The notes under the pieces are model-generated. The model was not told the DNA's origin and ran no database searches. It saw only the letters and a program-made list of their open reading frames with translations. 64,000 bases of DNA from Capitulum mitella (taxonomy: Eukaryota; Arthropoda; Thecostraca; Pollicipedomorpha; Pollicipedidae). The DNA is taken from the NCBI GenBank assembly GCA_030062745.1, contig CP099847.1, forward strand, positions 1,782,304 to 1,846,303, read 5' to 3'. The position numbers were made by a program, and so were the translations under genes. Positions within the stretch are counted from its first letter, which is position 1. Each line of letters starts with the position of its first letter. Shown piece after piece: positions 1 to 64,000 of the stretch.

Positions 1-303
1 GTGTTTATGGTCCTCCTTGGGGTTGAAAATGCACCGTTTCTCCAGGCACCAAAAATGAAAGTAAACAGAAAATTTGCGGAACTCGAAGACGAAGTGGCCG
101 AAATCAGAGAAGTTCTCAGTTTTGAAGGGGGTTAGATTTGTTCTGGTCCACTCCTTGACGAAATCCTGGTAAGTTCCTTCGTGAGAAGGGCGAAAAGTAG
201 TGATGACATACCGTTATCAAGGAAGATTACACTCGTATGTCCTGCAGATATAGAGCGTGCCTCATCAAACAATGGAATAACTTAACGCATTTTTTTCTTT
301 CAG
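1..303. other. Sequence upstream of first visible TMEM145 exon (probably intron)
   Basis: AT-rich sequence with no defensible exon. It ends in a pyrimidine tract (tttctttcag) that serves as the splice acceptor, so it is most simply the end of an intron whose 5' exon is outside the window. Confidence 0.55.
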
Positions 304-378
304 CAATGGTCTTTTCTGACACGGTTCTGCTTCCTATCCGGAGAGGGCAAGTTCTACTATGAAGTGGAGTACGACACG
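304..378 (+). CDS. TMEM145: TMEM145-like exon (first visible)
   Basis: 25 codons starting QWSFLTRFCFLSGEGKFYY and ending EYDT. A pyrimidine tract plus CAG lies at 301-303 and the donor GTAGGT starts at 379. The WxFLTRFCFLS signature opens the mature luminal domain of TMEM145, so the signal-peptide exon must lie upstream. I see no good start codon with a signal peptide in 1-303. Confidence 0.88.
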
Positions 379-3300
379 GTAGGTTCGACGCAGCTACCAT
401 TTAACTGCACGCAACTGCACACACTGATGGCAGCCATCATTTTCACACAACAGGACAATGCGAGGGTGAAAAACTTGCATCAGACTGCCAAATAATGCCT
501 AAAAAAGTCCCTAAACTGGAGATCAGCAAATGATAACCGTTTTCAAATCGGGTAAACGTAATTTGTCATCCACTACTTAAACACTTCCCCACATAACCCA
601 CTGGCAAACAGATATCACCCGCATCACTACTACTGGGTTGGCATCAAGGCCCTCTATAGGATAAGAACGTACACGACATTTTCTTCACGGCGGTGGCTTC
701 CAGTATTTTAGTAGAGGAATGCCACGTTCGCTAACAGTAGTGTCTCGTTCACACAGAGAACGCCAGCGCTGCAAGAGTTATTTCACCAAAAAAGTTTAGG
801 AAGCATATCACGATCCGGTTTGAAATTTTTTATGGAAGGGTGTTCGTAAATATTTGTGTCCATAAAGCGTTACAGCATTTCTTTTTCTTATTCAAACACC
901 CATCATCGGGTGGCCAGGAGTAGACCTCATTTATAAAGTACCGAGAAGCAGAGAGCCTGACGTTGGCAACGGTGTAAAGTAAAACATACAAAAAAAAAAC
1001 GCAAAGTCACGATACTCCCTACGCAGCAGAAGAAAATGCTTACGCAGACTTAAATTAGACTAGTAATGTATACTAGTAATGTAGTAATGTAGTAATAATG
1101 TAGACTAGTAATGTATTTGCATGCTCCATTCTAAGGTAGTCAATAGTTGAACAGTTGAATATTAAATGCTTTAACCAATGGAAGCCTAATTAAATCTTCG
1201 CTCTTTGTGAGACGAGTTTTGGTTACGTCAAACAATAATCTTAATTTCCGTAGAGGGGAGCGTTCCCCGTTTTCTGATAGCAGCAATGACATTGTGAATC
1301 ATTTTAGTAAAAACCTAGACGCATGCTCCTTCATTCAGACAGCTTGGTGTAAACGTGTTATCACGAGACATGGCGTGCACGTTGCGCGGCAATTTCCGTC
1401 CGGTCCTGTCAGCCTGCGCAGTTCGAATGGCGTGGCACGTCATGTCTGTAAGTCCATCTCTGTCAGCCAGGACACATGTTCCGGTAATAGTGGCCTCCGT
1501 TTTCAGGAAATGCGTTGTTAAAGTATGCGACCAGTGACGCAAAAGGGCGAATTCATCATCACTCGTTACTGTTATTGTAACGATGTCCTCCCTTTAAAGT
1601 TCCTAGTACCATGAAATTCAAGTCACGCAGCAGCAAACCAATGAATAGGGGACAGGGTAAAACCGTGAAAATCACTTAGAAACTCGCACTGTAAACGCTG
1701 AAGTATGTGTCGTGTAAAAGTAAGACAGAATTTTGAGACAACTTTTCTTAGAAATCGACTTCTAAAACTGCGGGCTTCAATTTGGTCATTTCGCAACATG
1801 TGTTAAGGTGAAGCCTCTTATAAGCACAAAGGTGTGAGAGCTAGTTCGGGTGTCATGAATGTTCGGATGTCAAGAATGACACCCGCGGACCGCGGGTGTC
1901 ATTCTTCGAGAGCTGGGTTATCCGTCGCCTCAAGGACTGTTGTCTGACTAACGCTGATAGTTACCGCTGTTGTCTGGCTGGTTGTGCACAGGACATTGCA
2001 GGCGCGACACCGATAATTTACTATCTCTTATGTCATGAGCATGGGTGTGATTTTTCAAAAAAGATTTTGGGTACCCAAAAGGCATATGGGGACATCCATA
2101 CATGGCGTATCGCGAAGAAAGGGGGGGGGAGGAAGGTCATGACAGGTGTTTATGCCTAAAATTCAGAGAAATGAATTTAAAAAGATATTATGGGAGGTAA
2201 ATTGCGGCAGGATGTGTTACGTAAATCATGGATGACTGCATGTACTGCATCATTAAAGAGAATATATCTGTTTTCCCGTTACCTCAAAAACACACTCAGG
2301 AGAATACTTATGATTGGTTGTGAATGATCATTTGAATGAAAAGTTCATTTCGGCCATCTTAAACCAATATCTCACGCATTCTAGTTAATGTATTTATCGA
2401 CAGTACTATCAGTGCGCGAAATATAATAACACAGTACTGGAGAAAGGAACGAATCAGTGAGCAGCAAATAATTACGAAGGTAAACCTTGGACTCACCCGA
2501 TGCTTACCCAGCGCTGTGATTTCTGTACCAGACGCAGTTATAAACGGCAGTGACAATTGTTTTGACAAATATTACCAGCGTATTTCGACCTATTCACGAA
2601 ATGCATTCCTGCGGGAAACATTCTGTTCGCGGAAATGCAGCGGTACTTGGCTGAATACATAATGGTCGTCTCCATAATTCCTATTCGTCACCTGCTGTCA
2701 GCTTCGACATCGCTGAGGGGAACGATACGCTTCCGCGTTTTGTCGGTGATTCTAGTGTTGAAAAGAAACTGCGGTTAATAGATAAAACTTGAACTGACGG
2801 CCAGCATAGTAAAATATGAGCTAACGAGAAATATTTGACAAGAATCAATGGCACGTACGCCGCCATGCATAAAAATGTCCTCTTCAGTCTCACGTGTGGA
2901 GATAAAAATCACAATTTGAGTTGATACACTCCTTGTAATGGAGGAATTCCTCCAGGAATGTCTTCTTGACGCAGCTTGACTTGGAGGGTGGTGGGGAAAG
3001 CAATAAGTGGGTGATAATGGAGAAAGTAAGTCCCGATTATTGCTGATAAAGCTGATTTTAGGTGGTTAACGCCATGGGCCTGATAATGCAACCATATCTG
3101 AATATTTAAACATAGTTTAAGTTGTGGGTGCCAAGTCGTATTGAGGGTACCCATTTCCACTTTGTGGGTGCCGTGGCGCCCACAAAGAGATAGGGAATCA
3201 CACCCCTGGTTGCGAGAAATACAATGCAAACGTTACTGATGGATAGAAATGTACAGACATTGTTTTTGTAGTACCGCACTTGTCGCTGGCCGCGTGAAAC

Positions 3301-6300
3301 TGCTGCTGAACAAGACGAACTTGCAGAAACTCTGCGGCATTTATTGTTCCCATTTAACTTTTGTGGACATTAATGTTTTTACGTTTCATTTTCAGGCCTT
3401 CTAGCGGGTTTTAACCTGCGCACGACCGTCGGTTTGTTTCGAACACGCGCGACTGGGGGGGGGGGGCAGTTGGCCGCCCCCTCTAACTCACGAACGGTTG
3501 GTCGCAAGATAAAAATAAACATACCGTTGCAAAGCTTGTGACGAGTAGAGCTCGAAACTGGTCTCATTTTTAGTTTTAGGTAATATGTAAGCAATTTACG
3601 CCCTATGTATGCTTTCTCATAGCCGACTGCATGAGACCGAGAAATGGCCTGGATCTCAAGGGCTGTGACTAATAACGCATAGGTAAAAGCACCAGCGCAC
3701 AAGTAAAGGTCCGCGGATGCCGATACACGTCTAATTTCCCAGATTTCTTCAATATATACGCCGAAACGTTGAGTTAAAGACACGGCAGTTCTCGCGTTAG
3801 CTTTAGGCGTGCGCCGCTGCCGTATGCGGTACCAAATTGACGGAAACTAATTTTAGCGTTCCTTCATTTTTGCAAAAAAGACGATCTATGTATATTTGAT
3901 TGATCTTTGTGTTTCTTGTGATGGTTTCTCATGCTTAAATTTTGGAAAAATTCATTAGTTACCAATCTACAGAATTGGCGGAGCTTTATTCGCAAGAACC
4001 TGTTTATTTGCAAAATATGCTACTTTGTCAAACTTTTTGAGGTTCCTGGTATTACTTACGTCTGTGCAAGCTAGTTCTGCCATTTCTCCCCATTCTGAGT
4101 AATTCATCGCCGATTTTGACAGTGGTACATTTTGGCCCACTACAGTTATTCGTGACCTGACCTCAGGTCAATGGCTGGAAGTCATTGATACTTTGCCCAA
4201 TGACGGTAACTAGATGTCTGCTTCACTCCACACTAAAAATGTTATGAAATATTCCGTCAATTTCCGAAAAAACGACGACATGTCTTAAAAATGGGCTTGA
4301 TCTTAGATCGATTACCCGGGAAATTCCGAAAAATCTGAGATAGCAGATTTGTTGCAACTATGACGATCACTAATCCCTGAAAGTATTATTGAGATATCTC
4401 GTTTTGCAAAAAAGTTAGAGGGCGCTAAACTTTTTTGGACATAGGTCTGTTTGACCTGACCTAGGTCAGGCACCTGACCTGATCTGAGGTCAAAATTTTG
4501 ACAAGAGATGTAAAATTGATGAAGCAAAAGGTACACAAAGTTTCGTGACTCTGTGTTTGTTTGTTCTCTCGCAATCCCAGAAAAACCTCAGGGAAGGGGG
4601 GGCAGTCAACTGTCCTCCCCCAGTCGGGGACAGGTTAAAATATTACGAGGATACGGGGTCACATGAAGGTGGCTTGGTCCGTGAACTCCTTAAGCACCAG
4701 AAATCAATACATGTGGCGAAACTCCACCACGTAGTGAGGGGTAACTGAAGCGAAACTTACAGCGTAACTTACATTTCATAAACAGAAACGGAAAATTCCG
4801 CAGCTTCACAGACAAGTAACGAATCGCTTTCAAGCGTTTTGTCGTAACAATATAGGTGAAGACATATATTTTTCGCATTTGGTTCGCAATTCCGTAGTTC
4901 AACAACTCCCATCTGCTCTTTAGTTGCGGTGCTGTTAAATTTCCTTCGCACACCGTAAGTGACTTTGCAGAGCTTGATGTCCACCACATGCGAATACATG
5001 CTCATTGACTCACATTCGAATAAACGGGTTTTTGCTGTATGTTTCTAGAACGCAACCAGTCCTGTACCGTGACACCATCCCCAGCAGTATTTCTAAACTC
5101 TCTGGAATGCCGGGCACGCCTCCCAGTGAACATCAGACTGCTGACACTGGTGGTCGGGACCCCGCGCTGTCCGCAGCGCATTACAGTGCAAGAAATGGGA
5201 TAGATGAGGGTTTTACGGAGACTGGCAGAGGCTTAACTTTTACGAAACCTCCTAATATGCCTGAGAAGACGGCCTGAACGTAACGAAACGTGTGACCTGT
5301 GCTAGACGGTCTGCTGTGCCAATAACCCATTTCCGTCGGATAAGAACGGCAGTATCAAGCGGTATCACAAAGGCCGTAAACACCAGTATCACCATGCATT
5401 ACCGAAATACTTCCGCCGACCTTTGCCTGTAGCCTTCAGCTCTGATGGGCTATCGAATCGTCCTCCCCGGCCCCATGACGTCTCATCGGCTTTCCCGGTC
5501 GTGGGCTTCGTCATAACGCCCTGCGACGTCCGGCCCGTTGCAGAAGTACGCCGTGCAAAAGCTGCTGCTGTACTATGACACCGAGGACCAGTGGCCGGCC
5601 ATCTACAAAAATGGGAAGGTAACGTTCGTCGGGAGACGAGTCAGCGGGGCTCCACCGCGGCCGTATGGCCGGCGCGACAAACGATCGACTCAAAACCGCT
5701 GCGTCGTGCGACAGGTGCAAAAATCGTTGCCTCAGGACACGAAAAGAAAACTGAGAGATAAGGCCATTTAAAATGAAATTGCGCCAGCAGCCCAGTGAAA
5801 GCGTGTGGTGTTACAAGTGCAAAGTCGTTACTGCAAGGCGTAAAAATAGAGATAATAATTGGGTTATGGCCGTTCAAAGTAAATCTGCGACAACGTGACG
5901 CGACCTGCATGACAAAATGTAAATTGCCCACTAACTACGCGACGTACTCGGTTATTGCTTTGGCGACGGTAAAGCAGTTATTTAGCCTAATAATGCTGCG
6001 ACCAGTACAGTTAAGAAACCCATGACCTTTTAGCGAATATCTTAATATCCTCATTCGTCAGTTCCCAAGCCAGCAATCAAGGCAGCAGTATTGTTCGAAA
6101 TATTTGTGTTTTAGTGTTCTTTCTCAGAGAAATCCGAAGATGTGAACAATTCTTTCGTGCTTCGTAACTTCGCCGTGAGTTGAAAGTGCCGTCTTTTATA
6201 CATGATTTGCCCAATGGTCCAATGTTGTCGTTTAAATCGGCGAGAATTCTGTTTTTTTTCTTGGTGCTGATTCTTTATCTGCAACCTTTTCAGGATACGT

Positions 6301-9300
6301 TTGTAAATATCCTTGGTAGCTTAACCTTAAGCTATGCCTTCGACTCAGATTTTCTTCACTAAATGTTTAAAAGAATACGTAAACTTCTAAACGCCTGCTG
6401 CAAGCTCATGTGAACAATTATGTTTACTTCGTTTCGGTGGGTATCTAATTGCTAAGCCGTTCCTCGTTGGTGACTCAGCGCGTAACCTCCAGTCCTCCGC
6501 CAATGTCGGCAGTCGTGTCAAGAGAAGCTGGCAGTGCTGGATGAGCCGGTACGGCATCAGTTCGTCAACCTGTCGACGCAGTTCAGCACGTTCAGCGGCT
6601 GCGAGATCCGCCGCCATTCGGGCGAGCGCACCTCCTACCTGTGCCGCGGCAACCGTACCTTCTTCTCGGCCCGCGAACGCTGGTGGTTCATTGCCGTCAG
6701 CAACTGCGAGTCGGAGAAGGTGACAAACTGGCAGGGAAGGGGGGGGGAGGTCCGACGGATGAGACGGCCGAGTGGGAGTGGTGCAGGTTAGCTGGCAGGG
6801 CGGGGCCAGGGCGAACCCTGGAGGCTCAGTCAGCCGTCAAAGGGGGTCGGTGGCGGCTCGTCGAGATGTAGGAAGGGCATCGCACCAAGCGGCTAGCATC
6901 CTGCGAGAGCCGTTTGTTTCCGTGATGACGATTTCAGCGTCAGCCTGTAGTCAGCACTAGATGCCTGCATCGCACTATTACCGTCAAAATGACATCACTG
7001 AGACCGTGAGCGTGTCATTCAAATTCACCGTGGCATTCAAACCTGAGACCGCGAGCTAGCAGTGTTGCTGCCGAACCGCAAACGTCTCTGAGAAATTTTG
7101 GGACCGTACGACATTTTTAAACCCTGTCAGATCATGTACTCAGCAGACCAACATCCGCTGGGTGGCCAGCAACCAACCGAGCGCTTTCCAGAGCAGCTGA
7201 ATCTGTTTAAGCCAATGGTGTGACGATGCCTGTTCCGGACCGTTCCATCTGAGGTCACCAGATGCGGTCCATGTACCGCAGGGGCTGAGCCTGAAGTACA
7301 GCTTTCTGATGACGAACGGCCCTCCCGACAACGTCTGGACGTACCATTTCTCCGCCGACGAGATGTGTGAGTTGAGCTCTGCTAGCCCTGGCTCGCCACC
7401 ATTCCTGCTGATCATTACGTCCGTAGTGGCATAATGGACATTACTGCCTGTCAAAACAGGTTAGTTCAGTACTCTACCCCTGACGGAAAGATCAAAGCGA
7501 GTTGTGGTCCTGCAGCTGGGAAATATGAAACAGTCCTCATTCTTAGCTAGGCAGTGGTAATGGATGGCATGTATTTATCCATTCTTAACAATGCAATGTC
7601 AAGTGCCGAAAGAACAGGAGCCTCCAGAAAGTTGGGGTGGGTTTGAGACTATATACGATTCTTTTCCACTTATTTCTGTGGTGAGCTGTGTGTTGCAACA
7701 TTACTCATGTTGTTTTAACTTTCAATAATTTAGGTGTGCATGGCAGGATGGATACAACATAAACATGGTGACTGAAACTCAGATTTGTTTCAGACATACT
7801 CAGGACCAACATTTGTATGCTATGCGCTCAAATGGCAATCCTTTTCATCAGCATCATTCTTGCAGGTACTCTTTTTTATTTATGATTTCATGCTTAAACT
7901 CGATTTGTTTGATATCTTCCCTCCACTCCTTTCATTCATTTTCTTAGTCATTCCAGACCGATATCGATTGCAATAATAGCTTCAATAAGCTGCTGCTAGC
8001 CACTTCAAATGAATGTTTTCATGCACATCCCTAAGCATGGCTGACGATCCCGGGGTGATGGGGAGCGTGGACGCCGAAATATTCAGCTTAATAATAGGTC
8101 TGTGGCAATGACTGGAAAGAAACTGTCTGAAATCCGCATGATTCGCGTGATTGAACTCGCGTCATGTTTACCTCCAGAGGTTGTGCTGCTCTTTGATTCT
8201 CCTTAAGATTGACTCCGAGCTGCTCCTACGCAGCCCCCCTCCTCCGTGTGACCTGGCCACGCCGTGTCCCCAGTGGAGCTGCGGACCCGCGGCCTCTTCC
8301 ACACCACCTACAAGGTGTTCATGGTGGCCGTGCTCCTGCAGACGGCAGGCCTGATCCTGCTCTGCGCCGCCTACGGCCGTTACGCCCACGACGGCGTCGG
8401 CCTGCCCAAGACGAAGCTGGCCGGTACGGCCGCAGCTTCGGACATCCCGGAGGGTCCGCCATGTTTGCTGAAACTTTGTGGCCGCGACCGTGACGGTTGT
8501 GCCATGTTTTCTGAGTGTGGTAGTAGTGACTATAAGCTACACAGGCGACTGACACGGATTTTTCATAACAGGATTTTCACTGCTTGCGATAAGCTCCCCT
8601 TCATAGTCTCGATGGAACTATCTACGCACAGTTTCATGGAACAATGACAGGGCGTTGACGGAAATTCATCAATACATGTGAAAACAAAATTTGTGAAGGT
8701 CCGTCTGTATAAAATCCTGTATCTCTTGTCTCCATAATTCAGGCCACGGTTTCTCGTAACTTGTCCATCTCGGGCGGGGGGGGGGGGAGGGTGTGTGTGT
8801 AAAAAAGCGACGTTTGCGCATCAGCATACTAGCAGTACGCGCTCTGGCAAATAAGAAAGCAGAACATTGTTTCTTCTGATTGGCAGGTCGCATTCTGGAA
8901 GCGGGCAGCGACTTCACGTTCCTGCTGTTGCTTCTGCTCTGTGCCAAAGGGTACACCATCACGCGCGGCAGGCTGCGGCAGTCCAGCGCCATCAAGCTGA
9001 CCATCTTCCTGTCGCTGTATGTCGTCTCCTGGGGCGTTCTCTTTGTCTACGAACAACTGGTGAGCTTTTCGTGCCGTAGGCAGTAATGCTGGTGGCGATA
9101 TCTAAATGGTGGCGATTCGAGATACGGATATGTGCAGGTCATTCAGCACATCATGGCTTGGGCGAGATCATCTCTCCCGCATTGGAAAGATGCAAAAGAT
9201 GACCATAATGTCAACCATCGTCTCAGTTCCGACTGGTAGGCTATACCGCACCCGTCCTCTTGGGGAACTGGACGTGCAAAACGAGGAGATGACGTCACTC

Positions 9301-12300
9301 GGGCCCTACCGCGTCAGCCGATATGCGCCTCTCCACTCTCCTGACAGGGTTTCTGAACAGAAAAGCCCTAGCCTGCCTGGGTCTTCGCTGTCCTGAGGGC
9401 ACCCACCCACCACCCTTCTTCGGAGCGAGCGATCGATTCGCCGACGTCAGAGCATTAGCCTTGAATGCGTCGCTCCGAATTCCGACTGTCTAGTCGTCCG
9501 GCCGCCGACTTCTGACATTTGCGCCAGGAAACTGTGACGTAATGCCACCGAACGCTCCAGGCTCACAGACAGCGCGAGGCGTCTCGTTTGCCGGTCATCA
9601 TGTTAACGCGATCAGCCGCGGGGGGGGGAGGGGGTGATCAGGCGGCCGCTGGTGGCCGTCTGGAAGACCGCGCCGCCATCTGGAATGGCCGGACGACCGT
9701 CTGACCGGAGGCGGCCCGGCTGGAATGACCCGCCCCCACGCGATCCGGAAATAATAACAGTCTCCGGTCCCGCGGCCGGCGGTCACGTGATCCAGCGACT
9801 GATACGATGTCGTGTGCCCGGTTTCCGGTCGATAGCTTCGTGAGGAAGACCAAAAGAATAGATGAGTGGAGGGAGGAGAAAGGAGCAATTATCATGCCTT
9901 TCTCTGGCCCACCAAGGTTATCATGGAAGATCGTATATTTTCCGGATTAAGGTAGACCGCAGTGGTGCAGTGTCTAAAAAAAGCTAACTTGTGCAAACTG
10001 CGGTATATTTTGTCATTTTCAAAAACTGTTTCATCAGTCCCGGCATTTTCACTTCAGTTACATCGACTTCTTCCTGTACTTCCTGCACTACTCCCCTTTA
10101 GGCAGAAACGGAACGACGTCAGCGGTAGGTTAAAAAACGGCCACGTTGAGAATTCAGCGAAGCAGCCTCAGATAACGAGTGTAGCGATCTTTTAAAAGAC
10201 CAGGCGCGTTAACACACCTGCGCCAGAATTGAGGCGACTGGACAGTCGAATCTGGTTCCGTGCCGCTCGTTACTCCTGGACGACAGACTCGGGTTTCGTG
10301 CGGAGGCCCTGAATAGGACCGGGATGGATGGTGGCGTGACGTGAGCGCCGACCTTTCCGGGCCGTAGACCGGCCGCGAGGGATAATGAAACACAAGTCTA
10401 GGCCCAGAGATCGAACAGCGCTGTTCAGCAGCCACGGCCTGGAGGGAAACGTGACTGCTCCCTGCAGGTTTATGTGTCAGCTTGCTGACTATTGGGCAAA
10501 ATGGACGCGTCCTCGCAGTACGCTCTCCCACCTGATAACTTCGGGAGTGGGTTGCGTAGGCTTGGCACGAAAAGGCAGCATTGGATCAAGTCTGCCAACG
10601 CTATGACACGATGCTTTGAGGGATGCTCTGGGCGTTACCATGGAAATGCTCAGGCTGTTTGGAATCCCATATCAGGACTGCTTCATTTTTTCACGTAGAC
10701 ATCGGGACTGTGACTGCCGTCATCGGAATTTAGGGACGCGGTTCCTAGTGGTTTGGTCGTCAATGACGCACTCTGGCAGGTTTTGAGACATTCTGATAAT
10801 TTTCGTGACGCGTTTTACTAAACATTGAAGGGTTAGAGAAATGCGCCACGTGTTGGTTTGCCACGTGGCGCTGGGTTCAGAAGTCCCAGGAATGTTCCAA
10901 AGCCAGAAGCCAGTAAGAGCTGCCCCTTTAATGCTCACATAGTAAGTCCCCAGGTGACCTAAATCACCATTCCATACCAGTGAAATTGTTTAAAGACTGT
11001 CGTTGAATTCACCTGTCCTTCTGCGTACAAATCGTCAACTTTCGTTTTGTTTTCAGGTTTTACGAGCTCGGCACAATACAGCTATCTCGCACATAACCGT
11101 ATTGACTGTAACAGTGCGAAACCACTGACCGTGTCAACAATCATCCCTATAATCCGCACGGAAGAGAGACTATTCCTCAAGCCCACGCCCACTGCCGTTG
11201 TCCGTGGCCTTGCATTATTAACAGGTGCTGACGCTTGAGTCGAATCGACATCCATGGATATCACGGACTGGCATCGTTATCGACAGTTACGTCTGCCATT
11301 TTCGTTTTGTTACTAGTCGTTTCTCCTGACTCCGCGCTGTCGCGGCAGTTCTTCGACCCCGGCGAGGTGCTGTACCTGTACGAATCCCCCGGCGGCTACG
11401 GCCTGGTGGTGCTGAAGCTGCTCGGCTGGGCCATGTTCGTCTACTCGACCTCGTTCACTATCAAACACTACCCCGAGAAGTGGAGTTTCTACTTACCCTT
11501 CTCCATGTTCTACACCGTATGGTAAGCGCCCAGCGCCTGCACGCAGTGCAACGCACCAGCATGTTGATTCAGGACCTGGGAGCTGTGGTAGGGTGTTCGC
11601 TGTTAACAAACATAGAGAAATGTTGGCAAAAATTGGGGCCACATGCACATTTCTTGACGATTGTTTCCTTGTAACGCCATACGGATGATGTAAAAACTGA
11701 AAAACGTGTGTGTGTGTGTGACCTTCCGTTCCTTCGCCCGCGATAAACTTTAACGTTTTTTTATTGTTGTTGTTGACGGCTGAAAGATGGAAGGCTGAAA
11801 GACGCGTTTCCAGCCCTTTTGTCTACGGCGTCAGCTCATGACATTTCCACTGAAATGTTTACTGGACGTTTTGGCGTCATCCACAGGCGCAGCCGGGGGT
11901 GGGGGGGGGGGGCGCCCGCCTCCTTAGGACCCCATTTTTGGTAAAAACCATTGCACATCGTCTTCCCGGCACGCGGCTTGCCTTTGATTCAGTTCACACT
12001 GAGCTCCGCCCCCCACCCCCCCCGACGAAAATCCTGACTGCGCCCCTTGGCGTCATTCAAGGGCTATATGTTTAATTGGGAAACGGCACCGCAGGTACGT
12101 AATGCTGTGTAACGTCAACAGATGCGTCACAAATGCGTGACGTAACGTCACAAATGCGTAACGTCAACAAATGCATCACGAAACTCCATTCTCATGATAA
12201 AGCCTGACCCTGGAACAGATATTTCGCTTTCCGCAATTGATCGGCATACATACGCAATTATGACGTTCATGTCGATGAAACCCTTGCGACAGTGCATGGC

Positions 12301-13937
12301 CATGACCCTAGAAACGTGCATAATGCCTTCCAGGTTTCTTTCGGCGCCGATGGTCATCGTGTGTTCCAACTATCTGATCGACAAGTGGGTGCGAGAGAAA
12401 GTGGTAAACGGCGTGGAGCACGGTATTACCTGCGCAGGTCACGTCTTTTTCCTGGTACGTCGACAGTCCGTGGTCCCATCCTCGTCAGCTGCGACGAGTG
12501 TGTCGCCATCTGTTACGTGCGTGCGAAGTTTTTACTTACCAGTAACCACGTAAGATAGGTTGGAAGACAGAGCCATTCCTCTTTGTGTAAGTACCAGCGT
12601 AAAATATTTGCAGTAAGCCCGAAACTTGTTGCGGAGGTAAAATCAGCATGTTGAACGAAATTCCTTCTCCTGAAATAATTGACTGTGACCTATGACTTTG
12701 ATTGGGTATATGTGTGTTTCTTTTAGCCCAAATCCACTATCTCAAGACGTACTCCCTTGGCCTTTTTCTGCATTTTGTTATTTTTCCGTGCTACTTTTAC
12801 AGGTTCTTACCCGGCCAACAGCAGCCAACAAGAACTTTCCATTCCATGTTCGAACGTCCCAGATCAGTATCATGGAACAAAGACCTAATGGTAAGTGTAA
12901 ATCTTGGCATCAGGGCTCAAGCAGACGACAACCAAAAAGGCGCACTGTGAGTCTCTTGAAAAGGAAACACGCGTCATTGCTGTTATTTCTTCCCAGTTTT
13001 TAGTGACATGCTTGTGTTCCACGCCTCAAGAAAACGACAGATGTAAGGTTTTTAGTTATGCGAAACGAAACGTATGTATATATATATGATTTAAGCATAA
13101 TCATGAAGAGCGAAACCAACAAATGGGCGAAATTGTTGCATGATGAATATCCGTGTAAGTAGTTGGCCTCAGGTAAGATTTTCACACAAATTTAATCAGC
13201 TTTTATGGTCAGCTTCGGGGTATTTACCGTAGAGGTGGGAATGCTGAAGAAATCAATTTGAGCAATCGCTCGGGAAGTAGGGGGAGAGGAAAGATGCTTG
13301 ATTACGAAGCGCACGAGATCAGGAAGGTGGCAAGAGTTCCAAGCAAGCCTAACGTTTTGCTTGGGAATATCTTTAATGCACTGCAACATCCAACTATTTG
13401 CTTTTGCCATACTATCCCGACCTTTTGAAAAATTCCAGGCCAGTCTCGGCAATCGCTTGAAGATATTTACATTAGGCTCGCCTCCACCCTGCAGGAATGG
13501 CAGGGAACAACAATCTGGACCACTTCGCGGCGCACCCGTACGCGCCGAGCGCCCCGTCGCTCCCCAACGGCGACCGTCACACGACGCCCACGGAGCTGTT
13601 TGTCATCAGCACGACGCTGGAGATGGTGAGAGGCGGCGGCGCCGGCCGGGCCGAGGCTGATCGCTCACGCCGGTTTTTATTGTATACGTGTTGTTGATTG
13701 TCTTCAGTAACCGTGAGTGAGCAGGGATGCGGGAGAAGGATCACGACCGCAGTTTTTCTCTCCGTGTGCGGTTCCTTTTTACATGTAATCTGTGGCACTG
13801 TGCGTGCAGATTTGCCAAAGGCCCTTTATGTTTTATTTGATATGTCTTCATTTCAGGCTGCAATGTCCAACGGGAAACCATACGTGAAACAGGACGGAAG
13901 CTTCCCTCACCAGCGGAATAATGGCATACCGGGGTAA
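304..13937 (+). CDS. TMEM145: TMEM145-like seven-transmembrane protein, 12 exons, N-terminus missing
   Basis: Joined exons: 304-378, 5544-5618, 6513-6719, 7282-7366, 7794-7865, 8274-8423, 8887-9059, 11349-11521, 12334-12454, 12803-12890, 13495-13625, 13857-13937. Every junction is GT...AG, and the intron phases (0,0,0,1,1,1,0,2,0,1,0) keep one frame for 476 residues to a TAA. Residues 1-147 form a luminal/extracellular domain with conserved cysteines (RFCFLS, SCQEK, SGCEI, YLCRG, SNCES), N-glycosylation sequons (NLS, NRT), the ERWWFIAVS motif and HFSADE. Residues 148-377 hold seven hydrophobic segments of the GpcrRhopsn4 domain, with the hallmarks LFHTTYK, FFDPGEVLYLYESPGGYGL and KWVREKVVNG. 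A cytoplasmic tail with NKNFPFHVRTSQI follows. HVRTSQI and FFDPG point to TMEM145 rather than its relative GPR180. Family members are Golgi/secretory-pathway GPCR-like (GOST) proteins, and their molecular role is poorly defined. Length is close to the vertebrate protein minus signal peptide. Identity is confident; exact exon edges are read by eye. Confidence 0.92.
1872..1906. repeat. Perfect 17-bp-arm hairpin
   Basis: AAGAATGACACCCGCGG, one central A, then its exact reverse complement. The GC-rich apex would make a stable cruciform or RNA stem. It lies inside intron 1. Confidence 0.85.
3411..4638. mobile_element. TTAA-flanked non-autonomous transposon, copy A
   Basis: Flanked by TTAA at 3411-3414 and 4635-4638. 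The inverted ends are CCTGCGCACGACCG on the left and CCTGTCCCCGACTG (reverse complement) on the right. A poly-G/poly-C subterminal block follows each end. The interior has no transposase frame but many TGACCT/AGGTCA half-sites, including TGACCTAGGTCA, and a motif TTCCGAAAAATCTGAGATAG shared with copy C. TTAA targets and short CC-starting inverted ends are typical of piggyBac-like elements. Confidence 0.7.
5544..5618 (+). CDS. TMEM145: TMEM145-like exon
   Basis: 25 codons reading KYAVQKLLLYYDTEDQWPAI then YKNGK. The acceptor is TTGCAG and the donor GTAACG. The LLLYYD...QWPAIYK pattern is a family hallmark. It has the same length (75 bp) and phase (0/0) as the preceding exon, but the sequence is different. 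Confidence 0.9.
6513..6719 (+). CDS. TMEM145: TMEM145-like exon
   Basis: 69 codons, phase 0/0, from SCQEKLAVLDEP to SNCESEK. It carries VNLSTQF (N-glycosylation sequon), SGCEIRRH, YLCRGNRTFF (second sequon) and ERWWFIAVSNC. The acceptor is CGGCAG at 6507-6512 and the donor GTGACA. It encodes the cysteine-rich centre of the luminal domain. Confidence 0.92.
7282..7366 (+). CDS. TMEM145: TMEM145-like exon
   Basis: Reads GLSLKYSFLMTNGPPDNVW then TYHFSADEM, ending in phase 1 before the donor GTGAGT at 7367. The acceptor is CCGCAG. FLMTNG and HFSADE are the conserved end of the luminal domain, immediately before the first membrane helix. Confidence 0.92.
7794..7865 (+). CDS. TMEM145: TMEM145-like exon (TM1)
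   Basis: A 72-nt exon in phase 1/1 encoding YILRTNICMLCAQMAILFIS then IILA. The acceptor is TGTTTCAG and the donor GTACTC. It supplies the first hydrophobic helix exactly where the family needs it and is the only reading that joins exons 4 and 6 in frame. Sequence similarity to relatives is weaker than in the neighbouring exons. Confidence 0.75.
8274..8423 (+). CDS. TMEM145: TMEM145-like exon (TM2)
   Basis: Phase 1/1. The split codon gives V, then ELRTRGLFHTTYKVFMVAV, a second hydrophobic helix, and YGRYAHDGVGLPKTKLA. The acceptor is TCCCCAG and the donor GTACGG at 8424. The FHTTYK motif is highly conserved in TMEM145. Confidence 0.92.
8887..9059 (+). CDS. TMEM145: TMEM145-like exon (TM3-TM4)
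   Basis: Phase 1/0. Reads GRILEAGSDFTFLLLLLLCA, then KGYTITRGRLRQ and IKLTIFLSLYVVSWGVLFVY ending EQL. The acceptor is TTGGCAG and the donor GTGAGC. KGYTITRGR is a family hallmark between helices 3 and 4. Confidence 0.93.
9060..11348 (+). other. TMEM145-like intron 7 (2.3 kb)
   Basis: Begins GTGAGC and ends GCGGCAG. It includes a GC-rich stretch at about 9600-9850 and a TGACGTCA octamer near 9293. No exon-like reading frame matching the family was found here, and none is needed to keep the frame. Confidence 0.65.
11349..11521 (+). CDS. TMEM145: TMEM145-like exon (TM5, start of TM6)
   Basis: Phase 0/2. Reads FFDPGEVLYLYESPGGYGL, the helix VVLKLLGWAMFVYSTSF, then HYPEKWSFYLPFSMFYTV and the first two bases of W. 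The acceptor is GCGGCAG and the donor GTAAGC. This is the best-conserved exon of the gene. Confidence 0.95.
11881..12046. mobile_element. hAT-like MITE in intron 8
   Basis: Flanked by an identical 10-bp direct repeat TTGGCGTCAT at 11871-11880 and 12047-12056. The ends are GGCGCAGCC and, in reverse complement, GGCGCAGTC. Long G and C runs lie just inside both ends. It is too short to code for anything. An 8-10-bp target duplication fits a hAT-type element. Confidence 0.7.
12107..12178. repeat. Short tandem of ACGTCA-containing units
   Basis: Three imperfect 20-26-bp units with the pattern acgtcaacaaatgcgtcac, including the palindrome TGACGTAACGTCA, just upstream of the exon at 12334. Confidence 0.6.
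12334..12454 (+). CDS. TMEM145: TMEM145-like exon (TM6-TM7)
   Basis: Phase 2/0. One base completes W, then FLSAPMVIVCSNYLIDKWVR and EKVVNGVEHGITCAGHVFFL. The acceptor is CTTCCAG and the donor GTACGT. It completes helix 6 and encodes helix 7; KWVREKVVNG is the conserved loop between them. Confidence 0.92.
12803..12890 (+). CDS. TMEM145: TMEM145-like exon (juxtamembrane tail)
   Basis: Phase 0/1. Reads VLTRPTAANKNFPFHVRTSQ then ISIMEQRPN. The acceptor is TTTTACAG and the donor GTAAGT. TRPxAANKNFPxHVRTSQI is almost invariant across TMEM145 proteins and marks the start of the cytoplasmic tail. Confidence 0.94.
13495..13625 (+). CDS. TMEM145: TMEM145-like exon (cytoplasmic tail)
   Basis: Phase 1/0. 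Reads GMAGNNNLDHFAAHPYAPSA, then a Pro/Ser/Thr-rich stretch and PTELFVISTTLEM. The acceptor is CCTGCAG and the donor GTGAGA. FTELF-like motifs occur at this place in TMEM145 tails. The stretch before it is less conserved. Confidence 0.8.
13857..13937 (+). CDS. TMEM145: TMEM145-like terminal exon
   Basis: Phase 0, reads AAMSNGKPYVKQDGSFPHQR then NNGIPG and TAA. The acceptor is TCATTTCAG. It is placed by the splice site, the frame match and the short hydrophilic tail, not by a recognised motif. I saw no AATAAA poly(A) signal in the next 250 bases. Confidence 0.68.
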   Translation, partial: AAMSNGKPYVKQDGSFPHQRNNGIPG

Positions 13938-14310
13938 CGGCGGTCGTCAAAAGTGGCCTTACAAACAATTCAAGGGTTAAAGTGGTCCTCAGCGTTTCCG
14001 TCCACGTAGCACTCCAGACGAAACGTCGGAGACGGATGGAACATTTATACATAGGTATGGTCTGACATCTCGTAGCGACAAACGCTTAGGAGGAAAGTGT
14101 CGTTTGAACACATTGATGATGGAACTCTGTAGGGATTTTAGAGTGATTTAAGCGGTCGAATTAAGAGGGTCGATACAGCACAACGGGACAGTATTTTTTG
14201 TCGTCTAGTTACTTACATATTATTGCTAATTACATTAGTGATCGCTATGCTGGTTGTGTCGTATTGATTTATGCTGTGTTGGTTTTATCTTTTGGTTGCT
14301 ATTGGCTGAT
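13938..14310. other. Sequence 3' of TMEM145-like gene
   Basis: Presumed 3' untranslated and downstream DNA. No poly(A) signal of the AATAAA type and no other feature seen. Confidence 0.5.
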
Positions 14311-14364
14311 CTGTCTATCTGTCTACCTGTCTATCTGTCTATCTATTTATCTATCTATCTATCC

Positions 14365-14422
<58 letters not shown>

Positions 14423-14449
14423 ATGTATATATACCTATCTACCTATCTT

Positions 14450-14496
<47 letters not shown>

Positions 14497-14545
14497 GTTT
14501 ATCTATCTATTTATCTATTTGCCTTTCTATCTATCTATCTGTCTA
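14311..14545. repeat. (TATC)n microsatellite
   Basis: About 230 bp of TATC/CTGT/TTTA variants with a long pure central run. It creates spurious Tyr/Leu/Ser/Ile-rich reading frames on both sides. Confidence 0.95.
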
Positions 14546-17159
14546 GTATCCACTGGTTGTTATATGCTATAGATTTACGCTGTACTGGTTCCGTCTTATC
14601 GTTTTGTTTGGACAACAACAGGAATGCTGTCAAAGTTGTTTGACTGTTGCACAATATTCTTGTAAGGGCGATGCAGACTAACGGAAGTGATGGCAAACAT
14701 GAACCTACGGGACCGTTATGATGAAAAATGTCTTTCCTAGAATCTTGACACTTCATCGTGAGAAACGCATGCCCTCTTGGAATCGTAGCATACCCTCTTG
14801 GAATCGTAAAACAACCGCATCTCTGCCATGATTTCGCTAACTCACATCGTCTCACCGCGTGTGTTCATCGGCATAAGTAGCGTGGCAGACCCAGCATGGA
14901 AATCTGTGCCAATCTGCATTAGTTTTACGCACACGGACACATGTGCGCAATCACTCACGTTGCACTGCGCACGGAGGTGTTTATATCCGGCTCGGTGAAG
15001 TTAAAAAGTTGTCTGTTGCTGTGGTAGGCTGCTACTGGAGAGCGTTGTCATTTTCACGCATGCGTATGAACATGGACAAAGAAGGGTATAGATTTTCACA
15101 GTACCACAAGGAAGACGTCGGATTTCACAACGCACATTTCTAAAGTTTAAATGAGTGTCACCGTGAAGTAGTTTCAAACCATCTTTCTTGTCATGTCAGT
15201 TAAATCAGAACTAAACATCGCGCAATCTGATGTCCTGTATAATACAAGGTTGAAGTGGAGAGTCTCGTTTGACGTAGAATGGGGACTACTATGTGTACAT
15301 AAGCCGAAATTTCGAGTATCCGCGCATCATGCAACAGTGCACTGACGGGTACAAACAATACCACTACATTTGCGACAATGCATGTTTCCGAGTATTCATC
15401 ATATTGATACAGATGTCCATATATTTCACGTAACACAGGGTCGCGGATGCTTCTCATTCTGCCGAGGCGTGCATCGTTCGTCCCACGATTCTTTGCTATT
15501 ACCTTTGTGGGCACCGCTCTAGTTTGCTACTAGTGCCAGCTAACGAACAATCGGAGGGGGATAGGTGGCAGCACTTGCACCATGAGAGCTAGGAGGCACT
15601 CAGCCTAAACACCGACTGCTGTGGCTGGCGCCGAGCGTTGTGTCCTGTTCTTTACCGCAGCGCCGTGCTCCGCAGTCAGCTACAGCCGCCCCTTTGAGCG
15701 TCAGGGACTCGCAGTTGCTCACCAAGGGCTGTCGCGCCCAATGTTTATCACAAGCTGCTCGTGGGGTCTCAGAGTAACTGGAGACGCATCGTCACGATGT
15801 TCGCGAACCTTCTTCGCCTGCATGTCATGTAAGTCTGTCCCGGGCGTATGGTGAGTGGACATCCGCTCTGAAAGCGCAGCGCTCGACGATCCAGTGCAGA
15901 TAAGTCAGTCATAGCTACATTGTTCAAGACCTTTGTCGGACCTCGCAAACATGTGGTTTGTTAGTCCCGTACTGAATGTTTCTTTAAAACGAGACAGCCC
16001 ATGACATGAAGAGATCCTAGAATCGCGCCACAACGAGTGCTGTTGGAATATGTTACAGTTGAACAAACTTCTCTACTCAGAGAAAAAAAATAGATAATCA
16101 TGAGGTCGTTTCCATAAGCCCCCAGAAAAGAATGTGCTCACGCTTCAAAGTTCACTTACTGGATAGCAGTGAAATATCGTTGCATGAACAGTGGACACCT
16201 AGTCGCACTGGCGTCGTCTGTTCATATTCTGTTTTATAGTCATCTAAATGCAGGTTCGAAGATGGTCGTAGACAGGTCTTACAGATGCTGTACCTCGTGT
16301 GCTCTAGATTTGTTTCAAAAACCTGGAGGCAGATTTTTCAGGTCATTTTTATTTGGGATATTCCTAATCACGAAATGAAAACAAGCAACATAAGAGTCAA
16401 GAAAATACTTCAAATTAAACAGTACCTTGCTATCAAAGATGGACATCACAAAGGTGTTTTAACTATCTGGTAAGTTTCTTATTAGTAAAATCACTCATTT
16501 AAATCAAAATTTCATAATGTTTAACCTCTTTTCATCCCAAGGTATCAAACGACAAGTTCCTTTCCAAATACTGGACGAATCAACATCATCAGTTTCCTTC
16601 CAATTTTAACGATGACTAATTACAATTCCCCTCCACAGTTCATTTCGTGTTTTTGGTGGCGCTTTTGAGAAGGATCGAAGAGGTGGATTGCTTGTGAAAC
16701 GTCGCCAGTAACATACGTCTGTTTAACTCGCAGTCGGAGTGTTTGCTACAGATGAACTGCATCCAACTTCGGTACAGTGATGTGAGGCAGCAATACAACT
16801 TCAAAACGATCTGATTGTGCTCTTGTGAAGGACGTTCATAAGCTGATGCAGTCATTAACATACAATAAGCGTTCATTTATATGGAGCATGGCTCATTCCT
16901 GGATCGTATGTATAAAGTAAGACACTCACTTGTACTGAGTTCAAGTATGATTTGAAGCGCAAATGAAAGCATGAAGAGCAACAGATAGGAGTCAACACAC
17001 AGGTCATTCTTACCAAATCGCACCCAGGGAAGGGCATGGGCAAGAAAGGAGGACGAGAGGAGGAGGAGGAGGGAAGAAGAGAACTAGGGGTAGGGGAAGA
17101 AAGAAGTGAGAGAATGAGAGAGTGGAGAGAAACCCGTTTGTAAGTACATGTATATTACA
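14546..17159. other. Non-coding stretch without recognised gene
   Basis: Mixed-composition DNA with only short unconserved reading frames. A purine-rich stretch (GAGGAGG, GAAG) lies at about 17045-17130. I recognise nothing else here. Confidence 0.5.
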
Positions 17160-17167
17160 TGCAAGCC

Positions 17168-17439
17168 AGGCACCTGACCAGGATTTTCCTCGGGGGGGGG
17201 GGGCAAATGTCAAATTTTGTCACATGCCATTTGCATATGGCGAACTTTAAAGAACAAAGGGAGCAATTTTGTGTGAATGATCTCATATTCAACCCACAGG
17301 AATACATATAATGTTTGTTTTTGCAACATATATGTGGTCACTTTTCCGTATTCGTGCGAAATCGCTATACATGTAGTGTAGACCGCTTGGCTCGGGGGGG
17401 AGGGCATGGTCCGGTGGACCCCCTTGGCTACGTATCTGC
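17168..17439. mobile_element. hAT-like MITE with 8-bp target duplication
   Basis: Flanked by TGCAAGCC at 17160-17167 and 17440-17447. The left end is AGGCACCTGACCAGG with poly-G inside. The right end in reverse complement is GCAGATACGTAGCCAAGG. The ends are related but imperfect. No coding capacity. Confidence 0.65.
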
Positions 17440-17447
17440 TGCAAGCC

Positions 17448-18231
17448 CTTCTTGACGCCTTTTTGTCCAAGAAAATGCTCGAAAAGCAATCAAAAGATGA
17501 AGCAGTACCTCGGTGTAAATAATCCGCGAAAATATTATGCTAGATTTCCTCGGCTACGGTAGCTCCTCGAATCGACAAAATGAACACAAAGTTGAATCAA
17601 ACTCAGTTCACGCCAGGTCATATGCAAGCGCGGAAAATAAAACAGTATTATGGTAAGACTAAGCGTGATTTAATTGATGCATACGACGGAGCACAAAGTC
17701 CGTGCAAAAGTTCCCATTGCTCCATAAAGTCAACTCAAGGGAATAGTGGAAATTACTTAGTACACACACGAAAAGACAAAAAAAAACGTAAAAGGCAGCA
17801 AAAAGAGCAAGCCGACGGGTAACCAAAACTGCCCAATTCATTACATTTATTTCCTTGTGACGTGAAGTGGGTTAGGCGCGCTTTGCATCTCTCCCGACAA
17901 TCGAGGGCAATCAAAAATGCTCGCAAGATCTTCTGATGTAGTTGGACTGCAAAATATTGCCTTTTTGAGGCGTAGATCTTTTTGTCTCTTCAGCCTGTTT
18001 ACTTCTTTAATGTTATCACAGTTAAACTAGTTTGCCGCACTTTCCAATCCTTTTAGAAACTTGGAGAGATGTCGCCATCAGCCGAACGTTTTCAGTTTGC
18101 CAAAAACTGTCAATCCTGAGTTTTTTTGATGTGTAAGTTAATGTGAGGGGGATGCTCCGTACCAATTAAAAACGTTGAAGGTGAAAGAAGAAAAGAAAAT
18201 ATGGTTAATACGGCCATGCTGCAAAATATTG
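17448..18231. other. Non-coding stretch left of the duplicated block
   Basis: AT-rich DNA with no recognised gene. Its counterpart beside copy 2 would fall in the N gap, so whether it is also duplicated cannot be seen. Confidence 0.5.
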
Positions 18232-20570
18232 CTTGGTTATTTGGGACTGATAGCTTTTGAAAGTGTTCGAGGTTTACAGCGTGTAAAATGTTTAGCCATA
18301 CATAGCAAACCCATTAGCAACTTGGAAATATGTTGCCATCACCTTCTCAAAAGTTAGCAATAACGGATGGCAAGCAACGGCCTACGGCATCTAAAAACGA
18401 TGGACAATGTTTACCAAATCAACTTCTTGCCACATGCGTTCAACTCTGAAAACAACATTGCCTCTCACTTCGGGTAAGGCACTTGTTTTGAAGCGGCTCG
18501 GCCGCGCGCCGCTCACGTGCCGGAGTTTGCCTCCTTCGATCGAGTCGTCTTCACACTGGGTCCCAAGTGAAACAGCTGGTACCGCGGACTGCCGAAATGG
18601 AGCAGGGACTGCGGCCACGCGAGATTTGGGCTGAACTCCCCGAGCGGCGAAAATTGGCCGAGGCCGAGTTGTTTACAAGAGCGATGCTCCTAAATCTTTC
18701 AAACACAAGGCGCCCTCGGCCGTCCCGCGATTCAGAGTCTGTCCCAGAAAGAAAAGCGCTGCCGGCCCAATGAAAGATTAATTGAGCCTAAGAAACGATT
18801 ACTCCGAAAAACGGAAATGTTTTTCTACGCCCAGTCGCGTGAACCGCGAGGCCAAGCAAACGTCTGAAAAGTGAGAAGAAGTTGAATACGTGAACTGGAA
18901 CTCGCTCAGCACTCGTCACGAGGTACCTCCGAGAGGGGTATCGGCTGCGGCAGACGCCGGCCGAGCCCAGGTCTGGCGCGGAGTTGGGGCGGCAGCCAGC
19001 CGGCCCGGAACACCGGCCGGCTGCCGTCCCGGCCCGGTGCCATCAGAGGGATCAGCCCGGACGGCCTCCGGCAGACGGCGCTGACGAGTCTCGGAGCCGG
19101 CCGCCGCCGTCCCGAGGCCGTGGATCAGGCCGACGAGGTCGGATCGTCGTCGGCGCTCCGGCGGGCGCCCGTCGTCGGCGCGACTCCCGGCCGGGGTCCG
19201 GACCGTCGGACGAGGGGCGCGGAGAATGGGACGCAGCCGGCTCCGGAGCGGCGGCCGACGGGAACCGTGCGGCTGGCGCGGCGCGGCCTCCACCGCAGCC
19301 GGCGTCATGGCGTGGGTGATGACGCGGTCTTCTACAAAAACCTCAGACGCCAGCAGCAATTTACCGCGCTTAAGTGATCTTCAGTTCCCTTCTCTGGTTG
19401 ATTAGCGTTTGGGTCCAACCACAAACAGCCAAGATGAGGTATCAAAAAATGCTCACAAATACCGTTGGCAGTGTTTTCCTTGGCACACCTCAGACCACAG
19501 TGGGGTGATTGCCGTCACTGCAAACATCTTGAAAGCGATCAAATGTTTGCGCGCAAACGTCCGAAGCGTGAGCACCATGAGGCCACACTGGATGGCTGAC
19601 GTTGCTCCTTCCGCATATCGGCATTGCCCGTAATGACTGCTAGTCAGTATAGGCGATCGTCATTAGTGGTCAGTTCTTTGGACACTGTCGGGCGTTTCAT
19701 GTCAAATTATCTGAAACGTTCAATAGCTTCTAAGATACTTAACGGGTGATAAAGAAGATTTCTACCAAGGATGTCTGCAAATGCATTCGTTCTTCCTTCT
19801 GAGCTGAAACAGTCCGAACCACAACAATTCAAGGGGCGTCTTTGCGCTTGGCATGCAATGGACATCACACACGTCACATCATCACATGCCAAAAGATATG
19901 CCGGGGTGATCCTCAGCAGGCAGAGGAACATCCGCAACATTCGTCCGTGATTCTGGCTGTGATCAACACGAAGTTCACTTGAGAGCGACATTGTTTTCTC
20001 GGTCACTTGCGTCCAAAACGGTTTTTGGTAAAGCTGGCAAACCCACCAAATTTAAACCGATGATGGATTTGAGAAACATACGGACTTCATTCGGCCACTG
20101 CCAGCATGACCAACGTGACACGGCAAAGCCTTCCAACGACCCTAATCTTCTGCTCGAGGTCATTCCCACTTTTTAATCCGGACTGTACAGAGGCACCTTG
20201 ATGACGCCAACACTTTTTCCATTCCCCAGCGTCACTCAAAACGAACTGTGAGCCGTACCCGTCACCAATCCAAAACAAAACAGAAACACCAGCATCTGAG
20301 TGACCCAGATAGACTTCACACAGACTATATGAGCCCCCAAAAAACAGTCAGAAGCATGACCTTTTAAATTCAAGCTATATCCTGATTCCGTAGGTCTATC
20401 CCCAACACAAACACACCCATGAGGACCATGTCATCAGAGGAGATTCGCCGCTCGCCTCGGCTGTTCCGGGTCGGAACGAGGCCAGCGCCATGGATCCGGG
20501 GCGAGCCGCCGGTCGAGGACAATCAGCTGCCGGTGGACGCCTCCGCGCTGTGGCACTGGGCCGAGGACGG

Positions 20571-21665
20571 TCATCTGGCGGTGGACGCCGCCGCGCTGTG
20601 GGACCGGTGGCTGGCGAGGATAGTCATCTGGCGGTGGACGCCGCCGCGCTGTGGGACCGGTGGCTGGCGAGGACGGTCATCTGGCGGTGGGCGTCGCCGC
20701 GCTGTGGGACCGGTGGCTGCCGAGGACGGTCATCTGGCGGTGGACGCCGCCGCGCTGTGGGACCGGTGGCTGGCGAGGATAGTCATCTGGCGGTGGACGC
20801 CGCCGCGCTGTGGGACCGGTGGCTGGCGAGGACGGTCATCTGGCGGTGGGCGCCGCCGCGCTGTGGGACCGGTGGCTGCCGAGGATAGTCATCTGGCGGT
20901 GGGCGCCGCCGCGCTGTGGGACCGGTGGCTGGCGAGGACGGTCATCTGGCGGTGGGCGCCGCCGCGCTGTAGGACCGGTGGCTGCCGAGGATAGTCATCT
21001 GGCGGTGGACGCCGCCGCGCTGTGGGACCGGTGGCTGGCGAGGATAGTCATCTGGCGGTGGGCGCCGCCGCGCTGTGGGACCGGTGGCTGGCGAGGATAG
21101 TCATCTGGCGGTGGGCGCCGCCGCGCTGTGGGACCGGTGGCTGCCGAGGACGGTCATCTGGCGGTGGACGCCGCCGCGCTGTGGGACCGGTGGCTGGCGA
21201 GGATAGTCATCTGGCGGTGGACGCCGCCGCGCTGTAGGACCGGTGGCTGGCGAGGACGGTCATCTGGCGGTGGACGCCGCCGCGCTGTAGGACCGGTGGC
21301 TGCCGAGGATAGTCATCTGGCGGTGGACGCCGCCGCGCTGTGGGACCGGTGGCTGGCGAGGACGGTCATCTGGCGGTGGACGCCGCCGCGCTGTAGGACC
21401 GGTGGCTGGCGAGGACGGTCATCTGGCGGTGGACGCCGCCGCGCTGTAGGACCGGTGGCTGCCGAGGACGGTCATCTGGCGGTGGACGCCGCCGCGCTGT
21501 GGGACCGGTGGCTGGCGAGGATAGTCATCTGGCGGTGGACGCCGCCGCGCTGTAGGACCGGTGGCTGGCGAGGACGGTCATCTGGCGGTGGACGCCGCCG
21601 CGCTGTAGGACCGGTGGCTGCCGAGGACGGTCATCTGGCGGTGGGCGCCGCCGCGCTGTGGGACT
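20571..21665. repeat. 53-bp VNTR, copy 1 (21 units)
   Basis: Twenty-one units of 53 bp, each starting TCATCTGGCGGTGG, with a degenerate unit just before. Units vary at a few fixed places: GGACG/GGGCG, TGTGGG/TGTAGG, GGCGAGG/GCCGAGG and GACGG/GATAG. Because 53 is not a multiple of 3, the reading frame rotates through all three frames every three units. This produces long but meaningless open frames. Confidence 0.97.
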
Positions 21666-24600
21666 GGCGCCGGCCGAACGAGCCGTCCCGGCGCCGAGAT
21701 TGAACCGGCCGAACATTAATTCCGCGGCCATCGAGCGGTGCCCGGCTGCGGCCCGCCATTCAGCCGGGCCGCACCTGTTGTTTCCGGCCGACGCGCTGCG
21801 GAATTGGGCCGCCCTGCCACCCCCCCCCCACGCCGCCCCCGGTCACGAAGCCGCACACGGCGCCACCACGAGGGGAGGCTCCGTGGCCGGCGGTTCGCCC
21901 GGGCTTCACGGCAGATGGACGCGTCTTGATATGGACCAGTGGAGGACCGGGGAGAACCTCCTCTGTGTGCCTTCGTGGATGTGTTTCGGGTGGGGTGGAC
22001 CCCCTTTTCCTACTGCTGGAGTGGTAGGCAGGATTGCCTTTTCATGTCCATGTGATCCAGTTCTATTCATCTTTTTCATCAATTTCACATCTTATTTCCC
22101 TTTTTGATCTTATTTCTACAGAATATACCACTCCGAGGTCATCTTTTCATCCTTTATGTCGTCAGTGATTACCTAGGCCTTGTAAGCAAGCCAAAACAAA
22201 CCACCAGATTTTTCATGTTGTCGGCTGGTTGATTAGTGGTGAGGACTGAGGAGGGACTCTGAATATTTATGCGTTCCGCAAAGTTTGTCTTTTTTTGCAG
22301 AACGTCATAATGTGGGACAACAAAAACAGCACAGAAATTTCCGTCGACATCTTTTTCTGAATTAATTACTGTAGTCGGGCAGTCTTTTCCAGAGCGAACC
22401 GCTGTGGTTATGCCAGCAACATCCGTCTCAAGTGCAACTAGAAAACACACAAGTCGGTTAGGGTTTCGGAACGTCTGGAGAATGGATATTAGCTGGTAGG
22501 TCAAAGTTTAAATGCTGACTCATTTTCATCATGCATTATTTTGCTGCAGTGAACAACGCATGCCATTGTTTTTAGTTTCTCCCTTAACATCGATGTAATG
22601 TCTGAAACAAGAAACTCGGAGATATTAATTTGACATACTGGATTATAGCATCATCTTAGCCGAAAATGACGGACCTGTTTTTAACGCACGACCGAGACAA
22701 CCAATCATTCTGCTTTTTCGCAACCGCCTCGCGCTGCAGCCAAAAAACCTGACAACTTAACAGGGCACCAACTCGTTGTCAATACGGAAGACAGGAGGCC
22801 AAATTGGTGTGGCGGCCACCGTCGAAGAGGGCCGCTTCCGCGCTCAGCGGCGCGGCCGACCGGACCGGGAATTTGATCGAAATCGATACCAATCTTTCCG
22901 CAAAATGGAGAGGGGGCCCGAGCGCCGGCAGGCTTCCGAACGGAGCGAAACAGAAGGTTAGTGGGCCATAGGCATTAGGCCATCTGGCGAATCCAGAGCG
23001 GACTATGCCGCCGCCGACGGCATATGGAGCAGTCGGAGCCGGCGAGAAAAATATGGCTCTTCCTCAGCGAAGCATCAAATAAGCGCTGTCGGTGGGCGCG
23101 CTCGGCTGATCCACCAGCAGAGAGCTGGAGCGACGCGCTCCGAACCCTCTCCAGACGGAACGGGGCGGCAGACACCAAACGAGGCGCCTCCCTCGCAGGA
23201 GACTAATGGTACCGCTGATCGAGCCCGGCAAAAATAGAACAGAAATCTCCTTTGCCGCACGAGTTATTTGCAGCGTAATGCATCGTTGTATATTTATTTC
23301 GTCCCTTTTACACGTGACCAGATGTATGATAATGCAGCAGCTGCTATAACAAAAAACGGAGGACTGGCCAGAGGAGAAAGAGACGAGGAAGATGCAAGCA
23401 ATACGATCTCAGTGCACAAGACTCGTACAGGACAGAAATTAGCTGAGGGGCCACTAAAGACAGCGGCATGCCCGTAATGGGAGACAATCCATGAATAGGT
23501 CACGTCTCATTGATGTGAAACATGTCCACGTCATTTCCGCGTCTGAGTTACGTTTGGCCTGTAGCAGAAATGGCCGGAAATTCTTGTGCAAAACACTGTT
23601 AGGTAGCACGAAAGTTCTGCTAGCCTTGACTTCAACAGCACCGCAAAGTTGCTGTGATGGTAAGAAGGATAGGGGAACAGATATTTACACTCCAGCAGCC
23701 CAGTCTCGAAGGCCGTTGGTCGATGGGTCCCGAAAGACGCACCGTGTCCGACTGGGCCGAAAGGATCTTCGGCCAGACCGGATGCCGATGTCCTGGTAGG
23801 AAATTGAGATGTCCCAGATGACTAGTCGCGGTGACGGATGGTCGCGTCGTTGTACTAGTAGTGCCCGGTCTCTCAGGCAGTGTCCGCATGACCCCAGCTG
23901 GGATGTCGGAAGACTGGTGTTTTTGTTTCAAAAGCTCGGACGTTAGACGCTCCATGTTTTTTCCGCCGTGTAGCTCCGGAATCAAAAGATGCAGGGTCGT
24001 GAAATTTCCAGTTCTCATCGATCTTATCGGACGGAGACGAAGTCGACTTAAAAAAATATATAATACCGGAAGCATGTCTGAATAAATGTGCCCCGCCAAA
24101 TTAAAACTAAAAAGTAAACCAGCGAGGCGCGATGATTAAACAATGGAAAATGTAACCGGCGCCGTTAAAAAAATCAACATTGGTTTGCATTGGAGTTTTT
24201 CCTCTCGTTCTCCCTAGCATGGTGTTTTTCATTAATTAACTTAATGATCTCCTTTAGCGACATTCACACAGCAGTCTGACAAGATGACTGTGTTTGGCAC
24301 TCTTGCGTTTCGAGTTTTTTCTTTTTAAAGACGATTTAAGGTCCTCGCACAGCCAGTTCAAGTTGCAATAAAGCAAGACGAACGACGTTTCCAATGACAA
24401 TTTAGCGACGTCCAGGAGATCAAGTGGATATTCACACATCTAGCAGGTAGCAACTTACACGTAGAAGGGCACAATAAGGGGATGTCGAGGCAGATATTAA
24501 TCCCATACCATTTGTTTGAAACCCAGTATGAGGTCGGATTGAATAAATTGTCTCGAAATGTGCCAGTAAGTAACCTTTTGGGCCGCGGAAATCCTCTTGA

Positions 24601-27128
24601 TTTCTTCCCTATCATGAACCATATTTTCCCTACAGCGCGGCTGACATCCTCAGATTTCACTTGTCGAGCAGGCAAGTCCTGCAGATAGACATCCAAAGAA
24701 CAACTCGCTAAAATAGTTAGGAAGATTTCAGCTCGGCAGTTTTCCCCGCAACTTTTACAAATGGATCCGAATCGATTACTGAACCTGTGCGACGAAATGC
24801 ACCATTGCACCGTTTTGCCATCGTGACCGTAACAGTGTTAGTAAACATGCATGTAACAAATCAAATATTTTCCATTTGTTCTTCCTTGGCTGGATAGGGA
24901 GGCTCGACGCGTTTTGGGAATGAGTTCAACTAGATACCTTCGGCTTTGCCATTCCTGAATTTAGTCGGTACAGATAATATCGGTGACTGCAAATGCGCTT
25001 TGGTCCTGTCGTTGTGTGTGGTACTACAGGTTTCGCGATAAGAATGCGTTCGCTGGCAGACGCATGGCTGGATATTCCGAAAACTGCTAGAGGGGTGTGA
25101 GTTTCCAGCTAGAATCCCAGACAATTCTTTCCACTCATTGCCATCGGTCTAATGTTAAAATCTCTGGAGAGTGAAATTCTAGATCCTTCTATTCCCTCAG
25201 CCCCGAATCTCCAGCCGTAGGATCTCCAGCTCAGCGTTTTCGTCGGGATCTCGTTGCTGGCATAACAGGCTGGTGGATCTCTTCGTCGTTGGAGACCGGC
25301 TGATACAGAAGCCCTATGGCCGTCGGGCCGAACTGGTGGACGATTTTTCTTCCGGTGCCACTGGCGCGACCCGCTAATCAGCTGACTGCTGAGACTAAAC
25401 CGGCGCGCCGGTTTACGTGACCCGACTGAAATCGCCCCGGGCAATCAAAGCTCAGCGAAAAGAAACCGAGGCCGGCCTGCAGATGACCAGCAATGTTTGG
25501 ACCCGTTTGACCGGACCCAGAGTCCGACTTCGGAGGCGACCCCACTCAACTGTCAGCGCTGAAGTTAGGACAGGAGCGGGTACGGAGCAGACGGTTAAAA
25601 GAGAATGGGTCAAATATTTTCTGCGTTTACATATTCAGATTTGATCAATCAAAATCAGGAACAAAATGGGCATTGTCTTTCTTCCATGAACTCGAAAGAC
25701 CTGTTGCCAATCGTTATATTCCGCAACAAGATGAATAAAGAAACAAAGCTTGTCCTATTCTGCTTATCTTACAGGATTTCCATGCGCAGCTGCGTCATTA
25801 ATCTAACATAATAATTATTAAGGCAAACATAATTATTAATCTTGAAAATCAATATCGCACTTGAAAACAGACCCTTCAAATTGCGGGAAGAAAAAGAACA
25901 TCCCACGTTCATCCCGATTTTGTTTGACCATGGGATCTGTTTGGAGATACAACCTGCTGAGCTGATCAGTTTCTCAGAACCACGGGCACTCGACAAGTAG
26001 TGCAGCCTCGTTTGGCCAACGTCGTCACGTGACCGCAGAAGGCCGACCATCACTGTCGGTGGCTATTCTGATGTTCGGCTCTCATAAACGGGCTGCAGAT
26101 CCGGCGGTGTCCGTCCGACATCGTCCATCCGTTGTCGGTAATCTGCCGGCGGGTGTGCTGATTTACCGCGTTGCGCTGATGTACTGCGATAATCACTGCG
26201 GCCCGCCCCCGGCTTAACGGGTCGGGCTGGACGCCCCAGGGTCGGGTCGGCGTTTCTCGCGCGGTAGGAAGCCGGATTTTCCGCCCGATATTCCGCAAAT
26301 AAATCGGCGAGGAAAGTTAACTTGCTGATCCGTTATTCTTCTTCAGAATTTCCAAGCCGAGGGTGCCCTTTTAGACCGTCTTGTCTTGGACGTGATCTCG
26401 TGTTTGACCAGTGACCGAATGTAAACGCAGATGCTTAGTGCGTGAATGAAGATTGCAAAGTTTGAAACGTGAACAATGCGGAAGCGCCACCAGCAATTGA
26501 AATCCACCCTGTCTGCCCAACAGTTGGAGTTCACTATATCATTCGGAACCACGCTCGGACCAAGAGATAAATTCGAGATTCGGCCGTATCTCACCAGAAA
26601 GACAAAAGTCATAGACCAAAAACGAACGCGGCGTCCGGCCGACGGCACGGCCGGGTGGCTCAAGTTCCATGAGTCTGCCGCGGCCGAGCCGTGACAGGAC
26701 TACACGGCAGTCCCTGCTCACGCGCAGAGCGTCGTAAATCGAGCGCAAGGCCTGTACATTAAGGGGATCGGTCGCAGTCTGAGAGGTGCGGCGAGCACCT
26801 GCATTCCAAGACGCCCGGACGCCGAGCGGGAGCGATGCGGCACGGTACTCGGCAGATCGGCTGTAAAGCCGTAACGCTCCGAAATCCCGGGCCGAAATGT
26901 TTCGCTACAATGCCAGCCTGAACTGACAGGCCTGCCGCGTCCAGCCCTGTTCAAAATGGACGGCGGATCTCTGTTTAAGAGCCGTCGAAGATCGCGGACC
27001 TATGAGATTTCGAAGTGGTCGTAATGGCCAGCCAGAACACTGCTAGTGTTGAACGAGCGATCCTGAAAACAGCATTTCTCAATGCATTAAAAATTAATAT
27101 GTATATCAATCTACATACATATCCGTCC

Positions 27129-27147
27129 ATATATATGTATATATGTA

Positions 27148-27223
<76 letters not shown>
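27129..27223. repeat. (TA)n microsatellite, copy 1
   Basis: About 95 bp of TA with a few TG interruptions at the left. The corresponding tract in copy 2 is about 51 bp. Confidence 0.95.
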
Positions 27224-27225
<2 letters not shown>

Positions 27226-27925
27226 ACTGAAAGATGACTCATCCGGTTTTTCAAAACGAAAAAAAACACTGCCTAAATTTAAGGAAAATGTGTATCTGTT
27301 ATGGTAACGATGACTTTTCCCCTTATTTCTTCACAAGATCACAGCAAGTCACAGCAATATGTGTAGCTGGTTTGCACCTAGATACATTTCCAACAGCAAC
27401 CGGCGCATCTGCCTCGCGACGGCCACGACGAGAGCTTCCGCAGCCCGGCGTTTGGAGATGCATTTGACACGTCGCCGGCGCGCTGGAGGGAGGGACGTCG
27501 CCGCGGGCTGGAGGGAGGGACGGCGCCGCGCCGGCGCTGCCAGAAATCCATTACCGCGCTGGCATCTGGCGGCTTCCGCGGGCGGCGAGCGGCGGCCGGC
27601 CGCCGTCCCGCCGACGGCTGCCTCCCGGGTCTCGAGGCTCGGGGTCCCACGGCTCGGGGCCAGCGGGACCCGGCTGACCGACTGAGTAGACCGACTGCCG
27701 CACCCCCCGGTCCAAATCGCCCGGCGCTCGCCGGGTACGAGGCGCGTCCGGGAACGGCTAGCAGCCGGCCTGCCTTCCGCGTCTGGCGCTGTGAGCCATT
27801 AGCCGCACCCCCACAGAAGTTCACGTGCGATCGACGGAGCGCCGAGGCAGCTGGGAAGTTTGTCGAGCTCCGGCTCCTGTTATTTGCCTAGGGCTGAAGA
27901 GCGCGCTCCTGGTCATGAGCCGCAT

Positions 27926-27954
27926 TCTCTCTCTCTCTCTCTCTGTGTGTGTGT
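27926..27954. repeat. (CT)n(GT)n dinucleotide tract, copy 1
   Basis: A CT run followed by a GT run. In copy 2 (62311-62332) the same place is almost entirely GT. Confidence 0.9.
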
Positions 27955-28929
27955 TCCTCTCCTTCCTTGCATGCGACGTACCCGCCTCGATAATGTCGGC
28001 TGAGTTAATCGCGTGGTTGATTTAGACGTCAGCCTTCTGTGAAGCTAACTGTCGTCCCTACATCGGAATTTTGCAACAGCGGAATTTGTTCAAATAACTA
28101 CGGTTTTATCACTGTTGTACGGTATTATGAAGTGGTGGACGAGAATGGCCCAAATTTCTGTGAGTGTGACGGCTGGATTTGGCAGTGATAAAGTTCACGT
28201 GAGGTTGCTGCACGACTTTACGATGAATTTGCGCGAAATGCTAATTTTCAGCTCGGCCTGAACTGTGGCAGCTGACGCAGAGTTCACTCAAACAAGGGAA
28301 GGCATTCAGGCAAAAAAATCCAGCCGAAGTTCTCCTCGTTTTGAGCAGTCTGGCTCAACGGCTGAAAATCTGATAATTCCAGGCCATATGTAATATGCAT
28401 GCTGGACTTTGCCAATATGCAGGAGCTGATTCAGATTTAGCGACGTAACTTATCTCGTGGTAGGCAAGTCGGAACTCATTTTCGAGGTTTCTTAGAATTT
28501 ACTGGCACCTCGAGCCAAGCACTGCTCTTTCGTCATATTCTTACCTCGACTGCGGCGTAGCTGTTTTCGTGGCGCCGTCATAGTTGGCAACTAAATAATT
28601 CTGTGGTCTAAGAAGCAGCTGGAAATATAATAAGAAGTGCCAGAACGCAACGAAAAATTCGGCGACAAATTCTGCAACGTTCAGAAAAAGTACCTATCGT
28701 GGACGTCGGTGAGCGGAACACGGACACCAGCGCGTCACTACATTGTTATGGATTGCTGTCGGCCTGCTGAGTCCATGCTCTTGCATCCGACCAGCACCTT
28801 CACCAGCGCTCCACGATCGTTCGTTCGTTCGACGATCGTTGCACGTTTCCATACAACGTCAGGCGCATTTTCTGCCAGCTACGCTGAAAACTCTGCGTCG
28901 AACGAGACGACCGGGATGCAGAGCCGGAA

Positions 28930-29063
28930 CGCCAGCTGACCAAGGATGACTGCGGCGGATAACGGCGTGGCGTAACAGAGCCGGACCGCCAGCTGACCAA
29001 GGATGGCTGCGGCGGAGAGCGGCGTGGCGTAACAGAGCCGGACCGCGGCGGGAGCGGGGTGGC
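28930..29063. repeat. 57-bp VNTR, copy 1 (about 2.3 units)
   Basis: Units starting CGCCAGCTGACCAAGGATG at 28930 and 28987, then a partial unit. The same repeat is expanded in copy 2. Confidence 0.9.
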
Positions 29064-29350
29064 CGCGGACGGCAGCCGGGACGGAGTGCCACTGATCACC
29101 GCCGACGGCGTGAGACCGCGCTGATTAACGGAGCTGACCCAATAGGCGCCGCCGGCGGCGGTGTCGGCCCGCTGCCCCGGCTGACAAACGGAACTGACCC
29201 CGATCGCCGGGCCGTCGGCTGTGGAGGTCCGTCCGTGTCCGACGCCGGCCGCTCGCGGCGGAACCGCCGGGGCGCCGGCCGTCACCTGGCCTCGGGACGG
29301 TCGGAGTGAACGGCGTCCAGGCATCGTGTGACTCCCCCGGCGTCCCACCG

Positions 29351-31619
29351 GAGCTCGTGTCCGGCCTGGTGACGTCTGCCGGCTGCTGCGTCAGCTGACG
29401 TCACCCCGCCTCCTGCCAGCGGGAGGGGGGGGGGCTCGGCAGGCGGTCCCCGGGGTCCTCCCGGCTGCCTCAGCCGGCAGTCGAGCCGGACCGGCGTCAA
29501 ATTGCCAGTGACGTCCGCAGCGGGTCCGGCTACTTACCGGCCGAGCCTGGTGTCGGCTGGAGGCGGCCGTGTCCCTGGTGTTCGCTGGAGGCGGAGATGT
29601 CTGCCGTGCCAGGTCCACCGGCACAGCCACCAGCGCGGAGTCCGCGACACATGCAACAGCCATGGTGACGGCCTGCATGCAAACTTGCCTGCATGCGACT
29701 TTGTGGATTATACTAATCGCCGCAGACAGAAATTAGTATGTCCTTGCCCGAGAAGGAAATAATAAAGCAATTCAGCAAAAAAAAACTACAAATCTGTCTA
29801 TAATTCATCGCTTGCGTTCTACGGCTACCTAACTCTAAAGACTGCAGTACCGATAACCGCGACTGACATGATTCATACGGCATAGTTCATTATTTTTTTG
29901 CGGTCTTTAAAACCAAAGGGGTCCCTGAGGCCATCCGTAACATGTTTTATGTTGCAGTGTTTGCAAAAGGTCAATTCTGGTAGCGTATTCCTCAACATGG
30001 CAATTGGTTTCGTAAAACGGCATTCCACTACGTAGCTCGAAGTTACCGAATCTTCCCTAATAATTTATCAAGGCATGTGTCACAAACTATGGAGTACATT
30101 TAGCCTCTCATGTTCTGGAAACCAGCGGCGGCGCCACGGGTTCAGAACGACAGAAGCAAATATTTTCGAGTTTTTCCTTGCCATGCGCTCCCATTGGGAT
30201 AATGCTCGAGCTAAAGGAGAGGGGGAGCGGCTGGTATTCCCGATGCGCCCCCCCCCCGTCGCACTAGCAATGTTACCACCATTGCTAGAAGCTATTAACG
30301 TCGATAGCCCGGCTCTCACCAATTGGCATAGATTACCATTAGCCGGCCTCCGACAGAAATATATATGGAAATGGAAAACTTCCAGCGCCACGGGACGGGA
30401 GCAACATGAAACCATTGAAAGTTCCTGCTTCACGAGCGTCGTCACATGCAAAGGTCAATCACTGTTGCCTGCTTGGTTACCTACTACTTATCGACCAGCT
30501 GCCGACCAGGGAAAACCATGCCAATTTCGTGGCTTATAAGAAGATCACTTGACAGGGACCACGGCTTTGATAAGTGCTTAATTATCGGACGAAGCGTGAT
30601 TTCACTGTTAGCTGTAAACGATCTTACTGGACAAAATTCCGCTTCATAGGACGTCTCAGTAATCAGTAAGCAAATTATTAATCCGGAAGAGGAAAACATT
30701 TGGCAGAATCGCGGTCACTCTAATCATGCAATCCACTGCATCGAGAAAAGTAGCCCAAGGTCGAGTTAACGTACTCGCCCCCTCTGTAGAGACGCGACGT
30801 CACGGCTCTCGGGTTCGACCGATTTCTGCACCGCATCGCATACGCCCGCGCTAAAACGAACGACACACCGGGCTATGTAATGCAGCCGGCGCATTCGGCA
30901 GTATTTCTGGAGGACACTATTGCCGCCGCCGATAATGGATCGGTCGCGTCGGGCCAAAATCGATGCGGGTGAATAATGTGCGTTGCCCGGGCCTGTCGCC
31001 GGCGCGCGTCACCCGGCAGACGCCATCGACCGCATCCTGCGCGGCATCACAATTAGGCCGACTGTCGCTGGATTTGGGCAGCGCCGCGACGCGCCGATAG
31101 CCTTGGCAACCCAGGAAAGGCGTGAGCAAAGTGCTGGGCATCGGCAAGGCTGGAAGCGCTGCACAGGAGTGCGCGAAGCGTCGGCAGCGCGAACGAAACT
31201 GACAGCGTCACGCGGAACTGAGAGAGGTGTTGTGCAACGAAAAACACGTGACGGTATTACGGGACGGAACAAAGCGCTGCGAAGCCGGAGAGTGAAATCT
31301 TTACAACGGCGCCAGCGAAGTGCATGGAGCGTCAATAAAACTGGCCGCCTCACACGCGAGTGAGCAGCGCCGAGAAAAAAGGAAAAAGAAACGCCTACAG
31401 CATCAACAGTCTCACATGGCAGCGGACGAATGGATCGACAAAAGCGAACCCGACGAAGCTGCTGCACAGGCAGACGAGAGGAAGTGGGTGCGTCTCCAGT
31501 CTCGTGAACCGAGTGAGAAGATCGACATCGCGCGTCACCTCGACTCTTCTCAGTGCCCCTCCACCGTTCCCGCCGAGTGACCGCTGACCCGCGACCACTG
31601 ACTGGCCCACAGCCGCAGA
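29351..31619. other. Non-coding stretch without recognised gene
   Basis: Starts with a GC-rich island (to about 29650, with a TGACGTCA at 29396-29403), then AT-rich DNA, then another GC-rich stretch from about 30960. Several open frames exist, but none carries a domain I recognise. Confidence 0.5.
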
Positions 31620-31925
31620 CCGTCTGACCGTCCGACCCTCTGACCCTCTGACCCACGGCCTGCTGACTCTCTGACCCTCTGACCCTCGGCCTGCTGACCC
31701 TATGACCCTCTGACCCGCGGCCTGCTGACCCTCTGACCTGCGGCCTGCTGACCCTTTGACCCTCGGCCTGCTGACCATCTGACCTGCAGCCTGCTGACTC
31801 CCTGACCCGTAGCCTGCTGACTCTCTGACCCTTTGACCCTCGGCCTGCTGACTCCCTGACCCGTAGCCTGCTGGCTCTCTGACCCTTTGACCCTCAGCCT
31901 GCTGACCCCCTGACCCGCGGCCGGC
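31620..31925. repeat. Imperfect GACCCTCTGACC minisatellite
   Basis: About 300 bp built from GACCCTYTGACCC and GCGGCCTGCTGAC modules in varying order, with a longer module of roughly 55 bp repeated near 31790-31900. It underlies a 305-residue Gln/Gly/Arg/Ser-rich open frame on the minus strand (31395-32312), which I do not call a gene. Confidence 0.9.
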
Positions 31926-32330
31926 TTGTCGTCTGGCTGTCTGATCCGCGGCCGCTGATCGCGGAACAGTCGGCCAGGCCTCGCCGTGACCGGGCCGTGA
32001 CGGATCCGCGCTCGTCACGCGGCGGCCGCTCGTTACGCCGACGGTGCAGAATATCTGCCGACGCAGCCGACGCCACCCGCCCCCGCCGCGTTGGCTCCGC
32101 TGCCAAGCCGGCCTGCGGCGGTCGCCCACCGGCTGCATTTGCATGATCCGGTTTGGGTGGCTCCTGCTCGGCCTGAGCGCCGTGACGTCACTCTCCGTCG
32201 TCCCTGGGCGGCCGCCCGTTGCTGTGACGTCAGCGGGGACCTCAGGGGCCACACCCCTCCTTCGAGCCGACCGACGGCGACCGAAACCGGGTAGTTTCAT
32301 GAATTGTCGCACCTCTGTGAATTAACTCAC
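31926..32330. promoter_or_regulatory. GC-rich island with two full CRE octamers
   Basis: CpG-rich DNA with TGACGTCA at 32183-32190 and 32225-32232. It could be a promoter or CpG island. No transcription unit is visible beside it, so the function is inferred. Confidence 0.3.
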
Positions 32331-33132
32331 TCGCAAGTGGCGGCCGCATGCTCGGCGGATCCAGATGGAAGAGGAGAGAATCGTCCGTGGACCTCGCCAG
32401 ATGCCTAAGGCTGGTAGAACGTTTAATTAATATTTAGGATGTGAATAATTTTGTTTTTGTGTCAAGAATGCATTCCTCTCGAGAGTGATTAAAATGCGAA
32501 GGAGGGAAATGAAATCTCGTGCACTGCATTTAAGAAGAAGTTTCAACGTTTACCGCCCTCTCAATTCTCTTCCGAAGACTGTCGACTGGGTCCGGTCCTG
32601 GTTGCGTGCCTTTGGACCCTACTAATATTGTCCGCGGTAATATTGCTTTCCCCAAATGTCAGTCTCAGAAGGGATCAAGTTTTAGTTTCGGAGCACGAAC
32701 TCAGAAATGAGGTCAAGCCCGCTGGACTGCATATTTAACGCGTGCTATTGTGCCTCCAGGCCGAGTTAGCTGAAATGCATACGGCGCTACTTTAATGGAT
32801 CAACCTCTGTTTGAAATCGTAGTAAATACTTGGACAGGCAAAGGAAGAAACGGTTGGATATAAGCACACGGTACCAGTGTGCTTAATTAGACACCTGTTG
32901 TTGGCTTAGAGGTAAAAAAGACAAAACGAAACAAAAGAAAGAAATTAAACACACTGAAATGGATTGGGACATACCGTTCTTCATGTCATGATGTTGACCC
33001 TCGCCCGTGCAGGGGGTGATGCAATCTCCCTGTTGTTTTCCCGAGCATACCTTTCGAACAGTTTGTTTGATCCATCCGAAACTTCTTGTACCTTCTGAAG
33101 TATCCTTATCTTATGGCGACTTTTTCTTCTAC
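32331..33132. other. Non-coding stretch without recognised gene
   Basis: AT-rich, unremarkable DNA leading up to the X-box/CRE site. Confidence 0.5.
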
Positions 33133-33160
33133 GTTGCCATGGTAACGAGCTATGACGTCA
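33133..33160. promoter_or_regulatory. RFX X-box next to full CRE
   Basis: GTTGCCATGGTAAC (33133-33146) is a near-ideal RFX-factor X-box (two half-sites GTTGCC and GGTAAC). Six bases further is the palindromic CRE TGACGTCA (33153-33160). A CpG-rich stretch with CCGT repeats follows (33190-33540). The arrangement looks like a promoter core. The sites are seen in the sequence; the function is inferred. Confidence 0.45.
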
Positions 33161-33340
33161 TAACTAGAATCATGTCAGCCGCTTTCGCGCGCCAACGCGG
33201 CCGGTTTACAACGGTCTCAGTTTTGTCCCACTGTTTGACGGTTGGAGGGCACAAATGTAAGAGGGCTGCGCGGCTCGAACGTGCTGCTCATCCTCTTTTG
33301 AATGCAAGGTCGGCCGCCCTGGCCGGTGCCAGTTCGTGCC

Positions 33341-33383
33341 GGTCCGTCCGTCCGTGTTCCGTCCGTCCCGGGCCGGTCCGTGC
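33341..33383. repeat. CCGT-rich short repeat
   Basis: Imperfect CCGT/CCGGT units in a GC-rich stretch after the X-box/CRE site. Confidence 0.6.
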
Positions 33384-33780
33384 CGGCGCCCAGCGGGTGT
33401 AGGGTACCTGGGCCGGCGTGGCGCCGGTCCGGACGTGTGCGGATTGGTCAAGGCGTCGCTGGTCACGTGGTGTGCAGTCGAGGTCGGGTCGCCGGGTCGC
33501 GGGAAGCGTGGAGTCTGGAAACTGGGTTCGGGCGGCGCGGGCGTAATGGAGTCGTACCAAGTAGGGCTGAAATAGAGCTGTAGGTAAATGTGTTCGAAAC
33601 AGAAGACCACGCTTACACAAATGCAATAAAATATGTATTAATGGACTATAGCTGTGTGTTCTATCAGATTATACATGGATTTTATAGGCATATACTCATT
33701 GGCAAGATTATCGAGGGTGTAAACTGAGGTCATGGGCTACTGTAGGAAACGCGTTACTCGTTATCTTTGAGAATGCCATA

Positions 33781-34017
33781 GGGAACAGGTATCACAAAAC
33801 AACCTGCAAATTCGGATTTCTTGATGTGTAAGACATCTTTTATTTCATCAAAATAAGATGCAATGCAGCGAACGCCCGACTTCCGCTCCGACGGGCGCAT
33901 CGGCGTCGGGCGCGGAAGTTGGGCGTTCGCTGCATTGCGCCTTATTTTGATGAAATAAAAGATTTTTTGCACATCAAGAAATCCGAATTTACAGGTTGTT
34001 TTGTGATACCTGTTCCC
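33781..34017. mobile_element. 237-bp foldback MITE flanked by TA
   Basis: Two arms of about 118 bp are near-perfect reverse complements (GGGAACAGGTATCACAAAAC at the left, its complement at the right) and meet at a GC-rich centre near 33899. TA flanks each end (33779-33780 and 34018-34019), as in Tc1/mariner-type insertions. The whole element can fold into a single long hairpin. No coding capacity. Confidence 0.85.
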
Positions 34018-34019
34018 TA

Positions 34020-34751
34020 ATAATGAGTTTACAATACCACGACATGCCTAAAATTAGATTTTGTGTTGGATCCTAACCCGAAAAATGCTTTTAAGGCATC
34101 TAAGTTATGATTTTTACCTCATCCGAAGCCGTGCTAGGTCACTGGCTCCAGTTAACTTTGGATGATGGTTATGGATAGTTGGTCTATGACATATGATGGC
34201 TATGGATAACGAAGGTCATAAAAACATAAGATGACCTTGGATAACCTAAGATGACCTTTATATATGTTATTCGACAGAAGTGCTTTTAACTGAGATGCTA
34301 CGACTTCAGCATCCATTATTATCTACAAAAAATTCCCTGCAGTTCCGAGAACGCATTTAAGCCGACGACCCTGCTTGACAAGGACTGACCTAGCATGACC
34401 GGGATCGGACTCTATGATTAAAATACAATCATATGGTGTACAGATAGACTTATAATCGACGAACACTATGATAACACTATGATATCTATTTATTTTCATC
34501 ATGATTTATTCTTTGGCGTTCATTTACGCTCAAACTCGAAAAAATACCATTTTCTGACAATTTTTGACGTTTGACCCGATCTGAAAGGCCATCAACTGAC
34601 CTGAGAAAAGAAAAAGAAGTCGCGAGATCTTGTCACGAGCAATACGCTGTTTTTTTTTCCGCGACGCTCTAGGGCGAACGTTGTGAAAATGGTTGTGGGC
34701 CGTACCCCCCCATACGTCCGCGTTGTGCAGAACACGCTACACGGGTGATGG
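34020..34751. other. Non-coding stretch with AAGATGACCTT-type repeats
   Basis: Contains loose repeats of ATGGATAACCTAAGATGACCTT near 34160-34260. No gene recognised. Confidence 0.5.
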
Positions 34752-35967
34752 TTAACCCTATTCCCGGAGGGCTAGACGGTATGGCCGATTCCCGGCAGGG
34801 AGGGGCGGATTCGGCCCCCCCTGAGATCTCGAGAACTAATCGTCCGATTTCATCGCAACAAACGGCAATCGATTTGCCGTGACGTGAACTACATTTTTAT
34901 AAAAAGAAATTTTCAAAATTTTGAAATTTGTGGATAAAGGGGGGAAAAATGTCAAAATGGGGGGTACTTTTGGACTTCTTATAACTCCGTTGTTTATCGA
35001 CCGATTTCGATGAAACTGGCATGAATCGAGAGATAATAAATAGGGCTTTTACCATGGGTCCGGAAATCTGAAATTTTGAGAAAATTCATGGGCGTTCACA
35101 GGGTTTCAAAAATAGGGGGATTAGTCTTCTAACAGCTGAATGAACAAAAGAGGCAAACACCTTTTTTTGGTTTCTGCTAGTCATGTTATACTAAAGAAGT
35201 ACAAATCGCATTACAATGTTTGTATAATGTTAGCACAGGCGGTGCCAGGGGCATGAAAAAGGGGGAACTGTCATGGTCACGCGTTTCTCAGATCAACTTG
35301 TCACCTTTGACCTTAAATGACCTCCAGTGACCCTGGGTTAACTTGGAATGATCTCGTGTGCATTTAATATTATCTGTAAACGTTTTCAGTCATTTGAATT
35401 CACTCTATTTCAAAAATTTTATTTCATGGCTATTGCGATGTAGGGTACGCGCACTGACATTTTAGGTCATAGGTCCGTGACCCGACCTGCTATCAGGCTG
35501 AAACTTGGTACACAAGTAGAGGGCACCGTTCTACGCTATAAATATTCCGGGTTTAGCATTTGAAAAAACGGCGCCAAAATTATTACAAAAAAACAAGTTT
35601 TGACTTTTGACCTTGACCTGACCTTGTTAAGTGACCACAGATAAACAAAATTTTGTGTGCACATTGCCCAACTATTTGGCTATACATCCATATAAATTTT
35701 TAAGTTCTATTTTAAGAACTCTGTTTTTGGCAGACATTTTTCTTTTACCCTCAATATGACCAAAAATGGCGTGAGGTTCCTCCTAAAAACGTTGCCTGGC
35801 TCCGCTCCTCAGCAACGTAGAATTGTGAAATTTTGTCACAGAGCGGAAGAACGAATAGCTAGGAAAAGTCACCAAGTTTCGTAAAACTGCGTTAAAAAGC
35901 CTGGAATTGGCAAGCAAAAAACCCGAGGGGGGGCGGATCCAGCCCCCCCTGCCGGGAATAGGGTTAA
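34752..35967. mobile_element. TTAA-flanked non-autonomous transposon, copy B
   Basis: TTAA at 34752-34755 and 35964-35967. The inverted ends CCCTATTCCCGG are identical over 12 bp. Subterminal blocks of the form GGGGCGGATTCGGCCCCCCC are present at both ends, in opposite orientation. The interior is AT-rich with repeated TGACCT/TGACCTTGACCTGACC half-sites and no open frame of note. It is piggyBac-like by target site and end structure. Confidence 0.85.
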
Positions 35968-38900
35968 ATACCAGCTGCAACTGAATCGCACTTTACACTA
36001 TTTACACGAGCAGCAGCTCAAACGTCCGTTAAAGTAGCCAGCGAAGGGATGTTCCCCATTTTGCAGTGAACACACGAATACTGTCCCCTTGGATATACGC
36101 GTATGCTGCTGCTGCTTAAATGCAGGGACCGTTAACAATTTTTTTCATTTATGAGCTGTGCAATTCAAGTTATTTGTTAATAATTTAAATCATTTATGGT
36201 GATAATTTGAATACTTCATATAGGTTTAATATTTTAAAAGCAATTTAAGCATTTAAATATTTTAAATTTGTTATCATGATTTAAGTTATTTATAGGCTCT
36301 GTATTGTATGTTTTCAAATCCAACACAGCGCAGAGACAGATGCGCATAAAAAACTGCACGATTCAGTCTAAAGAAAACCTCCTGAAACAGTACCCTTAAG
36401 CCGCCTAGCCATTCGTAGGCTGTTTAACATGCTTTGCATTCTAGACTCCGGCATAACTCTCCTTTATTAGCCATTGCCGGCGCCACTTAGTGCTGATGAG
36501 CTGTGTTTTGGGCCACTGATTGGTGGGATGCCGCATCAGCGCCTTCAGACGGCGCAAAATTCCAACGACGCTATCGGACAACCGACACTGGCAAGCCTTG
36601 GCGCGGAGAGGCTGCTTTTCATGTTCACGTTTTCTGGCAAGCATTTTACAAGATTTCTTATGCCTGCCAATCTCATCTGATCGCTTGCGGCCAAAATGAC
36701 TGCCGTTTCCCTTGTATCTGCGGCCTATGTCATGTCAGAAGTCAAGGCCAAATTTTAGATGCTTCGTTATCGAATTAGCGGGAGCGTGAGACGCAGTGAA
36801 TCGTTACTCGTTACTCGACGGGAGCTAAATCGAGACTGAGTTTGCTGAACTGGGGAAACTGCAACGCAATTAATATAGCTGTATGTATCCGAGCAGAGGA
36901 CCAGCTGGATTTGGCTCGCTAGCAATGAGGACGGCGATTAAATCTATCCGAGTCGTGAAGAATGTGGGCAAGTAACGAGTTCTTTCATCGAAGCGTGATA
37001 TCTGTAAGCAGATGAGTTAAGAACAAATCAGTACTGTCCATGAAGATAAAACACCTGAAGACACAGCGCGTTTAAAAAATACCGAATGGTATTAAACGAT
37101 GCCTTAGCGCCAATTTCGATCAACTGCATCAAACCGCACTGATTTCGGTTTACTCGAATTGGAAGAATAAACTGAGGACGCAACGACGCAGATTGAGACA
37201 TCAATCTGCGTTCCAAACGTGGCGCGCCGACTGGCAATAATATCAGCCTGTCTGCCGTTCGCGGAAGACAAAAGACTGTTAGTTTAACGTTCTCGCCATG
37301 CTATTCACACAAGTTAGAAGCACAAGGTTTGAGTTGGAGGAGCACTCACGCCGTGACAGTGTGTGGGAAGAGGCGGTCGTTCCCAGTTTCAGGCGGCGCG
37401 CTCTGAATATCTGCCCTAGTGTGCTATCGAATGGGCGCAGACAGGCTCGACCGCTCAGTCGTCCTCCGTCCGATGACTGCCTGCTCCCGGAGCATATGCG
37501 CTCCGCCCGAGGGATTGGGAGCGGGGAGCTAAGCTGACTTCCCACAAACGGCGGCGACAGTTGAATGCGCACCGGGTTACACGCACCTGCACTCTGGCTT
37601 CACCCAAGTTGTCAGTTCTCGATTGACAAAGCGCTCTAAGGCATTTGGACGTTGCGCCAAAGCTGCTGCATGGCGGTAGACATTGCCACATTGTCACGCG
37701 CAGTACGGTATTTTATCTGATGTTGGTCGCACGTGCCTCCTGTCTGGGAGTCTGGGAATTCCCTTTTTCTTGTTTGACTGACCATTAGGCCATGCGTCAT
37801 CGGGCGGTATTCCCCAGTTGTAACCTTATGCGTGGCGTCCAGTTAGGCACCCCGTCCGGCCGAGTAAATGAAGAACATGTCGTTCCCCGGCACAGCATGA
37901 AAGACAAAAAAAATAGTAAATGGCGCCCGAGTCTGTCTTCATATCCCTCCCACCCACTGCGAGCCAGTCACCGCAGAGACCCCGCTCGTCCGCCGCTAAT
38001 GCGGTGATCACGTGCGCCACGTGCACCACGTGTGCCAGTGCGGTCGGCAGACACGCCACGGCGAAATAATGTCATCTGCGGCGGAGCGGGCCCGACCTGG
38101 CCGTGTTTGCCGGGTCGTTAGCCGGCCCGGGCTGCGGCAGCGCCTGGGCCGGCCGCCGGCCAGAACGGGGGTCTCCCGGGACCCTGAGACACGGCCGGCC
38201 ACAGCCGGGGATGGTCGTCCAGCGAAACTGCGGCCTCCGAGAGCGGCCCGCTCACTGCGGCAGGTCGACGCCTGTGGCGCATCCAGCGGCGGGACGAGAA
38301 GGCGGTCGAACTGAGTGCCAGGCTCACTTGGCATTCATACGCATTGAGCCGTGGAAGTTGCGTTTAACGGTGCCCCTGTCTGCATTGGGATCGAGACCTC
38401 GCGCCAGTTTTTCACTTCCCCGTCGCTGGTAGGGCGGCTCTTGTTGCCTTGCGTGGTCAGACGTGGTTATTAAGTTTGGCGCTCCATCTCCCCGTCGGAG
38501 CTCCGATCCAGTTTTCCATTCTATTCATAACGCACTATCCGCTGGAGGAGCTGCCACTCTCCCAAGGTCTGAACGTGGTTTGTATAGGGACCTCCCTATC
38601 AACTGCAGCACACCACAGCTCTTTGGAAACCAACGCAGAATAAAACTGCACATTGCCAACGTTCCAAAAATGTAGAAAGGCGCAATTTGCTTTCTGGATA
38701 AAGGACACAAGTAAGAAACACGTGGTCTCCACGCGCTGTAAATTGCGACTCCGATGAAAAATTCGTTTTAAAATATCTTTACGCTTTTCACTTTCTGATG
38801 AATACAACAGTTAGGGCATGCATGGTACGGAACAGACATCTCGAGCATTTCTCATGATGTGGAGCTGGTCATTCAACTCGAATCAGTGAACTTCTTGTGA

Positions 38901-39439
38901 CTGATGCATGTTTTCAAGTAATTTTTTTTTATTTTTTCCGCAAATCTACTTTCATAGTGAATGGATCTCTGCCTGCCAAACCGCTGTTGAGTGTGACGCA
39001 CACAAACAGCTGGCTGCTGAGGTAGGAGTTCTTAACATAAATGCAGAAAAGTTGCATTAAGCCCGGAGTACAATGCAGTTATCTGAATGAAGATACGCAT
39101 GATTTTCAGCATTCTCTGAGGAAAATGCTTCAGGATTTTTTCACGTGCTTTATGCCAAGGCCGTTCGAGATGGTTAAGATTCACACAGTACTGCATTTTT
39201 TGCTACTTTTAAATGATGTTACAGGTTAAAACGTAGTTCTTATACCGAGAAAGTTTCAAATATTTTCCTGTGCACCAAATTTTGTTGATCAAGGAAGTGT
39301 AATTCAAGAGATATATGTGAATTACTTTCAAACAAACAAGGAAGCATTCACTCTGATTTCCATCGACTGTTTGGCTGTGTTCGTCCACTTCGCTCGCTAG
39401 TTCCGTCTATATGAACTCTGCCAGGTGAAATTCACAAAC
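35968..39439. other. Non-coding stretch without recognised gene
   Basis: Includes an AT-rich stretch built on ATTTAA/TTTAAAT motifs (about 36130-36300) and a GC-rich island (about 37960-38320). Open frames are short and unrecognised. Confidence 0.5.
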
Positions 39440-40961
39440 TTAACCTTCGCCGGGTCGACCTACGGATTCCACTTTCGCCGGGCCGGGGAGAGGGCGTGGA
39501 TGAGCCCCCCCGCCCCAAGATCTCGAGAACTATAAGCCCCACAGGAGGAAGAAGAACACCGCCGGTAAGCACTTGACAAAATTGGAAGAAAGGATCTAGT
39601 TTTTCCATACACGATCAATACTAAGGTCACCAAAGGTCATCATCGGTCAAATTACCCTATTGACATTTTGACTGGAAACTTTGATGACCAAGCTTCTACG
39701 TGGCTCTAAAGGGGCTAAACAATAAAAAGAAAATCAGATTTATTTATGAAGGGTGGAAAAGGACGCTTGAGGCCAATTTTGACCATTTCAAGCAAAGCGG
39801 AAAATGAAGTGAAAAATCGTCTTTCGTGTGGCCAGGAGTCTTGTTCTTCTTCTGAAAGTGTCAATATGCACCTTGGGTGGAATGTGCCGCAAATGTGTCT
39901 GACACGCATATGAAGCCAGCAACTCTCATATTAAAGTCAAGCCAGGTCAAACTGGGTCAAAGTATTGACGCCAATACGTCGGACGTTCTTGGTGTCTGTG
40001 GCATCGTTTGCCACATTATCATTGATCAGACACGATACAACATCACATTGTTTAACATCGGGTCATAACCCCTCTACATCATGAAGCCTATGGCCAAAAC
40101 CATTTTTAAGGTAAGTTATTCAGATAGCAAGTGGCAGGCACAGCCTCAATGCAAAAACCAAATGTTTAGTGGAATGTTATTTTGCGACGGCAAGGGTTTT
40201 TATTTTTGCGACTAAAAATAAGGGGTGTATGGCAGTACCAATTGTGTAGAAGTAAACCATGGTTGTAATTTTCATCATTTCGGGCCATATAAAGTGTGTT
40301 CGCATCGGAAACAGGCATAACATCAGGCCAAATTAGGTCAGCCAGAGTCAAATTGAACTTGATCACCCTTGGCAAGTAAGTTTTTATCATGCATTAGTAT
40401 TCCCAAAGCACATATGGCTACCAACTGACATTCCTCGATTGTAAACCAGAGAATTGTGCTCGGTTGCGGATCTAAAAGTTCGGTGCGAAACGTGACCTGA
40501 CCCCAGGTCACTGATCAAGGAAAACAATTACGCGTGCAAATGACATGAAAACTACCAGGGTGTGTATCCCAGCTCCAAAACCGTCGGATCAGTTTCGTAA
40601 TCTCAAAAGCAAACGTAACGAAGGCCGAAAGTTTCGCTGACACCATGCCAGTGACCTGAGCATTTCCGAAAAATCTGAGATAGAAGCATTGCTATATTTG
40701 TCATTTTCTACCAATGTGGTAACGTTCATGTCCATCGGTGCATTTCGCAAAATTTTATGCCAGTTTCATTGTTTGGAACATGGTCATACTTGACCTATGC
40801 CAATGGTCTGGGACGGCGCTGACTTTAAAAACTGACAAAGTATAAAAATGATGTATAAAAAGTTATATCAAGTTTCGTATCCCTGCACCTTTCGTTGTTT
40901 AGCTTTCCTCAGAAAATCTGAGGACGGGTGCTCTTCCATTCCCCGGCCCGGTAAAGATTAA
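39440..40961. mobile_element. TTAA-flanked non-autonomous transposon, copy C
   Basis: TTAA at 39440-39443 and 40958-40961. The ends are CCTTCGCCGGG and, in reverse complement, TCTTTACCGGG. Near the left end is GAGCCCCCCCGCCCC followed by AGATCTCGAGAACTA, the same arrangement as in copy B. The interior has TGACCTGACCCCAGGTCA-type half-sites and shares TTCCGAAAAATCTGAGATAG with copy A. No transposase. Confidence 0.7.
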
Positions 40962-42684
40962 CAGCTACGTTGGGTTTGCGACTGCGAACCAATTTGGAGC
41001 CTGCGAAAAGGAGCACAAGCTAGACAAGCTGATTAAAGCGGCATCTCGGTCCGATGCCAGATCGATCGGAGCCCCTTAATCCCGGTGCCTGCACCGCCCA
41101 TTGAGTCCGCTCAAACTTGGCCGCCGTCTAACGAAGAACTCGGACGACTTTCGTCAGGCGTGACAGATTGAGCCGGACACGCGCCGCGCCGTTCACGGCG
41201 GCCGAGCACGCGCCCTCCCGTCCGACGGCGCAGGCTTCCCGAAATTACCCGCGCCACCGGAGCCGTTTTCAGGCGCGGCCTTCCCATCCGTCACCATAGG
41301 CACGGGGCTAATTTCGCATGATTACGCGGGCTGAATTGCCAACATCAAACGTGGAGGAGGTTCCGCTAGCGCTGCCACCCGTCGCTGGCGGGCCTCTGCC
41401 GCCTTCGCCGCCGCCGCCCCCGCCGCCGCGTCGGAACGCGGAGCAATCGATGACCTCCGCCGCGTCACGACCTGTCGTGTCCTTTTCTGGCACGACCGTG
41501 GCCGGCCACATTCGCCGCCACGCATGCCTTATTTATTTTTAATTTCGTGCAGCCCATGTCTTGCAAAGTGAGATATGAAACCGAAGAGTACAAAACGCTG
41601 AACATGAATGTGGCAAATCCCATACGTTTTGACATAAATGGACACATATGAACATAATTTGACTCCCAACATCGTACAAAGGAGAAAAGAAAGGTAGACA
41701 GCAAAACTCAAAACGTGACGTGCGGAGTGAGACATACCATGACTTCATAACGGCATTATATGGGTACTAAGATGGTATACATTGTCATGACATACTACAA
41801 TCAGATATCACACGTGCGATCGAAGCGTGATAGAACATTAATTAAAAACATCAGCACGGGAAACGACTGCAGCAAAAATACGCACGCTGCTCTGACAATA
41901 CCACATTGAAGGGTGTTAGCCCTGTTCATTCACGTTCTGGACAATTTTGTGAGCGGGCTGATCAAGGAGATACCATTAACTTTGGGGTCGCGTCCACCGC
42001 TACGGACGACTTTGTCACAATCGGCGCCGTGGACTGATCTGTCACGTCGGCTGCCGAGGGCGGACCGTGATTTCCACCACCGTGGACCAGTCTGTCATAT
42101 CAGCTGCCAGGACTCGTGCTGCCTGAAGCGCCACCCGTCTCCGCCTGACCGAGATGAGCGCGGCGGCCGGCTGGGGTGCGCGGAGGCAGCCCGGTGGCCT
42201 CTGTCGGCGATCGGGTCTCCCCGCCGGCGTCACGCCCTCGGCCGGGCTCGTCCCCCTCGTTGCCAGTCAGCGAGCATTGCGGCCGGAGAGGCCAGCCGGC
42301 CATGGAGAGGCTCAATCAGGGCGGCGGCCGCTCCGACGACGACTGGAGAGTCTCTCCCGGCGGACGGGGCGGCTCGATACGCTGTCGCCCCGGCCGCCTC
42401 GGCCGCAGGGCGACAGAGGCCGGCGGCCGTCCCCCGCGGCGCAGGACTGGCGCTAGGTTAAGCGTGGTCGTTCGCACGAAGCCGGTTTGCAGGCGGACGA
42501 AGAAGCGGACCGCGAGAACCGCAGAGAGGCGGCTCGGTTCCTCACCGCTGAGATGCGGCATCAGGAGGTTGCCGTACCACAGCTGCAGAGAATGGAGGAC
42601 AGGCTCCTTACGACACTCCAGCAGGGGACGGTGAATACCGAGACGGTCCCTAGCGCAGTGGCCAGAAGGCCAATGAGATGACAA
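40962..42684. other. GC-rich non-coding stretch
   Basis: GC-rich islands at about 41040-41520 and 42000-42640 separated by AT-rich DNA. The open frames here are Arg/Pro/Gly-rich products of base composition. Confidence 0.5.
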
Positions 42685-42895
42685 CGTTGCAGGGACATTG
42701 CCAGAATTTCACCAACAGGGGGGGGGGGGGCAGGACGAGTCCCGCCCCCTAAAAACCCGTAAACCTTTCGGATTTTGGCCACGATCTTTTCGAGTTCCGG
42801 ACTATTTTAATTTTCATTTTTGGTGCCTAGGAAAACGACGAATTTTTAGGCCCTAAATGGGGGGGGGGGGGCATGGCCCTTTTGTTCCCTCTGGC
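42685..42895. mobile_element. Probable hAT-like MITE with poly-G blocks
   Basis: The left end GCAGGGACATTGCCAG and the right end in reverse complement GCAGCGACGTAGCCAG match at 13 of 16 positions. Poly-G runs lie inside. I could not find a matching target duplication. Confidence 0.5.
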
Positions 42896-45800
42896 TACGT
42901 CGCTGCTACGGTTAGTGTGTGGTAGCACTGCGTAGCATTTACGTTTTCAGTCTCGCAAAAACCGGTGGTAAACAATGCTGATCGCGATTCTCATTTGTCC
43001 GCTCTGAGATACGACGTCATGTTAAGGACTTTCAGATTTGTTCCATGGAGAGAAATATTTTTGGTGCTGACCATAAAGCAGGAGCTGCCTCAAGCTGAGG
43101 CCATTTAAATGCAGGTTATGTATTAAAATAGCATGCCGGGAATCGCAAGCTATCTAGACAGAATTAAGGTCTAATTAATGCAATCCGTTCTTGAAGAAAG
43201 TCAAAAAGTTCTTCCAAAAGCACAGGATCCATTTAAAGCTGTTAAGGGTCGGTTACAGACAAAACATCGAGATATTCGGATAGCGACCGTTGGCCTAACT
43301 CTTGGAACAGTTTCGAAGTATTCAACTTTAGGGCCTGAACAATCGAAACAAAGGCTTGAAGTTAATGTCGTATAAATTCCGGAACAGAGGAATAAAGTGC
43401 CTTAAATTGCTTTCCTTATTACATGGTTTTAGCATATGCGTCTCTAAATGTATGACACGCTGAAATTGGAGGAAACATCAAGCGGAGACTGTTACCTTCA
43501 CGTTGACCTCAATTTAGAAGTGCTTGCAATATACATTAGTTATGCACCTCGAACCGTGGCAGATGTCGCCGAAAGAATTTCATTGCTTGATGAATTCCAC
43601 GCCACGGCCACGAACCCAGCGGAGACATAATGTCTCGAATTTCCCCAACAGCACGCCAACATCGGGGGGGGGGGGCAGACACCGTCGTGGGTTGGGCGCG
43701 CGGCCAGCATCCAACCCAGGCCAGGCCAGGCCAGCAGCGCGCCTGCGCTGGGCCCAGCACGGCCAGTGGCGGCCAAGGTCGGGAAGCTGTTTGTCGTTAT
43801 CCGAGCCGCTATTTCTCCAGCCAGCTGGCCAGAGAGGAGGAGGAACAACAAGCCTGCGGCCACAGTGCGTCGCCAGCAAATGAGAAAACCGAGTAGCCAG
43901 CGAGCGGCCGCGTTAGCGGTGAATTTACATCCCTGTGTAGGCAAATAGTAACAGGCTTTATGGCCCTATTTACTGTCCTTGTGAGCCTATTATCTCGAGG
44001 AAAACACGTTATATGCCCCATTCGCGCCCGTAAAACAACACTCGGTAAGCTCAGCATGTCAGGTGAACAAAATAGGATAATACAAGTGATCCTTTTAAGA
44101 GCTTTTTTTGACGTGTTTGCAGGGCCTATCCAATAAACGCGATGTCACGTAGCTTAGAATTCCCTGGTCATTAGCCAAGCATGAAGTGGCGAAAAATGAG
44201 CATGTGCCCTGTTTCTGTTACAAAACGCTGAATCAACCTAAGTCTTGAACCATGTGGAGAGTTTTTCATCTCCTCCTCAGACCAGGTCGCCGGCCAGGAT
44301 CACCTGGACCCACCCACAGCGACCGGTACTGTTCGGCCGCCCACTGCCACTACAGCACGCCCCGATGGCTGGGGATCCTGGTGGGTTGTTGGGTCGGGAG
44401 AGTCTACACCCCCGTTTTTCAGGGATTTCAATCTTAGGTCGCCCCAGTGACTGGAAAGAAACGGCCTGAAATCATAGCCTGACCTCCGTCACCCACAGAA
44501 TTATTTTCAGGGATATTCAGCCATGCAGCACCACGTCTCTTAGAGGACGCCGCATCTGTCTGTCTACCTGTACATCATCTGTCTATCGCTGACCTGACGC
44601 CAGACCGGGGCCGGCCAGAGGAGAGTTCAGGATGCAGGATCATCCGGCTCGACCTCCGGCATGGCGGCAGAATCCCCTCCCCTCAAAACGACAGAGGGTC
44701 GTCCTCGTCGACCAGTCCATCGCGATGTTGGACCCCTCGCGGCTGGCCGCCTCCTCGAAGCACTCCGATCGCCTTCGTCGTCCTCTCCTCGTCGCCACCT
44801 GTCCTCCCGACCGATTCCCTGCCGTCGTCGTAGCGCGTGTTTGCGCGGGTCTATGTTTCTCTCTCCCGTTTGCCTCGTTTTCCAGGCGTCCCTGGAGCTA
44901 CCGGGCTCTCGCACCTCCGTCGTGGGATCGATGCCGTGACGAGAGGAGCGTTTGTGGACCATCCCGCTCCGAGAGAGGTGCTCCCGCCCGGCCCTTTTTG
45001 CCCGCCGGTTATTAATGAGACGGTCCCGCCTACATTATGGGGATTGATGGTGATGCCGAATAATTGCTTGTCGACACGGCTACACCCGGGAGATGGTGTT
45101 TGCGCAGCGCTGCTGCCGCGGAGCCCCGCGCACTTGAACGCTTGCGGAACGAGGCTGAGATGGGTGCTGGCTGCCAGAGCTGTGAGGTATCCTGAGCCAT
45201 CGAGATATTGTTTCTCAGATATGCCCGCGGCGGATCAGAGCAGAGTAGCAGGCGTTTCACTGCATCGAGATCCCGTAATTTCGCGGATGAAAGGGTCTCT
45301 AAGCGACAACTAGTGACGACAGTAGATGGTGTTTAGCGTCACGGTGTTTCGCGAAAGCATGGCGCGTATGTTATCCTTGAAAGATATGTTCGTTTTGTTT
45401 TCTTCGTCTTAAACTTCCAGAAATCATTATTGACGAAAGTTTTGCATTGCTGGAGGATGAACACTATTTATGCGGTGTAACGTTATCAAAGTCATAATCT
45501 AAAAGTGAAGATATGTACATGCTGAGACAAAGCCCGTGAATTGTGAAAGGTACCTGGCAAGTGCGGTTGGCGAGCCGAAGTTCATTCATACATTATTAAG
45601 GTATCAGGAATAACAGTACACATCGAACACCGTCGACTCTCGACAGGCGTGAACATGGCTAGAGACACTCGAGGTGAAAGTGAGACTTGCGACCAGTGAC
45701 GTTTGCCTACGATGTTTTTCTTCCAGTGGTTAACGCAGCAATGTTGTCTTTGGTCGCACCGCACTTTTTGGGCTTTCCGTACAACGCGTGTTGTTTTCTG

Positions 45801-46570
45801 CTACAGGTTGGCATTCACTCCGACACTTTCCAGAAGTATGCCATTACATCTAGCACGGGGCGAAACTTTGAGAATGCAGTTTTCTTGCGGCGCCACGTAT
45901 AGGAATGATGACGTGCCGTTTCTTCTGCTCTGTTGATTCGACGCATTCTGTTCTGCTAACAATGCAGAGATTTGACACCGGTTCCTGAAGTGCGAAATGA
46001 TACGTAGGACAGGTGATACCTACAAAATGTCATTCCACATTATGAAACCATTCCTCTCCATAGCCCACCGACTCTTCCGAGTTAGCGTAAACGGTCAGAG
46101 GAGTCTCCGTTACGCTGCGGTGGGTGAGAGAAGGAGAGCAGAGACGACAGCCCTCTGCCTGGAAAAACGCATTGGTCCTGTGATACTGTAACGTAAGGAA
46201 CACATTAACGCGCGATTTGTTGGGTGGGGGTGTCAGACGCCTCCACTTTTTTTTTCTGTCGCCCAAGTCCGCAGCAGAACGGCTCAGCATCGTCAAAATC
46301 TCAGCACCCCTTGATTGAGCGGTTCTGCTCATTTTGGTTCCATTTTCTGGCAAGTTTGTCCAACGTCATTCCAACATAACGCCATAAAAACAATATCACA
46401 CGATTCTGACGCTGTTTTTGCATTTACGGAATCTTTATTAAGATACTGATCATGTATGCTATGATCTTGCGAACTGTCCATGCAGATTACTCATGGTCTC
46501 TCGCAGTCATCATCGGTCAAATTTATGCAACTGCAATTTTTCAGATATCGTCGTGCCGTGTGGTTTTGCC
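42896..46570. other. Non-coding stretch without recognised gene
   Basis: Mixed DNA with a poly-G run at about 43665 and a GC-rich stretch at about 44620-45000. A phrase TGACTGGAAAGAAAC at about 44449 also occurs at about 8112, suggesting a dispersed repeat. No gene recognised. Confidence 0.5.
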
Positions 46571-46650
46571 GTTGCCCTGGCCTGATGGATAATGAATCGG
46601 ACAACAGATCCGGTGCGTGGCAGGCACTACGTTCGACTCCCAGAGCGCGC
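46571..46650 (+). repeat. tRNA-like sequence (pseudogene or SINE head)
   Basis: Has a box-A-like TGGCCTGATGG (46578-46588) and a box-B-like GTTCGACTCC (46631-46640) at tRNA-like spacing, resembling an arginine tRNA in the first half. The anticodon loop lacks the invariant T before the anticodon and the T-stem does not pair. It is therefore not a working tRNA gene. Confidence 0.35.
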
Positions 46651-48825
46651 ACCTGTATTTGGACCGAGACCGAAAGGGTCAGCCAGGCATGGGACGGCCG
46701 TGTCGTGGAGTTGCGCGGCACGATAAAGATCCTCCAGCGCCACTTGGTTCAGCGCCTCGGGCAAAATTTCTCCATAGTTGGGAATACCTGGGTGACAAGA
46801 GTCAGGGTGTAGCAACAAGCCTCCCCCCGGCTTAGCATTGGACTTTGATCCCAACGCCACGCACTTCAGCACATTCAGGCTAAATTAAAAAGAAATGTGA
46901 TATCAGCTGCGCTGTAGAACCGGTTGTGAAAGCCATTTGAATGTTTTTTTCGTGCAAAAATAAGTATTTATAGGCATGTGGTATAGTGAAATGGTGTTTA
47001 TGAACTTCACTGAGCCATATCAGGCAAAGCCGAAATCGCGTGAAATTGATGTCCTGGTACTGTATCATTTAAGTTGACTTGTATCATGATTTCCTTCAAT
47101 ATACTCATGTTCTTCAGGTTTCACTTATTTCTACCTCAGGATGTCTGTGATCTCCAATTCGCACGCAAATAAACATACTTCACACAAGTCACATTTCGAC
47201 CTCTGACGTGATCTGTGACGTCTGACATACTCTTTCATGTCCAGAAAGTAACATAGCTGCGTCGCATCATGAAGGGCAATCGATTGCTTGCTGCTTCACT
47301 CAGCCAGTCGGCCAAATTGGTCGCCTGGCTGCGGACACATTGAGTGCAAGCACCTGACGTGTGGCTCCAGTAAGTGCGAAATAGCCAAATAAACGGCGAT
47401 TGCCGGATTAAGAAGATGGGTGACCCCCGGCTGTGAAATTATTCCACAGCCACGACCTCACTCCTTCTGCGTGTGAGCTAAGCAGGCACGATACCCCAGG
47501 TAGAGGAAGTTCCAGACAGCGCCACCCTGTCTGAGACATTCCGTCATTTTCGGCATGATTGTCCCGGGCGGGTAAATGGTGTCGTCCCTGAGAGACCTCT
47601 GGGATCACTCTATGAGAGGCTACTCCCATTGTTCCCAGAGCAACATTACCTGTTGTCCAGGGCAACCTTTTTAATAATGCTCGTGATGGGAATTGTCACA
47701 TCGTGAACTCGCGCATCGTGCCATCTGGGACTCTGACGTATTTTTCGGCAAGACGTTTGCCACGGTTTTTTCCTTCCTCTCGCATTGCTCCTGGTGGGAG
47801 CCTTCCGGGCCTCTTGATGGGACGTTCGACGCAGTTCCTGACGGCAGCTCCCTTCCGCACTGTTTCCGGTGGGATTCTGACGTGTTTGGCGGGACTGACG
47901 ACGCTTCAGCGGGCCGGCGACAGCACAGCAGACGCCGCCGCCGCCGTCCCGGCTGTACGCCATCTGCATACCGAGCCAGGCGGAGAGATTATTGGATCGC
48001 GTGAGTGCTGGGGACGGGGAGGGGAAGACAGGGGAGGCGTCTGCCTCGTCGCCGCTTCCCTATTATCTCAGAGCGCGCCGCACGCTCGTCGCCGGCCGTC
48101 CGCCATTGCAGGATACGTTTGCACGACCGAGAACAGTGCAGGCAGTTGCGGGCGTGCGTTGAGTCGGGACACGTTGGCCAGGCAGTCTGCAAAACAGGGC
48201 TTAAAGCGGGTGTCGACGGATGAAACTTATTTTAAAAAGGAATGTATCCGAACATAAAAAATGAAATTTCTATTTTTCTGTTTCATGTTCGTTTTCATTG
48301 GACCAAGATGAAGACTGCATTAAGTTAGCCTATCTGTGATGACTCTGGGTTACACAGGTGCAAGTGCAGCTCGTAGTCATGTATTACTCCTATGTGCATC
48401 AACGTCAACACCTGCAGCGTTACGTTATATTGACAGCACACCGCGGCGGTCCCGACTTTGGCAAGGATCCAGGCCACGTCCCGAGTGAGAGGACGTCTTG
48501 TGAGGCCCACAGTTCTCACAGATTTGTCCTGAATCTTCCCTCGCCTTTTCCCTGACCGTGACGTCACCAACACATCGCCCCGACGACAAACCACAGACAT
48601 GGTAGTGTTCAGCCGTCACTGACGATAGCTGGACTCGCAACGCTGCGACCATAGGACAGTGCATGGACCAGCACGGATCTTACCATGACACGCGACTCGA
48701 TACGATAAATTGGTAACAGTCTAGCTGTTTCTAGGAGTGATTTTTCAGCCAAGGACGTTGATTGGTTTGATAATGAACACGATTGCCTCTCATGGCTGAC
48801 AACGGCGCCCAGGCCATGTGCCCTC
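46651..48825. other. Non-coding stretch without recognised gene
   Basis: Mixed composition, with a GC-rich part at about 47800-48180 and a TGACGTCA at 48559-48566. No recognised gene. Confidence 0.5.
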
Positions 48826-48863
<38 letters not shown>

Positions 48864-49008
48864 CGTCCGTCCGTCCGTCCGTCCGTCCGTCCGTTCTTCT
48901 GTATGTCTGTCTGTCTGTCTGCCTGTTTGTTTATTCGTCTGTCCGTCTGTCTGTCTGTCTATCTGTTCGTCTGTCTGTCTGTCTATCTGTCCGTCTGTCT
49001 GTGTTCCT
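48826..49008. repeat. (TCTG)n/(TCCG)n microsatellite
   Basis: About 180 bp of TCTG and TCCG tetramers with interruptions. It generates a Cys/Leu/Ser/Val frame on plus and Arg/Gln/Thr/Asp on minus. Confidence 0.95.
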
Positions 49009-50819
49009 TGGGTTCCTACCTGACATCCTGCCTCCTCTCCTCGCTCGTCAGTTTGCTGAATAAGGCAGATCTCCACCCTCCGTCCATATTTCGCCTCACA
49101 CAGCCACAGCGGCTCTCGAAAACCCAGCTGCACTCTCCAACTCCTCCGCCGGCTCGGAGCGTGGCCATCAATCGAGTCACGTGCTCGGTGTCGTTTGCGG
49201 GCTGGTCGCGTCATATCCGTCGCAAATGCGCCGATTATGCCGCGCCGGGAGCACTCAGCTCGGCATCGAAACGTCGTTAATGAGTTTCGGGAGCTGGGCC
49301 CGCTTCCGGGCATCGAGCGGTGATTGGCAAGGCCGCATTATCGCCGGCGACGGCCACGGATCGGCAGTTCGACGGAAATTGTAAAAAAACGACAGTCTGG
49401 TTAACCGCTGGCAGCATCATTTATTGCGCTGACTGATATGGCATAAGAATCTTTTATTCTAAACCGCGATCGAGCGGGTTCAATGGACGCATTATGCGGA
49501 AAATTGGCAAATCTGGAAAGAGAAAAAGCACATCATTAGATGCATTTGGCCTGAACATTTTTCCATGATGTTGGAGCCCAGTGCTCGAGCTAAAGACATG
49601 TTGTTGCACAGATCCCACACTCGACTCTGATTTGAGTTCCAGCTAACGGCTGATGATATGGTGAAAACGTAACTTGTATCAAAGATACAACACGATCACA
49701 CGATAGCATAACCTATTGGTGAGTTACCGCTGGACCCTCGGGCTAAGTACCGAGCAAAGGCGCGCCTCTAACCGGCCTGTCCGAGAAGAGGAAACCCGGC
49801 AGCTTGTGGACTATACTGACCATAGCAGCCTGTGGAAAAGATTTGATCAGTTTTAGCCTGAGATGTCGAGTAGGTACAGCGTGATCCTTGGATCGCATCC
49901 TGATGAATGACCCGTTAATACGGGACATTTACTGAGTGACAGCCACTGACAGCAGTCTGCCATGGGTTTCTGTCGGTGCCACTAGGAGGGGATGACCCCT
50001 CTGCCGACTACACTTAAAGCCATACGCCTGTAACATTGTTTTCGATGACCATGGCATAGGAAAGTCAACACTGGGTTCAGCCAGTCTATTTGTCTCAGTT
50101 GGCGGCGTCCGTTTCGGGCTTATCCAAGGAAAAAAAACACCGGACAACTAATCTCTGGCAACGATGCGGTCGTCCCGTGATCTGGGTGGCTTTTCTGTTT
50201 TGGGTTGGACAGGTCAAGAAAGAAGGTCTCCATGCGAGTATCGCGCATCTTTGTTTTATTCACGATCTCGAGTCGCCGAAATTCACAGAACCGCTTACGT
50301 TTTCATGCGAGCTAAATGGTGATTTGATTTGATTTGATAAACCTTTGATTTTCCCCTCTTAGTCTGTTATGATTTTCACGTGTTCACCACACACATCTCT
50401 GACGACATTTTCTGACATTACGCGTAACATGCGTTCACGTTGGCACGACCGGCGCCGACGGACGCACGCGGCCCCGCCAGCCGCGGGAGCGAGAGCATTG
50501 CCTACCAAAGAAAGAAAGTTTCAAACGTTAACACCATTACCCACGCACATTGGGAAAATCGCTCTTGTTCCCCGCAAGAAATGTCAGATGATCAAGACAG
50601 AAATAGCTCACGAGGCGTTGACTGGAAAAACGGAAACGGAAAGAACGCAAAAACGTAAACGGACCAAACAGAAAACAATGACATCCGTCAGGGCACGCGT
50701 TGGCCAACAAGTGATGGGAAAATCATTAGCAGAAAAAAGGTACAGCTAGCACCAGGTGTTGCTGTCGTTGTTTAGTTCCGAAGATCGACGAGGTAGATCG
50801 TCTAAGCAATCAGCCCCGT
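49009..50819. other. Non-coding stretch without recognised gene
   Basis: GC-rich to about 49380, then AT-rich. No recognised gene. It lies directly downstream of the LINE relic when read on the minus strand. Confidence 0.5.
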
Positions 50820-51725
50820 TCATTTCTTATGAAATTTCTCCGGCGTGTTGTTGATCTTAGCATTGTAATACTTGCTTACCACATTTGACCATAGCGGGCT
50901 TACCATGGAAAAGAGCGAAGGACGCCCCATGGCATTAATAATATGCATTACACTTCCTACCACATGGCTTAAAATCCCGCCGCCTTCAGCTCCCGAGATG
51001 ATTTCTTTTTTATCGATTTCAATTGCAAAATCATTGAGCTGTTTTGTATTCAACCAGACTATCAAGGCATTCCTGAGATTCTGGGCTCGGGGGCAATACC
51101 AGAACTTATGTAGAATGTCGTCTCGCTCTGGACAATGCTCACACATATCTGTGTCTTTAAGTTTCATTTTTTTAGCGAACTATTAGTGGCTACGGTTCTA
51201 GTAATTATTTTGTAATGGGTGCCTCTGTATTGAATGGGGATGCTTTAAGGTTTACATATACACCAGGCCATTAATTCCCTGAAATTCTCGTTCCCACGCA
51301 CCTTTCCATATACTGACCTGGTCTTTTGCTTTGTTTTTTGTTATAACGTTGTACAACTGAGATGTACGGGTCTTCTTATCCACAATAAAACTAACAATAG
51401 GATCCATGCTGGGTTCGACAATCTTCTTCCTTTCTCTTGCTTGCTTCCGCTTTGCAGGCAAACCTTCTAGAAGGGCACCATAGTCTAGAAATGTTGCCTG
51501 GATTCTATATGATGTTTTAAGTTCCTCGTATACCATAAGAGATCCATCTGGGTTTAGCAGGTCATTTAGTGTTCTAATGCCTCTCCTGAACCAGTCCTTT
51601 ATCCTAGTCTTCTTGGTGAAATCCGAGAAAAAGAGAGAGGAACAGTTATATCGTCAATGTAATTACCATTTTCTAGTTTTCTTTGAAATCTGCTTAACCT
51701 AAAAAAACCTATTTCCAGCCAGAAT
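50820..51725 (-). pseudogene. Non-LTR retrotransposon relic, C-terminal end of reverse-transcriptase ORF
   Basis: Read on the minus strand from about 51725: LENGNYIDDITVPLFFSDF, then KKTRIKDWFRRGIRTLNDLL, NPDGSLMVYEELKTSYRI and, after an interruption, MKLKDTDMCEHCPERDDILH KFWYC. The order (RIKDWF...DLL, EEL, then a CxxC...H...C zinc-knuckle-like motif) is that of the C-terminal part of L1/Tx1-like ORF2 proteins. Between 51252 and 51168 the frame is broken by stops. The matching residues (QYRGTHYKIITRTVATNSS) lie in another frame, shifted at a run of seven A. The endonuclease and polymerase core are absent, so this is a 5'-truncated dead copy. Confidence 0.75.
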
Positions 51726-52697
51726 TTTCAGCCCGGAGTGACCTCTGAGGTCAGAGTTCCGGGTCATAAAATGTCGCCGATTTTTACAACATAATCAAAA
51801 CGCCCATAACTCGGTGATAGATTGTCGCAGAAAGATGCGATTAACGTCATTCAAAAGATACATGTTCCAGCTTTGAAAAATAAGTTTATTGTTTTCGGTG
51901 ACCTTGGGATGACCTTTGACCTCACGAAGTCACATGGAAAATTTTCGGTTTGAGCAATGTTTGCCAGCCATGGTTTTTAAGAAAATGTAGCACAATACGT
52001 CTACAAGAATCTGCAACAAGCGTGGCAAAAAAAACATTTTTCAACAAACTGACACTTTTCAGATATCTTAAATTTTGTGTTCCCAAGTGGCGTTTGATAA
52101 ATATGCCCCGAGGCTATTTGATGGATGTTGTTTAAATTCGTGCTTCCCTTTCTCCAACTGTTCCACAGTTTAATGTCCACGACGTCCTGCGTGCCTACTA
52201 CACATCAGCCTTATTTTGAATTGCTCGATCGGAAATATCGAAGGTCATGACACCCCACCACCAATCGACCCCTGTCATCCAGACCTGACATACCCGTCTT
52301 AGGTGTGGGAACATCTCAGAAACTGGGGGTGCCAAAACCAGTTCTGAAGTCATTTCTTTCCATGCATCTCCATAAGGTTCAGCATTCTCGGAAAGCGGGG
52401 GTGCCATAGCACCCATGGACCCCCCGATTCTACGCCTATGATACCTGTTCTTCATATTTGTACGAAAGTGAGTCAGTTGGGTGTTCTTAGTCCTTTAAAC
52501 TAACCCAAACAACTTTAGTCGAGCATCGGGGCCTTTCTAAGGTCAAACGTTGACTTCGACTGACCTTGAATTGCCTATTTTGACCTCGGGCCATTCGAAG
52601 GTTTTTTTGGGGCGCGCATTTCGAATTCCACGCCCATTTTTCACTCGTCGAGTCATTTCTGTTCATTCCATGTTCTCGATCAAAGAAAGTCAGTTTT
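51726..52697. other. Repeat-derived DNA before the gap
   Basis: Contains TGACCTCTGAGGTCA (about 51741-51757), GACCTTGGGATGACCTTTGACCT (split motifs near 51900) and more AGGTCA sites at about 52540-52590, like the interior of the TTAA elements, but no clear ends. A poly-G/C part at about 52395-52430 (GGGGGTGCC, GGACCCCCC) resembles a MITE end. No gene. Confidence 0.4.
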
Positions 52698-53197
52698 NNN
52701 NNNNNNNNNNNNNNNNNNNNNNNNNNNNNNNNNNNNNNNNNNNNNNNNNNNNNNNNNNNNNNNNNNNNNNNNNNNNNNNNNNNNNNNNNNNNNNNNNNNN
52801 NNNNNNNNNNNNNNNNNNNNNNNNNNNNNNNNNNNNNNNNNNNNNNNNNNNNNNNNNNNNNNNNNNNNNNNNNNNNNNNNNNNNNNNNNNNNNNNNNNNN
52901 NNNNNNNNNNNNNNNNNNNNNNNNNNNNNNNNNNNNNNNNNNNNNNNNNNNNNNNNNNNNNNNNNNNNNNNNNNNNNNNNNNNNNNNNNNNNNNNNNNNN
53001 NNNNNNNNNNNNNNNNNNNNNNNNNNNNNNNNNNNNNNNNNNNNNNNNNNNNNNNNNNNNNNNNNNNNNNNNNNNNNNNNNNNNNNNNNNNNNNNNNNNN
53101 NNNNNNNNNNNNNNNNNNNNNNNNNNNNNNNNNNNNNNNNNNNNNNNNNNNNNNNNNNNNNNNNNNNNNNNNNNNNNNNNNNNNNNNNNNNNNNNNN
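52698..53197. other. Assembly gap (500 N)
   Basis: Exactly 500 unknown bases, a conventional placeholder length for a scaffold join of unknown size. Confidence 1.
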
Positions 53198-55536
53198 CTT
53201 GTTATTTGGGACTAATGGCTTTTGAAAGTGTTCGAGGTTTACAGCATGTAAAATGTTTAGCCATACATAGCAAACCCATTAGCAGCTTGGAATTATGTTG
53301 CCATCACCTTCTCAAAAGTTAGCAATAACGGATGACAAGCAACAGCCTACGGCATCTACAAACAATGGACAGTGTTTACCAAATCAACTTCTTGCCACAT
53401 GCGTTCAACTCTGAAAACAACATTGCCTCTCACTTCGGGTAAGGCATTTGTTTTGAAGCGGCTCGGCCGCGCGCCGCTCACGTGCCGGAGTTTGCCTCCT
53501 TCGACCGAGTCGTCTTCACACTGGGTCCCAAGTGAAACAGCTGGTACCGCGGACTGCCGAAATGGAGCAGGGACTGCGGCCACGCGAGATTTGGGCAGGA
53601 CTCCCCGAGCGGCGAAAATTGGCCCAGGCCGAGTTGTTTACAAGAGCGATGCTCCTAAATCTTTCAAACACGAGGCGCCCTCGGCCGTCCCGCGATTCAG
53701 AGTCTGTCCCAGAAAGAAAAGCGCTGCCGGCCCAATGAAAGATTAATTGAGCCTAAGAAACGATTACTCCGAAAAACGGAAATGTTGTTTTTCTACGCCC
53801 AGACGCGTGAACCGCGAGGCCAAGCAAACGTCTGAAAAGTGAGAAGAAGTTGAATACGTGACTTGGGACTGGCTCAGCACTCGTCACGAGGTACCTCCGA
53901 GAGGGGTATCGGCTGCGGCAGACGCCGGCCGAGCTCAGATCTGGCGCAGAGTAGGGGCGGCTGCCGGCCGGCCCGGAACACCGGCCGGTTGTCGTTCCGA
54001 CCGGGGGCCATCAGAGGGATCAGCCCGGACGGCCTCCGACGGACGGCGCTGACGAGTCTCGGAGCCGGCCGCCGCCGTCCCGAGGCCGTGGATCAGGTCG
54101 ACGAGGTCGGATCGTCGTCGGCGCTCCGGCGGGCGCCCATCGTCGGCGCGACTCACGGCCGGGGTCCGGACCGTCGAATGAGAGGCGCGAGAATGGGGTA
54201 CAGCCGGCTCCGGAGCGGCGGCCGACGGGAACCGTGCGGCTGGCGCGGCGCGGCGCGGCCTCCACCGCAGCTGGCGTCATGGCGTAGGTGATGACGCGGT
54301 CTTCTACAAAAATCTCAGACTCCAGCAGCAATTTACCGCGCTTAAGTGATCTTCAGTCCCATTCTCTGGTTGATTAGCGTTTGGGTCCAACCACAAACAG
54401 CCAAGATGAGGTATTAAAAAATGCTCACAAAGACCGTTGGCAGTGGTTTCCTTGGCACACCTCAGACCACAATGGGGTGTCGGCCGTCACTGCAGACATC
54501 TTGAAAGCGATCAAGTGTTTGCGCGCAAACGTCCGAAGCGTGAGCACCATGAGGCCACATTGGACAGCTGACGTTGCTCCTTCCGCATATCGGCATTGCC
54601 TGTAATGACTGCTAGTCAGTATAGGCGATAGTCATCAGTGGTCCATTCTTTGGACACTGTCGGGCGTTTCATGTCAAATTATCTGAAACTTGCAATGGCT
54701 TCTAAGATACTTAACGAGTGATTAAAAAGATTTCTACCAAGGATGTCTGCAAATGCATTCGTTCTTCCTTCTGAGCTGAAACAGTTCGAACCACAACAAT
54801 TCAAGCGACCTCTTTGCGCTTAACATGCAATGTACATCACACACGTCACATCATCACACATCAAAAGATATGCCGGGGTGATCCTCAGCAGGCAGAGGAA
54901 CACCCGCAACATTCGTCCGTGATTCTGGCTGTGATCAACACGAAGTTCACTTGAGAGCGACATTGTTTTCTTGGTCACTTGCGCCTAAACCAAATCACAC
55001 TGGCAAACCCACCAAATTTAAACCGATGATGGATTTGAGAAACATACGGACTTCATTCCGCCACTGCCAGCATGACCAACGTGACACGGCAAAACCTTCC
55101 AACGACCCTCATCTTCTGCTCGAGGCCACTCCCACTTTTTAAACCGAACTGTACAGAGACCCCTTGATGACGCCAACACTTTTTCCATTCCCCCAGCGTC
55201 ACTCAAAACGAACTGTGAGCCGCATCCGTCACCAATCCAAAACAAAATAGAAACACCAGCATCTGAGTGACCCAGATAGACTTCACATAGACTATATGAG
55301 CCCCCAAAAAACAGTCAGAAGCATGACTTTTTAAATCAAGCTATATCCTGATTCCGTACGCCTATCCCCAACACAAACACACCCATGAGGACTATATCAT
55401 CAGAGGAGATTCGCCGCTCGTCTCGGCTGTTCCGGATCTGAACGCGGCCAGCGCCATGGATCCGGGGGGAGCCGCCGGTCGAGGACAATCATCTACCGGT
55501 GGACGCCTCCGCGCTGTGGCACTGGGCCGAGAACGG

Positions 55537-56195
55537 TCATCTGGCGGTGGACGCCGCCGCGCTGTGGGACCGGTGGCTGGCGAGGATAGTCATCTGGCGG
55601 TGGGCGCCGCCGCGCTGTAGGACCGGTGGCTGCCGAGGATAGTCATCTGGCGGTGGGCGCCGCCGCGCTGTGGGACCGGTGGCTGGCGAGGATAGTCATC
55701 TGGCGGTGGGCGTCGCCGCGCTGTAGGACCGGCGTCGACCGAGGATAGTCATCTGGCGGTGGGCGCCGCCGCGCTGTGGGACCGGTGGCTGCCGAGGATA
55801 GTCATCTGGCGGTGGACGCCGCCGCGCTGTGGGACCGGTGGCTGGCGAGGATAGTCATCTGGCGGTGGGCGCCGCCGCGCTGTAGGACCGGTGGCTGCCG
55901 AGGATAGTCATCTGGCGGTGGGCGCCGCCGCGCTGTGGGACCGGTGGCTGGCGAGGATAGTCATCTGGCGGTGGGCGCCGCCGCGCTGTGGGACCGGCGC
56001 CGACCGAGGATAGTCATCTGGCGGTGGGCGCCGCCGCGCTGTGGGACCGGTGGCTGGCGAGGATAGTCATCTGGCGGTGGGCGTCGCCGCGCTGTGGGAC
56101 CGGTGGCTGGCGAGGATAGTCATCTGGCGGTGGGCGCCGCCGCGCTGTAGGACCGGCGGCTGGCGAGGATAGTCATCTGGCGGTAGGCGCCGCCA
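55537..56195. repeat. 53-bp VNTR, copy 2 (12 full units plus a partial)
   Basis: Same unit as the array at 20571-21665. All 12 unit junctions read GAGGATAG, and several units have a CGTCGACC, CGCCGACC or CGGCTGG variant not present in copy 1. Stop codons in rotating frames prevent long open frames here. Confidence 0.97.
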
Positions 56196-59100
56196 GAGAT
56201 TGAACCGGCCGAACATTAATTCCGCGGCCATCGAGCGGTGCCCGGCTGCGGCCCGCCATTCAGCCGGGCCGCACCTGTTGTTTCCGGCCGACGCGCTGCG
56301 GCATTGGGCCGCCCTGCCACCCCACCCCCCCCCCCCCCGGTCACGGAGCCGCACACGGCGCCACCACGAGGGGAGGCTCCGTGGCCGGCGGCTCGCCCGG
56401 GCTTCACGGCAGATGGACGCGTCTTGATATGGACCAGTGGAGGACCGGGGAGAACCTCTTCTGTGTGCCTTCGTGGATGTGTTTTGGGTGGGGTGGACCC
56501 CTTTTTCCTACTGCTGGAGTGGTAGGCAGGAGTGTCTTGTCATGTCCATGTGATTCAGTTCTATTCATTTGCAATTTCACATCTTATTTCTCTTTTTGAT
56601 CTTATTTCTACAGAATATACCACTCCGAGGTCATCTTTTCATCTTTTATGTCGTCAGTGATTACCTGGGGCTTGTAAGCAAACCAAAACAAACCACCAGA
56701 TTTTTCATGTTGTCGGCTGGTTGATTAGTGGTGAGGACTGAGGAGGGACTCTGAATATTTATGCGTTCCGCAGAGTTTGTTTTTTTTTTGCAGACCGTTA
56801 TAATGTGGGACAACAAAAACAACACAAAAATTTCCATCGACATCTTTTTCTGAATTAACAACTGTAGTCGGGCAGTCTTTTCCAGAGTGAACCGCTGTGG
56901 TTATGCCAGCAACATCCGTCTCAAGTGCAACTAGAAAAGACACAAGTCGGTTAGGGTTTCAGAACCTCTGGAGAATGGATATTAGCTGGTAGGTCGAAGT
57001 TTAAATGCTGACTCATTTTCATCACGCATTATTTTGCTGCAGTGAACAACACATGCCATTGTTTTTAGTTTCTCCCTTAACATCGATGTAATGTCTGAAA
57101 CAAGAAACTCGGAGATATTAATTTGACATACTGGATTATAGCATCATCTTAGCCGGAAATGACGGACCTGTTTTTAATGCGCGACCGAGACAACCAATCA
57201 CCCCGCGTTTTCTCAACCGCCTCGCACTGCAGCCAAAAAACCTGACAACTTAACAGGGCACCGACTCGTTGTCAATACGGAAGACAGGAGGCCAAATTGG
57301 TGTGGCAGCCACCGTCGAAGAGCGCCGCTTCCGCGCTCAGCGGCGCGGCCGACCGGACCGGGAATTTGATCGAAATCGATACCAATCTTTCCGCAAAATG
57401 GAGAGGGGCCCGAACGCCGGCGGGCTTCCGAACGGAGCGAAACAGAAGGTTAGTGGGCCATAGGCATTAGGCCATCTGGCGAATCCAGAGCGGGCTATGC
57501 CGCCGCCGACGGCATATGGAGCAGTCGGAGCCGGCGAGAAAAATATGGCTCTTCCTCAGCAAAGCATCAAATAAGCGCTGTCGGTGGGCGCGCTCGGCTG
57601 ATCCACCAGCAAAGAGCTGGAGCGGTGAGCTCCGAACCCTCTCCAGACGGGACGGGGCGGCAGACACCAAACGAGGCGCCTCCCTCGCAGGAGACTAATG
57701 GTACCGCTGATCGAGCCCGGCAAAAATAGAACAGAAATCCCATTTGCCGCACGAGTTATTTGCAGCGTAATATATCGTTGTATATTTATTTCGTCCCTTT
57801 TACACGTGACCAGATGTATGATAATGCAGCAGCTGCTATAACAAAAAACGGAAGACTGGCCAGAGGAGAAAGAGACGAGGAAGATGTAGGCAATACGATC
57901 TTAGTGCACAAGACTCGTACAGGACAGAAATTAGGTGAGGGGCCACCAAAGACAGCGGCATGCCCGTAATGGGAGGCAATCCATGAATAGGTCACGTCTC
58001 ATTGATGTAAAACATGTCCACGTCATTTCCGCGTCCGAGTTACGTTTGGCCTGTAGCAGAAATGGCCGGAAATTCTTGTGCAAAACACTGTTAGGTAGCA
58101 CGAAAGTTCTGCTAGTCTTGACTTCAACAGCACCGCAAAGCTGCTGTGATGGTAAGAGGGATAGGGGAACAGATGTTTACGCTCCAGCAGCCCAGTCTCG
58201 AAGGCTGTTGGTCGATGGGTCCCGAAAGACGCACCGTGTCCGACTGGGCCGAAAGGATCTTCGGCCAGACCGGATGCCGATGTCCTGGTAGGAAATTGAG
58301 ATGTCCCAGATGACTAGTCGCGGTGACGGATGGTCGCGTCGTTGTACTAGTAGTGCCCGGTCTCTCAGGCAGTGTCCGCATGACCCCATCTGGGATGTTG
58401 GAAGACTGGTGTTTTTGTTTCACAAGCTCAGACGTTAGACGCTCCATGTTTTTTTCCGTCGTGTAGCTCCGGAATCAAAAAATGCAAGATCGTGAAATTT
58501 CCAGTTCTCATCGATCTTATCGGACGGAGACGAAGTCGACTTAAAAAAATATATAATACCAGAAGCATGTCAGAATAAATGTGTCCCACCAAACTAAAAC
58601 TAAAAAGTAAACCAGCGAGGCGCGATGATTAAACAATGGAAAATGTAACCGGCGCCGTTAAAGAAATCAACATTTGTTTGCGTTGGAGTTTTTCCTCTCG
58701 TTCTCCCCAGCGTGGTGTTTTTCATTAATCAACTTAATGATCTCCTTTAGCGACATTCACACAGCAGTCTGACAAGATGACTGTGTTTGGCAATCTTGCA
58801 TTTCGAGTTTTTTCTTTTTAAAGGCGATTTAACGTCCTCGCACAACCAGTCCAAGTTGCAATAAAGCAAGACGAACGTCGTTTCCAATGACAATTTAGCG
58901 ACGTACAGGAGATCAAGTGGATATTCAAACATCTAGCAGGTAGCAACTTACACGTAGAAGGGCACAATAAGGGGACGTCGAGGCAGATATTAATCCCATA
59001 CGATTTGTTTGAAATCCAGTATGAGGTCGGACTAAATAAATTGTCTCGAAATGTGCCAGTAAGTAACCTTTTGGGCCGCGGAAATCCTCTTGATTTCTTC

Positions 59101-61582
59101 CCTATCATGAACCATATTTTCCCTACAGCGCGGCTGACATCCTCAGATTTCACTTGTCGAGCAGGCAAGTCCTGCACATAGACGTCCAAAGAGCAACTCG
59201 CTAAAATAGTTAGGAAGATTTCAGCTCGGCAGTTTTCCCCGAAACTTTTACAAATGGGTCCGAATCGATTACTGAACCTGTGCAACGAAATGCACCATTG
59301 CACCGTTTTGCCATAGTGACCGTAACAGTGTTAGTAAACATGCATATAACAAATCAAATATTTTCCATTTATTCTTCCTTGGCTAGATAGGGAGACTCGA
59401 CGCGTTTTGGGAATGAGTTCAACAAGAGACTTTCGGCTTTGCCATTCCTGAATTTAGTACAGATGATGGTACAGATGATATCGGTGACTGCAAATGCGCT
59501 TTGGTCCTGTCGTTGTGTGTGGTACTACAGGTTTCGCGATAAGAATGCGTTCGCTGGCAGACGCATGGCTGGATATTCCGAAAACTGCTAGAGGGGTGTG
59601 AGTTTCCAGCTAGAATCCCAGACAATTCTTTTCACGCATTGCCATCGGTCTAATGTTAAAATCTCTGGAGAGTGAAATTCTAGATCCTATTCCCTCAGCC
59701 CCGAATCTCCAGCCATGGGATCTCCAGCTCAGCGTTGTCGTCGGGATCTCGTTGCTGGCATAACAGGCTGGTGGATCTCTGCGTCGTTGGAGACCGGTTG
59801 ATACAGAAGCCCTATGGCCGTCGGGCCGAGCTGGTGGACGATTTTTCTTCCGGTGCCACTGGCGCGACCCGCTAATCAGCTGACTGCTGAGACTAAACCG
59901 GCGCGCCGGTTTACGTCACCCGACTGAAATCGCCCCGGGCAATCAAAGCTCAGCGAAAAGAAACCAAGGCCGGCCTGCAGATGACCAGCAATGTTTGGAC
60001 CCGTTTGACCGGACCCAGAGTCTGACTTCGGAGGCGACCCCACTCAACTGTCAGCGCTGAAGTTAGGACAGGAGCGGGTACGGAGCAGACGGTTAAAAGA
60101 GGATGGGTCAAATATTTTCTGCGTTTGCATATTCAGATTTGATCAATCAAAATCAGGTGCAAAATGGGCGTTGTCTTTCTTCCATGAACTCGAAAGACCT
60201 GTTGCCAATCGTTATATTTCGCAACAAGATGAATAAAGAAACAAAGCTTGTCCTATTCTGCTTATCATAAAGGATTTCCATGCGCAGCTGCGTCATTAAT
60301 ATAACATAATAATTATTAGGGCAAACATAATTATTAGTCTTGAAAATCAATATCGCACTTGAAAACAGACCCTTCAAGTAGCAGGGAGAAAAAGAACATC
60401 CCACGTTCATCCCGATTTTGTTCGACCATGGGGTCTGTTTGGAGATACAACCCGCTGAGCTGATCAGTTTTTCAGAACCACGGGCACTCGACAAGTAGTG
60501 CAGCCTCGTTTGGCCAACGTCGTCATGTGACCGCAGAAGGCCGGCCATCACTGTCGGTGGCTATTCTGATGTTCGGCTCTCATAAACGGGCTGTAGATCC
60601 GGCGGTGTCCGTCCGACATCGTCCATCCGTTGTCGGTAATCTGCCGGCGGGTGTGCTGATTTACCGCGCTGCGCTGATGTACTGCGATAATCACTGCGGC
60701 CCGCCCCCGGCTTAACGGGTCGGGCTGGACGCCCCAGGGTCGGGTCGGCGTTTCTCGCGCGGTAGGAAGCCAGATTTTCCGCCTGATATTCCGCAAATAA
60801 ATTGACGAGGAAAGTTAACTTGCTGATCCGTTATTCTTCTTCAGAATTTCCAAGCCGAGGGTACCCTCTTAGACCGTCTTGTCTTGGACGTGATCTCGTG
60901 TTTGACCAGTGACCGAATGTAAACGCTGATGTTTAGTGCGTGAATGAATAATGCAAAGTTTGAAATGTGAACAGCGCGGAAGCGCCACCAGCAATTGAAA
61001 TCCACCCTGTCTGCCCAACAGTTGGAGTTCAGTATATCATTCGGAACCACGCTCGGACCAAGAGATAAATTCGAGATTCGGCCGTATCTCACCGAAAAGA
61101 CAAAAGTCACAGTCCAAAAACGAACGCGGCGTCCGGCCGACGGCACGGCCGGGTGGCTCAAGTTCCATGAGTCTGCCGCGGCCGAGCCGTGACAGGACTA
61201 CACGGCAGTCCCTGCTCACGCGCAGAGCGTCGTAAATCGAGCGCAAGGCCTGTACATTAAGGGGATCGGTCGCAGTCTGAGAGTTGCGGCGAGCACCTGC
61301 ATTCCAAGACGCCCGGACGCCGAGCGGGAGCGATGCGGCACGATACTCGGCAGATCGGCTGTGAAGCCGTAACGCTCCGAAATCCCGGGCCGAAATGTTT
61401 CGCTACAATGCCAGCCTGAACTGACAGGCCTGCCGCGTCCAGCCCTGTTCAAAATGGACGGCGGATCTCTGTTTAAGAGCCGTCGAAGATCGCGGACCTA
61501 TGAGATTTCGAAGTGGTCGTAATGGCCAGCGAGAACACTGCTGGTGTTGAACGAGCGATCCTGAAAACAGCATTTCTCAATG

Positions 61583-61586
<4 letters not shown>

Positions 61587-61637
<51 letters not shown>
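61587..61637. repeat. (TA)n microsatellite, copy 2
   Basis: A pure AT run of about 51 bp at the position of the longer tract in copy 1. DNA flanking it on the right is rearranged or deleted by about 50 bp relative to copy 1. Confidence 0.95.
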
Positions 61638-61639
<2 letters not shown>

Positions 61640-62310
61640 AATCTATATACATATCTGTCCATATAAAAACACTGCCTAAATTTAAGAAAAATGTGTATCT
61701 GTTACGGTAACGATGGCTTTTTCCCTTATTTCTTCACAAGATCACAGAAAGACACAGCAATATGTGTAGCTGGTTTGCACTAAGACACATCCCTAACAGC
61801 AACCGGCGCATCTGCCTCGCGACGGCTTCGACGAGAGCTTGCGCAGCCCGGCGTTTGGAGATGCATTTGACACGTCGCCGGCGGGCTGGAGAGAGGGACG
61901 GCGCCGCGCCGGCGCTGCCAGAAATCCATTACCGCACTTGCATCTGGCGGCTTCCGCGGGCGGCGAGCGGCGGCCGGCCGCCGTCCCGCCGACAGCCTGC
62001 CTCCCAGGTCTCGAGGCTCGGGGTCCCACAGTTCGTGGCCAGCGGGACCCGGCTGACCGACTGAGTAGACCGACTGCCGCACCCCCCCCCCCGGTCCAAC
62101 TCGCCCGGCGCTCTCCGGGTACGAGGCGCGTCCGGGAACGGCTAGCAGCCGGCCTGCCTTCCGCGTCTGGCGCTGTGAGCCATTAACCGCACCCCCCACA
62201 GAAGTTCACGCACGGTCAACGGAGCGCCGAGGCAGCTGGGAAGTTTGTCGAGCTCCGGCTCCTGCTATTTGCCTAGGGCTGAAGAACGCGCTCCTGGTCA
62301 TGGGCCACAT

Positions 62311-62332
62311 TCTCTGTGTGTGTGTGTGTGTG
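62311..62332. repeat. (GT)n tract, copy 2
   Basis: TCTCTGTGTG...TGTG, counterpart of the CT/GT tract at 27926-27954. Confidence 0.9.
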
Positions 62333-63314
62333 TTCCTCTCCTTCCTTGCATACGACGTATCCGCCTCGATCATGTCGGCTGAGTTAATAGCGTGGTTGAT
62401 TTAGACGTCAGCCTTCTGTGAAGCTAACTGTCGTTCCTACATCGGAATTTTGCAACAGCGGAATTTGTTCAAATAACTACGGTTTTATCACTACTGTACG
62501 GTATTATGAAGTGGTGGACGAGAATGGCCCAAATTTCTGTGAGTGTGACGGCTGGATTTGGCAGTGATTAAGTTCACGTGAGGTTGCTGCACGACTTTAC
62601 GATGAATTTGCGCGAAATTCTAATTTTCAGCTCGGCCTGAACTGTGACAGCTGACGCAGAGTTCACTCAAAGCAAGGGAAGGCATTCAGGCAAAAAACCC
62701 AGCCGAAGTTCTCCTCGTTTTGAGCAGTCTGGCTCAACGGCTGAAAATCTGATAATTCCAGGCCATATGTAATATGCATGCTGGACTTTACCAATATGCA
62801 GGAGCTGACTCAGATTTAGCGACGTAACTTATCTCGTGGTAGGCAAGTCGGAACTCATTTTCAAGGTTTCTTAGAATTTACTGGCACCTCGAGCCAAGCA
62901 CTGGTCTTTCGTCATATTCTTACCTCGACTGCGGCGTTGCTGTTTTCGTGGCGCCGTCATAGTTCGCAGCTAAATAATTCTGTGGTCTAAGAAGCAGCTG
63001 AAAATATAATAAACAGTGCCAGAACGCAACGAAAAATTCGGCGACAAATTTTGCTACGTTCAGAAAAAGTACCTATCGTGGACGTCGGTGAGCGGAACAC
63101 GGACACCAGCGCGTCACTACATTGTTATGGATTGCTGTCGTCCTGCTGAGCCCATGCTCTTGCATCCGACCAGCACCTTCACCAGCGCTCCACGATCGTT
63201 CGTTCGTTCGACGATCATTGCACGTTTCCATACAACGTCAGGCGCATTTTCCACCAGCCACGCTTAAAACGCTGCGTCGAAGTCGAACGAGACGACAGGA
63301 ATGCAGAGCCGAAA

Positions 63315-63713
63315 CGCCAGCTGACCAAGGATGGCTGCGGCGGGAGAGGGGTGGCCGTAACGGAGCCGGACCGCGGCGGGAGAGGGGTGGCCGTAACGGA
63401 GCCGAAACGCCAGCTGACCAAGGATGGCTGCGGCGGGAGAGGGGTGGCCGTAACGGAGCCGGACCGCCAGCTGACCAAGGATGGCTGCGGCGGGAGAGGG
63501 GTGGCCGTAACGGAGCCGGAGCGCCAGCTGACCAAGGATGGCTGCGGCGGGAGAGGGGTGGCCGTAACGGAGCCGGAGCGCCAGCTGACCAAGGATGGCT
63601 GCGGCGGGAGAGGGGTGGCCGTAACGGAGCCGGACCGCCAGCTGACCAAGGATGGCTGCGGCGGGAGAGGGGTGGCCGCAACAGAGCCGGACCGCGGCGG
63701 GAGAGGGGTGGCC
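63315..63713. repeat. 57-bp VNTR, copy 2 (about 7 units)
   Basis: Units starting CGCCAGCTGACCAAGGATGG at 63315, 63408, 63465, 63522, 63579 and 63636, with 36-bp partial units after the first and last. Since 57 and 36 are multiples of 3, frames stay open on both strands (up to 278 residues). The encoded 19-residue repeat is Gly/Arg- or Pro/Ser-rich with no recognised domain. Confidence 0.95.
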
Positions 63714-64000
63714 GCGGACGGCAGCTGGGACGGAGTGTCACTGATCACCGCCGACGGCGTGAGACCGCGCTGATTAACGGAGCTGACCCAATAGGCGCCG
63801 CCGGCGGCGGTGTCGGCCCGCTGCCCCGGCTGACAAACGGAACTGACCCCGATCGCCGGGCCGTCGGCTGTGGAGGTCCGTCCGTGTCCGGCGCCGGCCG
63901 TTCGCGGCGGAACCGGCGGGGCGCCGGCCGTCACCTGGCCTCGGAACGGCCGGAGTGAACGGCGTCCAGGCATCGTGTGACTCCCCCCGCCGTCCCACCG

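Follow-up and report, generated by a model that had tools for sequence, protein, structure and literature searches.

A doubled block across an assembly gap in the barnacle Capitulum mitella very probably represents two haplotypes of one locus

Does a block of sequence that occurs twice in the genome assembly of the barnacle Capitulum mitella, on either side of a run of 500 N, correspond to two loci on the chromosome, or to one locus that was assembled twice? The block lies in a stretch of 64,000 nucleotides (hereafter, the window) at C9:1782304-1846303, where C9 is contig CP099847.1 of GenBank assembly GCA_030062745.1 (477 Mb in 16 contigs). We consider it highly probable that the doubled block is a false heterotype duplication, that is, two haplotypes of one locus placed in tandem across the gap.

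To establish the extent of the doubling, the window was aligned with itself along with 30 kb of sequence to its left and 170 kb to its right (C9:1752304-2016303, 264 kb). Coordinates above 64000 are window equivalents, the added right sequence being C9:1846304-2016303. Features are listed in Table 1, in which contig A and contig B denote the sequences to the left and right of the gap.

The original prediction, made from the window, described a collinear block of 11 kb present twice, with the gap as the left edge of copy 2 and with 29351-52697 as unique sequence, suited to serve as a single-copy control. The self-alignment bears out a doubled and collinear block (E = 0 across kilobases, far above chance), with both copies in one orientation along the entire overlap, and it extends the coordinates. 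At the left, the local alignment pairs 18236 onward with 53201 onward, and a global alignment pairs 18232/18233 with 53198, where sequence resumes after the gap, so the left edge of copy 2 is indeed the gap. When the sequence past 64000 is aligned with 29351 onward, collinearity persists and stops where contig A ends, with 78257, the end of copy 2, paired with 52697, the base of contig A that adjoins the gap. The overlap therefore amounts to 34.5 kb of copy 1 and 25.1 kb of copy 2; the extent had appeared to be 11 kb because the window is cut at 64000. Uniqueness holds only for 29860-39145, and elsewhere 29351-52697 is mostly paired with copy 2. Collinear segments join 28921-29793 to 63570-64438, 39143-42398 to 64605-67876, and 42389-52697 to 67948-78257. 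Each inner end of the repeat thus lies within about one base of an edge of the gap. The longest other self-match in the 264-kb stretch, which contains one gap, is 1,536 bases.

Table 1. Coordinates of the doubled block, the gap, and the features in which the two copies differ
Feature	Position	Strand	Remarks
Copy 1, end of left contig (contig A; putative haplotype 1)	18232..52697	+	34.5 kb; aligns to 53198-78257
Assembly gap joining two overlapping contigs	52698..53197	.	500 N; only N run in C9:1752304-2016303
Copy 2, start of right contig (contig B; putative haplotype 2)	53198..64000 in the window	+	Continues to 78257 (C9:1860560)
Segment present in copy 1 only	29860..39145	+	9,286 bp; TACT in copy 2 instead (64604-64607)
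53-bp minisatellite	20514..21664	+	21.8 units; 13.6 units in copy 2 (55480-56194)
57-bp minisatellite	28919..29046	+	2.2 units; 5.7 units in copy 2 (63373-63695)

Genome searches were performed with parts of the copies and with the sequences that flank them. Among the best 40 of 1411 candidates scored, 48000-52697 has two full-length places, namely itself and copy 2 at C9:1855876-1860560; of the 87 matches listed, the remaining 85 are fragments of repeats, the longest about 1.4 kb. With 20000-24000 as the query (5 of 5 candidates scored), the search returned the segment itself, a stretch of copy 2 that matches over 3 kb, and three short matches, none longer than 66 bases. The outer flanks, within the candidates scored (40 of 4733 on the left and 40 of 11567 on the right), are single-copy, as for a heterozygous overlap of contigs. 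On the left, 14600-18231 has no second full-length place among the best 40 candidates, only partial matches, the longest of which cover 405 query bases at 91% and 231 at 97%, both on C3. On the right, 79200-83990 likewise has no second full-length place among the best 40, and its partial matches are mostly to one 1.2-kb repeat. The two left-flank pieces, 14600-15004 and 15000-15230, match C3:5807582-5807962 and C3:5813270-5813500, respectively; these lie about 5 kb apart and are perhaps parts of one dispersed element split by an insertion.

From this geometry, we infer that the two copies are alleles. In the most plausible history, contig A, as far as 52697, would have been assembled from one haplotype, and contig B, whose first base is allelic to 18232, from the other. 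The overlap would then have been missed because the alleles differ by about 4.4% as well as by indels and by a 9.3-kb presence/absence segment. Contig A stops between the arms of an inverted repeat, which may have caused the break. When a scaffolder then set the contigs in order, it would have inserted 500 N between them, which would make one locus look like two on the chromosome. A join of two allelic contig ends would predict the layout observed: each inner end of the repeat falls at the end of a contig, the outer flanks are unduplicated, and the copies differ in structure, for instance by the 9.3-kb segment. The haplotype explanation offered in the original prediction is supported, in that collinearity past 64000 extends to the end of contig A and no further.

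The same layout would result from a genuine and recent segmental duplication in tandem, about 25-34 kb long, if its junction lay unassembled in the gap and one copy later lost or gained 9.3 kb. Such a duplication would agree with copies that are adjacent, head to tail, and in the same orientation, with the two places in the genome for both 20000-24000 and 48000-52697, and with the presence of an overlap at only one of the two gaps examined; moreover, assemblers do break at repeats. However, the assembly has a gap in place of the junction between the copies, and a duplication requires that the assembly broke at this junction with about no junction base left on either side. For a break to fall exactly there, in 264 kb with one gap, would be a marked coincidence. 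Also, long reads would normally be expected to resolve 25-kb copies that are 4.4% apart without a break, and copies that were not resolved would be expected to collapse rather than to appear as two complete copies. We regard this alternative as quite improbable.

Even harder to credit is a mis-join, in which contig B (or A) derives from elsewhere and was scaffolded beside its allele or paralogue because of Hi-C similarity or multi-mapping. Hi-C scaffolding can put allelic contigs next to each other, but neither outer flank has another full-length place among the best 40 candidates for each, and each contig carries the overlap at the end where a true neighbour would have it.

If the copies are haplotypes of one locus, they permit a direct allelic comparison. 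Divergence was measured on the two cleanly alignable parts, which comprise 24,364 aligned bases. These contain 1,065 mismatches (735 transitions and 330 transversions), or 4.37%, and 88 indel events, or 3.6 per kb; the copies had been predicted to be a few percent diverged, and the computed value agrees. Counts of mismatches in 47 intervals of 500 bases have a variance/mean of 2.55, which is above Poisson. This value would be expected from allelic coalescence, and varying constraint would give the same. At its right, contig A becomes less diverged from copy 2, with 14 mismatches in the final 800 columns of the alignment (1.75%, versus 4.4% overall), as expected where an assembly bubble closes. 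For alleles of 66 genes in the barnacle Balanus improvisus, a median divergence of 5.3% and a range of 2-11% have been given (PMC8270832); the 4.37% observed here is to be set beside that median as a value from a different species with its own heterozygosity.

Nearly all of the difference in length between the copies is due to the 9,286-bp segment, whose breakpoints are clean. A mobile element was considered as the cause of this difference and rejected: no target-site duplication was seen at the breakpoints, no inverted repeat joining the two ends of the segment was found, and the content is mixed (a minisatellite, a 241-bp palindrome, and one 1.2-kb repeat). The difference seems better explained by loss of the segment from haplotype 2 than by one insertion into haplotype 1. 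The palindrome is a near-palindrome, 89.7% self-complementary, at 33779-34019. In addition to this segment and the minisatellites in Table 1, copy 2 has 108 AT-rich bases (64432-64539) where copy 1 has 10 (29786-29795). The 53-bp minisatellite is G+C-rich, and long open frames cross the array in more than one reading frame because its unit is not a multiple of three.

The end of contig A (52697, allelic to 78257) falls between two inverted arms, 77271-77852 and 78591-79172. The arms are about 580 bases each, 79% identical, and about 740 bases apart, and the first of them has its counterpart in copy 1 at 51720-52295, to the left of the gap. Relatives of this repeat recur in the genome, several as inverted pairs, among the matches listed for 48000-52697. 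Such an inverted-repeat element may plausibly explain why contig A breaks off where it does. A different, dispersed element of about 1.2 kb occurs at 34752-35968, 80586-81802 (minus strand), 111852-113031 (plus), 145801-147025 (plus), and 181613-182825 (minus), with at least about 40 further matches genome-wide. Its ends are TTAACCCTATTCCCGG...CCGGGAATAGGGTTAA in two of these five copies, and the other three are altered at one or both ends. With inverted termini next to TTAA, it resembles a non-autonomous piggyBac-like transposon.

Genes within the block were sought in several ways. Among 210 open frames in copy 1 (at least 60 amino acids, with at least 50 aligned codons), none gave a convincing coding signal; the frame with the lowest ratio has 6 synonymous versus 2 non-synonymous codon differences. 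The long frames 20386-22104 and 63092-63955 were rejected as genes, as they run through the 53-bp and 57-bp minisatellites. A sample of 20 of the 94 window frames of at least 110 amino acids (15 in copy 1, three of them in the 9.3-kb segment, and five in the left flank) was compared with Pfam and yielded four weak matches (E 0.011-0.086), all under the curated cut-offs. In the window, whose G+C content is near 50%, ARAGORN found no tRNA, and Rfam gave no match at the gathering score. Outside the window, Pfam identified SET with a MYND finger and Chitin_bind_4 (arthropod cuticle), about 17 kb to the left and 57 kb to the right.

A second gap, at C9:35304-35803, is likewise exactly 500 N in length, and gaps of 500 N are what the 3D-DNA scaffolder writes. 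3D-DNA is the scaffolder named in PMC11331182. From 15.3 kb to the left of the second gap to 4.2 kb to its right, only one match was found (1,036 bp, 88.7%), and the sequence 1.8-4.2 kb to the right has no second full-length place in the genome search. A large overlap is therefore present at one of the two gaps examined (304 kb of sequence), and the artefact cannot be called systematic. Near the chromosome start, C9:7800-10151 is a satellite-like tandem array whose nested periods measure about 78, 140, 247, and 326 bases.

On the strength of the geometry of the overlap, the doubled block can almost certainly be put down to an ordinary artefact of assembly. The locus should then count once, although about 25-34 kb of chromosome is at present counted twice. 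Such double counting would inflate statistics on copy number, repeats, and segmental duplications, and would mislead variant calling. At the same time, the pair of copies offers a direct record of how two alleles differ, in substitutions (4.4%), in indel events (3.6 per kb), in a 9.3-kb haplotype-specific segment, and in minisatellite lengths. For C. mitella, 16 chromosomes and 4.1% duplicated single-copy genes have been reported (PMC8416341). In another barnacle with 21.1% duplicated core genes, the authors suspected haplotypes and filtered them (PMC8917513). Duplicated single-copy genes are one of several lines of support given for an ancient genome duplication in barnacles (PMC11331182), and unpurged overlaps would merit checking before such genes are used in this way.

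Two known classes of assembly error provide the closest comparisons. The arrangement of adjacent, collinear copies across an assembly gap is like that of the false heterotype duplications, a term of the Vertebrate Genomes Project, described by Ko et al. (PMC9516828). Haploid read depth, heterozygous k-mers, and discordant read pairs are further marks of this class; the present comparison covers the assembled sequence. The arrangement is also like the heterozygous overlap between primary contigs that purge_dups removes, in which the last part of one contig covers the same sequence as the first part of its neighbour (PMC7203741); no difference from this class is seen in the sequence. According to Guan et al., overlaps of this kind are retained among the primary contigs of highly heterozygous outbred species, for which most insects and marine animals are given as examples (PMC7203741).
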